Assembly: GCA_949751835.1 (NCBI GenBank)
Contig: CATKHK010000107.1
Coordinates: 62,001-126,000, forward strand
DNA length: 64,000 bases
Direction of reading: 5' to 3'
From: Blepharisma japonicum
Taxonomy: Eukaryota > Ciliophora > Heterotrichea > Heterotrichida > Blepharismidae
Below, piece after piece: positions 1 to 64,000 of the stretch (the stretch's first letter is position 1; every line of letters begins with the position of its first letter). The notes beneath the pieces were generated by a model. It was given only the letters and a program-made list of their open reading frames with translations. It did not search any database and was not told the DNA's origin. The translations under genes and the position numbers were made by a program.

Positions 1-440
1 TTGATTTAATATAAATGCTTCATAGAAATACATTGTCTGCATAATGATAGGAGAAAATTATATAGGAAGAATAGTTATCTTTAATGATTGAATTATCACT
101 AAAATAAATTTATAGAAATGGAAATCAATATTTAAAAAGCAGCTGATTTTTCTATATAATCTTTAATGATTACGCCCCATCTTTGACCAAACTAACTGCA
201 GCTGTTCGATTAAGATGCAGTCTAAAAACTCTGATAAAATTTATATATTTTAAACCAGTATAATAAGAAAGATTATCAATAGTTTATTGTTTTCTTTCTT
301 ATATGCAAAGGGCGATTACTTTAAAAATAATAAAGAAATAATGATTAATAATCAACAGTATTTTCTTATAATAGGGCAAGCTTAATTAAGTTCACAGGAT
401 TAATTGCTTATAATTCTAATCTCATCATTTATTAGTTTTT
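1..440. other. Intergenic; decayed copy of a USP leader
   Basis: No gene is visible. Positions about 50-150 resemble 5960-6060, the leader and first codons of USP-C, including the stretch AGAAATGGAAATC followed by AAAAAGCAGCTGA. This is probably the broken start of another USP-C-like gene. Confidence 0.5.
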
Positions 441-1060
441 ATGCGATTCCATATCTCTATTATTTATAATAAATTTGTCTACTATCTAATGTTAATACAG
501 ACAGACAAGCCAACAATTGGTAATATCTGTCTTTGTGTGACTATAAAAAATATGGCTAAGCAACAAATTCACGTAAAAATCATCGTTATTGGTTCCGTCG
601 ATTCTGGAAAGAAGTATGAAAAGGAAGATCTTTGTGTGACTTTTCCCATTAATTTTGATTTTAAAAGAATAAGTATTTATAGAAATCTAAAGCTTTTAAC
701 GAAATATTGCATATTTAGCCAACCCTTATATGGCACGATGGAAAATTGAAAGATTGTATGAGCATAAAAGTCTTTAAGAATTATTCTATGTATATAAATG
801 CGCTCACAAGAGTGAATCATGTAAATTTTCATGGGAAACAGATATTTTTTATTTTAACTATAGAAACGATATAAAATTTTATAATATTATATGCTCTCAA
901 TAATAAGAAAGCTCTCTATTATATAGTTATTTTATATATAAGTTTATACTTTATTGTATATCCATCTATTTTTTGATTTTTCTATTAACTTCAGCTTATG
1001 CTCAAAATAATTAAATTTATGCATAATTTTTCATATATCTTTTAAGGTAGAAATCTTTAA
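425..1060. repeat. Segmental duplicate of 4105-4490
   Basis: This 3' flank of USP-A matches the 3' flank of USP-B: both hold TTATTTATAATAAATTT, a shared CAACAATTGG and a shared GGGAAACAGAT. The copy here is longer, partly because an EF-1alpha fragment sits inside it. The two flanks and the two USP genes together form a duplicated unit of roughly 2 kb. Confidence 0.65.
531..641 (+). pseudogene. Captured 5' fragment of EF-1alpha
   Basis: From the ATG at 552 the frame reads MAKQQIHVKIIVIGSVDSGK, which is the N-terminus of elongation factor 1-alpha with its P-loop VDSGK (GHVDSGK in the family, here GSVDSGK). It then passes to KYEKED, which resembles the KFEKEA found some 20 residues later in EF-1alpha, so an internal piece is missing. 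The fragment is flanked by a 12-bp direct repeat, CTTTGTGTGACT, at 531-542 and 630-641. The paralogous flank near 4200 lacks it. This is a non-functional fragment. Confidence 0.8.
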
Positions 1061-1067
1061 CATAATG

Positions 1068-2126
1068 CTATCTCTGCTTATAAAAAAGCATATAGGCGTA
1101 GCTATAATCAGGATCTTCTTCATCCACAAAACTGTCATTATATCTAATCCATCTTCTATCTTCATTTAAGGTAAAAGCAATATAATGGCCAGAATGTCCA
1201 TAACCATAGTGGCATATCACTCCAAACAAATCATACTCTTTTTCATCAGCTCTTATATAAGTCTTTGGAACTCTTCCTTGATTTGTAGTATCTGCAACAT
1301 AAAACACCAAATATTCAGGCAGTTCCAGGCTTTCTGTTAACACTCTAGTATTGCTCATGCGGCCACATTCCTGACAAATTAGTTCCAATGTTGTTTTATT
1401 TCCTTTTATATCTTGTATGCATTTTTCTGAGTCTAGCTTTTTATTTGGAGGTATAACTAAAAATAATTGCTCCTCTCCCTTTGTCATGTCGTGACCTTTT
1501 TCACAGATAAATATAATATATTGTTTTATCAAAAAGAAATTTTTCTCTTTGCATTCTGTGAATAAGTTGTCAATTAGAATATTATAGAGTTCTTTGCAAT
1601 CATTTCGACCAATAACGGTAATCTAAGTAAAAACTACCATGGGATAATTTTGATTAAGATCATTAACTAAGGCTTCTATTAGAGATCTAAATCTATCTTT
1701 GGAAGCATTTGATAGAACAAGGCCAAAAATTTGTGATAAACATTTAAATACGTCACTATTTGATTTTGATACAAGATTCACAAATTTTGGGATGCACGTA
1801 AGTACTTGAATAGTTGAGTTCAAGTAGCAGGTATTTCCATAATTAGGGATCCCAGCCTTATTAGGAAATTTCCTTTTAGGGAATGCTATTTTCTCATTTA
1901 ATCCTGAAGAATCGATAAGCTTACTTTCTTCATTTTGTTTTCTAGGATCGAGAAGATGACTTTGTTGGTTCTGTCCCTCCTGAACTAAAGGCCGGCTTTC
2001 CTTATTTATTGAAAGATTATCCCTGCTATTTTTTCCTTGATTTTTATATAAACATATCCCTATCGCTATCCCTATAATGATAACTATACACGCCAGTGCA
2101 ATAACGTACAATATGTAATCCTCCAT
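1068..2126 (-). CDS. USP-A: membrane-anchored ubiquitin-specific protease (C19)
   Basis: Two exons with a 15-nt intron at 1623-1637 (GTAGTTTTTACTTAG on the coding strand) give 347 residues. Residues 4-27 form one hydrophobic segment, so this is probably a type I/III anchored enzyme with the protease in the cytosol. The Cys box GNTCYLN (Cys100), His box HSGHYIAF (His309) and YND at 324-326 form the triad; a C-x3-H plus C-x2-C pair is a likely zinc ribbon. USPs remove ubiquitin or ubiquitin-like proteins from conjugates. Odd: the Gln of the QQD box is Arg (GRNDCKEL), so activity may be altered. It is a close paralog of USP-B and ends with TAG. Confidence 0.85.
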
Positions 2127-2589
2127 TTATCATATAATCAAATATGTGCTTATTTAGAATTTACACAGTGCATCTTAATTCTCATAAAGTCAAACTAAAA
2201 TTAAATAATTTAATTAAAAGCATATACCAAGTTCAATTTTTCAGCAAGCTTAATTTTATGTAAATAAACAATATAGAACTTTTCGAAATAAATATTGAAT
2301 TTCTTGTTCTTAAGCAAAATCAATATTGTAGAATCTTAATTTTCGCTTTTAATTTTAGAGATATAAAGCTTCTAAACTTGTAACTCAAATGATTAATAAT
2401 AATTATTAATAAAATTTGGAGAGAATTTTTTTAATTAGAGTCAGCTTTACTTATTGTTTTAGCTAGTTTATTAATGATAAATATAAAATCGACTCATATA
2501 ATTTGTTTAATAGGAAATATTGCCTTATTGGCAAAATTATAGTAACTAATGGAGGCTGGCTTTGCCCACTTTAAGGATTGGAGTTAATA
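2127..2589. other. Intergenic, 5' flank of USP-A
   Basis: No gene is visible. The stretch resembles 5540-5960 upstream of USP-B (shared AATTTACACAGTG near the gene and a shared run near 2400 and 5830), which shows that the duplication included the promoter side. Confidence 0.5.
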
Positions 2590-3115
2590 TCATATGGAAA
2601 GAGAGGACTTGGAGATGAAATGATAGCCTGCAATGCCTATTATAATGAGTTCCTTCAAAATCTGAGCGACCTGGTATTGTGGAAACCCAAAATTCTCGAT
2701 TTGTATGTCTCTAATTTTATCTAAAATGATATTTTCTGGTTTTATATCTTGATGAATAATTCTAATTTGCATGCAAGCCTTCAAGATCAAGTCAAATATA
2801 TATAAGATATTTCCATATTTCATCTTCCCCAAAAGGTTGAGAATTTTCTGCTGGTCATTTATAGCACTGTCAAGTTCTCCATTTTCACAATATTCCATGA
2901 TGAGGTAAATTTCGATTTTAAACTTTAAATGAACGGTATATGGATTCTTTATCTTAGAAAGTTCATTTATTTCTGTTTCTATATTTTTCTTGTTTGCTTT
3001 ATCTGCAGGAGATCCGAGAATTTCATTGCATACAGTTTTTGGCTATTAGTATCATTTTACACCTCTCTTTTACTGTTATAACTGTCCCAAAATTGCTATA
3101 TCCAATCATAATAGT
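2590..3115 (-). pseudogene. Decayed serine/threonine protein kinase
   Basis: Pieces of a kinase domain lie in order: a glycine-loop-like IGYSNFGTVITVK near 3100, INELSKIKNPYTVHL, the hinge LIMEYCENGELD, and the catalytic loop IIHQDIKPENIIL. The DFG motif is NFG, the N-lobe needs a frame change, and there are no C-lobe motifs after about 45 residues past the loop. All this points to a dead, truncated copy. TGA codons are not needed to read it. Confidence 0.75.
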
Positions 3116-3364
3116 AATTTAAAATTGTTGTTTACTTCATTTAGGAATTCTAGCTTAATCGTCATAAATTTGGTGTCTATAAATATTTTAAAGTCTGAAA
3201 ATTTTTAAGAAATTTAAATATAACCAGTTATCGCTATTTTCTATGCTTATTTCTTTTTAAAAGTTTGATTGATTACAAATAATAAAAAAAGGATTAATAC
3301 CTATAGTTATTTGCTTATAATAGGGCAAGTTTAATTGAAATTCAAAAAATTTATCATTGATAAA

Positions 3365-3894
3365 TTATTTTGATAAATATGGAGATTCAATATGCACTCA
3401 TTCATTTCCTTCTTCCTTTTATGAAGAAATCGAAGAAGTGTACGATGAATTTTTCGAACTTTTAATACTAGACAATTGTGAATTATTCGATGGATCTGAT
3501 GATGAATTTTAAGAAGAATATGGAGGGAAGCAGAACACACATGAGACAGAAGATGAGATGAAAAAATTATTAAGTTGAATTCCAAGACTAGAAGAAAAAT
3601 CTTGGATAATATGAGCCTATCATGACAGCAGGATTAGGCTGACTTTGAAAATTTTGATTTTCAATCAAAATCTAAATAAATCTCCAAGCTTCAATAAAAT
3701 AGATGAATATAAAAGCATTATGGCAGAAATGAGCCTGATAGATGATCCTGTGTCCTTTAAAGGTAATCCAGGAATCGTTTTAACTTCTTCAACAAATAAA
3801 AGATTGCCATACTCTATTTTAAATATAGTTCTAAGTGAGATGCATACTTACAACGGAGGCAAACTATGCAGCAATTGAATAAGAAAAAATCATT
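3365..3894 (+). pseudogene. Unrecognised ORF with one in-frame TAA
   Basis: With TGA as Trp, a frame of about 175 codons runs from 3365 to the TAA near 3894, broken once by a TAA near 3509 that no 15-nt intron would remove. The upstream part is rich in Glu and Asp (EEIEEVYDEFFELL); the downstream part holds LSWIPRLEEKSWIIWAYHD. I do not recognise the family. A transposase was considered, but no catalytic motif is visible. Confidence 0.35.
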
Positions 3895-4104
3895 AATAAT
3901 AGTCTTTTATGAACTATGAAGCTATACAAAGACATTATAATGGCTATAGAAACGATGAATTAATATTTCTAACAAGTATTCCAGACAGTAGACATTGATG
4001 AAAAGAAAAAAGTAATTTAGCCTAGGAGGGCCTAATCAAAGGCGAAAATAATCTAAATAATTCTCTATTTTTAATAAATCTGAGCATCTCATATCATATC
4101 ATAG

Positions 4105-4490
4105 CAGTGTTATGGGTTTTATGTATATTCATATTGCCATTATTTATAATAAATTTTCCTACTATTTAATGCTAATACTACAGCCAACAATTGGAAATAT
4201 CTTACTTTGTAGGTCTTTTTCCATTGGCTTTAAGAATTGCTCTATATAGATAATGGCGCCCATATGAGTAAACCAGGGAGATTTTCTTGGGAAACAGATA
4301 ATTTTTATTTATTAATAAAATGGTTATAAATTTTTATAATATTATGAGCTTTTATTAATAAGAAAGCTCTATAATATAGTTATTTTAATTTTAAGCTTAT
4401 ACATTATTGACAGATTGAGCTATTTTTGACTAATTCTTTTAAATTCAGCCTATGTTTAAAATAATTAAATTTAAAGTATAAATTTTTAAC
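4105..4490. repeat. Segmental duplicate of 425-1060
   Basis: This is the 3' flank of USP-B, matching the 3' flank of USP-A without the EF-1alpha insertion. It gives the pre-insertion state of that site. The stretch from 3895 to 4105 holds nothing I can name. Confidence 0.6.
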
Positions 4491-5519
4491 TTAATATATT
4501 CTCTGCTTATAAAAAAGCATATAGGCGTGATTATAATCAGGATCTTCTTTATTCACATCAGCATCATTATATTGAATCCATTCTCTATCTTCATTTAAGG
4601 TAAAAGCAATATAATGGCCAGATTTTTGATCACCATAGTGGCATATCACTCCAAATAAGTCATACTCTTTTTCATCAGCTTTTATGCGGGTCCTTGAAAC
4701 TCTCCCTTTATTTGTAGTATCTGCAACATAGAACACCAAATATTCAGGCAGTTCAAGGCTTTCTGTTAACATTTTAGTTTTGCTTATGCCGTCGCATTCC
4801 TTACAAAATAATTCCAATTCTGTTTCATTTTCTTTTATATCTTGTATGCATTTTTCTGAGTCTAGCTTTGTATTTGGAGGTATAACTAAAAATAATTGCT
4901 CATCTCCCTTTGTCATGTCGTGACCTTTTTCACAGATAAATAGGTTATTTTTTTTTATCAAAAAGAAATTTTTCTCTTCACATTCTGTAAAAAATTTGTT
5001 AATTAAAATACTGTAAAGTTCTTTGCAATCATTTTGATTCCCTCTCGCAAACTAAGTAAAAACTACCATGGAATAATTTCGTTTAAGCTCATTAAGTAAA
5101 GCTTTTATTAGAGGTTTAAAGCTATCTTTGGAAGCATTTGATAAAACAAGTGCAAAAATTTGTGATAAGAATTTAAATAGGTCACTATTTGATTTTGATA
5201 CAAGATCCACAAATTCTGGGATGCACACAAGTGCTTGAATAGTTGAGTTTAAGTAGCAGGTATTTCTATAATTAGGGATCCCAGCATTATGTGAAAATTT
5301 CCTTTTATTGAATGCGATTTCTTTATTTAATCCTGCATCAAAAAGATTACTTTTTTGGTTCTGTCCTTCCTGAACTAAAGGTTGGGTTTCTTCAATCCTT
5401 GAATAATTATCGTTGCTATTGCTGCCTTGCCTTTTATATATATATACCCATGTCACTGTCCCTATAATGATAATGATAACTATAAACCCCGCAATCAGAT
5501 ATCATATGTAATCCTCCAT
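4491..5519 (-). CDS. USP-B: membrane-anchored ubiquitin-specific protease (C19)
   Basis: Starting at the ATG of MEDYIWYLIAGF (5517-5519), with Trp6 encoded by TGA, this gives 337 residues after removal of the 15-nt intron at 5052-5066. The start matches that of USP-A. Residues about 6-28 are hydrophobic, a single anchor. Triad: NTCYLN, SGHYIAF and YNDADV; the zinc ribbon is C-x3-H with CKEC. The QQD box reads GNQNDCKEL, intact. Odd: the Gly before NTC is Arg (NYRNTCYLN), a change at a nearly invariant site, so catalysis may be weakened. Ends with TAA. Confidence 0.85.
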
Positions 5520-6024
5520 TTATAATATAATTCAAATATGCGTTTGTTTAGAATTTACACAGTGAATTAGTCAAGCTAAAATTAATAATTTACTTAAAAG
5601 CAAAATGTTAGAAAGCATCAAGTTCGATTTTCTAGTAACTAAATTTAATTGCAAATTAAATAATTATGGAGCTTTTAGAACTAAATATATATTGAATTTC
5701 TTGTTTTTAAGTAAAATAAATTCTGTAGAATCTTAATTTTCGCTTTTAATTTTAGCCTTAATCAATTTTTAAAGTATTTTCAAGATATAAAACTTATTTA
5801 AACTTGCAAAATACCCTCAAATGATTGATAGTAATTATCAAATAAAATGTGAAGAAAATTTTTTGGTTAAGGTTAGCTTTATTTGTTGTTTTAGTTGTTA
5901 GTTTATAAATGAAATTTAATAATCAATATAAAATCGACTTAAAGGAAATATTGCTTGTTCGTATAATTATAGGAAATAATCTAATCTTGAATGATTGCAT
6001 CATCACTTAAAATAAATTATAGAA
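5520..6024. other. Divergent promoter region between USP-B and USP-C
   Basis: The two genes point away from each other across about 500 bp. The only recognisable element is TTATAGAA abutting the USP-C start. Part of the stretch is duplicated near 50-150. Confidence 0.5.
6017..6024 (+). promoter_or_regulatory. TTATAGAA element abutting the USP-C ATG
   Basis: TTATAGAA directly precedes the ATG. The same or a closely similar element precedes UBL-1, UBL-2, UBL-3, E2-5, E2-6 and USP-L. Its reverse complement, TTCTATAA, precedes USP-E, F, G, I and K. It is probably a core promoter or initiator element and implies a very short 5' UTR; this is inferred from recurrence only. Confidence 0.45.
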
Positions 6025-7038
6025 ATGAAAATCCAAATTCAAAAAGCAGCTGAGGATTGTTTGAAGTTCTATCTAGATTTTTTATTCTGGTTGATTGTGA
6101 TTTTTCTATGATATCTATATTGCTTAGCATGGGTCTTTCATTTGTTTTTTATAAAACTCCCACTTTATATAATAGGATGCTTATTTTCTTGCTTTAAATG
6201 CAAAAGGAAACCTACAATAGCAAATCAAAATGCTTACAGGGATAAGAGACCAGGAATTCCAAATTATGGAAATACCTGCTATTTAAATTCAATAATCCAA
6301 GTATTGTTCAGCACGCCAGAATTTGCTAATTCAATAAAATGCTGCTTCGGGTTATCAGATATTTTCGATGATATGAGATCTTCAAATCACAATTTCGAGC
6401 CCAAAATAAAGAATTTCTTATTAAGGCTAAGCAAGGAGTATCAAATAGTAATTTTAATTTAGTTTTCTTTTGGAAATCAAAATGATTGTAAAGAGCTCTA
6501 CAATGTTCTGATCGAAAAGCTTGCAAAAGAAAATTCCGATGCAGAGAATTTCTTTAGGATTATCAAATGCCAAAAGATAGTTTGCAGCATGAATCATAGT
6601 ATAGAAAAAACTGAGGATTCCTATTTTCTTCTTTACCAAAAAAGTTTTAATTCAAGCCTAAGTTCATATTTAAAATATTTAAAAGATGAAACAATAGAAT
6701 TTAATGAGGATAATGCTTTATTATGTGAAAAATGCCATTGTTTGAGAACTACAATAATTAAGACTACATCTTTAAAGCTACCAAAAATATTTGCTGTCTA
6801 TAATTCAGGGAAAACATTTAAAGATATAGCATCAGTAGCAAGCATCAATTTCGAAGGAAAATCTTATGAGTTGTATGGAGTGATACGCTATTTTGAGCAT
6901 GAACATTTAAGCCATTATACAGCATGCACACTAGATAAGGATGGCAAATGGAGAGAATACAATGATAATTATGCTATAGAGACGTACCTAGATATGGAGA
7001 ATGCTTATATGCTGTTTTATAGACTTGAAAGCAAGTAA
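6025..7038 (+). CDS. USP-C: ubiquitin-specific protease with hydrophobic N-terminus
   Basis: The ATG at 6025 opens a frame that continues, with one TGA read as Trp, into the catalytic domain; the 15-nt intron is at 6448-6462 (GTAATTTTAATTTAG). Product 332 residues. Residues about 15-55 are strongly hydrophobic, probably two membrane passes ending in CFKCKRK. Catalytic features: GNTCYLN, a QQD box GNQNDCKEL, His in LSHYTACT, and YND. Zinc ligands are reduced to CEKC. It is the divergent neighbour of USP-B. Confidence 0.85.
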
Positions 7039-7412
7039 TTTCAATTATATTTATTTTCTTTAATAAAATCATGAAATATTTTTATGATCTAAAATTCAAA
7101 AAAATATAGGAAATAAAGATATTATTGAGATGAGAAATTAATATGCTGAAAGCAATTATAAATCTTAGAAAATGTGGATGGAAAAATAAAAATTAAGACC
7201 TTGATTATAAACCAGATTATCTTTCTATTTCCCAGAGTAATTATTTAATAAAATATTGCTTTTTAGGAATTTATGTATTTTTCAAAATATTAATGTCTAT
7301 CTGCTAATAATAGAGCTATTGCAACAGCAGGACTCTCTGCTTTTATAGAAAATCTAATGTTATGTCGTTATTTTTAAGAATCTATAAACTTCTCCATATA
7401 GACTATATAAAA
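7039..7412. other. Intergenic, 5' flank of USP-D
   Basis: No gene is visible. 7190-7412 matches 10850-11132 upstream of USP-E, including AATCTATAAACTT (GATTCTATAAATTT in E) at the same distance from the start codon. Confidence 0.55.
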
Positions 7413-8414
7413 ATGCAACAAGAAGAAGAAAAAGAACAGGAAAGACGCCAAAGCTGATTTTCTAAGATTTTATGATGTCTCATATACATTATAATACAGC
7501 TGGGCAGATATTGCAGAGGGATATATGACTTCGTATATTGACTCATATGCTGTAAGATTAGAACGCATAAAGATTTTGATAGCGATAGCCTAATAGTAGA
7601 TCCAGAACCAAAATTAGGCATCCGAAATTATGGAAACACTTGCTATTTGAATTCAGTTCTACAGATTTTAGCAAGCACTCCAGGATTTTCTAACTGCTTA
7701 AATCCAGATAACGAGCTTTCAGGAACCCTATTGGGCATTATCAATATGATAAATAGAAACGAAGAAGCTAATTTTAAGCCGAAAATTGATAACTTTTTAC
7801 AAATCATCTATCAAACATACTCAGACGTATTTTCTAAATAGTTTACTTTAGGCAAACAAAATGACAGTAAAGAGATATTTGCAATTATAATCGATAAATG
7901 TGCAGAAATTAATGAAGGCCTGAAGGAATTATTTTTTATTAGGAAATATAAAACTTTTATTTGCGAAAAAGGGCATGAAGATAAAAAAGAAGAGGTGAAT
8001 ACATTTTTAGTAGTCCCAGAAAAATTTGATAAAGGTATTAGTGACTTTATAAATATTTCAGAAGAGAAAAGCAACTTTAGTGGCGACAATAAGCTGTATT
8101 GCAATACTTGTGATGCATTGAAGGACACTAGCCTTTATACAGAATATAAGCTTCCGAAGATTTTAGTTTTTTATTTTCCTAGTGAAAATCAAAAGAAAAG
8201 GAATATTAAGGACTCTGAGACATTTAAAGGCAAAGAATATGAGCTTTATGGGGTGATTAGCTTTTATCCATCATACAGGCATTATATTGCTTATACATTA
8301 GATGCTGAAATATGGAGAAAGTATAATGATATATCTGTGTCTGATGAGAACCCTGATTATAGTTATATCTACATGGCATTTTATAGGCACGTAGAAAAAT
8401 TAGAAAATAATTAA
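7413..8414 (+). CDS. USP-D: ubiquitin-specific protease, Cys-rich hydrophobic N-terminus
   Basis: Starts at MQQEEEKEQ; three TGA codons in the N-terminal segment are read as Trp. The 15-nt intron is at 7827-7841 (GTATTTTCTAAATAG). Product 328 residues. Residues 15-50 are hydrophobic with several Cys, a likely membrane or palmitoyl anchor. Cys77 lies in GNTCYLN; the QQD box is GKQNDSKEI; the His box is SYRHYIAYT, with Arg in place of the usual Gly before the His; the last triad site is YND. Zinc ribbon C-x3-H with CNTC. It is nearly identical to USP-E. Pro before NYGNTC is Arg here. Confidence 0.88.
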
Positions 8415-9590
8415 ATAAACATATTATCTTTTTAGGATTTTTTATAATTTTTAGCACTAAAAAGCTATAAGCATATTCTTTTGCAATATTTTTTCATTTA
8501 AATAACAATATTGACATTTTTAAGAGTACTACAGCTTATTTTTGAATTTTTTTATCGAGCTCTTTCATCCTAATCAAATCTTGAATTACTAATATAGCAA
8601 GTATCCTATTTTGCATACCAACAACTTTGAGTTTTATATTTGAACAAATTTTTAATTAGTGATTTGAGTAATAAGCATATTTTCACAGAGATTTTCTGTT
8701 GTTGAGAAGCAATAATAAAGTTAATCCACGAATTCTATAAAAAATATTATAATTGCTTGCAATTCAAGCATGTTTCTATAAAAGCATATTGTTGAAACAT
8801 ACATAGGGCCCACTGATAGGAGAATTATTATATTCCAGGATAAACTTAGAGATGATTAAATAAACATATTATCAGTATTATGTAATAATAAGATTTTTGA
8901 GATTTTTAATAATTATTAGTACTAAAAGGCTATAAGATACTCTTTTACATTATTTTTTCATCTAGATGGCATTATTCGTGATTTTAAGAGTGTGCCAGCT
9001 TATTTTTAAATTTTTTTTCAGATTGTGAAATGGTTATTAAATTTAAAAATTTAGTAGAAAACTTTTACATTTAAAAATACTCAAATAAATCCTTAAAATC
9101 TACTTAAAGAAACTGATATATTATATAATATTATCAAAAATAAGGAGGATCGAACTGATTCTGTATCTCTGGAAATAAAGGAAAAGCATACAAAAATAAA
9201 TGCCTTTAATTTTATGTTTGATTTACAATAGGCTAAAAGGTAAAAATTTTTTTATCAGTCTAAATTTTATTTCTCAAGAAATTAACCTTTAGATTATCGA
9301 TTTAAACTGTCAAATTTCTAAATAATTTTTTGGCATGCTGCTTCCAGATTTTAAGGCTAATACTGACTTATAAACATAAAATAAACTATTCAATCTTATT
9401 ATTTTGCATTAGAATCAATAATTAATCTATATTCAAGCAATCAAAATCAAATAAGGCATTTAAACAAATTTGTCAGATATATTTTTGCCAGCAAAATATT
9501 TATGTATATTTATGATTTCTATTTAGAAATAAATTTTCCAATCTATCATAATATGAAAAGATTGAAAATTATAGAATCATTATAATTAAA
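8415..9590. other. Mosaic intergenic region between USP-D and E2-1
   Basis: No gene is visible. 8415-8850 matches the 3' flank of USP-E (12138-12580). From about 8853 (AGATGATTAAATAAACATATT) it matches the end and 3' flank of USP-G (from about 23845) and continues into the E2 upstream region shared with 24000-24586. The switch marks a recombination joint. Confidence 0.7.
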
Positions 9591-10058
9591 ATGGATAGTG
9601 CAACTCAAAGACTTATGAGAGACTTAAATGAAATTAGATCTGATCCTTTACCTTATGCATCAGTTGATATCGATGGAAATAATTTCAGGATTTGGAAAGG
9701 ATTTCTCAATGGTCCACCTGGAACTCCATACGAAGGAGGATTTTTCGAATTTCAGCTAAATTTCCCCTCTGATTACCCAAAAAACCCTCCACAGTGCAAT
9801 TTTATTACTCCTATTTTTCACCCAAATGTTTACCCGGACTCTGGATCTGTTTGCTTGCCAATTTTTGAAGGCGGCAAATATGGTAAATGAAATAGTCGAT
9901 ATACTCCAAAGATTATTATAGGCTACATAATTGCTTTATTAAATGAACCAAATGCAGCAGGTGGATATGGCGGTGAAGCAAGAACTGTCCTTCTAGAAAG
10001 CCCCACTCGATTTCGAGAGATGGCAAGAAAACATACATTTACGTACGCTATGGGATAG
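9591..10058 (+). CDS. E2-1: ubiquitin-conjugating enzyme
   Basis: A single exon of 155 residues with the UBC fold from end to end: WKGFLNGPPGTPYEGG, FPSDYPKNPPQCNF, the HPN motif (78-80) and catalytic Cys88 in GSVCLPIF. The family's conserved Trp after the Cys is Trp100, written TGA, which supports the code. E2 enzymes take the modifier from E1 as a thioester and pass it to a target. A near-copy of E2-2 with the same flanks. Ends with TAG. The C-terminal helix region ends in YAMG. Confidence 0.92.
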
Positions 10059-10212
10059 ACTTATAAATTTAATTTATTCATATGAATTTAAATATATGAG
10101 AGATATTATAGAAATTAAAATACAGAGCCTATAAATGGAAAATTATTATTAGAAATAAGCTGATGGTATATAAAAGACCTTCAATCCAGAGAAGCCACTA
10201 AAATAAGCTTAT

Positions 10213-10356
10213 TTGGATGCAGCTGGGCTCTATTGTGCAGTTTTTATATTGAATATATCTGTCATATTGGAACAAGTCACTCTGATGACTATTTGCTTGA
10301 TGGTAATCTTTATGGAGAATCCAAATCTCAGAAATGCTTATATGCTCTTTTATTAA
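10213..10356 (+). pseudogene. Relic of a USP C-terminus downstream of E2-1
   Basis: One frame reads CHIGTSHSDDYLLDGN, like a USP His box with the His lost, and another ends NPNLRNAYMLFY before TAA, the standard USP C-terminus. The two parts lie in different frames. The same relic follows E2-2 and E2-3. Confidence 0.65.
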
Positions 10357-10387
10357 AATAAATATTAAGTTTTTATCACACTTTAAA

Positions 10388-10531
10388 ATGAAAGTCTGCT
10401 ATTTATACTTATTACAAGAGAAATTTTTGGTTCTTGAAGATCCTTATTGAAAAGAAGAAATCGACTATGAATCGGTAGAAGTATGAGATTCCTGATATGA
10501 GTCTGAAATCAGCTCTGGTTCCCATATCTAG
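10388..10531 (+). CDS. Conserved 47-residue ORF after E2-1, unknown
   Basis: Read with TGA as Trp, it gives 47 residues with an acidic, Trp-rich centre: LEDPYWKEEIDYESVEVWDS. The E2-2 copy at 25406 has the same length and the same centre despite indels near the start; the E2-3 copy is frameshifted. It could be a small protein or the last exon of a lost gene. I do not recognise it. Confidence 0.4.
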
Positions 10532-10761
10532 AGTTTTTATCTGCTGTAATAAAAATCAAAATTGATTTTCAATAAAAGTCTCAGAGCCCAGAATTACAAA
10601 ATTAATCTTAATATGACATAAATTTTGCTTTCATAATTAATTTTGTTGTCGTAGTAAATGATGAAATATTGAAATTATAGGCATAAGCTTAAATAATTGC
10701 AATTAAAACAATTGCATCCCATTAAAATTTCAGTCTAGTGTTAAATCTATATATTTCATAG

Positions 10762-10840
10762 TAAAAAGGCCAACAGACTCCTATAAGGATATCTGGTCGT
10801 GCACAATAGCATTCAGGGACCCCACTTCCCAACCCCGAGA
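10762..10840. repeat. GC-richer conserved block closing the E2 cassette, copy 1
   Basis: AACAGACTCCTATAAGGATA and what follows (a GGTCGTGCACAATAG-like run, then CAGGGACCCC) recur at 25790-25875 and 40168-40250. Similarity between the three copies stops just beyond. A short CAGA...TCTG hairpin is possible. Role unknown; it may be a non-coding RNA end, or simply the end of the duplicated unit. Confidence 0.5.
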
Positions 10841-11097
10841 TGAAATTATTGATAAGACCTTGATTATAAACCAGATTATCTTCTATTTCCCAGAGTAATT
10901 ACTTATTAAAATATTGCTCCTCTAGGAATTTATGATGTTTTTCAAAATTTAGTAATTGATTAGGACAATTAACTGTATAATTAAACTTCAAACAAATATC
11001 CATTTATTTCTAATGTTTATCTGCTAATAATAGAGCTATTGCAATAGCAGGACTCTCTGCTTTTATAGAAAATCTAATGTTATGTCGTCATTTTTAA

Positions 11098-11110
11098 GAT
11101 TCTATAAATT
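11098..11110 (+). promoter_or_regulatory. GATTCTATAAATT element upstream of USP-E
   Basis: GATTCTATAAATT ends 22 nt before the USP-E start. USP-F and USP-G have the identical element at the identical distance. Confidence 0.5.
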
Positions 11111-11132
11111 TCGCCCTATGGACTATATAAAA

Positions 11133-12137
11133 ATGCAACAAGAAGAAGAAAAAGAGCAGAAAAGACGCCAAAGCTGATGTTCTAAGATTTTGTTATGTCT
11201 CACATACATTATGACACAGCTGGGCAGATATTGCATAGGGATATATGACTTCGTATATTGACTCATATGCTGTAAGATTAGAAAGCATAAAGATTTTGAT
11301 AGCGATGACAAAATAGAAAATCCAGAAGCAAAATTAGGTATCCCAAATTATGGAAACACTTGCTATTTGAATTCAATTCTACAGATTTTAGCAAGCACTC
11401 CAGGATTTTCTAACTGCTTAAATCCAGATACCGAGCTTTCAGGAACACTATTGGGCATTATCAATATGATAAATAGAAACTCAGAAGCGAATTTTAGGCC
11501 GAAAATTGATAACTTTTTACAAATCATCTATCAAACATACTCAGACGTATTTTCTAAATAGTTTAAACTAGGCAGACAAAATGACAGTAAAGAGATATTT
11601 ACAATTATAATCGATAAATGTGCAGAAATTAATGAAGGTCTGAAGGAATTATTTTTTATTAAGAAAGATAAAACTTTTATTTGCGAAAAAGGGCATGAAT
11701 ATAAAAAAGAAGAGGTGAATACACTTTTAGTAGTCCCAGAAAAATTCGATAAAGGTATTAGTGACTTTATAAATATTTCAGAAGAGAAAAGCAACTTTAG
11801 TGGCGACAATAAGCTGTATTGCAATACTTGTGATGCATTGAAGGACACTAGCCTTTATACAGAATATAAGCTTCCGAAGATTTTAGTTTTTTATTTTTCT
11901 AGTGGAAATCAAAAGAAAAGGAATATTAAGGACTCTGAGACATTTAAGGGCAAAGAATATGAACTTTATGGAGTGATTTGCTTTTATCCATCATACAGGC
12001 ATTATATAGCTTATACATTAGATGGTGAAATATGGAGAAAGTATAATGATATATCTGTGTCTGATGAGATGTTTGATTATAATTTTATCTACATGGCATT
12101 TTATAGGCATGTGGAGAAATTAGAAATAATTAAATAA
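11133..12137 (+). CDS. USP-E: ubiquitin-specific protease, Cys-rich hydrophobic N-terminus
   Basis: A near-twin of USP-D: two TGA codons as Trp, a 15-nt intron at 11547-11561, 329 residues. I chose the start MQQEEEKEQ because it is shared by D, F and G; an in-frame ATG at 11118 would add five residues but is absent in D and F. Residues 15-50 are hydrophobic and Cys-rich. Cys77 in GNTCYLN, GRQNDSKEI, SYRHYIAYT, YND; zinc ribbon C-x3-H with CNTC. Intact throughout. Confidence 0.88.
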
Positions 12138-12600
12138 ACATATTATCTTTTGGGATTTTTGATAATAATAGCACTAAAAAGTTATAAACATATTCTTTTG
12201 CACTATTTTTTCATTTAAATAACAATATTGGTGATTTTTAAGAGTATTACAGCTTATTTCTGAACTTTTTTACCAAGCTCTCTTATTCTGATCAAATCTT
12301 GAATTACTAATATTGCAAGTATCATATTTTGTATACCAACAACCTTGAGTTTATATTTGAGCAGATTTTTGTTAGCGATTTTAGTAATAAGCATATTTTC
12401 ACAGAACTTTCTGTTGTTGAGAAGCAATAATAAGTTAATCCACGAATTCTATAAAAATATGTTATATTTACTTAGAAAATTGCTATAATTGCTTGCAATT
12501 CAAGCATGTTTCTTCAAAAACATATCGCTGAAACCGTCCGCTGATAGGAGAAATATTTATAATCCAGGATAAGCTTAGTAAAATTTATTATAATTAGGCA
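12138..12600. other. Intergenic, 3' flank of USP-E
   Basis: No gene. It matches the 3' flank of USP-D up to CCAGGATAA near 12570, then passes into the start of a UBL relic. Confidence 0.5.
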
Positions 12601-13180
12601 ATGGGTCAGTCAAATAGAGCCATCCTACTCCTACTTTTCCTCCTTCTTCTACTTCTCCTAATGAAGATATAAAAAATTAATTTAAATTTAACCCTGATAT
12701 GCGAGAAGATAATTTTAAGCATTATTGTCGTGATCAATGAGAATATACTTCATTGCTTTTTCGTAATTCAAAGATAAATGTGGCACTAATCAACATAGAT
12801 GGCCATAGAACATCTGAAGAAATAAACTTTGCTATGAGTTACTCATTCTAGAATAAATCTTTATTAAATGAATATGACTTATTGAATGATATTGACCAGA
12901 AAAGATTGGTTAGTATAGTAAAAAATGAAAACTGTGAGTGTAGCCAAGGAAATTTTCACTCTAAAACTGATTTTTCATTTTCTGTAGTTGTCCCATTTAA
13001 TTATAATATTGAAAATACGCTGCAAGGTCTTTATTATAAAATAGCGTTCTTTAAATGTGATGCCAAGTTTGTGGAAACGTTGTGAAGCCAACCCTAAATG
13101 TGAGCTCAGTTGAATTTCCTTTGCACTTGATATTTTATAGCCTAAAAATAAAGATAATGCTCGAAGAATCGATTTTAGCT
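12601..13180 (+). pseudogene. Relic of a UBL start joined to a USP domain, 5' part
   Basis: It begins ATGGGTCAGTCAAATAG with a Pro/Ser-codon-like run in shifted frame, as in UBL-1. VALINIDGHRTSEEINF follows, matching VEIIDIDGRRAQKEIDL of UBL-1. It then passes to USP sequence: DQKRLVSIVKNENCECSQG, matching USP-H. Several stops and frame changes show that it is dead. The USP part is interrupted at 13180 by a 3.3-kb insertion and resumes at 16453. Confidence 0.75.
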
Positions 13181-16100
13181 CTATTAAGGCTGCTACACTG
13201 TGATTCTGCTTGGTAAATCTGCTTCAAGGCTTCTTCTTTAATTTTATTTCAGTCCCGCTTTACATCTTTGTTTGGATCACGACTAATTGGGCTCATTTCT
13301 TTAGTTTTGTCTACTTTTTTGATTAAAGAGTTTTTAATGAGGCTGCTCAGTGCTACTGATAAGTTATTCATTTTGTTTTCAAGAATTTCCATTGAAATAT
13401 CTACTGTATCATAAAACTTAATACTTTTTGCAAAATTTTCCATTAAGATACTTTCTATACGGCTTCGTGATATATTTTGTAGCGCTTTTTGGATCCTCAT
13501 TAATGATTTTTTCGATTTTTAACATAAGCCTCAGAATCTTTCCCAGCCTTTAAAATATCTTTAATTTCATTTATTTGGTTTAAAATCCCTTAACAGCTTT
13601 TTCAATAATTTTGGGATTTTTTGACACAAAAATTTCTCTTAAGGTTTGTACTAAGCTTGAATCAGCTTTTATATGATCAAGAATGAAATGTGGGGAGCTA
13701 TCATACATTTTGCAGATTTTATTTAAAACTTCATCTGATCTTTTCCGTTCTGCTTTTAGCCTTCCAATGCAGTTATAAAGCTGATTGATGTCTTGCTCTT
13801 CAAGTTTTTCCTGAAGCTCGGACACAATATCATATAGTTTTTGCAGATCAACATATAATGCACCTCTGTCGTTTTTTAAGTCAATTACTCTGTTAATTAG
13901 CAAATTGGGGTTATCTTCATCAAGCTCTTGACAGAGATTTTCAATGACTGAGTTTAAATTGGGGAAAGCGTTGATTTTTTGGCGCCCATCTTCACTCAGA
14001 ATTTTTCTACCAGTTGTTGGACGAGGTGGAAAAGCTCCAGTAGAAATTATTGAATTTTTTGAGCTTAAGTCTCTTTCTAGAACAAGTTTGGAAACCCATC
14101 AATGTTTTTTACTTGGTCAAGGTCTATTTGCAAACGTTTCGGATTACTTATTTGTTGATTTAAATCATGAATTTCATGATTTTTTGTTTCTATTTCTGCA
14201 TTTAGCTTATTTAACATGTTTTCCAATTCTTTTTTGCTCCCTCCTAATAATGAAATTTCTTTTTCCTGAATTTTGCATTTGTCCTCAAATTCTTTCAGCT
14301 TTCCTTTCAAAGTATCTCTTTCCTTAATGCCTTCTTTTTGTATATATAAGATGCATAATTTATGATATATTGATTAGTTTTTGTAAGGTCCATCTTTTCT
14401 GTTTCTATTCCTCTAATTTTTTCTTCCAGCAGCTTAATTCTTTCTGCTGATGTATCTTTTTAGGCTTTTTTTTGTTAATTTGTTGCAGTCTTTCAAGATC
14501 TAATATTCTTGATTGATTTTCTTTTAATTTTTTATTTGCAGCTGTTAGCTCACTTTCCAGCTGAGCTATTTTGATTTGGCCATCCTTAATCTTTTTAATT
14601 GCATTAGAACTCGTCCTTTTAGCTTCTTTCAGCTCATCTTGAAGACTTTGCTGCTCATTTTAATATCAACTACAGGACATCCATTTCTTGGGCTTACAAC
14701 CCTTTTTGGTTTAATTTAAGCTGCTTCAATTCTTTTTGTAAATTATCATAATTTTTATATAAACTAAGTAGCTCATCTCTTTGGGCTTTAATTATTTTTT
14801 CTAATTTTGTTGGAATTTTTTAGTGTTGGGCTGCCTGGCTCACATCTTAACGATGCAGCACTTTCATTCAAAGGTGCACCTTTATTCTTTTTTACATCAT
14901 TCAGCTCTTTGGCAATTTTCATCGCTTCTTTTTTCAGGGCGTCTTTATCGTTTTCAATTTCAATTTCTCTATTTTTGGCTTCTTCAAGCTTATTTTCATA
15001 GTCAAGGCATACTTCTTCAAGATAAGAAATTTCTGCTGGAGTCCAGCGATTTCTTCTTCTTTAGTTTGAGACAAAGTCTCATATTTTTCAGTAAGCTCAT
15101 CTATTGATTTTTCAGAATTTTGCTTTCTACATCAATGGAATTAAATTTTTCAATTAGTGAGTGTATATATTTGTCTTTTTCTTGAATTTGGAAATTTAAC
15201 TTCATTTCTTCTTCGAAGTCTCTTCTCATGAAGCCTCTGGAGACCAGGAGCCTTGAATTTGGGATTGGCAGAAAAAAGGAGAATTTTTCCCTTTTTCTTT
15301 TAGAAGTTGAGATAATATTGGGATTTGATTTTCATATTTTGCTAAGGATCTTTCTTTTTGGTTCAACTTTTTTAATATTTCTGAGATTTTTGTTTTTCTT
15401 TGTGAAGAAAATTCATTTATAGCCTCCGCAGCCCAATTTTTGAGAGAAATTATTTCCAATACTCCTCCTGACCCAAAAGAGTATGACCTTGAAAGCCTTA
15501 CCTTATCAGGATCTGATTGAATTGACTTCATATGTATTTGATACTTTTTTACAAATTTCGTCATTTCTTGATACCGTTCCTGCAGAAGTTCTAACTCTTC
15601 TCTCACTTTTCTCAACTTTTCTTTCAGACCTTCAATATTTTCTTTCAAGCTTGAATTTTCTTCTAAAAAGCTACCATATCTTGTCATTTCAATGTATTTT
15701 TAGGATAAGGCTGTTCCAAATTGCACTTTCCCGTTGAATTCTCAAACTGAAAAGTAGTACTTTTCGACAAATTTCAGCGAATTTAAAGAATTCAATCTTT
15801 TTGGCGAAAAAGAAAGAAAGTGACAAAGTCCTTGACTCGAACAAATCCTCATCAAGCATTTTCACCTTACTCGTAATCGCATCTATTTTTTAGCTTTAAT
15901 TCGCTCACTTCCAGCTGCTGCATTCTTTCATACTCAATTTTAAATTTCTTTTTCCTCCCAATTAGCTCTTTTAACTCCTTAAAAGTATTTTTAAAATCAA
16001 AGGCTGAGCTCTTCACGACTGAAGTCCAAATAAAGGAATTTAAGCCAGTAAAGGCTTTTGCAATCACTTGTCTAATCATATCATCAGATAACTTCTTGCT

Positions 16101-16452
16101 TTTCTTAATAGAAAGAATCAATATTTGGCATTGCGCTTCCGACAGCTTTTCACTAATTGCAGTCAGCACCCTTTTCAAGCCTTCATTTCCTGGGTCTTCT
16201 AAATTTGTGATCAGCTGCTCTAAATTGTCATTAGATTTTTGTATTTACGATTCGAGAATGTCTAATTTTAGCTCATGATCTGAGCTAGAAGTTATAGATG
16301 GGGCTGTTAAAATACTAGAAATGTTGTTTACAGCTGAAAAGTATTTTTCCTCAAGAGTACTTAGATTTTGCTTGAAATCGTTTATGGAAGACTCTTGAGG
16401 CTGTTTGTGCCTCTGGAGGAAATTATCTTATTTCTTTGAATATTTATTAGCT
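13181..16452 (-). pseudogene. 3.3-kb insertion holding a decayed coiled-coil gene
   Basis: The segment lies between two copies of TTAGCT (13175-13180 and 16447-16452). Removing it restores GATTTTAGCTGTCCTAAGG, the unbroken sequence seen near 20990. The minus strand carries long Lys/Glu/Leu-rich coiled-coil pieces (for example about 16440-15867, 15687-15226 and 13903-13580), readable only by changing frame several times and crossing a TAA near 16245. I see no terminal inverted repeats or transposase. It is either host DNA inserted at a break or an IES-like element. Confidence 0.7.
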
Positions 16453-16635
16453 GTCCTAAGGCACTTGAAGTCATTGGAGATGCATATTTGCTATAGGCAA
16501 AGTATAATAGTTGACATTATCTAGCTTATGTGTCTATTCAAGGAGTTTTGGTATGAGTGCGTCAATTCTAGAATAAAAAGACAAGATCCTGATTGCAAGA
16601 ATGCTTATCTTCTATTTTACCAAAAAAATAAGTAA
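16453..16635 (+). pseudogene. Relic of a UBL-USP gene, 3' part
   Basis: This continues the relic broken at 13180. It holds HYLAYVSIQGV, a His-box trace, and ends KRQDPDCKNAYLLFYQKNK before TAA, the C-terminus seen in USP-H. It contains stops in frame. Confidence 0.7.
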
Positions 16636-16783
16636 TAGCAGATTTTATTAATTTTAATTGTTATATAATGGTTAGAAAATTTTTGCAGCATTTGATCTAA
16701 CAATTACCAAAATAATTAGATGCTGATTAGACTAGTTAGATTTATTAATCATTCTATAAATTTATATAGAATATAGGGCAAAT

Positions 16784-17382
16784 GGAAGAGAAAAAAAAGA
16801 AGCAAAGCTGCTTTAGGCTTAGATTATACTTAATCACAATTGAGTAGATGCCGAGGATATATATGAGATTCCCTAATAGTATTCCGCAGATGGATGTGCA
16901 ATTTTTATCTCGAATATTTTTCAATCATAAAAAATGAAAGAGTCTGAAGCGATTTTAGAAAGGCAAAAACCCAAAATTATCCCAGAAAATTAATAACCCA
17001 AATTATGGAAAAACATGCTACCTTATTTCAGTTTTTTAAATTTTAGTAAGCACCTAAGGATTTTCTTATTGATTAATTAGCAAATCTGAACCATTATTGT
17101 CCATCATGGGTATGCTAAATAGAAACTTGGATCCCAATTTCGAGCCAAAAATTGATTTTCTATTGAGATTTATTATATCAAATTATTAAGTGCATTATAT
17201 TAGTTAATTCTTGGAAGGCGAGAACTGTTTACAATTATAATGATAAATGTTCGAAAAATAATAAAAATCTGAAAGAGTTATTTTATTAGAAAAGAAAATA
17301 ATTTGCATGTAAGAAAACTAGCATAAAAGAAAGAGAAGATATAAGTGCATTTCTAATGGAAAATTTTATAAAGATACTACTC
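16784..17382 (+). pseudogene. Decayed USP, 5' two-thirds
   Basis: MEEKKKKQSCFRLRL opens a frame like a USP anchor. NPNYGKTCYLISVF then stands for the Cys box (Gly-Asn of GNTC changed to Gly-Lys). Many stops follow. The same relic recurs, longer, at 21354-22283. Here it breaks off at 17382 against a relic on the other strand. Confidence 0.7.
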
Positions 17383-17384
17383 CA

Positions 17385-18085
17385 CCACCTTGTATTCGAA
17401 AAATCTTGTTTGCAACAAAAATTCTTCATTTTTTTATAAAATGTCTTTATATAATTATGACGCTAATGAAATCATCTCATATTTTTTATATTCATAATAT
17501 TTCATTGTAATTGCATCTGGCACATCTTTCTCTGTATTTCCTCCTCGAGACTTCACATAATAGAGTACTAATATTTCTGGATATTCAATAATTTCTATTT
17601 TCATTGTCATATCTCCTTTAGTTCTACATTTCTGACAAAATATTTATTATTTCCTTTAAAGCCATGAATTTTTTTTTTTAGACTATCAAGCTGACTTCAG
17701 AAATTATCCTAAAAATTTTATTTCTTATTTTTCATATGTGTAATTGCTTTCGTATTTGAAGTATCTGTAAGAAAGCAAGTGATTCTTATTGAGAATTTAG
17801 CATTAAAAACAGCGCTTTTGCATCATTTTGAGTGTATCCAGAAAACTGAATAAATATTAAATTCGGAAATAAACCAATGATGATTTTTTAAATCATTTTA
17901 GGTTTTTTTTTTGATGGAACCTTCTGATAAACAGATTAATATATCTAATAAGTTTTGCTTCCAATTTGCTTGAATCTGAGTTAAATTTTCAATAAATGAT
18001 GGAGTATTTGCCAATATCGTAATATTGAATTTAAATAGCTGCAAACAAAATTGACTAATCGTCTTAGTCGAGTTAACGCAGATAT
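17385..18085 (-). pseudogene. Decayed USP on the minus strand
   Basis: NSTKTISQFCLQLFKFNITI resembles a degraded NTCYLNS region, followed by LANTPSFIENL. Further on, MTMKIEIIEYPEILVLYYVK matches the strand after the zinc ribbon of USPs. Stops and frame changes occur throughout, and the catalytic Cys context is lost. Confidence 0.6.
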
Positions 18086-18508
18086 GATCTATCACAATTT
18101 AGATTTATTCATAAAAGATATTATTAAAATTGATAATAAACCAATTAGAGAAGCTATTTCATTTATTCGACAAATCCATTTTGAATTCTACAAAAATTGT
18201 ATAATTATCTAAAAATGAAGGCAATTCCAGCGGTAATCGCCAATGACCCGTTTCTTCTGAAATGAATATTATTGAAATATTTAATTTTAAAAAGTAAATA
18301 TATATAGGGATAACCAAAAGTTTTTATTCGAAAAATAAAAGGATCATTTATGTTTGTTAAAACAGGCATGATTTTAAGTGTTTGACTAATATTAAAAAAA
18401 GCATAATTAGACTTTTTCAACCATTAAATAAATTAAAGCACTAGCTTCTAAAATATTCTAATATATATGTAAATTTAGATCCTATTAAATTTATTATAAT
18501 TTGTAGAA
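18086..18508. other. Intergenic, 5' side of UBL-1
   Basis: A short frame from 18218 (MKAIPAVIANDPFLLKW, TGA as Trp) stops after some 28 codons; I do not recognise it. A TTGTAGAA element abuts the UBL-1 ATG. Confidence 0.4.
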
Positions 18509-19090
18509 ATGGGTGCGTCAAGCAGTACTCCTCCTCCTTCTTCTTATTCTCCTCCTCTTTCTCATCCTACTCCTTCTCCTCCAATTAAAACAATGATAAA
18601 AGTGGAAATTATTGATATTGACGGCCGTAGAGCCCAAAAAGAGATCGATCTTGAATGGACATTCTCCCAGTGGGCAAAATACTTGTTCGATGAATACACC
18701 GCAACTGAAAAAAATTTAGAGTTGAAGTTTTATAACAGCACAATAACATATAAAGACCATAAAAGTGAAAAGCTCAAAAACTTCGGATTTTCACCCAGAT
18801 CATTGATCTATATTTCCCATGAGCAAAAGGGACGCCCACTCATTATAATTGTACTTGACCTTAGCACTGGAGATAAGAAATGTATAAGGGCAAGCCCTTA
18901 TTGAACATATAAACAATTATGTGAAGAACTTGAAAGAAATGGGGTATATGGGATACAGACTTGTGAAAATGACGTCATTGCTCTTAACGTAATCATTATG
19001 TTTCAATTTTCAAAAGATAAAACACTGAGAGAGCTTAGAATAAAAGATCTTGATCAATTAACTATTATCAAACATCATAAAGGATGTTAG
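18509..19090 (+). CDS. UBL-1: N-myristoylation-type tandem ubiquitin-like protein, GC end
   Basis: 193 residues, with one TGA as Trp. Residues 1-6, MGASSS, fit an N-myristoylation signal (Gly2, Ser6); a Pro/Ser-rich linker extends to about residue 28. Two ubiquitin-like folds follow: about 29-105, with VEIIDIDGR and LKNFGF, and about 110-193, with TYKQLCEELE, KTLRELRI and a terminal KGC. Counting 15 residues past the Ile of LRELRI, where ubiquitin has Gly-Gly, this protein has Gly-Cys and then stops. It is therefore not an ordinary conjugation donor; it could be a decoy, or be anchored through its Cys. Paralog of UBL-2. Confidence 0.8.
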
Positions 19091-19323
19091 AATTTATTTA
19101 GAAGGTGAGATAAGCCTTAACTTTTCTAATTTCTTTCATGCGTAAAGATATTTTACTAAAATTTTGACTATAAGCAGATTATTTTAAAAATTTGGTGATT
19201 ATTAAGACAATTAACTTTAATTAATTTTCTAGTGAGCATGTGCTTAATTCTAATGAATTAGAGCCATAGCAATATCAGTATACTCCGATTTTATAGAAAG
19301 TCATGTGTTCAGCCACCATTTCA

Positions 19324-19336
19324 GATTCTATAAATT
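19324..19336 (+). promoter_or_regulatory. GATTCTATAAATT element upstream of USP-F
   Basis: Identical to the elements before USP-E and USP-G and at the same 22-nt distance from the start codon. Confidence 0.5.
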
Positions 19337-19358
19337 TCACCCTATTGAATATATAAAA

Positions 19359-20339
19359 ATGCAACAACAAGAAGAAAAAGAACAGAAAGGACGCCAAAGC
19401 TGATGTTCCAAGGTCAATTCATGACTCTGATATCTTATTACTCAATTTTTGAGATGCTCCAGATGGATTTGTTGTTTAATAGCAAGGTGCTTCAGATGGA
19501 TATTCAACTCCAACAAAAAAGCAAATTATCCCAGTAAATTTGGTATTCCAAATTATGGAAACACTTGCTATTTAAATTCAGTTCTACAAATTTTAGCAAG
19601 CACTCCAGAAATTTGCAAATACTTAAATCAAGACTCTGAGCTTCCAGGTACTCTATTTGGTATTATCAATATGATAAATAGAAACTCAGATGCTAATTTT
19701 AGACAGGAAATTGATAACTTTTTACAAATCATCTATCAAACATATTCACGCGTATTTTCTAAATAGTTTACACTAGGCAGACAAAATGACAGTAAAGAGG
19801 TATATACAATTATAATCAATAAATGCGCAGAAATTAATGAAGGTCTAAAGGAATTATTTTTTATTAGGAAATATAAAACTTTTATTTGCGGAAAAGGACA
19901 TAAAGAAGAAAAACTAGAGGAGAATACACTTTTAGTAGTCCCAGGAAGATTCGATAAAGATATTAGTTATTTTATAAATATTTCAGAAATTAAAAGCGAC
20001 TTTAATGGTGACAATAAGCTGTACTGCAATTCTTGTGATGCATTGAAGGACACTCGCGCTTATACAGAATATAAGCTTCCGAAGATTTTAGCTATTTATT
20101 TTTCTAGTGAAAACCCAAAGAAAAGGAATATTAAGAACTCTGAGACATTTAAAGGCAAAGAATATGGGCTTTATGGAGTGATTTGTTTTTATCCATCATA
20201 CAGGCATTATGTAGCTTATACATTAGATGGTAAAATATGGAGAAAGTATAATGATATATCGGTGTCTGATGAGAACCCCGATTATAGTTATATCTACATG
20301 GCATTTTATCGGCATGAGGAGAAATTAGAAAATTATTAA
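19359..20339 (+). CDS. USP-F: ubiquitin-specific protease, Cys/Trp-rich anchor
   Basis: MQQQEEKEQKGRQ opens the frame; three TGA codons are Trp. Intron at 19752-19766, 15 nt. 321 residues. The anchor (about 14-47) is unlike D and E in detail but again hydrophobic, rich in Cys and Trp, and repeats an RCFRW/RCSRW motif. Catalytic features: GNTCYLN, GRQNDSKEV, SYRHYVAYT, YND. First zinc ligands CGKGH, then CNSC. Intact. It follows UBL-1 by about 270 bp on the same strand. Confidence 0.87.
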
Positions 20340-20499
20340 GATAATTAATAAGTGTATTATCAGCTTTATAATAATTAATACCTTTTTTTGAGATTTTTGA
20401 TAATTATTAGCACTAGAAAACTCTAAGCATATTCTTTTACACTATTTTTTCATCTAATTAACAATATTGGTGTTTTTAAGAGTGTGCAGCTTATTTTGA

Positions 20500-21197
20500 A
20501 TATTTTTATTGAGCTCTTTGAACTTTTATCCAGCTAATGAATTGATTAACTGATTGCAAAGTCTAAGCCAAAATCCAGATGATTTAGATAGCTTATACTG
20601 TGCATTTTACGAAGAATTCAGGAGCATTTTTTCTGATGTAATTTTAATATAGATAATGCCTTATCGTGAGCAAGACACAAAAGAAGTTTTATTTAAGATT
20701 TTATTCTTATTAAATGTTGTTGACCAGAAAAGGTTATTTAGTATAGTAAAAAATAAAAACTATGAGTGAGCTAAGGGCATTTTCACTCTAAAACTATTTT
20801 TCATTTTCTGTAGTTGTCCCCATCTAATTCTAATATTGAAAATACGTGCAAGGTCTTTATGATAAAACAGTGTTCAATGAAATGTGATGCAAAGATTGTG
20901 GAAGCGTGGTAAAGCAAACCCTAAAATTGAACTCAGTTGAATTCCTTTGTACTTGATATTTTATAGCCTAAAAATAGAGATAATGCTCAAATAACCGATT
21001 TTAGCTGTCCTAAGGCACTTGAAATCATTGAAGATGCATATTCGCTATACGGTAATTTGCTATAGGCAAAGCTGTAAAGGTTGGCATTTTCTAACTTATT
21101 TGTCTATTCAAGGAGTTTGGTAAGACTGCGACAATTCTAGAATAAAAAGACAAGACCCTGATAATAAAACTGCTTATCTTCTATTTTTCCAAAAAAA
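20500..21197 (+). pseudogene. 5'-truncated USP-H-like relic
   Basis: LDSLYCAFYEEFRSIFSD precedes GTAATTTTAATATAG (20637-20651), the same 15-nt intron sequence as in USP-H. YREQDTKEVLF, the QQD box, comes next. Frame changes follow, and it ends KTAYLLFFQKNK. No Cys box is present, so it is dead. It begins directly in the 3' flank of USP-F. Its downstream half matches 16453-16635. Confidence 0.75.
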
Positions 21198-21353
21198 TAA
21201 GTCAAAGCAGATTTTTTAATTTTAATTGTTATACAAGTGTTAGAAATTTAGAGAATTTTTTTGTAGCATTCGATCTAACAATTATCAGATAATTAGATTC
21301 TCATTAGACTAGCTAAAGCTATTTAATATTCTATAAATTTATATAGAATATAT

Positions 21354-22283
21354 AATATGGAAGAGAAAAAAAGAAAGCAAAGCTGCTTTAGGCTTAGGCT
21401 ATGCTTAAAATATCTTAAATCACAATTGATCAGATGCCACAGATATATATGATATTCTCTAATAGTATTTTGCTGATTGATGTGAGATCTTTTATCTCGA
21501 ATATTTTTCAATCATAAAAATTAAAGAGTTTAAAGCGATTTTAGAAAGGCAAAAATCAAAAATTATCACAAAAATTAATAATACCAAATTATGGAAATAC
21601 ATGCTACCTTAGTTCAGTTTTATAAATTTTAGCAAGCACCTAAGGATTTTCTTATTGATTAATTAGCAAATCTGAACCATTATTGTCCATCATGGGTATG
21701 CTAAATAGAAATTTGGATCTCAATTTCAAGCCAAATATTGATTTTCTATCGGACTTTATTATATCACTTATTAATTGTATAGTTTATTCTTGGAAGGCGA
21801 AGAACTGCTTACAGTTATAATGATAAGTGCTCGAAAAATAATAAAAATCTGAAAGAGTTATTTCATTAGAAAAAAATAAATTTGCATGCGAAAAAGCTAA
21901 CACAAAATAAAGAGAAGATATATGTGCATTTCTAATGGAAAATTTTATAAAGATACTAGCAGTTTCATAAAGAAAAGTTCTTCTCATATTGATTATATTC
22001 TATATTGCAATTTATGTGACGAATTAAAAGACTTTAGCGTTAAGACAATTTACAATCTGCCCTAATATTTTTCTCGATGAGAACCTAAATGGCAGGAACA
22101 TTAATAATTTTTTGATATTCGAAAGCAAAGAATATAGGCTTTATGAGATAATTACTTTTATCAATCTTATCACCATTATCTAGCTTTTATATTAGATAAG
22201 AAAATCTAGTTCGAAAATATGACAAATCTGCTTATAGAATGGAGCCCGATATGCTTATATGGCTTTTATAGCTTGCTAAATAA
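21354..22283 (+). pseudogene. Decayed USP, full-length relic
   Basis: The same relic as 16784-17382 but reaching the C-terminus: MEEKKRKQSCFRLRL, PNYGNTCYLSSVL in one frame, a CNLCDELKD zinc-ribbon trace, and HHYLAFILDKKI for the His box. It holds many stops and frame changes. Confidence 0.7.
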
Positions 22284-22419
22284 TTAAATCGAAAGAATTC
22301 TAAGAACTCTGCTTATAAAACTGATTGATTGTATTTACAATCATATAAGAGAATATTTTAATTCATTAATTATAAATATTTCTAATCATTTTTTTTAATC
22401 TTTTCACATAAAACTTACA

Positions 22420-22556
22420 TGCATGAGAAGAATCAGGCCTATACAAAAATATAACACTAGAACCACTTTACTCTACCCATGTAATTTTGTCTTTTATAAT
22501 ATAAATCCAATAATGGCCACCATAAATGCTTCCGCTATGACAAATCTCCTTGAAAT
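22420..22556 (-). pseudogene. Relic of a USP C-terminal part
   Basis: The minus strand reads EICHSGSIYGGHYWIYII, the His box of a USP, followed by KDKITWVE. No Cys box is nearby. The rest of 22284-22710 holds nothing I can name. Confidence 0.55.
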
Positions 22557-22723
22557 TTATGTATTTTTCCAAAATTTGGCAATTGGTTAAGACAATTAAA
22601 TGTATAATTAAATTTCTAACAAATATGCGCTTATTTCTAATGTTCATCTGCTAATAATAGAGCTATCGCATTAACAGCACACTCATTTTTTATAGAGAGT
22701 CAATTTTCAAATGCCATTTTCAA

Positions 22724-22736
22724 GATTCTATAAATT
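22724..22736 (+). promoter_or_regulatory. GATTCTATAAATT element upstream of USP-G
   Basis: As before USP-E and F, ending 22 nt before the start. An in-frame ATG at 22711 lies upstream of this element and is therefore an unlikely start. Confidence 0.5.
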
Positions 22737-22758
22737 TAATCCTATGGAATATATAAAA

Positions 22759-23856
22759 ATGCAACAAGAAGAAAAAGAACAAAAAGGAAGCAAAAGCTGC
22801 TGTTTATACATTATCACACTATTGGGTAACTGCTGTATATGGATATATGATAAAGTAGCTAGATGCTGCAGATGTATATATGATGTAATCGCATGATGTT
22901 GCAGAGTGATGTGATATTTCCTATCATGCCAACTATGCTGCAAAAAAAAGAAGCAGAAAAATTCTGATAGCGATGAACAAGGAGAAAATCCAAACTATTA
23001 CAGCCAAGAAGAAATCATAAGATACTCCACAAAAGCAAATTATCCCAGAAAATTAGGTATTCCAAATTATGGAAACACTTGCTATTTGAATTCAGTTCTA
23101 CAAATTTTAGCAAGCACTCCAGGATTTTCTAACTGCTTAAATCCAAATTCTGAGCTTTCAGGAACTCTGTTGGGCATTATCAATATGATAAATAGAAACT
23201 CAGAAGCTAATTTTAAGCCGAAAATTGATAACTTTTTACAAATCATCTATCAAACATATTCAAACGTATTTTTTATATAGTTTACTTTAGGCAGACAAAA
23301 TGACAGTAAAGAGATATTTACAATTATAATCGATAAATGTGCAGAAATTAATAAAGGTCTAAAGGAATTATTTTTTATTAGGAAAGATAAAAATTTTATT
23401 TGCGGAAAAGGGCATAAAGAAGAAAAACTAGAGGAGGATACATTTTTAGTAGTCCCAGGAAGATTCGATAGGGATATTAGTGACTTTATAAATATTTCAG
23501 AAGAAAGAAGCGACTTTATTGGTGACAATAAGCTGTACTGCAATACTTGTGATGCATTGAAGGACACTCACGTTTATACAGAATATAAGCTTCCGAAGAT
23601 TTTAGCTGTTTATTTTTCTAGTGAAAACCCAAGGAAAAGGAATATTAAGGACACTGAGAAATTTAAAGGTGAAGTATATGAACTTTATGGGGTGATTTGT
23701 TTTTATCTGTCATACAGGCATTATGTAGCTTATACATTAGATGGTGAAATATGGAGGGAGTATAATGATATGTCGGTCTCTGATAAGAAGCCTGATTATA
23801 ATTATATCTACATGGCATTTTATAGGCATGCAGTGAAATTAGAGATGATTAAATAA
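22759..23856 (+). CDS. USP-G: ubiquitin-specific protease, very Cys-rich anchor
   Basis: 360 residues; two TGA codons as Trp; 15-nt intron at 23266-23280 (GTATTTTTTATATAG). Residues 13-65 hold about 16 Cys with hydrophobic segments, then KKKKQKNSDSDE, a likely palmitoylated membrane anchor. Catalytic features: GNTCYLN, GRQNDSKEI, SYRHYVAYT, YND; zinc ribbon CGKGH and CNTC. The start MQQEEKEQ is shared with D, E and F; an in-frame ATG at 22744 would add five residues. E2-2 follows 730 bp downstream on the same strand. Confidence 0.87.
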
Positions 23857-24586
23857 ACATATTATCAGTATTATGTAATATTAATAAGTTTTTTGAGATT
23901 TTCGATAATTATTAGCACTAAAAGGCTATAAGCATATTCTTTTACACTTTTTCATCTAGATAGCAATAATCGTGTTTTTAAGAGTATGCCAGCTTATTTT
24001 TGAATTTTTTATTCAGATTGGTGGGAAATGGTTATTAAATTTAAGTTAAAATTCAGTGGAAAACTTTTACATTCCTTTAAAAATACTCAAATAAATCCTT
24101 AAAATCTACTTATTGAAACTGATATATTATATAATATTTATCAAAATAAGGAGGATCGAACTGATTCTGTATCTCTGGAAATAAAGGAAAAGCATAGAAA
24201 AATAAATGTCTTTAAATTTTTTTATTTGAGTCACAATAAGCTAAAAGGTAAAGGTTGTTTTTCAGTCTTAATTTTATTTCTCAAGAAATTAACCTTTAGA
24301 TTATCGATTTAAACTGCCAAATTTCTAAATAGCTTTTTGGCATGCTACTTCCAAATTTTAAGGCTAAGGCTGACATATAAACATAAAATAAACTATTCAA
24401 TCTTATTAGAGTCGATAGTTAATCTATATTCAAGCAATTAAAATCAATTAAGGCATTTAAAAAAATTTATCAGATATATTTTTGCCAGCACAATAGTTCT
24501 GTATATTTATGATTTCTATTTAGAAATAAATATGCCAATCTTTCATAATATGAAAAGATGAAAATTATAGAATCGTTATAATTAAA
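23857..24586. other. Intergenic between USP-G and E2-2
   Basis: No gene. The sequence is shared with 8853-9590 and, from about 24050, with 38330-38966, the upstream regions of E2-1 and E2-3. Conservation over some 500 bp suggests recent duplication rather than selection. Confidence 0.5.
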
Positions 24587-25042
24587 ATGGATAGTGCAAC
24601 TGAAAGACTTATAAGAGACTTAAATGAAATTAGATCTGATCCTTTGCCTTATGCATCAGTTGATATCGATGGAAATAATTTCAGGACTTGGAAAGGATTT
24701 CTCAATGGTCCACCTGGAACTCCATACGAAGGAGGATTTTTCGAATTTCAGCTAAATTTCCCCTCTAATTACCCAGGCAGCCCTCCACAGTGCAAATTTA
24801 TTACTGATATTTTTCACCCAAATGTTTCACCGATCACTGGAAATGTTTGCTTGCCAATTTTTAGTGATGGATGAAATAGTCGATATACTCCAAAGATTAT
24901 TATAAGCTACATAATTGCTTTATTAAATGCCCCAAATGCAGCAGGTGGATACATCTGTAAAGCAACAACTGTCCTTCGAGAAAGCTCCACTCGATTTCGA
25001 GAGATGGCAAGAGAACATACAAATAAGCACGCTATGGGATAG
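24587..25042 (+). CDS. E2-2: ubiquitin-conjugating enzyme
   Basis: 151 residues, one exon. The same protein as E2-1 over most of its length, with catalytic Cys88 in GNVCLPIF and Trp96 from TGA. It is four residues shorter than E2-1 in the loop after the Cys (IFSDGW). HPN motif and FPSNYPGSPPQCKF are intact. Differences cluster around the active-site loop and the last 50 residues, where E1 and E3 contacts or target choice can change. Confidence 0.92.
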
Positions 25043-25235
25043 ATTTATAAGTTTAATTTATTCATATGAATTTAAATATGCGAGAGATTTATAGAAATTA
25101 AAATACAGAGTCTATAAATGGAAAACTATTTACTAGTTATAAAAGTTACTACAAAGCTTAGAGTTATGAGAAATAAGCTGATGATATATAAAAGACCTTA
25201 AATCCATAAAGCCACTAAAATAAGCTTATTTTGGA

Positions 25236-25378
25236 TGCAGCTGATCTATATTGTTAAGTTTTTATATTGATATTATCTGTCATATTGGAACAAGTCATTC
25301 TGATGGCTATTTGCTTGATGGTAACCTTTGTGGAGAATCCAAATTTCAGAAATACTTATACACCCTCCCATTAAAATA
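25236..25378 (+). pseudogene. Relic of a USP C-terminus downstream of E2-2
   Basis: Counterpart of 10213-10356. CHIGTSHSDGYLLDGN in one frame and ENPNFRNTYTPSH in another; the terminal FY is lost. Confidence 0.55.
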
Positions 25379-25405
25379 AAAATTAAGTTTTAATCACAAT
25401 TGTAA

Positions 25406-25549
25406 ATGAAAGTCGCTATTTATACTTATTTACAAGGAAATTTTTGGTTTCTTGAAGATCCTGATTGAAAAGAAGAAATCGGCTATGAATTGATAGAAGT
25501 ATGAGAGCCCTTGTATGAGACTGAAGTCAGTTCTGATTATCATAACTAG
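25406..25549 (+). CDS. Conserved 47-residue ORF after E2-2, unknown
   Basis: The same length as the copy at 10388; here it begins MKVAIYTYLQGNFWF and then LEDPDWKEEIGYELIEVWEP, with TGA as Trp. Acidic C-terminal half. Function unknown. Confidence 0.4.
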
Positions 25550-25789
25550 ATTTTTTATCTGCTTTAGCAAAAACTGAATTGTTTTTCAATAAAAGTCTCA
25601 GAGCCCAGAATTATAAAATCAATCTTAATATAAACATAAATTTTGCTTGCATAATTAATTTTGTTGTCGTAGTAGTTGATGAAATTGTGAATAAGCATAT
25701 TGAAATTATAAGCATAAGCTTAAATAATTGTAATTAAAGCTATTACATCTTATTAAAATTTCAATCTAGTGTTAAATCTATATATTTCA

Positions 25790-25875
25790 TAGTAAAAAGG
25801 TGCCCAACAGACTCCTATAAGGATGTCTGGTTGTGCACAATAGTTTCAGGGACCCTCGCCTCCAAACCTCTATAT
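25790..25875. repeat. GC-richer conserved block closing the E2 cassette, copy 2
   Basis: Matches 10762-10840 and 40168-40250; here the core is CAACAGACTCCTATAAGGAT, then a GTGCACAATAG run and CAGGGACCC. Confidence 0.5.
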
Positions 25876-26057
25876 GTAATTATTGATAATTAAAATGATA
25901 TTTATTTTTTATAAATTTGTGACTAATAAGAAAATCTAATTTAACTTTTTCTAAAAGAAATTAAGATTTGCATTTCAATATCTCGGGGTGAGCAAATTAC
26001 TATACTCTTGAAGCCAGATTTATTTTCCTATATTTATATAAAAATATTATAACACTA

Positions 26058-27372
26058 TTTACAAACAATGATTATTATTTCCACTTTTGATCTAAATTGG
26101 CCTCATGAATTAACAAATTTTTTTTACATCCAAGCAAGCATTGATTATATTGGAGTCCAATTATTTTCTTTAGATGGCTTTTTACAATCATCGGAATTTT
26201 GCTAATTAGTTTTTATTTCTATAAATAGGATAGGATAATTCTTAAAGGCTATTAAATCAGCTAAAATATCAAAGTCAGGCTCTTTCAAAAGAAAATATGC
26301 ACGCTCTATATTTATTGTAGAATCCCATTTTAATTATCCAATCCTCAGAGTCAAAAGCTAAGATCTATTATAATAGAATTTTAATCACAAGCATGACCCC
26401 GCTTTTCATTATAATCACTTGCTTATTATTTTTATCGGCAATTTATATAGCCTGCAGGGGCAATTGCTCACTATGGATAGGAATTTGAGGCTTAGCTGGT
26501 GTAGTTGATTAGGCCTAAAGACTATAAAAAACCAATCCACGAATTTGCAAGTTCGCTTACTGTTTAAATTTTTAAATAATGAATTGATTTGGGAACTCTC
26601 ACTGAACCTATTCCTTGAACTGAGCCTCCAACTGGTAATCTTCAAGGAGCAATAAGACCTCAAAAGACTATAAACTTCAAAAGAGAAAACTAAAAGAAAA
26701 TGAAAAAATGATTATATATCAGCATGCATAGCTTTTCTGTTTTTAATTTACCCAAGCATTATAATACAATGTTTAATATTTTTCGTTGTAAAGAAATTAA
26801 TCCAGGAGAATTCTGACTTAATAATGATCTTGGGATTCGATTCTGGGATCGTGATCATTTACTCTATGTATTATTACTAGCTTTACCGACAATAAGTATA
26901 TGGGCTATAACAGTTCCAATATTTTCTATTATGAACTTGGTTAAGAGCAGTGCAGAGTTGGAGGCAATACAAATTAAATTGAGATTTGGATTTTTTATAA
27001 ATGGATACAAAGACAAAGTTTATTATTGAGAGTTTGCTATAGGCTTCTCTTTTTTTGTCAATTTCTGTCAAAGTGAAGGGACTCACAGCAGTTCTCGTAA
27101 TGCCTTTTTTTTACATATTAAACTAAAAATCTACCTTATTCTTAACCTTTTGTTAATAAAGCAGAAAATTTTTCAAGAATTACTTCATTGATAGCTATTT
27201 TGGCTGGCCTTTTCTTTTTAATTGATGAATTATATACAGTAAGTTATGCTTTTATCCTAATTACTGTATTTATCTTTAATACTCTTTTTATCTTGCACAT
27301 CATAGTAGAGATTTTATCTCTATTTTTGATTACTAAAAAGATTTTAAATATTTTTTACTTCACTAGAAAGTA
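26058..27372 (+). pseudogene. C-terminal relic of a large ciliate membrane protein
   Basis: Pieces in order and in different frames: STFDLNWPHELTNFFYIQAS, then LFSLDGFLQ, then LRFGFFINGYKDKVYYWEF, then RITSLIAILAGLFFLIDELY with further hydrophobic runs to the TAG at 27372. These resemble the conserved tail of the big multi-pass surface proteins common in ciliates; I recall the family by its WP, SLDCFL-like and GYK..YYWE patterns. There are several stops and frame changes, so it is dead. Confidence 0.6.
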
Positions 27373-27850
27373 AGTATATATAATTCAAGACACCAATGCA
27401 GATAGAAATATCTCAGAGCAATAATTGAAAGCCAGCAAAGCATATACCAAGCCAATTCAGGACAAAATGAAATTTTATCATACGAGTAAGTAAATTGATA
27501 TAAATCTTTAGAATAAGATGTAAAAATAATTCAATTCAATACTTATTTTCTATGCATTAGGTTCCATTTCTTCCAAAAAATTTACTAATTTCAAAAGCAT
27601 TTAGCAATATCATTAATAACATATTTTTGTTCATAAAAAACTAAATTGGATTTTACAAAATAAAATTTCAATAATCAACTTGATAATTATATCTTCAAAC
27701 CAAACTCAGATTTTAATTTCTATTAAAAGTGATGCTTCTTCAAAAGAATTGAAAGAAAATATTCTAATTCTTACTTATAAATAAATTTATTATGCATAAT
27801 TATATAAAATATTTAAAAAATCATAAATCATAAATAATACTTTGGATAAA
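27373..27850. other. Intergenic
   Basis: AT-rich; no gene, repeat or motif that I can support. Confidence 0.5.
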
Positions 27851-28795
27851 GAAGTAAATTTTTAAATTATTTTCAGATTCTAGTTGAGTTATATTAGCTT
27901 GCAAATCAGTGATTTTAAGAATTTTCAAACGGTTTCTGTCATAAATATCATTTAATTTGTTTTTTTCTTGAGAAAGTATGAGCATTGAAGCAGATATTTT
28001 GTTCGTAGATCTTCAAGATCTAATTGCATTTCTTTTTGTTTGGTTGCTAAATATACATTTTCAGAGTTCTTTTGGTCGACCTCAAAACTAATCTTAATAC
28101 ATTCACTTAAATCTAACAGCTTTTGAAACTGCATTTGTACAAAATTTCTTTCTTTTCTTCTATCATCAATTTCACCAATTAAATTCCTAACACTACCTTG
28201 CATTTCAACAATTTTATCATTTAATTCCGCTTTATATTTTTCTAAATTTGAAATTTGAACCAACAAAGAATTCCTCATTTCACTGTCGCTTCATTCAAAT
28301 TTCTCTAAAGCTTTCTTTTCTCTATTTTTGGAGACTAGCTCTTTCCTTAAATTTTTTGAATTGGCTTTTTCATTTTCTATTGAATCTGTAGTTGTTCTTA
28401 TTAAGGTTTTCAATTCTTGATTTTTCTCGACCTTCTTTTTGAGTGCCTCTCTCTTACTCTTTAGTAACTTTTCTTTTGCAGAAACAATTTCAGAGAGCTT
28501 GAATATTTTAGATTCAAGCTCTTCAAGAGTGGAATTTTTACTTTTTAAGCTTTTTTTCGGTAAGGTTATATCTATGTGTAAAGGATTAGATTCTGATGTT
28601 AAGGTAGAAGATCGAGAATGTACGTTAATGATTCTGAAGAGGAATATGCAGTTTTAGGTGTAGTCTTTGAATCATAAAATAGCTGTGGACTCTTTGTAGA
28701 GACTTGTAAATAATTTTGAGATTTCAGATCATTCATTAAATTTCTTTTTATAAAGAAGTAAGGAATTTGAATATGAGAGACTGCGCTATCCTCCA
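27850..28795 (-). pseudogene. Frameshifted coiled-coil protein gene
   Basis: Starts MEDSAVSHIQIPYFF at 28795 and is Ser/Lys/Glu-rich. After about 60 codons the frame changes (to STLTSESNPLHIDITLPKK), and it runs as a long coiled coil with one TGA as Trp (EKFEWSDSEM). The frame changes again near 28000, where ISASMLILSQEKNKLNDIYD continues it. At least two single-base shifts make it dead unless the assembly is wrong. The start lies head-to-head with a UBL relic. Confidence 0.6.
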
Positions 28796-28799
28796 TAAT

Positions 28800-29192
28800 G
28801 GCGCTGCAATTAATTCAAATAATGACTCCCTTGAGCAGCTTAGAATTACAAATAATAGCATACTCAATGCTGTCCTATAATATCGTCTGCCCCAAGAGCT
28901 TGAAATAACGAAAACTCAGATGCTTTCCCTGATAATTGAAAATGAGGATACAGAGAGATGGACTATTATTGCAAATCCAAAATGGAAATTCCAAGAACTT
29001 TGGCTGGAAATGATTAGGAAAAGAGTGACGATCCAAAGGAATTCTATAACATATAACAATAATCGTGTGCTTACCTTGCAAATTTACCAAGACATACTCG
29101 GAAAGATGAAAATTCAAAATTTAGACATCTTGAGGATTTTCATTAATAATCCTAGAGCGGAATATAACTACTTTAGCATACCATATAATTAG
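28800..29192 (+). pseudogene. 5'-truncated tandem UBL relic
   Basis: SLEQLRITNNSILNAVL matches the end of the first UBL of UBL-6 (LQQLGITNNSVIRVV). After an in-frame TAA comes a second UBL-like part, LSLIIENEDTERWTI and FQELW. It lacks the diglycine end; the last residues are YFSIPYN. The start is missing. Confidence 0.65.
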
Positions 29193-29861
29193 CAAAAATC
29201 GGTTAATTAATTAAATCTTTTAGTGCCCTATTTATGATTCTACAAATTTAATGTTAAGATCTTATTGATTAAAAGTGCAAGATAGCCCTCAATGATTCAA
29301 AATTAGAAGCTTATAATGGCCCACTTGAGAAATGCATCAAGAATGGAAGACCCAGGCTCAATTTTCTGTATCAAATATGAAGAAATCGAAAATGCGCAAG
29401 CCTAATCAAATTCCATAAATCTTATAAGACTAAGGATAATAATGTGAAAACCCTGATATTATTTCTGCTATTTTAAGCTATATTTAATGAAACTTATAAA
29501 CTATGCTCCTTAAACTCTTAAATAATTAATTTTTAAACATTCTAAGTAATCTTAAAGAGTTATAATAAGCAAAATATATTCATTTAAAATTCTAAAATAA
29601 GCATACTGTTGATCTATTTATTGATAAAATTCTATAAAAAGGCTTGTGAGCGCTCCTTATAGATTATCTCATTAACACTAAACTTGGTAAATATATTTAA
29701 AACCTTGATGCCTGGGACTATTTCAGGCATTACCCATATATCAAAAAAATAGAATTCAAAATATAAAAAGTTAATAATTAAATTTGTAGAAATGATATAA
29801 TTTGGATATTCTAATTAATATGAAAAATTTAGATTCTATTAGATTATTATAATTTATAGAA
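29193..29861. other. Intergenic, 5' side of UBL-2
   Basis: No gene is visible. A TTTATAGAA element abuts the UBL-2 ATG. Confidence 0.5.
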
Positions 29862-30479
29862 ATGGGTGGAACAAACAGCAGTGAATCTCCTCCTTATTAT
29901 TCTACTCCTTTGCCTCCTTCTCCTCCTATTGAAACAATGATAACAGTGACCATTATCGATATTGATGGCCGTCAGCAAAACAAAAATATCAACCTTGAAT
30001 GGTCATTCTCCCTGTGGGCAAAATCTTTGTTCAAAGAATATGCCGCAACTGAAGAAAATTTAGTCTTGGAATTTAATAAGCGCAGAATAACTTATAATGA
30101 ACATAAAAGCCAAAAGCTTAAAACTTTCGGGTTTGGTTCAGAAACAAAGATCTATATTTCCCATGAGCAAAAGAGCTGCCCACTAATAACTATATTGGTA
30201 ACTGACATTGACAATAGACCTACAATAAGTGTGCGAATAAACCCTGATTCAACATATAAACAATTCTGTGAAGAACTTGAAAGAAAACATGGGATATATA
30301 AGATAAATTCTGGAGCGAGAGATCTCCTTGTCCAAAGTCAATATATAGGCTATAGCGACTCAAAAGATAAAACACTGAGGGAGCTTGGAATAAAGGACCG
30401 AGATTCAGCAACAATTCTTCCTCATACTAATGGAGGACAGTATAATTTGAAAGTAGGGTCTGTCGAGAATTTTAATTAA
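29862..30479 (+). CDS. UBL-2: N-myristoylation-type tandem ubiquitin-like precursor with diglycine
   Basis: 205 residues, no TGA. MGGTNSSES fits N-myristoylation (Gly2, Ser6); a Pro-rich linker extends to about 25. First UBL about 26-103 (VTIIDIDGRQQ, LKTFGFG). Second UBL about 107-192 with KTLRELGIKDRDSATILP, ending in NGG. Exactly 15 residues separate the Ile of LRELGI from the last Gly, the spacing of ubiquitin. A 13-residue tail QYNLKVGSVENFN follows. Cleavage after Gly-Gly by a USP would give a conjugatable but lipid-tethered modifier. Paralog of UBL-1, which has lost the second Gly. Confidence 0.85.
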   Translation: MGGTNSSESPPYYSTPLPPSPPIETMITVTIIDIDGRQQNKNINLEWSFSLWAKSLFKEYAATEENLVLEFNKRRITYNEHKSQKLKTFGFGSETKIYISHEQKSCPLITILVTDIDNRPTISVRINPDSTYKQFCEELERKHGIYKINSGARDLLVQSQYIGYSDSKDKTLRELGIKDRDSATILPHTNGGQYNLKVGSVENFN

Positions 30480-30683
30480 GTGTTAGGATAAGCCACTTTT
30501 ATTTTTATTTCTAAATAGGAAATATTAAATGCAGAAATTATATTAAAAATAAATTTCAAGTTTATCTATTTTTTATAATGATCATAGGCAATTTTTATAG
30601 AATCTACAAAAATATAAAGGATACCAAATAATCATTAATCTCCATATTAGTTCCTTTGTTCCAAATTGAAATAATTATAAAAT
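30480..30683. other. Intergenic
   Basis: Short 3' flank of UBL-2. The stretch from about 30595 (AATCTACAAAAATAT) resembles the leader of USP-H at 31125. Confidence 0.4.
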
Positions 30684-30914
30684 ATGACTAATCACAACTC
30701 TAAAGCTAATATTGGATTAAATTTAGAAGGCTGTCCAGCAAATCTAAAGGTTAAGGAAGTTAGGAAATTTTTGAGTCTTGGCTTATCATAAGGAAAAAAT
30801 ATAAAGATAACTTTGAATAAAAACCTTATCGAAGAGCTAGTTAGCAATCATTATATGGGGATTAATGCAATTTACAAGAATAAGTTTTGAAAAAATAAAA
30901 TAAGATGATTTTAA
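30684..30914 (+). pseudogene. Short decayed ORF with a USP-H-like leader
   Basis: MTNHNSKANIGLNLEGCPAN opens a 77-codon frame broken by one TAA, ending NKFWKNKIRWF with two TGA as Trp. The leader resembles that of USP-H, so this may be a misplaced 5' end. Family not recognised. Confidence 0.35.
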
Positions 30915-30925
30915 TTAAAACGGTG

Positions 30926-30980
30926 GCTTAAAATAATTTTTATTATTTAATAATTTGATTTGATGACAATTATTTTAAGC
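30926..30980. repeat. Inverted repeat, 13-bp arms
   Basis: GCTTAAAATAATT at 30926-30938 and its exact reverse complement at 30968-30980, with a 29-nt loop. It could form a hairpin between UBL-2 and USP-H. It may also be chance in such AT-rich DNA. 30981-31190 holds only the USP-H leader. Confidence 0.45.
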
Positions 30981-31190
30981 GCTACTTCTATAAACTAAAT
31001 AATTAATATTTGAATAGAAAAATATTTGTTTTCTCCTCTAATTAATTTTAAAATTGTCCACATTATTAAATAAAAAATTAAGACATCATTTTTGATTATA
31101 TTATAGAAATCAATTAAATATAGAATCTACAAAAATATTAAAGATGTCCAGTTATGATAATTAATCATATTAACTTCTTAATTTTAAAAT

Positions 31191-32777
31191 ATGATTCCTG
31201 ATATCTCTGAAAATAATAGCATAGAAGAGATAAATTCAAGCAGTGCTTCCGAAGGCTCAGATGTTGCCCCAATGAATTCAGATACAAGCATTAACCATAA
31301 AGAATATGCTGAGCAATCCACTATTAACCTAAAAGCAGCATTTAAGGAAATAAATGGATATAAAGACCTGCTTAAAGCTAAAAACAGCGAGGAGAAGCGC
31401 TTAGAAAAAGATCTAAAACATTGAAAGGAAACAACTGATTGTTTAAAAATTGAGAATGATGTTTTAAAAACGAAAATTCGGAAAATTGAGGTACTTAATA
31501 CTGAAATAATGGCAATTAAAAAAGCAAATAAAAAACTAGAAGATGATTTCAAAAAAAATAATGATATAGTTCTTCAGGATATTGATAACTACAAAACTAA
31601 AACAGATTTTGCAATTGAAAGCATTAAAAATTTCATAAAGGAATCATTAGAGAATAAAGATACAATTCGTGATCAAAAGATTGACGCTTTGGAAAGAAAT
31701 GTGAGCATTTTGGAGCATTCAAAAGCTAAAGAAAGTGAAAAAAATAAAAAATTAGAAGAAGAGAATGAAAAACTTCAGAAAATAATTGATGACAAAGACC
31801 AACAAATTTTGGAGTTAAATCAAAGAAATGCAGAAGATTTGGCTATGCTTGAGAGGCTCAGAGTTGATTTTAATAAATTATTTGCAGAGCATTCAAAATC
31901 TAAAGAAAATCTTACTTTATCATGCAAATATTTATTTCAAGGTATCACAAATTCTTTTGATAAACAAAAAATTAATTCTTTTTATCAAACTCCTATTGGA
32001 TTTCCAAATATAGGCCAAACTTGTTACTTAAATTCTCTCCTACATCCCTTAATTTACACCCCTGACTTTATAAGGCTTACATATCTCTCAGAAAACAGTC
32101 TCCTTCTCTCTATATCAAAAATTGCTGATAATATCCAAAATGCAGACGACTTAAATAGCTGGTACCGTTCATTTTATTTAGAATTAATGAAAATTTTTCC
32201 AAATGTAATTTTAATATAGATAAAAGCTAACCGTGAACAAGATGCAAAAGAAGTTTTATTGATGATTTTATCTCAAATAAATGAAGCTAATCAGAAAAGG
32301 CTGTTTAATATAGTAGTAAATAAAAACTACGAGTGTAGTGAAGGGCACTTATACTCTAAAACTGATACATCATTTTTCGTAATCGTCCCATATAATTCTA
32401 ATATTGAAAATACGCTTCAAGGTCTTTATGATAAACAACTATTTGATGAAATTTGATGTCAAGAATGCGAAAGCTTGATGAAGCATACCCTACATGTGAG
32501 TTCTGTTGAATTTCCTTTGTACTTGATTGCATATATGCCTAAAAGTAAAGATAATGCTCGAAGAACTAATTTTAACTATCCTCGGGTATTTAAAATCTTT
32601 GACTATTCATATTCGTTATATGCTATCATTTGCCATAGGCAAAGCTATATAAGTGGGCATTATCTGGCTTATGTGTTTATTCATGGAGTTTGGTATGAGT
32701 GCGACGATTCCAGAATTAAAAAGCAAAACCCTGATTACAAGGCTGCTTATCTTCTATTTTACCAAAAAAATAAGTAA
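31191..32777 (+). CDS. USP-H: coiled-coil ubiquitin-specific protease
   Basis: 523 residues; two TGA as Trp (near 31422 and 32454); 15-nt intron at 32205-32219 (GTAATTTTAATATAG). Residues about 35-235 form a charged coiled coil, which suggests dimerisation or scaffolding. The catalytic domain starts at IGFPNIGQTCYLNS (Cys about 278). QQD box REQDAKEV; zinc ribbon C-x3-H with CQEC; His box ISGHYLAYV. The last triad site reads YECDDSRI, with Asp where most paralogs have YND. Relics at 12601-16635, 20500 and 40430 belong to the same subfamily. Confidence 0.87.
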
Positions 32778-33045
32778 TAGTAGATTTAATTATATCTAAT
32801 TGCTTCATAAGTATTAAAATTTAGAGAGAATTTATACCTTATTTAACCGAAAGATGCCAAAATGGTTAGAACATTTTAATAAATAAAGCTTATTCTTTAT
32901 TCAAAATGATTTTCTATTGATGATTTTAATAGACCAGGCTCACGAATTCTGCTTGGAGGATTGTTTTATATGCTAAGAACTAATAATTATTTCTAAGTAT
33001 TTATTTCAGTTTTAATAGCAAATCAAATGATCATTACCATTTTTG

Positions 33046-33058
33046 GATTCTATAAATT
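33046..33058 (+). promoter_or_regulatory. GATTCTATAAATT element upstream of USP-I
   Basis: The same 13-mer as before USP-E, F and G, ending 16 nt before the USP-I start. Confidence 0.5.
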
Positions 33059-33074
33059 TTATTTAGAATATTTT

Positions 33075-33923
33075 ATGTTTAGTTTGTATCGTTGATGCTT
33101 TGAATGAATTTGCCCTCAACGAAAGATTAAGAAGAAAAAAGGAATTCGCAATAATGGAAATACCTGCTACTTGAACTCAGTTCTACAAATTTTGGCAAGC
33201 ACACCAGAATTTTCGAATTGCTTACCAAATCTTAACTGCGACCTTTCAAGAACTCTTTTATCCATTATTAGAATGGTTAATAGAGAATTGGATGCCAATT
33301 TAAAGCGAGAAATTAACTATTTATTACGGCTTCTCTCACAAACGCATTCAAGTGTATTTTCTATATAGTTTAGCCTTGGCATTCAAAACGACAGCAAAGA
33401 GTTGTTTGCAATCATAATTGAGAAATGTGCAGAAAATAATGAGACGCTGGATAAATTATTTTTTATTAAAGTAAATAAAATATTCGAATGCGATAATAGG
33501 CATAAAGAAGAGAAAGAAGAGATATATTCATTTCTAGTAGTTCCTGATTATTTTGATCAAGATATTAATGGCTATATACAGCATTCAGAGGAAATAGTTC
33601 ATTTCAAAGGTATAAATAAAATTTTCTGCAGTAGCTGCCAAGATTTAATTGATTCTAAGGTTAAGACAGATTATCATCTTCCTCCAATTTTGGTTTTATA
33701 TTTTTCTGGCGAAAATCCTAAGAGAAGAAACATTATGGAATATGACGAATTTAAAGGTAAAAGATATAACCTGTATGGGTTAATTTGCTTCGATTCATTT
33801 TATCACCATTACATAGCTTTTACACTAGATGATGGGGTATGGAGAGAGTATAATGATAAGTTTGTGTCTGATAAAATGCCTAATTTCAATTATGCTTATA
33901 TGGCATTTTATAGGGCAAGTTAA
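33075..33923 (+). CDS. USP-I: short ubiquitin-specific protease
   Basis: 277 residues, the shortest intact USP here. MFSLYRWCFEWICPQ (two TGA as Trp) and a basic RKIKKKK replace the long anchors, and the Cys box comes at once: NNGNTCYLNS, with Cys near residue 31. 15-nt intron at 33354-33368 (GTATTTTCTATATAG). GIQNDSKEL, HHYIAFT, YND; the first zinc site is CDNRH, then CSSC. The short amphipathic, Trp/Cys-rich start may still touch membranes. Confidence 0.87.
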
Positions 33924-34883
33924 ATAATCTTTTTCAAACTTTTAAATATAAGCTCTTAAACTTCCAATAGCAAATCATTCCTTCTCAATTTCCAAACAAC
34001 TATAAGTTGTAGCACCAATTAATTTTTCTAGATAATTTTATGCTAATTAAAGTATAGTAGGCTTATCTCTCAAACATGCAATATTTTGCCAGATTTTTGA
34101 GTTTTGGAATAAAAGAATATAAAATAAGACAAAAATTCTTTATTTCCTTAGAAATTGACCATAGTATTGCAAGAGAGCAATAGATTCTTACAGATATTAT
34201 GGCTCTTAGATATATAAAGGGATTAGCCTTGGCACTTGAAATTCTTCTTTATATCTCAAAAAGCATTACATATAGAGATTCCATGATTCTGTAGATTTTG
34301 ATTGCATATGGAAGATTTCTCTACTTATAAGCACGTCCACAATTTATTCAATTAATTTAAAAAATTCTTGGATTACAAAATAATGGATAACTAAAATTTA
34401 TTATTCTGAGGAGGATTTGATTGAGAAATTTTGGACTATTAGTCATTAGGAACATTATGATATATATATTCAAATTATTTTTTAATTATCTCAGATTGCT
34501 AATTAGACAATCAAGAAAAATTTTAGTGGGCATAAGATTTGAAAAATATGCCTAATATTAAAAATTATCTCCATTTATCTTTATTCTTGCCTAATGGAAA
34601 CTAAAATAAAGATCGAAATTCAAAATCAAATTTGAATTTCCCTCATCTAATATGCTATAGTCAAATTTAATTTTCAGCCTCAATCTATAACGTTAACCAA
34701 TTATATTTAATAAGCTAATTTAAAATTTTTACTTTTCTCATTTTCAGCTTGGTATTTTTATAAAAGTTGCTTGAATTGGTAATTAAATTTACTATTTCTA
34801 AAGGTTACTCAGCTATAATTTTGCACAAATTAATAAGAGCTGTTCTTAGATGGGATTAAAAATTAATAATTAAATTTGTAGAA
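33924..34883. other. Intergenic between USP-I and UBL-3
   Basis: No intact gene. Near 34200-34300 the plus strand reads GLALALEILLYISKSITYRD, faintly like a kinase catalytic-loop helix; this is too weak to call. A TTGTAGAA element abuts the UBL-3 ATG. Confidence 0.4.
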
Positions 34884-35540
34884 ATGGGCGGATCAAGTAG
34901 CAGGCCAACTCCTCCTCCTCCTCCTCCTAAACCTAAATCTAAACCTTCTACACCACCTACGCCTTCTCCTCCTCTATGTAAAATGATAAATGTAACCTTC
35001 ATCGATATATATGGTCTTCGAGTCATTAAAAACGTTAATCAAGATTGAAATTTAGCATTATTAGCTAAATCTTTATCAATTGATTATGTTGACATAAAAG
35101 AAGGTGGAAATTTTACTTTTTCTCTTGATGGTAGAGTTATATCATACTCCCAAGATAAAACCTCAAATCTCAAAAGTCTTGGCTTTAAAGAAAATTCAGA
35201 AATTTATATAAGACATGAAAAAAAGGGTTCAGGGAAAATAAATGTTTTCCTTATTGATACAAATGACTCTAAGATAGTATTTACAGTTAATCCTCAGTGT
35301 ATTTATAAAGATTTCTGTGAATTATTCAAGCATAAGACCGGCATTCCTCTTTGGCTACATCTTGTAATGATTAAAAAAAAAACTTTGATTTATGATTCAG
35401 TTAAATCTTGCAAAATATCAGAATTAAATATAAATAGCATGAGTGAGGTAAGATGAATGCCACGCAATATAGGAGGGTTTCTGATCAAAGTCAACTGAGA
35501 ATGAAATAATATAATTAGTAAAAATGCTTATTTTAGCTAA
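34884..35540 (+). CDS. UBL-3: N-myristoylation-type tandem ubiquitin-like precursor with diglycine
   Basis: 218 residues; four TGA as Trp. MGGSSSRP fits N-myristoylation; a run of six Pro and a Pro/Ser/Lys linker extend to about 32. First UBL about 33-108 (VTFIDIYGL, LKSLGFK), second about 113-198. The second ends ELNINSMSEVRWMPRNIGG: again 15 residues from the Ile to the last Gly, as in ubiquitin. The 20-residue tail starts FLIKVNWEWNN. E2-4 lies convergent, with its stop 70 bp away. Only reading TGA as Trp reveals the diglycine. Confidence 0.83.
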
Positions 35541-35610
35541 ATAATTTGCCTTATAAATTAATTTATCTGCTTTTAAAAAGTAATTATAATTTTTATAATA
35601 TTTGATTAAT

Positions 35611-36045
35611 CTAATTTGCATATTTTCTCGTCCATTTCCTTGCTTTCCTCTCAAATTCTGCTTCACTTTTAATCAAAATTTCTATTGCCTTGTTTAAAAA
35701 CCCATTTTCTTTATTGGGCAGATTAAGCAATGCGAAAATGCCATAAAACACTGACCTTAAAGAGGTTTTTGGTGCCCATTCTGAGCCAATTAATGAGCAG
35801 CAGATCTTTCCATCTCGGCCAACATTTGGGTGAAAGATTTTTGTTTTGAAATAAAATTCAGGCGCACTCAGAGGATAATTAGAAGGAAAAATTATTTCAT
35901 ACTGAAATCTTCCATTTTCAAAGGGAGTACCTGGAGGTCCAATTAAAACACCTTCCCAATGGTGAAAATCATGCCCAACCTCTAATGAAACTCCTTCAAT
36001 AGGTAATTGAATTAAGGAATTATATTCTAGGACCAAACTCTCCAT
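35611..36045 (-). CDS. E2-4: ubiquitin-conjugating enzyme, minimal form
   Basis: 144 residues from MESLVLEYN. I chose this start because TTCTATAAA immediately precedes it and because the 18 extra residues of a longer frame are hydrophobic leader-like translation of the promoter. UBC fold: HHWEGVLIGPPGTPFENG, FPSNYPLSAPEFYF, HPN (72-74), catalytic Cys82 in GKICCS, and Trp90 encoded TGG in GSEWAP. It differs much from E2-1 to E2-3, so it probably serves another modifier or target set. It lies between UBL-3 and UBL-4. Confidence 0.9.
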   Translation of the reverse strand: MESLVLEYNSLIQLPIEGVSLEVGHDFHHWEGVLIGPPGTPFENGRFQYEIIFPSNYPLSAPEFYFKTKIFHPNVGRDGKICCSLIGSEWAPKTSLRSVFYGIFALLNLPNKENGFLNKAIEILIKSEAEFERKARKWTRKYAN

Positions 36046-36260
36046 TTTATAGAATTTAAATATTAATATAGTAAATATAAGGGTTTTGATTAAAATCATA
36101 ATATAAATCTATATGTTTTTACTTTTATTCTTTCAATTCCAGTTTGAGTGTAGAGATCTTAAAAAATTTGATATTATAATTTATGCAATGCACAGCTTTT
36201 GTGATTCTCTAAAGACTCTAAGAACTATATTAACTCAAAGTTCATATTTTGGAATATAAT

Positions 36261-36800
36261 CTAACTGATTAAGTAAATTATGCTTCTTCTGCCTCCAGGA
36301 TGTCTTAAAATAATATTCAAAACCGTTTTGTCGGTAAAATATAACTTTTCCAGAGAAAAATTCCTATAATTTTCTAGAGTTAGAACTTCGGCATCCTTAA
36401 TCATTACAGTATGATTTCCAATTCTGTTGCCGAATCTTTCTTGCAGGTGAGTGACTAACTGCTGAAAACTCCAACCGAGCTCAACAAGAATAGTACTTGA
36501 TTCTTGATCATCATTTTTGACTATTATTGAAGCCTTCTTAACCTTCACTTCTTCAGTTTGTGTCCCACCCACTGGAATAAGAGATATCTTATCATCATTT
36601 CCAATGCCAAGATCTTCGAGAGTCCCATTAGTATTAAGCGATATAATCTTTCTATTGTGCTTCACCATATAGTTACGAATGCGAAAACGGTTTTCAATAG
36701 CCGTTAGCAATTGAGAAGGGCTGGCATTGCTTGCAATAAGAATTTCGTCTTGAACATTGTTTGCAGTATCTTTAATTTTTAATGTAATTGTCGTAAGCAT
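36261..36800 (-). CDS. UBL-4: two ubiquitin-like units, each ending in diglycine
   Basis: 179 residues from MLTTITLKIKD. An ATG 18 nt further upstream lies inside the GATTCTATAAA element and is unlikely. First UBL residues 1-74, ending ISLIPVGG; second about 85-170, ending VLNIILRHPGG with the ubiquitin spacing of 15 residues after LYF. A 9-residue tail RRSIIYLIS follows. With Gly-Gly at both unit ends it looks like a small polyubiquitin-type precursor. It stands upstream of E2-4 on the same strand with a 215-bp gap. Confidence 0.85.
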   Translation of the reverse strand: MLTTITLKIKDTANNVQDEILIASNASPSQLLTAIENRFRIRNYMVKHNRKIISLNTNGTLEDLGIGNDDKISLIPVGGTQTEEVKVKKASIIVKNDDQESSTILVELGWSFQQLVTHLQERFGNRIGNHTVMIKDAEVLTLENYRNFSLEKLYFTDKTVLNIILRHPGGRRSIIYLIS

Positions 36801-36804
36801 TATT

Positions 36805-36815
36805 TTTATAGAATC
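36805..36815 (-). promoter_or_regulatory. GATTCTATAAA element upstream of UBL-4
   Basis: On the coding strand GATTCTATAAA ends 4 nt before the chosen UBL-4 start. The same arrangement, TTCTATAAAAATAA then ATG, precedes UBL-6. Confidence 0.45.
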
Positions 36816-37200
36816 CAAAATTTAGAGACAAAATTAAAATGGAGCACATAAGCAAATATCCTAAGCAGGTATTTCATAATCTTAGATTAATTGAGCATTT
36901 ATAGAGCTCTAAGAGTTTCGTTATTGTCTTCTTTTAATTATTTTTGCCAGCTAAAAAATGATAATACAAAAAAATTGATACAGAGAAAATTAAAAGATCT
37001 GGAAATTGGTTCTTAAGAAAAGTAATTTTATAAGTGTTTTTTTATCTTAATTTATCGTTAAACCTAGTCTAAAATATTTAAAATTTAAGATAATTAATGC
37101 TTTAAATGATTAATTTCCTAGTCAAATTAGCTGATCAATTATAACTAAAAAAAAAGAGCAATTTAATAAGCTAATTCTATAATTTTTGGTTAATTTAATA
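36816..37200. other. Intergenic between UBL-4 and USP-J
   Basis: AT-rich; no gene or repeat that I can support. Confidence 0.5.
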
Positions 37201-38208
37201 TTATTTTTGCTTATAAAAAAGCATATAGGCATGATCATAATCAGGCTCTTCTTTATCTATAAAAGCGTCGTTATATTTAATCCAAATTCTATCAGAGTTT
37301 AAAGTAAAAGCAATATAATGGCCAAAACTTCCACTACCATAATAGCAAATTACTCCAAATAATTCATATTCTTTTTTACAATCATTTATATGAGTCTTTG
37401 GAATTCTATGCTGATTTGAAGTATCTGCAACATAAAATACCAAATACTCAGGCAAATCTAGACTTTCTAATACAATTTTCGTTTTTCTTAGGCACCCGCA
37501 TTTCTCACATATTAATTCCAAATTTTCTTCCTTTCTTTTTAAATCTTCTATGCATTTTTCTGATTCTATTTTTGTATTTGGAGGTATAGTTAAAAATATT
37601 TGCTGCTCATCATTTAATATCTTGTGGCCGCTTTCGCAGGTAAATGCATTAGTTTTTTTTATCAAAAATAAATTTTTATTATCTTTGAGCTCATCAGTAA
37701 AATTGTCAATTAAAATACTGTGAGTTCTTTGCAATCATTTTGAGCCATATTTGCAAACTAAATAAAATGCTACCATGGGGTAATTTTGTTTAAGTTCAAG
37801 AAGAAAGGATTCTATCAGAGGCTTGAAGCTACTTGGAGAGCCATTTGATCTAACAAGATCTAAAATTTTTGATAATCATTTAAATTCGGCTCTATTCGAT
37901 TGTGCTATAAGATCTATAAATTTTAGAGCACATGCAAGTACTTGAATTATTGAGTTTAAATAGCAAGTATTTCCATAATTAGGGATACCGGCGTAATGAG
38001 AGAAAGTTGTGCTTTCTTCAGTTGACCTCACTTCTCCATATGCTCCTTCTTGAATTAGTGTACTGTTAACAACATTTGGATGACTCTCAGAATTATTATT
38101 TCTTCTCCTTCTTCATTTGCGTAATATATATAAGATGAGTGCTAAAATAAATCCACCCGAAGTACCACAAGTAATCCCAATTATCAATTTTATATCTTTA
38201 TCTTCCAT
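37201..38208 (-). pseudogene. USP-J: membrane-anchored USP with a one-base frameshift
   Basis: MEDKDIKLIIGITCG opens a frame with one anchor (about 6-29), then RKWRRRR (Trp from TGA), GNTCYLN, and NYPM before a 16-nt intron at 37758-37773 (GTAGCATTTTATTTAG). After splicing, MAQNDCKEL is read but the next codons hit TAA, because one base is missing relative to USP-B (GAACTCACAG against GAACTTTACAG). If the intron is kept, the frame stays open to the end, with VCKYGSKWLQRTH replacing the QQD box. SGHYIAF-like FGHYIAF and YND follow. Either it is newly dead, or an intron was turned into exon, or the base is an assembly error. Confidence 0.75.
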
Positions 38209-38966
38209 TATTATATAAATTATATGTGCATTTATTTAGGGATAGCTAGCTGGCGAGATTAATTCCACTATAAATGTTTTATGATTTCATTTGAAATTAA
38301 AAATATCAATTTGTAGAATCTTAATTTTATCTTTTTAACTCTATTTTAAAAATACTCTTTTTATAGTGAATAAATCCTTAAAATCTACTTTATAGAAACT
38401 GAAATATAATAAATATCCAAAAAGGACGATCGAGTTGATTCTGTATCTCTAGAAACAAAGGGAAAGCCCACCAAAATAAATGCCTTTTAGATTTTATGTG
38501 CATTTTTTGAGTTACAATTAGCTAAAAAGAACGCTTAGTTTTTCTGTCTAAATTCTGTTTCTGATCATTCTATTAATTTGAAAATTTATGTGCTTTCTTT
38601 GGATCACAATAAGATAAAAAGAAAAGTTAGTTTTTTCAGTCTAAATACTCCTCAAGAAAAAAATCATTAGATTATCTATTTGAACTGTCAAATTTCTGAA
38701 TCACTGCATGACATGATAATTCCAGATTTTAAGGCAAGACTGGCATATAAATATAAAATAGCCTATTTAATCTTATCATTGAATTAGAATCAATAATTAA
38801 TCTATAATTCAAGCAATCAAAATCAATTAAGACATTTAGACCCATTTGATACATATATTTTTTACCAGCACAATAGTCTATATATCTATATTTCTATTGT
38901 GAAGTAAAAAAATGTCAATCTATCATAATATAAAAAGATTATAAATTATAGAATCTCGAAATTAAA
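38209..38966. other. Divergent region between USP-J and E2-3
   Basis: No gene. From about 38330 it matches the E2-1 and E2-2 upstream flanks, including GTTGATTCTGTATCTCT. Confidence 0.5.
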
Positions 38967-39437
38967 ATGGATAGCACAATTCAAAGGCTTATGAGAGAAT
39001 TATGTGAGATGAGATCTGATCATTTAAATTATTTAACAGTTGATACCGAGGAAAATGATATCTTGAGATGGAAGGGAACTCTCAGTGGCCCGCCTGGAAC
39101 TCCATATGAAGGAGGACTTTTCGAATTTCAGCTAGATTTTCCCCAGAACTACCCAGATCATCCTCCTTCATTCAAATTTAATACTCCTATTTTTCACCCA
39201 AATATTTCGCCGTGCTCTGGAAATGTTTGCTTGCAGATTTTTAGTAAATATTGCTGAAATAGTCGATATACTCCAAAGGTAATTATAAGCTACATAATTG
39301 CTTTATTAAATAAACCAAATGCAGCAGGTGGATTCCAATCCGAAGCAACAACTGCCATGCGAGAGAGCTCCACTCGATTTCAACAGATGGCAAGAGAGTT
39401 TACTTTAAGATACGCTATGGATAGACTTATAATCTAA
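38967..39437 (+). CDS. E2-3: ubiquitin-conjugating enzyme
   Basis: 156 residues, the most divergent of the E2-1/2/3 trio. WKGTLSGPPGTPYEGG, FPQNYPDHPPSFKF, HPN (78-80), catalytic Cys88 in GNVCLQIF and Trp97 (TGA). A base is missing at the old YAMG-TAG end, so the protein runs on as YAMDRLII to a TAA 18 nt later. That changes only the last residues and should not harm the fold. Confidence 0.9.
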
Positions 39438-39603
39438 TTTATTCATATGGATTTAATTACGCAAGATATTTATAGAAATTAATTATAAATGGAAAAATAT
39501 GACTAGTTACAAGCAGTTACTACCAAGCTTAGAGTTATTAGAACTAAGCTAATGGTATATAAAATGCCTTCAATCCAGAGAAGACACTTACAATAAACTT
39601 ATC

Positions 39604-39759
39604 TTGGATGCAGCTGAGCTATACTGTGCATTTTTTATATTGATATTATCTGTCATATTAGAACAAGTCGTTTTGATAACTATTTGCTTGATGGAAACCT
39701 TTGTGGAGAATCCAAATTTCAGAAATGCTTATAATTTCTTCTATAAAAATAAAAATTAA
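39604..39759 (+). pseudogene. Relic of a USP C-terminus downstream of E2-3
   Basis: Third copy of the relic. It ends ENPNFRNAYNFFYKNKN before TAA, the clearest USP C-terminus of the three. Confidence 0.6.
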
Positions 39760-39778
39760 GTTTCGATCACGATTTTAA

Positions 39779-39945
39779 ATGAAAATCGCTATTTATATTT
39801 ATTTGCAAGAGAAATTTTTGGCTTCTTCAAGGTCCTTATTGAAGAGAAGAAATTGGCTATGAATTGGTAGAAGTATGAGAGCCCTGGTATGAGTCTGAAG
39901 TCAGCTCTGGTTCCCATATCTAGAGTTTTTATCTGCTGTAACTAA
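39779..39945 (+). pseudogene. Frameshifted third copy of the 47-residue ORF
   Basis: Begins MKIAIYIYLQEKFL, then leaves the frame kept by the copies at 10388 and 25406. Confidence 0.45.
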
Positions 39946-40167
39946 AAACTGAATTGATTTTCAATAAAAGTCTCAGAGCCAAGAGTTGCAAAATTAATCT
40001 TAATATAAACATAAATTTTGCTTGCATGATTAATTTTGTTGTCGTATTAGTTGATGAAATGGTGAATAAGCATATTGAAATTATAAGCATAAGCTTAAAT
40101 AATTGCAATTAAAGCAATTGCATCTTATTAAAATTTCAATCTAGTGTTAAATCTATATATTTCACAG

Positions 40168-40250
40168 TAAAAAGGTGTCCAACAGACTCCGATATGGATA
40201 TCTGGTCGTACACAATAGCATTCAGGGACCCCCGCCTCCCAACTCCTATA
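40168..40250. repeat. GC-richer conserved block closing the E2 cassette, copy 3
   Basis: Matches 10762-10840 and 25790-25875; the core here is CAACAGACTCCGATATGGAT, with CAGGGACCCCC further on. Confidence 0.5.
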
Positions 40251-40429
40251 TAAAATTATTGATAAGTAAATTTAATATAAATCTTTAAATTAAATATATT
40301 AGGCATAAATATAAATCTATAAAAATTGTAAAGATTCCTATACTGATACTTAAGTTATGCTTAAACGACTAATTCATATTAACTCTTATCTCAGAGTAAT
40401 ATAATTATATCATATGAATCGGAAGAGTT

Positions 40430-41745
40430 GCCCATCTAATAGCTGAGAGTGCAGCTTAAGACAAGATTCCAAAGGCCAGGGACTAGCTTAAAAACAAAGC
40501 CTCAGAATGAGCAGAAATAAACACGGTAGCCAGCCAAAATCTTTCGAAATAAAAGCTCTATAAGAAATCAAAAAGAGAGCCAAACGTATCGTTTTCTACA
40601 GAATAGACTCTTTGAAGTAATAGAAAATGAAAAAAATTATTGAAAGAATGAAGCTAAGTTTATTGAATTAAAATGAGTAAAAGGTGCTGAGTTCATTTAT
40701 ACCAAAATAATGCCAAAAACAATTATAATGCCTAGCAACTTCTGTCTGGAATAAAAACGCATGAATCCAAAATAAACTCTATGAAATCTCAATAAATAAA
40801 TCATTAAAATACAATTAGTATGCTTTCATACAAAATATTGAAGATTTATAAAAATTTTGAAATCTAAAACATTGAAAAAGTATATTATATATTAAGAAAA
40901 TTAAAGAATACAAAAATAAATTGATGAAAAAAATAAAGAATTTCTTGGATTAAAAATCAAAATGAGAAAGATTTGAATGCACCAACTAGAGCTCATTATT
41001 TAGCTTTAAAGAATCCAAAAAAATATAACCAAATTCCTGGTCTGACACCTAATTATTCATCACAATGCACCACATCTTCTGTCAGAGAATTTAAGCACTT
41101 TTTATCAAGTCCCTGTCGGGTTTCCAAATATAGGCTAAACTTGCTATTTAAACTCGTATTTCTAACCAGATACAGCTTAAATAGCTGATATCTTTCATTT
41201 TACAAAGAATGTATGAATATTTTTCTCAAATAATTTTAAATAGATGAATCATTATCAACAAGACACAAAAGAAGCTTTATTTTGACCTTATCCTAAATCA
41301 AGGATGATAACCAGAAAAAGATTTTCTCTATATTAACAAATAAAATTTATAAATGCAATGAAGGACATTCTTTTTTTAAAGCAGATTTTTCATTTCCCGT
41401 AATTATCCCATCTAATTCTGATATTTTGAGAGCAATGAATGGCCTTTTTAAAGAGAAATAACTCGATGAAATATGGTGCCAAGGATGCCAAAAATTAAAA
41501 AAGAAAACTCGGGAGGTGAATTCGATTGATTTTTCTAGTAACTTGAAATTCTATACACAACATAGAGGTCAAAATAATGTAAATAAAAAAATATTAACTA
41601 TCCTGATAAGCTATTATTTGCTATGGACAAGGCTATAATTGTGGGTATTACCTTGATAAGAATGATGTGAGTGTGGTCCTTGGTCAGAAAGTGAGATCCT
41701 GACTATTCGAAAGCTTATATTCTATTTTTCAAAATAAAGTATCAT
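40430..41745 (+). pseudogene. Decayed coiled-coil USP, relative of USP-H
   Basis: VIENEKNYWKNEAKFIELK (about 40630) looks like the remains of a charged N-terminal region. FYQVPVGFPNIG, a TAG, then TCYLNS matches the USP-H Cys box; YQQDTKEALF is the QQD box. No clear His box remains. There are many stops. Confidence 0.7.
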
Positions 41746-41783
41746 AGAATTAAAAAATAATTTATAAGACGATTGCTTGCTAT

Positions 41784-42295
41784 CTATTGATTTTTCCAAG
41801 ACTTAAGATATTTTATTAGCAAATTCTGCTTGTATTGATTATTTAAAAAACATACGGCGTGGCAAATAATAAGGATCTTGATGAAGGGAGATAGCAAGCG
41901 ATATGTAAATCCCATTAGGTTTTCTGGCTTAATTAAAGCGGAGACGCTAAGATAAGCTTTCTCTGGGACAATTTTTTTCTCATAAGGAAATTGGAGGAGA
42001 TTTATAGAAGTGACTGATAATTTGGCCAATCTGGAAGATTACTCAGCGAGATACTGAAAGTTGTGTCGGCTTAAAGTTGTTTTTTCTCAAAAGTCGAACT
42101 TTTAAATTTTCAGCGGGGAACCCTGTATAAAGCGCAGTATAGTTGCATATCTCTTTTATTAACCAGACAGTAAGAGAGGCCTCTTCCGGCATGAGCAATT
42201 TTTGAGATATCGTAATGCAAAATTGAGGAATAAGCTAAGTGATAGAAGGAAATAGGTCTTTGCCTTTCTCTGAGCTTTAAAATAAAGAATAACAA
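41784..42295 (-). pseudogene. Unrecognised decayed coding fragment
   Basis: GC is higher than around it. Two pieces in different frames: QRPISFYHLAYSSILHYDIS with KIAHAGRGLSYCLVNKRD, then AKLSVTSINLLQFPYEKKIV with LIKPENLMGFTYRLL. They probably come from one host gene. Family not recognised. Confidence 0.4.
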
Positions 42296-42369
42296 TTATT
42301 TAAAATGCTAAAAGCTTAATAAAAATTAAAAATCATCTTTATTATTTGCATTAGCTAATTACAGTGTAA

Positions 42370-42382
42370 GATTCTATAAATT
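42370..42382 (+). promoter_or_regulatory. GATTCTATAAATT element upstream of USP-K
   Basis: The same 13-mer, ending 15 nt before the USP-K start codon. Confidence 0.5.
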
Positions 42383-42397
42383 TAAATAGAATTTAAT

Positions 42398-43357
42398 ATG
42401 ATTGAATGGATAACTAATGTCTGAAATAGGCTGTGTGGAGATAGACAGGATAAGATAAAAGAATCTAAGAACGATGGCCGAGTAGAAACTCCAAATTATA
42501 AGAAAGAAAAAAGCCCCAAAAATATTATCAAAAGCAATAATATCAACAAAGAAGAAAAACCAAATATTATTGTCAAAAAAGGAATTCCAAATTATGGGAA
42601 CACTTGCTACTTAAATTCAGTTCTGCAAATATTTGCAAGCACCCCAGAACTTTCAAAATATTTGAAAAATCCTAATTGCAAACTTTCAAACGCTCTATTA
42701 TCGATTATGAGCATAGTAAATAGTAACTCCAATGCCAATTTTAAGTCAGAAATTAATTGCCTATTAAATCTTATTTGTCAAACATACCCAAATGTATTTT
42801 TTACATAGTTTACTATTGGCAACCAAAATGATTGTAAAGAAATATTTACAATAATAATTGATATAATTGCAGAAAATAATGAAAACCTGGAGAAATTATT
42901 TTTTATTAAAAAATATATAACGATTAAATGCAAAAAAGGACACTCGCAAAACATTGAAGAGGTGAGCACATTTTTCGTAATTCCGAGAAAATATGATTTA
43001 AATATAAAAAAATGTATAGGGCAGACAGATGCCTCTAATGGTGATAATAAATTTTATTGCAATGCCTGCAAGAATTTAATAGATGCTGAAGCTTCAGCAG
43101 ATTATAAACTTCCTCAGATTGTAGTCTTGTATTTTTCTGGTGAAAATCCAAAAAGAAGGAATATTAAAGAAAATGATAAATTTAAAGGGAAAAAATATAA
43201 GATTTATGGAGTTATTTGTTTTAATCCATCTAATCACCATTATATAGCGTTTACATTAGACTATGGGATATGAAGAGAATATAATGACGAGCATGTGTTT
43301 GAAAGGAAGCCTGATTACAATCATGTTTATATGGCATTTTATAGAATAGTTAAATAA
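42398..43357 (+). CDS. USP-K: soluble-type ubiquitin-specific protease
   Basis: 314 residues; two TGA as Trp (residues 9 and in GIWREYND); 15-nt intron at 42794-42808 (GTATTTTTTACATAG). There is no membrane segment: MIEWITNVWNRLCG is followed by a Lys/Asn-rich linker to about residue 65. Catalytic features: GNTCYLN, GNQNDCKEI, HHYIAFT, YND; zinc ribbon CKKGH and CNAC. Intact. Confidence 0.88.
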
Positions 43358-44679
43358 TTCAATACAAATTTATGCTTGGACGAAAATCTTTACTAGTTAT
43401 AACTACATTTTTTATAATTTGCTAATTCTTCATATAAAGCTTTTGGCTATATTCTTACAAAAGTTTACCCTAATTTTCGTACTATAAGAGTAAAACTAAA
43501 TTTTATAAATTAGGAGGTTTCAAGATAATAATTTCTAAATTATATTTGTATAAAATTATTGAAAATTTTTTGAGGAGTTAATGGAATTTTTAATAGTTTA
43601 AGCTTACTGTAGGATGAAGCAAATCCTTAGTCTATTATTCTAAAATATAAAATGATTAATTCCATTTTTTTGTCTAGCTTGCATCTTTCCTTGTCAATTT
43701 CTATATTATTAAATATTGGATAACATAAGTTTTCTTGTTCCAATAGTAAGGGTTTAAATAAAGCAAAAGGAAGAGACTCAAAAAATATTAAAAATCAGCT
43801 GATTTGCATCTCTGTAGTTTTTTCTGCTTTCCTATATTGGAAAAATTAGACTCGTTCTGTGCTGCGCATTTTGCTATTTAATAATGAGTATCTCCCTGGA
43901 CTGTAAAGGCAGACTTTTTATGTCTGAGAGAAAAACACTCCATTATCTACAGTTTTATAATACTACATCTAAGAATTAAGCTGCCCTCATGGCCTTATTC
44001 AGAAATCCATTGACAGTTCACTCAAATTGGGGCATAGATTTCCCCTTTCCGTTAGCATATAAGTGACCATAAAGCTAAAAATTTCCCATACAAAGCTCTT
44101 AAATTTGAAAAAAGTCTATTCTAATCCTTTTCCTGGTATTTATCTCACTTAATCATTATCCATTATGCATCGCTTTGTCAAAGATTGCCTAGTTTATCCA
44201 CCTTACCCTTATTGCATCAATTGACAACGTTAGTAGCCATCCCAACCTAGCAAGAATTCTAGAATATTTGTAGCCCATACCTTGCACCTTGTGGTAGACT
44301 TGACCAATCTTTATAATGAATATGCTATAGGTCTTATTTCTTGTAATTGCGGATACTTAAGAAGAATGTCTCCTAAAAAATCAATGGCCAGATCCCAAGG
44401 ACTATGGAGATATTGCCTAGTGTAGTTTATTAAAGGTAAAGTTCGAAAGTCAAGGTCATAATCATAAAATTATTGTAGAAAGAAATAATCATAAAATTAT
44501 TGTAGAAAGAAAATCTCACCTCATCTATGGTTAAATATTTTCTAAGTATCTTATGGCTGCCTCAGTCTTCAAGTGATTATCAATACTTTGGCTCTATAGT
44601 ATCTATGATCAATCTACATTTCATCATTTGTTATGTGTAATATGCTAAAATATATATTTAAGACTGATGATTTATATAA
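43358..44679. other. Long gene-poor stretch
   Basis: No gene that I can support on either strand. It contains a 27-bp tandem duplication at about 44460-44513 (unit AATCATAAAATTATTGTAGA plus seven bases, twice). Some minus-strand stretches near 44000-44400 look weakly coding but carry stops and match nothing I know. Confidence 0.45.
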
Positions 44680-45408
44680 TTATGATTTAAGTAAAATAAA
44701 GCCTCCAACCATACTGTCTAGCACCATCATCTTACAATTATCTATGAATCCAAGCTCTTCTAATGTTTTATTTCCATCTTCAGCGGCTCCAAGTCTTCTA
44801 GCATTATAAAAGCACTCTATTCTTTGCATCCTAAGCTTTTTACAAATATCACTGTTCAGATTTCCAAACGTGTCAGATTTTTTGGCATCAAAAATATGAA
44901 TTTCTCCATTAACCTCGAGCAAAATTTTTATTTCGTCTTTAAGCACCCTCACAGTGGTTGAGCTAGAGAAACCTAACTCTTTTAAAGTATAATCTCCTTG
45001 CGATGCCAAATCCAGGCTTTTTTTAATATTATTGGTTTCTTTCCACATTGAAATGTTATGACGAATATCAAATGTAGTTTTCACTAAATTGGCGAACTCA
45101 GAAAGCTTCATTTGATCGCTTCTTATTTCAAGGACTTGGGTTTTATCTCCATATGCTATTTCGATAAATAAGTCAGAGATAACTTCGACCTGTAAGCAGC
45201 AGTTGTTGGTGAACCCTAAATCAGCTAGAGATTTATTTTTGTCACGGTTTAAATGGAGATAGGCTTCGTTTTTTTGAATTTTTAGATCATTGGTGATGGA
45301 AAGTCTATTTTTGATATTTTCATATAGCTCAGAAAATTTCATATCGGCTCGGCCTTCAACTACAGTGGTGCCTCCACCAATTACCTCAATTCTAATCGTT
45401 AAGGACAT
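44680..45408 (-). CDS. UBL-5: triple ubiquitin-like precursor with diglycine
   Basis: 242 residues, no TGA. Three ubiquitin-like units: about 1-78 (LADLGFTNNC), 80-155 (LKELGFSSST) and 158-236 (LEELGFIDNC), the last ending SMVGG with 15 residues between the Phe of LEELGF and the last Gly. The tail is FILLKS, six residues. Only the third unit has Gly-Gly, so the whole triple unit would be attached as one block. No lipid signal at the N-terminus, unlike UBL-1 to 3. Upstream lies a TTTGTAGATT element. Confidence 0.85.
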   Translation of the reverse strand: MSLTIRIEVIGGGTTVVEGRADMKFSELYENIKNRLSITNDLKIQKNEAYLHLNRDKNKSLADLGFTNNCCLQVEVISDLFIEIAYGDKTQVLEIRSDQMKLSEFANLVKTTFDIRHNISMWKETNNIKKSLDLASQGDYTLKELGFSSSTTVRVLKDEIKILLEVNGEIHIFDAKKSDTFGNLNSDICKKLRMQRIECFYNARRLGAAEDGNKTLEELGFIDNCKMMVLDSMVGGFILLKS

Positions 45409-46040
45409 TTTATTTTATAATCTACAAATTTTCTTTACTGATTAAAGTTAGTTTCTCAGGTATTTTGTAATATTCAACCTTTTAAACGAGGATTTTGAAA
45501 ATTATTGCAATCAAAATAAAGAAATAAGCTTTATAAGGCTATTTATTTGGAATAAAAAGAAATATTAGATCAGCTTGTCAATAATAGGAAGAGTTGCAAA
45601 TCTATTTTATTTAACTTAGCTCCTAAGACAGAAGGATTATCTATTTATTGCGATCTTGGTTATTTCGCACTGCTTCATGCAGAAAATGGCATGAAGGTGA
45701 TACTTTTGGTATGGCTCGTTTGTATATTTGGAGAGTTGAACACTCAAAAATAATTGCAAAAAATTGGCTATTATTGAAGTAAATGTCCCATATAATTAGG
45801 CGAGGCATAAATTGCTATCAGCTATTGTAGCTCCGTCGTTCCAAGTATTGGGTAAGTTGAAAATTAAATAAGGGTTGATATTAGAAAAGAAACTAAAATG
45901 CCTTTTGAAAATCAGTAATTTATATATTTTAGCCTTAATTAGCGAGTTTATCAGATGTATTCTCATAATTTTTAGTCTAAATTATTTAAAAAACTGGAAT
46001 TATTTTTATAAATTAAAATGCTAATTGTATAAAGCTAAGA
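45409..46040. other. Intergenic, 5' flank of UBL-5
   Basis: No gene visible on either strand. Confidence 0.45.
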
Positions 46041-47990
46041 ACAAATTATTTCTTCATGATCTTAAATTTTACTCTGAATATGGCTTTTTCAAGCTCTTCA
46101 AATTTATCATCATCGACTTCTTGAATTACTAATAAAGAGCCAAACTGTGAAGATTTTAATGAATTCTCCACATATAAAAGTTCTGTTTATTATCTATCTG
46201 GAGTGAACTGTACAGATGGCGATAATCAAGACTATTCGCGACAATATATACTTTGAGTAATTATTAATAAAGTTCAATATTACCTAAACACTCCGATCAG
46301 TAACTCAACCTTTAGCCTTGAGATACCTAAGGGTACATGAAAATTAATTATGAAGGTATGTGACAGCCTGTGGATTTGCAATAGCTACACATATAAAGAA
46401 TCTATAGACAGTGGAAGCTTGAAGGCTTTTATATTATATCCAGACAGCATACCTTCATCAATTATACCCTTTAGACAGGTTAACTTTGAGTTATATGCTT
46501 GCTGACCTTTACAGCTTTATTATTTTCCAAGACCAAATTAATGAAGCAATTCTTGATATTTGTATAGCCTGTCTTACCGCAGTGACAAATCAGACTTCTG
46601 TTATGACCCAAGACATCCTTATTCAAACATTACAAATTTTGGATGAAACTTTGATGAGATATACAGATAAGATAGCTGACTCTCAAGCAAAATCTATTAT
46701 AGATATGCTCGCTCCTTATAATGGATATGTCACTGATATTAATCTATTCATAAACTCGTTTAGATATATAGCTGAAAACTGGATGAGCAGCATATTGCCA
46801 AGAGATATCAAAGAGTATCCAAATGGCTTTCATTTTTATAGTTTAGGCAAACAGTGAGAAGGTGTATTTTACGTACAGGAAGAACCAAGTATTACAATTC
46901 TGCCAAAGCAAAACTTCTTAAAGATTCAGTTTATGATCTCAGTGTGGCTTTCTATTCAAATGCTGGAAATTATTCAGATATCATTGATATCTCTATTTAT
47001 AAATCTGGGAGCTATCACAATTATAACTTAAATCTGGTAACTCCAAGCAAAGAGTATTTTCAAGCAAGTCAAGCATAATGACTATCAATATAAATTTTAT
47101 CCAAAACCCTACTGAAGATTGGAATTGCTATATGCTTAATAATGGTAAATGGAAGAGTGGCAATTGCTCAATTCTTTCATAGAAAAACATATAGCTTCTA
47201 TAAGCATTAACTCTATAGAATCTTTACAGATTTCCAAAAACAATGATAAATGAGCCTGGGCCCAAGGATGAACCTAAGAATGAGCCTAGAGATAAGCCTA
47301 AAATGAGTTTAGGAATGAGCTCAAAGAAGATTCTAATTCAGCTGAAATCTCCATTGCCCCTTCAATAATCATGGGCTGCATTATCTTCACAGCTATTTTG
47401 CTGTCAGGAATTTTCATATTTTGAGACCGAAAAAGTCCCAGAGAAAGCTTTGTGCAGAGTATCCTAGAAATTTATTTATTTGCAAGCCTAATTTTTTCAC
47501 AGAGGTCTTTTATTAGAGCATTTAATGTATTCCTTATAGCAACGGTGCTTCTATCAGAACTGGCTATCGTAGGTATAATATATGAGAGAAGTAGCTCATC
47601 TTCAGGAAATGATGGGAGCTTTTCTAGCAGCACAAGAAATTTATCAGACCAAGACTTGGAGAATGTGACGGCTGGGCTTTTACTTGGCCAATTTATATCC
47701 GCAATGCTATGAGTTTTAATTACTGAAGAGAAAAATCTTATTTATTTACAGCTGGATTTTTCCTTGCTTGTGGGGCTTTTTGCTCTTAAGTATTTCTGCA
47801 ATTGTAGCTATGACTTTAGCTATTCAGAAGAGATTTCAGATCGCTGGATTGCCAGCTTTATTCTTGTGTTACTATTTGACTTTTTGTCTTTCAGCCGTTA
47901 TTTACAGTCATCAAGTATTTCTTGATTAAACAGAAAAGATTATTGTTGACCTCAGAAGAGACTGGAACAGAGAACGCAAAAGACATGTAG
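46041..47990 (+). pseudogene. Relic of a large polycystin/REJ-like membrane protein
   Basis: An open piece at 46486-47080, continuous through TGA into GKQWEGVFYV, is followed by a frame change. A charged stretch rich in Glu, Pro and Lys follows, then TM-like IIMGCIIFTAILLSGIFIFW, DRKSPRESFVQSI and more hydrophobic runs. Another frame change leads to IKYFLIKQKRLLLTSEETG before TAG near 47989. The order ectodomain, TM, basic loop recalls the polycystin-1/REJ proteins of ciliates; this is an inference from layout. It is dead by frameshifts. Confidence 0.5.
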
Positions 47991-48079
47991 CGCATTCCTG
48001 TGCTTAAAAATACTCAACTATTTCATAAGATTTGATAATAATTAAATTTTTTGAATAATAGGATTTTATTATTAAGCTC

Positions 48080-48640
48080 ATGAAATTTAAGATTTTGGAA
48101 CTGAAAAACAACAGAGAGAGCTGTGAGAAAACACATTGGAAACTTATTTACTCGCAAGCCTTATCTTTCTACAGAAACCTTTACTAGGACATTCAATGTA
48201 TTTCATCTAATAACCGTCTTCTATCAGAATTGGCTTAATGTTTGTGATAAATAGCCCATGGAATAATGGAACCTTCAATAGTGGCGGCTATTACTCAATC
48301 GGAGACTTGAAAAATATGTTTTTGGGCTTTTTATCAACAAACTTGTATCAGAAGTAACGCGGGGGTTGAATTATTATCTGATTTCTTTAAGGCAGATTTT
48401 TAATTATTTGGCATTTTTTGCGCTTTAAGTATTCCTGCAATTGTAGTGATGGCTGCAAATCATCCAACAGAGAGTTCAAATTCATTGAATTATTAACTTT
48501 ATTATTGTGCTGCAGTTTTACTTTTTTGTCGTCCAGTCATCATTAACAGCAATCAAATATTTTTGATTGAGCAGACAAATTATTGCAGAGTTCAGGAGGC
48601 AGGACATGAGAGCTAAAGACATGTAGCACATTCCTGTGCT
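48080..48640 (+). pseudogene. Second, shorter copy of the membrane-protein relic
   Basis: Parallels 47400-48000 at nucleotide level (shared runs near TTTATTTACTCGCAAGCC and the final AAGACATGTAGC), with more decay. A local tandem duplication of an already dead gene end is likely. Confidence 0.55.
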
Positions 48641-49112
48641 AAAAAAACTCACTTATCTTGTTAAAACCTAAACTTAATTAGACATTATCTTTATTTATAA
48701 GTTTAATATGGAGATATACCGCTGCAACATTAAATAGAGTAATAATTATATCACCAGAAGTATAAAAAAACTGAATATAGCTGATTTTCATTTTTAGATT
48801 CCTTAATTATTCTTAAAATTCCATTTAATCATCTAAAATATTTTAAGAAAATTCATAATAGAACTAAAGTTACTTTGACGATTTGGATATTTTGAACTTC
48901 TTTTCAGTTGGACTTTTCGGAAAAAACTACTTAAAATATCCAATAGATATAAAATTTGCTTTATGGAAATCTAAATCTAAATTATAGATTCATTTTGGAA
49001 ATTTAAAAGTTAACCTTTCAATATAATTTTTGACTTTTATTATCAGCTTATTGAAGAAATTTAAATCTCAAATAATTTCATTAAATTTAATATTTATTAA
49101 CAATCTGTAGAA
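48641..49112. other. Intergenic, 5' flank of E2-5
   Basis: No gene. A CTGTAGAA element abuts the E2-5 ATG. Confidence 0.5.
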
Positions 49113-49553
49113 ATGGAAAGGCTTCAAGCAGAGTTTAATGCAATTCAATCAGAACGTCATCCAGAGTACTCTGTTGAGATAGCTAATAACAATTTTTTCC
49201 ACTGAAAAGGCGTTCTTCAAGGCCCTCAAGACACTCCTTACCAAAATGGGAAATTTAATTTCGAAATTGTTTTCCCCCAAAATTACCCTTCATCTCCTCC
49301 TGAATTTTTTTTTAAAACAAAGATTTTTCACCCCAATATATACGTAGGCAATGGAGAGACCTGTGTGAGGGTTCTAAATATTTCTTATAATAGAAATATC
49401 CCAGTTAGGATTATCATTGCTTATGTGTTTGATTTGCTGTCCAATCCTAATCCTGATGCAGGCTATGTTCAAGACGCAACTCATGCTTATTTGTATAACA
49501 GACCTGGATATATATCGACAGCTGCTGAATGGACAAGAATATATGCAATATAA
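49113..49553 (+). CDS. E2-5: ubiquitin-conjugating enzyme
   Basis: 146 residues. WKGVLQGPQDTPYQNG (Trp31 from TGA), FPQNYPSSPPEFFF, HPN (73-75), and catalytic Cys84 in GETCVRVL. The usual Trp a few residues after the Cys is missing; the loop reads NISYNRNIPVRI, so E1 or E3 docking may differ. It stands 135 bp upstream of USP-L on the same strand, an E2-USP pair. Confidence 0.88.
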
Positions 49554-49688
49554 TTATTTATTGAAGCATTATAAGAAATCAATTAGTAATAGAGCTAAAA
49601 TCTTATTTAATTACATTCTTATTTTCTATTGATAAATGAGTTATCTTGATTTCAGATAATAACTCAAAGACATATTTATAGAAATATA

Positions 49689-51116
49689 ATGAGCCAATAC
49701 TACAAGTTTAACTATTCAAAAAACATATTATCACTTGCATGCGCTGCATTAAAGATTATTCATCAATATTATAGCTTATCTAAAAATAGATCAAGTCTAC
49801 TTTATAATATATTAGTGGCTTCAAATGTAAATGATAGAGACCTGACAACTTTGTGCATAAGTGTTCCTAAAAATGGAAATAGTCCAAATATTTTTGAAGT
49901 TTTAAAGTTCCTATTGCTATCAAAAGATTGTTTAGTTACTGAAAAAATCTGTTTTTCTAATAGTTTTTCATATATTGATGAGGAGAAAATATTTAATGAA
50001 AATATAAACATAGTTATTATTTATGATCAAAGGGAACCAAATATTAATAAAGAGCATTATGAAAATCTCGGTTTTAGCTTAACTTTTTCAATTAATATGA
50101 CTGAGACAACAATGATAGATCACACTCAAGGCGGCATAAAAATAGACGAATGGAAATACTCTCAAAAATCTCATCCTGGGTACATTTATTGTTTTCGGCG
50201 AATAAATTCTCATGTAATTCAGCAGCCATTCGCTGAAGAATCAAAAGAGATTATGCCAAACTCTTCTCCGATAACTCTTTCTTCATATCTTTCCAATGAA
50301 CCCAATACTCCAAACTATCAAGGACTTCCAAATTTAGGAAACACCTGCTACCTCAACTCAGTCCTCCAAATCTTGAAATGAACAGAAGGGTTTGTTCCAT
50401 TGATTTACTCATCTAAAAACGCCCCAATTCCACAATTATGACAAGTTCTATCAAATATGGGCACCATGCAAAATTTAGAGCAGCCCTTAAGAGTTTTAAT
50501 TTCCAGCTTAACCAAAACCTTTAAAGATGTAATTTTTAGTTAGTTTCATATAAATGTCAGCCATGATGCCAAAGAGTTATTCACAGTTCTTATTGGTCAA
50601 TTAGAAGAAAATATAGCAAATCTCTTTTGCATAGAAATTCATAAAATTATTCATTGCTATCATAACGGGTGAAACAGCATTAGCCATACAGAAAAAATAA
50701 TCGATAAACACCTATTTTTAATTGCACCATATGGTGATGTTGAAAACTGTTTTAGAAGGCTGAGAGAAGATAAACGTTTTGAAGGGAAGAATTCTTTAAA
50801 GTGCAAAAGATCAAATACCTTAAAAAATGCTAGAATTTTAACTGAGAAAATAAGTTTTCCACTGAATTTAGCAATTTATGTGCCACCATCAGAATTGGGG
50901 AATGAGAATATTAAGATGGAATTTATTCAAGAGGATAATCTATACCGTCTTTATGGAGTCATTGCATATAATCCATATATTCTTCATTATTTTTGTTATG
51001 TCTTGATTGAAAATGATTGGATAAAATTTAATGATGAAATTGTATCTTATGAAGAGCCAAGGCTTGATTTTGCTTATCTATTATTTTATAAAGCCAACCT
51101 TGTGCTACCCTATTAA
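49689..51116 (+). CDS. USP-L: ubiquitin-specific protease with long N-terminal domain
   Basis: 470 residues; three TGA as Trp; 15-nt intron at 50529-50543 (GTAATTTTTAGTTAG). Residues 1-205 form an unrecognised globular-looking domain without membrane segments. The Cys box is NLGNTCYLNS (Cys about 221). Odd: the QQD box reads VSHDAKEL, with Ser for Gln; the second zinc pair is broken (CKRS); the His box is ILHYFCYV; the last triad site is FND. It may be a weak enzyme or a binder. A relic of the same kind lies at 59752-59935. Confidence 0.82.
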
Positions 51117-51159
51117 TTCAAATAATAATTGAATATTTAAAATCTAATAATGCTATAAA

Positions 51160-51420
51160 ACTGTAGTTAATATCGTCGCTAATTTTTTTCTAGTTTTGCT
51201 TAAATATACTCATAAAAATATATCACTGTTTTCTCAGTACTAAATCTAGTATATCCCATAATATAAAAAATTTTGCGACATATCAAAGGTATTTGCTTAT
51301 AAAATACTTGGTGGAAAAGTTTAAAACGACATAATTAATTGAATCTTTGAGGTTATATTTACTATTATTTAATTTCCTTATAGAATAGCATATAAGCATC
51401 ATCAAAGTCTTGGGCGGTTC
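51160..51420 (-). pseudogene. Relic of the USP-M 3' end
   Basis: The sequence matches 54965-55165 (shared TATATCCCATAATATAAAAAA-like and AAAATACTTGGTGGAAAAG runs). The minus strand ends QDFDDAYMLFYKEIK before TAA, a USP C-terminus. No Cys box is attached. Confidence 0.65.
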
Positions 51421-51790
51421 TGAAATATCATAGAGTGATCCTACAAAATTTTGCTGATTTAATAACTTAAATTTTTCGAAAATTCCATTTTTAAACATAA
51501 AAAATCACAAACGTAAAAAAATTGAACAGGACGCTATAAAGCTATTTACTTCACTTGCTGCACTAGAGTTTAATTTCCATAATTTTATTATAATTTTAAG
51601 ATTCTGTATCTAATTATTGCTACTAAAATAGAAAATATCTTCACACTTATGTTAAAGAAAAGAAAAATAAAACTCATGCAAAAGCATTATTCTAATTTAA
51701 AGGGACTAATTTTCCCAAAAAATTTATTTTTCAATTTAAAGGTAATAAATTTAAAATAGACGAACACCCTATTGAATAAGAAGGCTTTTC
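51421..51790. other. Intergenic with a copied MORN-gene leader
   Basis: 51500-51620 resembles 53440-53560, the 5' end of the MORN relic, at nucleotide level. No gene. Confidence 0.4.
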
Positions 51791-52064
51791 TCTAAGGATC
51801 TCAGATTCATCAATTAGCCTTAACAGCTCATGAAGCCATGAGATCGCTGATTTGGAAGAGTTCGTTGTTCAGGGTATGAAAAGGAATATTCTCTACGGAG
51901 AGGATGAAATTCCAGGGCGCTATTTAAGGTCTGGGACTGGAGACTCAAGCACATTTTATGAGATTTCACCCGAAGAAACCAAAAAAGAAGAAGGGCCAAA
52001 AATTGAGGATCCTCAATACAAAGCACCATTAGAAAACTTTTCAATTTCAAAACTTATATTTTGA
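51791..52064 (+). pseudogene. Unrecognised acidic ORF fragment
   Basis: After a TAA near 51780, a frame runs through one TGA (SSWSHEIADLEEFVVQG), then EISPEETKKEEGPKIED, to the TGA at 52062, and would continue as WRKYGKNDLY. Some codon regularity suggests a former protein. Family unknown. Confidence 0.35.
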
Positions 52065-52159
52065 AGAAAATATGGAAAAAATGATTTATATTCTAAATTT
52101 CTAATTAATTGTATTTTTTTAATATGATAAATCTTGGAGTTTATACCTAAAATTTAGAT

Positions 52160-52570
52160 ATCTGATTTATAAATCCCTTATTTGGCATTATAAATCAACG
52201 CTTATTCTTGACCTACATATAAGCTTCATTAAATTGCTTTTTTTCAATTTCCATGAAATATCCGATTAGAATTGCAGGGCTTTGAGAAATTCCTTTTCAG
52301 CAATGGATTAGAATATTAAAACCTTGACGCGTAGAATTGGCTACAAATTGAGCCCTTTCAGGGTGTATTGAGTAATATTCTTAGTTTCAATATCTTTTAC
52401 AGTTATGATATTGTATTTAATTTCAGAGGCTCATCGTCCAATGTACGAACAACTGCTTTAATTCCGATGTTATTTAAAAATAACTCATCACTTGCTCCTA
52501 TACCATCTCAAATGTAAATGAATGGTGTGATTTCATCAATATGGTTGCACTTTTGCCCTCTTATAAAATA
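52160..52570 (-). pseudogene. Relic of a dual-specificity phosphatase
   Basis: FIYIWDGIGASDELFLNNIG and IKAVVRTLDDEPL match the start of the DSP fold. Then ILIHCWKGISQSPAILIGYF stands for the HCx5R signature and is followed by AYM, a stop and VKNKR. The catalytic Arg is Gln (GISQSP). A frame change between the halves also shows that it is dead. It follows the MORN relic on the same strand. Confidence 0.75.
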
Positions 52571-52679
52571 TTCATTATCGATACGATTACGGATTTCTTA
52601 TGCCGAGTATTTTCTTTTATAATACATTATTGACCCAAAAGCTCTCTACTCTTCCGGCTAACGGATGAGTGCTTATAAA

Positions 52680-53511
52680 AAATCCATTTTTTCGTGATTA
52701 TGAAATTCTCCTTCATGAATCCATTCACTTCATTTTGGTTTTAAAACTCCTTTTACATTATAATTTCTGTCTAAGAAATTTCCTCAATACTCTTCTCATT
52801 TGTAAAAACAATGTAGCCATATCCATTAATTGTACCATTTGAAAATTGTCCTTCATATTTATATTTACCTTTCCAAATGAGTTTTCCATAACCATTTAGG
52901 CGATCATTTTTATATTCAGCCTCGGTATGGATCTCTTCACATTCAAAAATTCCAAAGCCATGCCTATCATTGCTAAAAAAAGTCCCCATCATATGTAACT
53001 CCTTTTAAATAGATATATTTTCCTTTGCTATGTCGTAAATATGATGCAAAATTGTCAATATAGACGCCATTGAGCCTATCAATAACTCTTCCCGCTCCGT
53101 ATCTAATCCCTGGTTTTCAGTGGCATTCAGAAATTTTATTAAAAGAAATGAAAATTCCAAGGCCATTTGGCAGGTTTTCATCATTGATCTCACCAAAGTA
53201 AATGCCACCGTTTATTCTTTGAGATCTCAATGATACTTCTGATAATTCGTCATATGAGAAGAGCATTCCATATTGGCTCAAATAATTAAGGACATATTGA
53301 CGCAATAGAGCAGAAAATGTTCTATAAATGATGATGAAGAAGAAAATATTTCAGAGATGTTTGGAAGTCCTGAAATTGAGAAATAAAAATATTTTCTTAT
53401 AAAATAGCCACGAAGCAGCACTTGCATATAAGAAGGGAATGTAAGACTGACCTTAGAGGAGCTATAAGGCTGTTTTAATTCATTTGTTGTGTTAGAAAGT
53501 TTAGCTTCCAC
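52680..53511 (-). pseudogene. Frameshifted MORN-repeat protein
   Basis: The start near 53511 leads to an IQ-like VLLRGYFIRKYFY, then, after a frame change, to MORN units: INGGIYFGEINDENLPNGLG, GVYIDNF, VTYDGDFF, YKNDRLNGYGKLIW, KYEGQFSNGTINGYGYIVF. A run of seven T near 52985 breaks the frame between DGDFF and SNDRHGFG; six T would keep it. At least two shifts make it a recent relic, or a gene with assembly errors. MORN proteins usually bind membranes or the cytoskeleton. Confidence 0.7.
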
Positions 53512-53639
53512 AATTTTGATTATAACTTTAAGATTAGATATAATTATTGCTATCTATTTGAGTCATTCGATTAGTTTTAATTAAAATGTCAAAATATATT
53601 TAATAGGCCCCTAGATCCTGCAGCTTAAGTATGATCTCA

Positions 53640-54225
53640 GCCTATCTTTTCCTGTTGCTGAATAACAATAATCAGCAAGATTCAAAAAAATTTCAGAAAT
53701 GATTTTTTCTAAATTTGAAGAAAAGTTCCCCAATAGCAGCTTATTTGTGAGTAATTCTACTCAGAAATTTAAATGTAATTATCATGAATAATGCAGAATA
53801 ATAAATGACTCACAAGATTTTTTAATTATCCTTCCTCATTCTTATAACAATATTAAAGGATGCCTTCAAAGTTTAAAAACCCAATAACTTTCAGCATCTA
53901 CGAATTATTAAAATGTGGCTTATGTGTCACAAATTCAATCTCTATGATAAAGAGCGTTCTTATGAGTAAATCAATATACTTGATATTGATATTTCAAAGT
54001 TTAGATGCTGCAGTGATACTTCTGGAATTTTGAAGAAAATCGATACTCGCTTTTTGAGGCTGTTCTTATAGTGTATCTGATCTTCTGGGCATTATACAGC
54101 ATACACTGAAGAAGAAAACTCATGAGTACACTATAATGATGAATATATAGAACTATTGATTTTGAGTATGGAATTCCTAGAATTTATTTAGCTTTTTATA
54201 CCTTGAATTCTTTGATTTCTTACTA
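53640..54225 (+). pseudogene. Decayed USP between the MORN relic and E2-6
   Basis: FEEKFPNSSLFVSNS leads to a zinc-ribbon trace and DFLIILPHSYNNIKGCL. A different frame reads SSGHYTAYTEEENSWVHYND, a good His box plus YND with TGA as Trp. No Cys box is visible. Stops lie between the parts. Confidence 0.7.
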
Positions 54226-54319
54226 GAAGAGCTCCTGCGTAAATATATTTAGAGAAGCATTGTCTAAACTATTAGAGCTTTATTAATTATAATATAGAAA
54301 TTCCTTTTCTTAGCTGTTT

Positions 54320-54772
54320 TTATCCCATTGCATCTCTTAATGTTCTTTCTCTTGCAATATTGAATCATTCTTCTCTACTTTTTAAGCAAACATCTGTTGC
54401 CTCACACATTCATCCATGTTCTGGCTCCGGCCTGTTTAGCAATTCGATTAGATAATCAATTATTATCCTTGGGTGGCAGTTTGGATATCATTGATGATTA
54501 AGTAAAGAATGGCAAACTCTTCCATTGCCTGGGAAAATATTTGGATGGAATATAGGTGTTAGGAAAAATATTTCTGGAGGCTCGCTTGGATATTCCTCGG
54601 GAAATATTATTTCAAACTCAAAAATTCCACCTTCAAAAGCAGTGCCATCTGGCCCATTGAGATTTCCTAGTCAATGATAGTAGTCCCACTGATAAGTGTT
54701 CACAGAAACAAAAGGCAGAGGATTTCCTTGCAAGTCATTTAGTTCAGTCATGAGCCTTCGAAGTGCTGTCAT
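54320..54772 (-). CDS. E2-6: ubiquitin-conjugating enzyme
   Basis: 150 residues, readable only with TGA as Trp (four codons), otherwise clean. HWLGNLNGPDGTAFEGG, FPEEYPSEPPEIFF, HPN (77-79), catalytic Cys87 in GRVCHSLL and Trp95 (TGA) in HQWYP. The end RDAMG matches the YAMG end of E2-1. A TATAGAA element lies about 17 nt before the ATG. A distinct E2, closest in layout to E2-1. Confidence 0.92.
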
Positions 54773-55109
54773 ATTAAGCGTGATTTCTATAAAAGTTTAA
54801 TAGATTTGAGAAAAGCCCTAAAAAGATTAAATTCTATCTAGCAATAGTTTCTTATTTCTTAAGATTTTTAACCAATTATTATAGGCTTTATTTTTATAGT
54901 TAATAAATTTTTTAAAAAATCTCTTTGGATTTACATAATCGTTTTATTGCTGTGGGTAAAATCAATCTTTAAACTTATACCTGTGCTTAGAACTAAATCT
55001 ATCATATCCCATAATATAAAAAAAATTTCTGACATTTCAAAGGCATTTCTTTCAAAATACTTGGTGGAAAAGTTAATAACCACATAATTAATTAAATTTT
55101 GATTATTAT
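54773..55109. other. Intergenic between E2-6 and USP-M
   Basis: Holds the upstream side of E2-6 and the 3' flank of USP-M, part of which is duplicated at 51160-51370. Confidence 0.5.
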
Positions 55110-56603
55110 TTAATTTCTTTTATAGAATAGCATATAAGCATTATCAAAGTCTGGGTCTTCATGCGATACTGATGTATCGTTATATTTTTCTCATTGTCCT
55201 TCTGTGCTTATTGTATAAGCTATATAATGACCATAAATGCTGGTTCCATAGTAACAAATTACGCCATACAAACTATAATTCATGTTATTGATCTCTATTT
55301 CTCTAAGTTCATTAAGCTCCCTTCTTGTTTTCATCCAATTATCATTTCTTTTAGGCATATAAAATGCTAAATTTAAGGGGCATTTAATTTCCAAGACTTT
55401 TAGTGTCATATCCACTAATCTATCACAATTTTGACAGTAAAGCTGATTTTGATTAATAAATTTCTTGGGCAGCCTTTTGTCATCAAAATATTTTTTAATA
55501 TTTACATAATGAGAAGGAACAGTCATAAAGAGCTCTTTTTCACAATTATGGCTTTGATGAGGAGGCTTACTGTTATGGCATTCGAACATTTGATTAATAG
55601 AGACTTCAAATAAAGGTTTTTGAGGGTTTAATTCATTATAAAGTGAAATAATTTGGATGAAGAGCTCCTTCGAATCATGCTGATTATATCCTAAAAACTG
55701 CATAAAAATTACCATAGGAAAATATCTCCCAAGTTCGTTTTTAAAATTTTCTGTAATTCTCTCAATGTTATTAACTGAGCGATCTTTTATTGAATTTAAT
55801 AATTTATTAAGAGAAATTTCAAATGGGGTTTGTAATAAAAGATTTTCTGAAAATCCTGGAGTTGAAGCTAAAATTTGTAGAACAGAATTCATGTAGCAAG
55901 TGTTTCCGATATTTGGTATTCCAATTTTTGAAAAAGAAATTATTGGTCTTCTTTTCCTTATTTTATCTTCTGATAAATATTCTTCATTAGCTCGCTTTTT
56001 TGGTACATTTTCTGTGACATCACATTCATACTTAAAGCATAAAAAAGATACTGAAAGCTCCTGGGGAAAATCCTCAAGTTTACTTAAATCAAACGAGCAA
56101 TTTAATTGAAATCAGTTGCCTTTGTCTTTAAAAAATAGCATTTTTAAAGGAAAAGATATTGCTGATACTAAAGAATACTGATAATTCTGAATAGTGATTT
56201 CATTTTTGATGTTTAGCTGAGATTTTTTTGAAGAAATAAATAAAAGATCGTATTTTTTATTGATTTCTTTCTTTATTTCTTCTTCTTGCTTATAAGAATC
56301 ATCAGGAAGAGAAATTCATAATTTAGTAATACCTTCTTCTTCATTATTTTTGAAAAAAATCCTCATAAAATGCTTTATATAACTAAAGCAATCAAACAAG
56401 CGCAAACTAAAATATTTATAAAATGATTTCATAAAAATTCAATTATCCTGATTTCCTTTATCTAGTATTTCGAATAAATTTCGCAAAGCGATCATTGAAT
56501 TACAAGTAGTAAATTTTGGTAAAAATGAGTATTCCTTGTTTAAATTGTGGAAAAAGTGGAGATTGCACTTAAAATTCCAATATTGATCATTTTGTGCTTT
56601 CAT
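55110..56603 (-). CDS. USP-M: ubiquitin-specific protease with long N-terminal domain
   Basis: 497 residues if unspliced, 492 if the GT...AG 15-mer at 55698-55712 (GTAATTTTTATGCAG) is removed. It ends in CAG, not TAG, so both forms stay open. Several TGA as Trp. Residues 1-235 are an unrecognised domain (FFHNLNKEYSFLPKF, LWISLPDDSYK). The Cys box is NIGNTCYMNS (Cys about 250). QQD box GYNQHDSKEL; a full zinc ribbon, C...H with CQNC; His box YGHYIAYT; YND. The best-conserved catalytic core in the window. Starts opposite UBL-6 by about 100 bp. Confidence 0.87.
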
Positions 56604-56700
56604 TTTATTTGTAGATTCAGACCTTTTAAAAGCATAAGTTTATGAAATCTCGTTTGATAAGAATTATAAAGAATTTAATAATTTTATTTAATTTTTGATT

Positions 56701-57231
56701 TTATAAACCTCCAACCATTTGCTTCATGACTTTAATGGTGCAGTTATTATCAATACCTAATCTCTGTAGGTCAATTTCCCCATTGTTATTCAGAGAAAGG
56801 TACTTATTTCCTTTTATTATTGTCATTTCTTGGATTCCAAAAAGCTCGGTAAATCTTTGATAGAGGTTCTTAAACAGCATATTTGAAGGAACTTGAATTG
56901 TCTGCTTAGCTCCTTCATTATCTTCAATAACTATTGAAATTTGTGGAGGAGCTTGTGCTTGAGGCTGTTGAGCAGGGACTGGGTTAGGGTTTTGAGGCCT
57001 TGGAGCACTGACAACACGTATAACTGAATTATTAGTGATACCTAACTGCTGTAATGTGAGATTTTGAGAATTTGGGCCGATATATTTATTTCCAAACATT
57101 ACAGTCAGTTCGCCTCCACCGAACATAGTCTGCAAATGTCTAAGAAGCTCAGAATATTGTCAATCACTTCTGCCTTGCAGAATTTTTGTTGATCCATTTG
57201 CATCTTCGATTCTTAAAGTTAGATTTGACAT
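56701..57231 (-). CDS. UBL-6: tandem ubiquitin-like precursor ending GGL
   Basis: 176 residues; one TGA as Trp (SDWQYSELL). First UBL about 1-72 (LQQLGITNNSVIRVV), a Pro/Gln-rich linker about 73-95, second UBL about 96-175. The second ends IDNNCTIKVMKQMVGG, with 15 residues after the Ile of LQRLGI, exactly as in ubiquitin, and then one Leu. A single residue after Gly-Gly is also typical of polyubiquitin ends. TTCTATAAAAATAA precedes the ATG. It lies between USP-M and USP-N, all on the minus strand. Confidence 0.88.
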
Positions 57232-57569
57232 TTATTTTTATAGAAACATGCACAATTGAAAGAAATATGAAAAAAGTAAGTATTTGTTTAAATTAGCTTT
57301 AATCTTATACTCTTTTATATAGATAAATTTATATGATAAAATTCTTATATTTTAGAAGATGAGCAAGCTATTATTAGTATTCAAGCAATAATAGTTTAAA
57401 TAGCTTAGTAACTTATAGGTGTATTAAGTGAATTTCACCAATAACGCCGAAATGCTATTTATTTAGCTGCTTAAAATGCACATTTTAAATGCTACAAATT
57501 TTGATTAAACTACAATTTAAGGTTAAATTGGGTATAATTTTATATTTTTTAATCAAAAATTATATTAAA
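57232..57569. other. Intergenic between UBL-6 and USP-N
   Basis: AT-rich; no gene. Its counterpart in the duplicated block is 61226-61529. Confidence 0.5.
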
Positions 57570-59057
57570 TTAATTTATCTTTCTGTAAAACACTAGATAA
57601 AGATAATACCAATCAGGATCATACCAGTCGACAAATGCATCATTAAATCTCTTCCATAAGCATCTATCATAATCCTTCACAAATGCTATAAAATGATCGC
57701 CATAATAGCATATCGCTCCAAATATTATATATTCGAACTCTCCCGCTTCTATTTTTTCAGGCGGACTTTGGCTAATTTGAGATGCTGAAAGATAAAATGA
57801 CAAAATATTAGGCCAACCAATATTGACAATCTCTACTTCAGAGTCTGTCATTTTTTGACATTCCTCGCAGAATAGTTGATTATTTTTAGCAAATGTCTTA
57901 CTGGTTTTGATATTATTTATAAAATCTTGCAAATCTTCTTTCTTTTCTTTAGGAACAATCAAAAAATTGTTTTCATCAGAATTATATGATTGATGACCTT
58001 TATCACAGGTAAATTTTTGTTCTTTGATTAAGGAAAATTGTTTGCTTGTAGAGTTGAACTCGTCTGCTTCATTTGTAATGATAATAAAGATCTCTTTAGC
58101 ATCATTTTCAGAAGTTCCTCTAAACTAAATATTTTCTACCATATCATATTTCTTAGAAATTATGTTTTTGAAATCAATCAAATACGACTCTGTATCCTCA
58201 ACATTTGATGTAGGCGATAATAGCACATTAATAAGATTGTCTAAGGATTTCAATAAAAGAGAGCTGACTGCTAGTTTGATAGATACACCAAATTCAGGAA
58301 TTCTTGCAAGAACTTGTATCACAGAGTTCATATAGCAAGTATTTCCAATATTTACTAAACCGATATCTCTATCGAATTCTGACAGTAAAACTAAGGGTTT
58401 TTTTAGTTTTTTATGCTCTTCATTGCCTTTATTCTCTTTTTCTTCTTCAACAATTTTAACATTTTTGTTTTCTGAATCCTCTTCCTTCATCTTTAAATTC
58501 TTGGCATCAGTTTGAAATCCTTCTTCTGTAGGTTTTTCTAAATTTTTAGCAGCTGTTTCAGTTTCTTCTATCAGAATATCAGGCTCTAATAACTTTTCAT
58601 GCAATTTAGAGCTTGATTTTTCTTCTTGTAAGCAAGGTAAAAAGTCTCCTAAGTGTTTATCTTTTGGTTTTGACTTCGAGTTTTTTTCCTTATTAGAAAT
58701 GCCAGCGGAATCAGATCCTTCTTTCGTTGCTTCTTTTTGGATTTCAACTTGCTTTTGATAATTATCATTATTGATCAATTTAGGCTGTTTAGCTTTTGGG
58801 TTTGACATCAAATTTTCTTCTTCAATGATAATCCCGGAAGAGATATAGTTTTCGTTCATTGCTTCATTTGGGAATTTAGTGCTCTTTGAATGCTCATATT
58901 TTAAGTTCTCTTTATTTTGTTTGCCTGGATAAACAGGTTGTATCATTTGTTCTGGAGAAGCAGGAAAATCTTGCTTTTTCTGATTAATTTTCTTTTTATA
59001 CTTATAACCGGTTTTTTTCCCTTTAAAGCAATCGCATATTCAAGGATTAGATGACAT
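57570..59057 (-). CDS. USP-N: ubiquitin-specific protease with charged linker
   Basis: 490 residues; starts MSSNPWICDCFKGKK (TGA as Trp); 15-nt intron at 58125-58139 (GTAGAAAATATTTAG). MxxxxWICDCF may be a lipidated or amphipathic tip. Residues about 30-205 form a Glu/Lys/Ser-rich disordered linker. Cys box NIGNTCYMNS (about 212). Odd: the QQD box is SENDAKEI (Glu for Gln). Zinc ribbon C-x3-H and CEEC; the His box is short (YGDHFIAFV); FND. Same subfamily as USP-O. Confidence 0.86.
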
Positions 59058-59339
59058 TTATATGATAAACTCTTAATTCTATAAATATTATATACTGCTC
59101 GTTACAAAACTGATAACCAATAGAAATGTCACAATTTTTTACTTTAATTAGCAAAAGATAATTGTTTCATACTACACTTGTTGCCTTATAAAAATATGCC
59201 CTGGAGACCTTATATCTCCAAAAAGCCAAAATCTTCATGCTATAATTCTTATTATTAAATCGCTCAGTCAGTTTATTGGCATCCAAATATTAATTTAATT
59301 TTAGAAGTTAAGCCTGTCAATAGTCCTTATGAATCATGC
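59058..59339. other. Intergenic, 5' side of USP-N
   Basis: No gene. TTTATAGAATTAAG lies about 15 nt before the USP-N start on the coding strand. Confidence 0.45.
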
Positions 59340-59750
59340 AATCATTCTGTTATTTTACTCTGTCTAATTTTGACCCTTTTTGCCGTTTTCTGCCATTTTT
59401 TGAGAACTTCTTCGCCTATCCCTCAAGATTTTCATGTGTAATGCCTTCACTCTCGCACCATATTCTCTTTATTTCAGCCTATTCGCCTTCGTTTATGCAG
59501 TGCTGACCCTTTCCTCATATCTTTCAGTGCAAAGTAGGCTATCTAGTAATCCCATATTAAGTAATTACTCTCTGATTGCAAATAGCCTTATAATGAGTTC
59601 GTCTCTCTGCCTTTCATACCTGAGGGATTTCAATAAGTGGATTGTGCCTCTTCTATACCATAATTTTCACACATCGGGAGCTATTGATATTGCAGCTGTT
59701 GAATCCAGCTTTGAGTCTGTGAATATCTCCTATTGCTGTTACCATATGTG
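59340..59750 (+). pseudogene. Unrecognised membrane-like coding fragment
   Basis: One frame reads LSNFDPFCRFLPFFENFFAY; another from 59434 is a long hydrophobic run (LYFSLFAFVYAVLTLSSYL) with Ser-rich stretches, continuing to ISYCCYH. GC is above the local level. It is fused in frame to a USP relic at 59752, a joint I take as accidental. It may belong to the large ciliate surface proteins. Confidence 0.4.
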
Positions 59751-59751
59751 G

Positions 59752-59935
59752 GCTAAGATCAAGTTTGTTCAAGAGGATATTCCTTACCGCCTTTATGGAA
59801 TTATAGCATATAATCGTTATCTCCTTCATTATTTTAGCCATGTCTTGATTAAAAATATTTAGATAAAATTTGATAATAAAATTGTATCTTATGAAGAAAC
59901 AACGCTTTGCTTATCTATGTAATTAATTTGTTCTA
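59752..59935 (+). pseudogene. C-terminal relic of a USP-L-type gene
   Basis: KFVQEDIPYRLYGIIAYNRY and LLHYFSHVLIKN match USP-L (EDNLYRLYGVIAYNPYILHY). A TAG then interrupts, and IKFDNKIVSYEETTL follows. Confidence 0.75.
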
Positions 59936-60004
59936 AATTTTTATATAAAACCTGCAGTTAATACAGTCGCAAATTTTGGGGGTAATTTAGCTTAAATCAA
60001 AGTC

Positions 60005-60785
60005 TGGGTCTTCTAATATTGATATATTACTATATTTTCCTTAATGTATAAGCAATATAACGACTATATGTGATGGCTCCATTGTAACAAATCACGCCAT
60101 ATAGGCTATAGCTATTGATCTCTATTTTCAAATTCCTTAAACTCCGTTCTTGTAATTATCGAGTTGCAATTTGTTTTTGGCTAAATTTAAGGGGCATTTA
60201 ATTTCCAAGACTTGCAGTGTTATATCTAATCTTTCCCAATTTTGGCAATAAGGCTGGTTTTGATTGAAGCCTTTTGAAATCAAAGTATTTTAATAGTTCA
60301 TAATGAAAAGAACAGTCATAAACTTCTCTTTTTCACAATTATGGCTCTGATGAGGAGGAGGAGGAGGAGTACTGTTATGGCATCTGAACATTTAAAGAAG
60401 AGCTTCTTTGAATCTTTTTATCATATCCTAAAAATGTATAAAATATTTCTATAGGTAAGTGTCTCCAAAATTTTCTGTACTTCTTTCAATGTTATTGACA
60501 AAGCAATCTTTGATTGAATTTAATAAATTTTTTAGAGGCATTTCAATTGTGGTTTTTAATAAAAGATTTTCTGAACATCCTGAGATTGAAGCTAAAATTT
60601 GTAGAGCAGAATTCAAGTAGCTAGTATTTCCGATGCTATATACCTCTTTTCCTATTTTCTTCTGATAAATATATTCGTTTTTTTGGTACATAGTCGGCTA
60701 TGTCATTGAAGTCTGAAACTTATCTGAGTGTTTTTTGATGAAATGAATAAGAGATTATATTTTTATTGATTTCTCTTCTTCTTGC
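60005..60785 (-). pseudogene. Decayed copy of USP-M
   Basis: SIGNTSYLNSALQILAS replaces the Cys box: the nucleophile Cys is Ser. NLLNSIKDCFVNNIERSTEN matches USP-M closely. Downstream the frame breaks repeatedly. The far 5' end (about 60730-60785) matches USP-M at nucleotide level near 56230. Confidence 0.8.
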
Positions 60786-60799
60786 TTATTATAGTTTGA

Positions 60800-61225
60800 A
60801 AGCCTTGAAGCACTGAAACATGGATAATTAAAGTATTGGTGATATTTAACTGTCCCAATGTAAGGCTATGGGAATTCGGGCTAATATATTTATTTTTATA
60901 CATGACTATAAATTTGCTACCTATCAAACATAGTCTGTAAATGCCTAGCTTTCTTATGCTACGAAAATAGCATGCCTTATATAAAAGAGTTAGCTAAGTT
61001 TTATATAAATTGTTATCCTTAATTAATTTTAAATAAATAAGTAATTTCTCTTAAAACGCTCGCTATTTTAGAGAGCAAGAGAAAAACTTTTGCAGAATAT
61101 ATGTCAAGCAAGATATTTTTCACATAAAACATTTTCATATAAGAAGTTTAGAATATTGTCAGTCACTTTTGCCCTGCAGAGTTTTTATTTATCTATAAGA
61201 ATCTTCGGTTCTTAGACATTTATTT
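60800..61225 (-). pseudogene. Decayed copy of UBL-6
   Basis: Traces of LTLGQLNITNTLIIHVS (LTLQQLGITNNSVIRVV in UBL-6) and of the start region near 61150-61225, with TTCTATAAAAATAAATG preserved. The second UBL and its diglycine are gone. Confidence 0.75.
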
Positions 61226-61529
61226 TTATAGAAGCAAGCACAAGAGAAAATTACCATTAGAAATATTAGCTTTACGACCTCTATTTTTATAATAAATTCT
61301 TAAATTTAAAAGTCTGAAAAAAGCTAATTGCCATTCAGACATATTTTAAAAAAATTAGTAATTTATAAGCACATTTTGCAAATTTTGCAAGCAATATCAA
61401 AATTCGATCTATCAGCTTATTAAAGTTAAATTTTCATAAAAACTCATGAATTTTAATAGATAGAGATATAGAAGTTAGTTAAAATTAAAGGGGTATAATT
61501 TTATTTTCTATCAAAATTATTATTAAAAA
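61226..61529. other. Intergenic
   Basis: Counterpart of 57232-57569; AT-rich, no gene. Confidence 0.45.
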
Positions 61530-64000
61530 TTAGTTTAGCTTTCTGTAAAATACCAGATAAAGGCAATCCCAATCAGGATCTCCCCAATTAACCATCGAAT
61601 CATTAAATCTCTTCCATAAGCCTCTATTATTATCTTTCACAAAGGCTATAAAATGATTTCCATAATAGCATATTGCTCCAAATATTTTATATCTGAACTC
61701 TTCTGCCTCTAAATTTTCAGGTAGACTTAGCCTGATTTTGGCTGGTGGGAGGTAGAATGCCAAAATATTAGGCCAATTAATAGAAACAATCTCCAAATCA
61801 ATATCTCTCAATTCGTGGCACTTATCACAGAATAGCTTATTGTTTTCATTATATGTAATTTTGTTTTTTATTGTATTTATAAACATTTGCAAATCTCTCT
61901 GCTTCTGTTTAGGGACAAGCAAAAAATTGGTTTCATCAGTATTAGAAGATTGATGATCTCTATTTGCACAGCAGGTAAATAGCTGAGTTTTGGTTAATGT
62001 AAACTGTTTGCTATTTGGGTTGAGCTGATCTACTTCATCTGTAGTGATAGCAAATAGCTCTTTTGCATCATTTTCTGAAGGTCCCTTAAACTAAATATCT
62101 TCTACCATAGGATATTGCTCAGAGATTGCGTTCCTAAATTCAACCAAATGCTTCCTCATATCATTATCATCAGATGAATGTGATAAAAGTATGGAAATAA
62201 CTTTGCCAAGGGATTTTAATAGAGCTGATTTGGCTGAAGCTTCAACATTTGCACAAAATTCAGGGATACTTGAGAGTATTTGTATTACAGAATTCATATA
62301 GCATGAATTCCCAATGTTTATTAGCCCAATATTTCTTTCGGCGTCAAGCGGTTTATCACGTTGCTTTTTTCCAGGTATTTCGACATTCGTTGGAGCCTCT
62401 AGTTGAATATTTTTCAGAGGTTCTTCGAAGTCCTGCTTAAAATTTACAATGCTTTGAGCTTTTGGCTGATTAACATTTTTCTGAGGTTTTACGGCCTCCA
62501 GTTTAAAACTTTCATCAAGCATTTTAGCTTTTTTGTCATTTATAATTTCATTTTCATCAATATTCTCAGGATTTTCAGATATTTGGTGCGATAATTTTAA
62601 AGGACTATCATTTTTGGACTTCATTTGATTAATTTTTTTCTGAGGTTTTACGGCATCCTGTTTAAAACTTTCATCAAGCTCTTTAGCTTTTTTGCCATTT
62701 ATAATTTCTTTTTCATCAATATTCTCAAGATTTTCAGATATTTGGTGCGATAATTTTTTTGGGCTATCATTTTTGGACTTCATTTGATTAATTTTTTTCT
62801 GATGTTTTACGGCATCCTGTTTAGAACTTTCATCAAGTTCTTTAGCTTTTTTGTCATTTATAATTTCATTTTCAGGATTTTCAGATATTTGGTGCGATAA
62901 TTTTAAAGGACTATCATTTTTGAACTTCATTTGATTAATTTTTTTCTGAGGTTTTACGGCATCCCCTTTAAAACTTTTATCAAACTCTTTAGCTTTTTTG
63001 TCATTTATAATTTCATTTTCATCAATATTCTCGGGATTTTCAGATATTTGGTGCGATAATTTTTTTGGACTATCATTTTTGGACTTCACTTGATTAATTT
63101 TTTTCTGAGGTTTTACGGCATCCTGTTTAAAACTTTCATCAAGCTCTTTACCTTTTATGTCATTTATAATTTCATTTTCATCAAAATTCTCAGGATTTTC
63201 AGATATTTGGTGCGATAATTTTTTTGGACTATCATTTTTGGACTTCACTTGATTAATTTTTTTCTGAGGTTTTACGGCATCCTGTTTAAAACTTTCATCA
63301 AGCTCTTTAGCTTTTTTGTCATTTATAATTTCTTTTTTATCAATATTCTCAGGATTTTCAGATATTTGGTGCGATAATTTTAAAGGACTATCATTTTTGG
63401 ACTCCATTTGATCAACATTTATCAGAGATTTTTTGGCGTCCAGTTTAAAACTTTCATCAAGCTCTTTAGCTTTTTTGTTATTTATAATTTCATTTTCATC
63501 AATTATCTCAGGATTTTCAGATATTTGGTGCGATAATTTTTTTGGACTATCATTTTTGGACTTCACTTGATTAATTTTTTTCTGAGGTTTTTTGGCGTCC
63601 TGTTTAAAACTTTCATCAAGCTCTTTAGCCTTTTTATCATTTATAAATTCTTTTTTTTCATCAATATTCTCAAGATTTACAATAATTTGATGCGATAATT
63701 TTTGAGGACTATCATTTTTAGACTTCATTTGATCAATATTTATCAGAGGTTTTGCGGCATCCTGTTTAAAGCTTTCATCAAGCCCACTATCTTTTTTATC
63801 ATTTATAATTTCATTTTCATCAATATTCTCAGGATTTTCAGATATTTGGTGCGATAATTTTAAAGGACTATCATTTTTGGACTCCATTTGATCAACATTT
63901 ATCAGAGGTTTTTTGGTGTCCTGTTTAAAACTTTCATCAAGCATTTTAGCTTTTTTGTCATTTATAATTTCATTTTCATCAATATTCTCAGGATTTTCAG
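61530..64000 (-). CDS. USP-O: ubiquitin-specific protease with long acidic/basic repeats (5' end outside window)
   Basis: The frame is open from the right edge to the 15-nt intron at 62091-62105 (GTAGAAGATATTTAG) and on to TAA at 61530; about 815 residues are visible. More than nine 53-residue repeats come first, then a linker, then the Cys box NIGNSCYMNS (GNSC rather than GNTC; Cys kept). The QQD box is SENDAKEL (Glu for Gln, as in USP-N); the zinc ligands differ (CCANRDH, CDKC); the His box is YGNHFIAFV; FND. The start codon is not in the window. It is the duplicate of USP-N with an expanded N-terminus. Confidence 0.86.
62510..64000 (-). repeat. 159-bp coding minisatellite in USP-O
   Basis: Units encode LDESFKQDAVKPQKKINQ, then KSKNDSPKKLSHQISENPEN, then IDENEIINDKKAKE. 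At least nine copies; one (about 62830-62985) lacks four residues, so the reading frame is kept. The array continues past the window edge. Units are rich in Lys, Glu, Asp, Asn and Ser and are predicted to be disordered. Adjacent units differ by a few residues, a sign of recent expansion by unequal exchange. Confidence 0.9.

Follow-up and report, generated by a model that had tools for sequence, protein, structure and literature searches.

RESULTS

Gene content of the window

We analyzed a window of 64,000 nucleotides of Blepharisma japonicum DNA, equivalent to positions 62001-126000 of contig CATKHK010000107.1 (C107); the features below are numbered from the start of the window. Genes were modeled with TGA read as Trp and with introns of mostly 15 nt (consensus, GTAwTTTTTAtwTAG). 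UCH and E2 profile matches and the gene models revealed coding sequences for 15 USP proteases, 6 E2 enzymes, and 6 proteins built from ubiquitin-like modifiers (UBLs). Together with the UBL alignment, they confirm the count of 15 USPs, 6 E2s, and 6 tandem UBLs given in the original prediction. The accompanying remark that scarcely any other living gene is present is compatible with a Pfam scan of 13 other ORFs: among 10 ORFs of other kinds, only a kinase piece scored above the cut-off, and none of three further window ORFs did. ORFs without an assignment may still be genes. In the following list, every USP except the fragment has a UCH match and a Cys box, every E2 has an E2 profile match and the catalytic motif, and UBLs were assigned by alignment; "tree" marks additional phylogenetic placement.

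1068..2126, - strand: USP, N-terminal membrane-spanning segment
2587-3042: kinase piece, above Pfam cut-off
4491..5519, - strand: USP, N-terminal membrane-spanning segment
6025..7038, + strand: USP, hydrophobic N terminus
7413..8414, + strand: USP
9591..10058, + strand: E2, HPN and catalytic Cys (tree)
11118..12137, + strand: USP
18509..19090, + strand: tandem UBL, start MGASSS, end GC
19359..20339, + strand: USP
22744..23856, + strand: USP
24587..25042, + strand: E2 (PF00179, 2.3e-36)
29862..30479, + strand: tandem UBL, start MGGTNS, GG then tail
31191..32777, + strand: USP, coiled-coil-like N terminus (read by eye)
33075..33923, + strand: USP
34884..35540, + strand: tandem UBL, start MGGSSS, GG then tail
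35611..36045, - strand: E2 (tree)
36261..36800, - strand: tandem UBL, end GG-RRSIIYLIS
37201..38208, - strand: USP, membrane-spanning segment; model possibly misreads an intron or frameshift
38967..39437, + strand: E2 (tree)
42398..43357, + strand: USP
44680..45408, - strand: triple UBL, end VGG-FILLKS
49113..49553, + strand: E2 (tree)
49689..51116, + strand: USP, variant His box
54320..54751, - strand: E2
55110..56366, - strand: USP
56701..57231, - strand: tandem UBL, end VGG-L, B. stoltei counterpart 81% identical (also predicted fold)
57570..59057, - strand: USP, groups with USPs adjoining the C46 E1s (tree)
60449..60691, - strand: USP fragment, low-scoring model without UCH match, recognized by eye
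61530..64000, - strand: USP, repetitive N-terminal region, running past the window end to 64535 (tree)

The modifiers

Profile searches of the corrected translations bore out the predicted E2s and USPs; the six window UBLs scored below every Pfam cut-off. PF00240 gave no match on C107 among the best 150 of 197 candidates in the genome, and the UBLs were therefore searched for by protein. Their putative identity rests on alignment plus the predicted fold of one member. For that member (pLDDT 79.8), a fold search returned linear ubiquitin chains as top matches and ISG15 from rank 13, with loose domain placement in the model (pTM 0.44, 6 sequences); as modeled, it resembles linear di-ubiquitin/ISG15. 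Assignment to PB1 or other ubiquitin-fold domains was rejected: the Pfam matches were subthreshold and spread over several families, and the ubiquitin alignment and fold search decided the matter. A pattern scan for additional UBLs yielded one irrelevant ORF.

UBLs of the clusters described below have tandem, single-domain, or triple architectures. In the alignment, GG occupies the position of ubiquitin G75-G76 in 10 of 17 B. japonicum UBLs and in both B. stoltei UBLs; five of the 17 carry GC, and two carry neither. The tails after GG are variable and differ between paralogues and species. GG is kept while the tails differ, a pattern as for a processed precursor. The preceding residues are QMV, SMV, RHP, HTN, RNI, and others, and the LRLRGG end of ISG15 is absent from the cluster UBLs (tandem UBL and GG are present, LRLR in none). 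None of the 34 matches from the UBL protein search of the genome falls at a ubiquitin match found among the best 150 of 197 PF00240 candidates, in line with the expectation that the UBLs are closer to each other than to host ubiquitin. Both database matches to the UBLs are from B. stoltei.

E2 enzymes and USPs

HPN and the catalytic Cys were found in 6/6 window E2s and 10/10 cluster E2s examined, by a script that selected on HPN...C, so that E2s without the motif would escape. The cluster E2s formed a clade (support, 100/99) separate from the sampled canonical E2s; the tree included 10 further E2s, of which two were identical. In a PDB comparison, the single cluster E2 used matched PEX4, RAD6, UBE2E1, UBE2K, and UBE2D2 about equally.

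All 15 window USPs have the Cys box and 14 the His-box pattern, the USP at 49689-51116 having the variant HYFCY. On C107 as a whole, we counted 27 USP models with the Cys-box pattern, which was the selection criterion; a kinase-USP fusion at C107:44299 (UCH, 4.3e-9) lacks the box. The cluster USPs also formed their own clade (100/99), apart from nine sampled canonical USPs. A database search with a window USP gave one weak match and no B. stoltei relatives. A myristoylation-like start occurs in 2 of the 27 C107 USPs versus 1 of 7 canonical matches. In eight USP sister pairs, pN/pS was 0.55 (P = 3.5e-22 for <1). A reading of positive selection for the youngest E2 pair was discarded (35 nonsynonymous versus 6 synonymous changes, P = 0.24).

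Extent and duplication of the cluster

The cluster exceeds the window, covering most of the 133.9-kb C107 and recurring on contigs C46 and C170. C107, C46:1-147.5k, and C170 make up 0.70% of the genome and hold, counted by hand, 57 of 143 UCH matches (1.0 expected), 15 of 127 E2 matches (0.9 expected), and 22 of 34 UBL matches (0.24 expected). Neighboring genes have been duplicated jointly, as predicted: a UBL-plus-USP block (C107:47169-48931 versus 80844-82567) is 89.5% identical, and an E2 block with its neighbors (C107:70843-72855 versus 85836-87889) is 86.6% identical.

An assembly artefact that fused separate loci could be suspected, given that C107 terminates in repeated DNA common to the end of C170. 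Against this, the 45 listed of 142 repeat pairs on C107 are only 67-91% identical, with one further pair, at the contig end, at 96%; the same gene neighborhoods occur on C46 and C170; and for an E1 and a UBL counterpart in B. stoltei alike, the longest contig listed has 1,026,051 bases. We regard such an artefact as scarcely credible.

No ThiF match was found on C107. RING matches were absent from C107, C46, and C170 among the best 150 of 498 candidates, and none of the 31 HECT matches in the genome falls in the clusters, one lying beyond the cluster at C46:162860. The description of the locus as self-contained goes further than these results. The suggestion that an E1 might lie outside the window proved right, with E1s on C46 and C170. 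C170 probably continues C107, and since both contigs are broken in the same repeated DNA, an E1 would probably lie ~26 kb to the right of the window.

A second E1 family

Three intact UBA1-type E1s were identified, two on C46 (C46a and C46b) and one on C170. They form E1-E2-USP sets (two on C46 and one on C170), in which the E1 is 341-881 bp from the E2 and 623-1350 bp from the USP; the canonical E1 is >139 kb from any E2 match. Domain scanning of one copy, C46a, revealed two ThiF domains, the Cys domain, and the ubiquitin-fold domain, i.e., all UBA1 domains, and the catalytic Cys is present in all three. Of the additional E1s, the copy on C21 has diverged strongly and has no catalytic Cys, and the one on C53 is broken. 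The second E1s are 45-47% identical to the canonical enzyme of the same genome (own_C9). Together with three B. stoltei proteins, they formed a clade (100/100) apart from canonical UBA1; among the sequences used, this clade held only proteins of Blepharisma and of the present genome, UBA7 being left out of the tree. The near relatives, 3 of 120 matches listed, are from B. stoltei, and the next match is 46% identical. One of the three B. stoltei copies has lost the catalytic Cys.

Pairwise dN/dS among the second E1s, calculated from dN and dS, was 0.16-0.19, showing that the three E1s are under strong purifying selection. This bears on the idea of a neutral birth-and-death array, i.e., tandem duplicates of ubiquitin-pathway genes that have no joint function and are mostly decaying. 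Such an array would account for the fragments and degenerate copies (the C53 E1, kinase and USP pieces), the loose USP pN/pS, and the counts in the youngest E2 pair. It fits poorly with the E1 ratios, a USP pN/pS significantly below 1, intact Cys boxes and HPN-Cys motifs in every window USP and E2, and the persistence of E1 and UBL counterparts in B. stoltei, and we consider it highly improbable.

Against the PDB, the second E1 scored 620 bits with UBA1, 571 with UBA6, and 499 with UBA7, which does not indicate UBA7 orthology. In an alignment it retains the Gln of NSQ, which in yeast Uba1 reads ubiquitin Arg72. Changes were not enriched in the crossover region (6/33 conserved columns versus 26/224). 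A specificity change in the crossover loop was rejected as proof: the loop differs, yet changes are spread outside it as well.

The UBA1-like character of the enzyme, its best matches to UBA1 and UBA6, and the NSQ Gln would suit an ordinary ubiquitin-pathway branch that has expanded, like UBA6 or USP17, with the UBLs as nonconjugated adaptors nearby by chance. The GC ends or lost GG of some UBLs and the even matching of the E2 to many ubiquitin E2s agree with this. However, a GG aligned precisely with that of ubiquitin and followed by tails that vary with paralogue and species, the E1-E2-USP sets on two contigs, and the finding that near E1 and UBL relatives come from B. stoltei all argue against it, and we judge an ordinary branch unlikely. 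In our view, the window probably belongs to a large cluster that encodes a second pathway of ubiquitin-like conjugation in ciliates of the Blepharisma type.

DISCUSSION

The best reading of these sequences is a dedicated lineage-specific pathway that would work like ISGylation and is not ISG15, encoded in gene clusters that appear to be growing fast. There is good support for the proposal that the modification system is lineage specific: most UBLs bear GG, the E2s and USPs form clades of their own, and the sister clusters carry their own E1s; the near E1 and UBL relatives among the database matches listed are from B. stoltei. We found no published report of the system, judging by titles and the beginnings of abstracts, and the word "ubiquitin" is absent from the main text of the Blepharisma genome paper (PMC9942806).

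The arrangement resembles the vertebrate ISG15 system (ISG15, UBA7/UBE1L, UBE2L6/UbcH8, and USP18) in combining a tandem UBL modifier with its own E1 paralogue, E2, and USP. The divergence of the E1 is also similar: PMC9722776 gives human UBA7/UBE1L 45% identity to UBA1, and here the second E1 is 45-47% identical to canonical UBA1. The same paper describes ISG15 as known from vertebrates only. Unlike ISG15, the present system comprises dozens of USPs along with numerous E2s and UBLs, physically clustered, includes single-domain and triple UBLs, has an E1 with higher scores against UBA1 and UBA6 than against UBA7, and is found where there is no interferon system. UBA6-FAT10 likewise pairs a second UBA1-type E1 with a tandem UBL modifier, and the fold search with the UBL model returned PDB 7pyv as one of its matches. 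UBA6 charges ubiquitin too, which would be a difference from the second E1, and to our knowledge the UBA6-FAT10 genes are not clustered in this manner. Mammalian USP17/DUB-3 genes are a parallel for the tandem USPs, and we know of no E1, E2, or UBL genes in their cluster. Those genes are described in PMC2874809 as tandem repeats in a copy-number-variable cluster. Bacterial ubiquitin-like operons are compact, whereas the genes here are of eukaryotic UBA1 and USP types, have introns, and extend in arrays over >100 kb. Bacterial Bil/ISG15-like and CBASS-type operons place modifier, E1, E2, and protease side by side and act in defense.

In the proposed pathway, a cluster USP would trim the variable tail behind the GG of the UBL, which would then be adenylated by the second E1 and handed to a cluster E2. 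A borrowed or unrecognized E3 could assist transfer to substrates, and this would often take place at membranes, given that certain USPs and UBLs have N termini that look membrane anchoring; other cluster USPs would remove the modifier. The pathway would be analogous to ISG15-UBA7-UBE2L6-USP18 and arrived at independently. Because the E1s are tightly conserved while the USPs and UBLs multiply and diverge, our guess at the likeliest role is a diversifying tag for defense or quality control. A more tentative possibility is an independently evolved ISG15-like innate defense system of Blepharisma, with many variant modifiers, membrane-tethered proteases, dead-module fusions, and dedicated E1s. A few conserved E1s would then serve all members, the genes would be kept in expanding clusters, dead USP or UBL modules fused to kinases or zinc fingers might act as sensors or decoys, and the repertoire would be species specific, directed against each species' own bacteria or viruses.

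In eukaryotes, ubiquitin-like pathways are old, few in number, and genomically scattered. If our reading is true, an extra pathway with its own E1, clustered and on present evidence restricted to a single ciliate lineage, would mean that such pathways can be born and diversify late. It would also supply naturally varied sets of E1-UBL-E2-USP partners in which to follow the evolution of specificity. Judged by its genes, the pathway appears to parallel the antiviral ISG15 pathway of vertebrates while having arisen independently, and it may represent a protist counterpart of ISG15 outside the vertebrates.

Gene content and duplication of the cluster

The window (C107:62001-126000, within a genome of 45.2 Mb in 224 contigs) had been predicted to hold 15 UCH-type proteases (USPs), six E2 conjugating enzymes and six ubiquitin-like proteins (UBLs). 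The follow-up, using a gene list from a simple exon-intron model trained on this sequence, matched these counts with 15 UCH rows, six E2 rows and six UBL proteins. A code with UGA as tryptophan and 15-nt introns were read in the window sequence, and both agree with the published description of Blepharisma (PMC9942806). The Cys box is present in all 15 USPs and the His-box pattern in 14 (the other has a variant), and HPN and Cys are present in all six E2s. In a profile search of the genome, the whole of contig C107 gave 32 UCH rows. Two further features of the window were recorded:

Window 62467-64000: 159-bp tandem repeat, about 9.7 copies, coding for the N-terminal part of a USP
Window 2587-3042, minus strand: protein-kinase fragment (PF00069, 2.7e-13)

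Repeats of at least 350 bp formed 142 pairs. The claim that modifiers and enzymes were duplicated together holds, because the repeats take in UBL-plus-USP blocks and E2 blocks. Doubling by the assembler would give near-identical copies, and the 45 listed pairs (67 to 91% identical) are unlike that; one further pair, at the C107 contig end, is 96% identical.

In a tree that also held ten other E2 rows, representing eight loci, ten cluster E2s formed one clade (100/99), and when the genome was searched with one cluster E2, 14 of the 20 best rows (query included) lay on contigs C107, C46 and C170. Likewise, 31 cluster USPs were separated (100/99) from nine canonical USPs, the latter being the best-scoring loci only. 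The nearest kin of the window USPs at 57570-59057 and from 61530 onward are the USPs adjoining the C46 E1 genes (98/93). Eight USP sister pairs gave a pN/pS of 0.55 (p=3.5e-22); they are constrained but loose.

The modifiers

The window UBLs scored under every Pfam cutoff. An AlphaFold2 model of the UBL at window 56701-57231 (alignment of six sequences; pLDDT, 79.8) matched linear ubiquitin chains best in the PDB, with ISG15 from rank 13; the predicted mutual placement of its two domains is not firm (pTM, 0.44). C107 and C46 hold additional single and double UBLs. A genome search with the same UBL returned 34 rows, none coinciding with a ubiquitin row; the UBLs are therefore nearer one another than host ubiquitin. 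Outside this genome, only two relatives, both from Blepharisma stoltei, were found (5.8 billion proteins searched; 3,035 candidates with shared 5-residue words scored).

The C termini of 17 own UBLs and the two B. stoltei relatives were aligned, gap-free across the last strand, to the organism's own ubiquitin. At the position of ubiquitin G75-G76, GG was found in 10/17 own UBLs and both B. stoltei proteins; GC forms the very end in five, and two have neither. The tails beyond GG vary (L, FILLKS, RRSIIYLIS, N and SLSLI; FIKSEN and R in B. stoltei), as they might in protease-trimmed precursors.

A second E1 beside cluster-type E2 and USP genes

A ThiF search of the genome gave 24 rows. Among those examined, the paired ThiF domains of UBA1 occur at five places beyond the canonical E1 (C9): two on C46 and one each on C170, C21 and C53. 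The gene orders in C46:60001-80000 and C170:10001-24000 are E2-E1-USP, USP-E2-E1 and USP-E2-E1, with 881, 800 and 341 bp from the second E1 to the nearest E2 and 623, 1,350 and 817 bp to the nearest USP; the canonical E1 lies 139 kb from any E2 row. A UBL (C46:71044-71379) is sited between the two C46 E1s.

In a tree of 32 E1 rows, the three intact second E1s and three B. stoltei proteins formed one clade (100/100), and the canonical C9 E1 paired with Stentor (94/98; 69% identical to Stentor2). The closest database E1s are from B. stoltei, with presumed counterparts up to 90% identical; together with the code and the introns, they suggest that the source is another Blepharisma species or a close relative. 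C170 pairs with Bsto_1 (90%) and C46a with Bsto_3 (83%), and thus two types of second E1 split before the two species. A very long branch connects the C21 copy, which no longer has the catalytic Cys, to the second clade. The three intact second E1s have a dN/dS of 0.16 to 0.19 (dN, 0.114 to 0.150; dS, 0.632 to 0.793), and at least one of six second-clade E1s keeps the canonical residue in 225 of the 257 columns that are near-invariant among 47 canonical E1s.

The last kilobase of C107 matches, in the same direction, the first 0.5 kb of C170 (92%), C170:3304-3845 (95%) and C107:131273-131980 (96%), as well as two shorter C170 stretches (85 to 89%); the other five rows are shorter or weaker. C107 thus stops, and C170 starts, within one kind of repeated DNA. 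Two B. stoltei proteins carry the same listed value for the longest contig, 1,026,051 bases: P0001, an E1 of the C170 type, and P0121, which corresponds to the UBL at window 56701-57231. We infer that C170 follows C107, which would place an E1 about 26 kb to the right of the window.

Related loci elsewhere in the genome were as follows:

C53:3005-6028: broken copy of a second-type E1, by eye most like B. stoltei P0003
C21:79768-92030: another dense E2 array, 10 rows, adjoined by a RING domain at C21:79232
C21:204765: divergent E1 without catalytic Cys, on the same contig as that E2 array
C66:152821-158409, C7:168596-198406, C100 and C4:576510-578643: more ubiquitin-like domain arrays
C66:151090: one divergent USP at the C66 array
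C32:374771 and C33:175802: E2 genes with identical protein sequence, more E2 copies close by

Ligases, fusions and membrane features

It had been suggested that an E1 and an E3 might be borrowed or might lie outside the window. E1s were located on C46 and C170. For an E3, no HECT was found within the clusters in a search of the genome, and no RING on C107, C46 or C170 among the best 150 of 498 candidates. The left part of C107 encodes proteins with a B-box-like finger (by eye, with no Pfam call) and TPR or Kelch repeats. Features of this contig outside the window include the following:

C107:1-16500: TPR/Kelch protein array, with a B-box-like finger in several members; related DNA on C18, C134, C149, C203, C216 and C46
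C107:40761-42389: B-box-like zinc finger and USP-like end with Ser replacing the catalytic Cys, both by eye; no Pfam family at 0.01
C107:44299-46044: kinase joined to a USP without Cys box
C107:48685-49785: protein kinase joined to a UBL with a KGC end

The two kinase fusions look like sensors or decoys.

A clear hydrophobic N-terminal segment (Kyte-Doolittle, at least 2.1) was found in 7/27 C107 USPs versus 0/7 canonical rows printed. A myristoylation-like start occurs in 2/27 versus 1/7 and so does not separate the two groups. Of the six window UBLs, three start with MGxxxS, a myristoylation signal that is also found at the start of B. stoltei P0122. These features suggest that part of the cluster set may act at membranes.

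Proposed pathway and role

From what is known of these families, the UBLs would be trimmed, activated, transferred, conjugated and removed; the observed basis of this reading is the parts list, its conservation and its neighborhood only. ISGylation is the closest working model. Human UBE1L, 45% identical to UBE1, charges ISG15 and not ubiquitin (PMC9722776); the second E1 here is similarly 45 to 47% identical to canonical UBA1. The UBL tail motif and the sequence affinity of the second E1 set the cluster outside the ISG15 system, so the pathway would be a work-alike of it. Because the core is conserved while the rim diversifies, our first guess is that the role is defense, with mating or development as the alternative.
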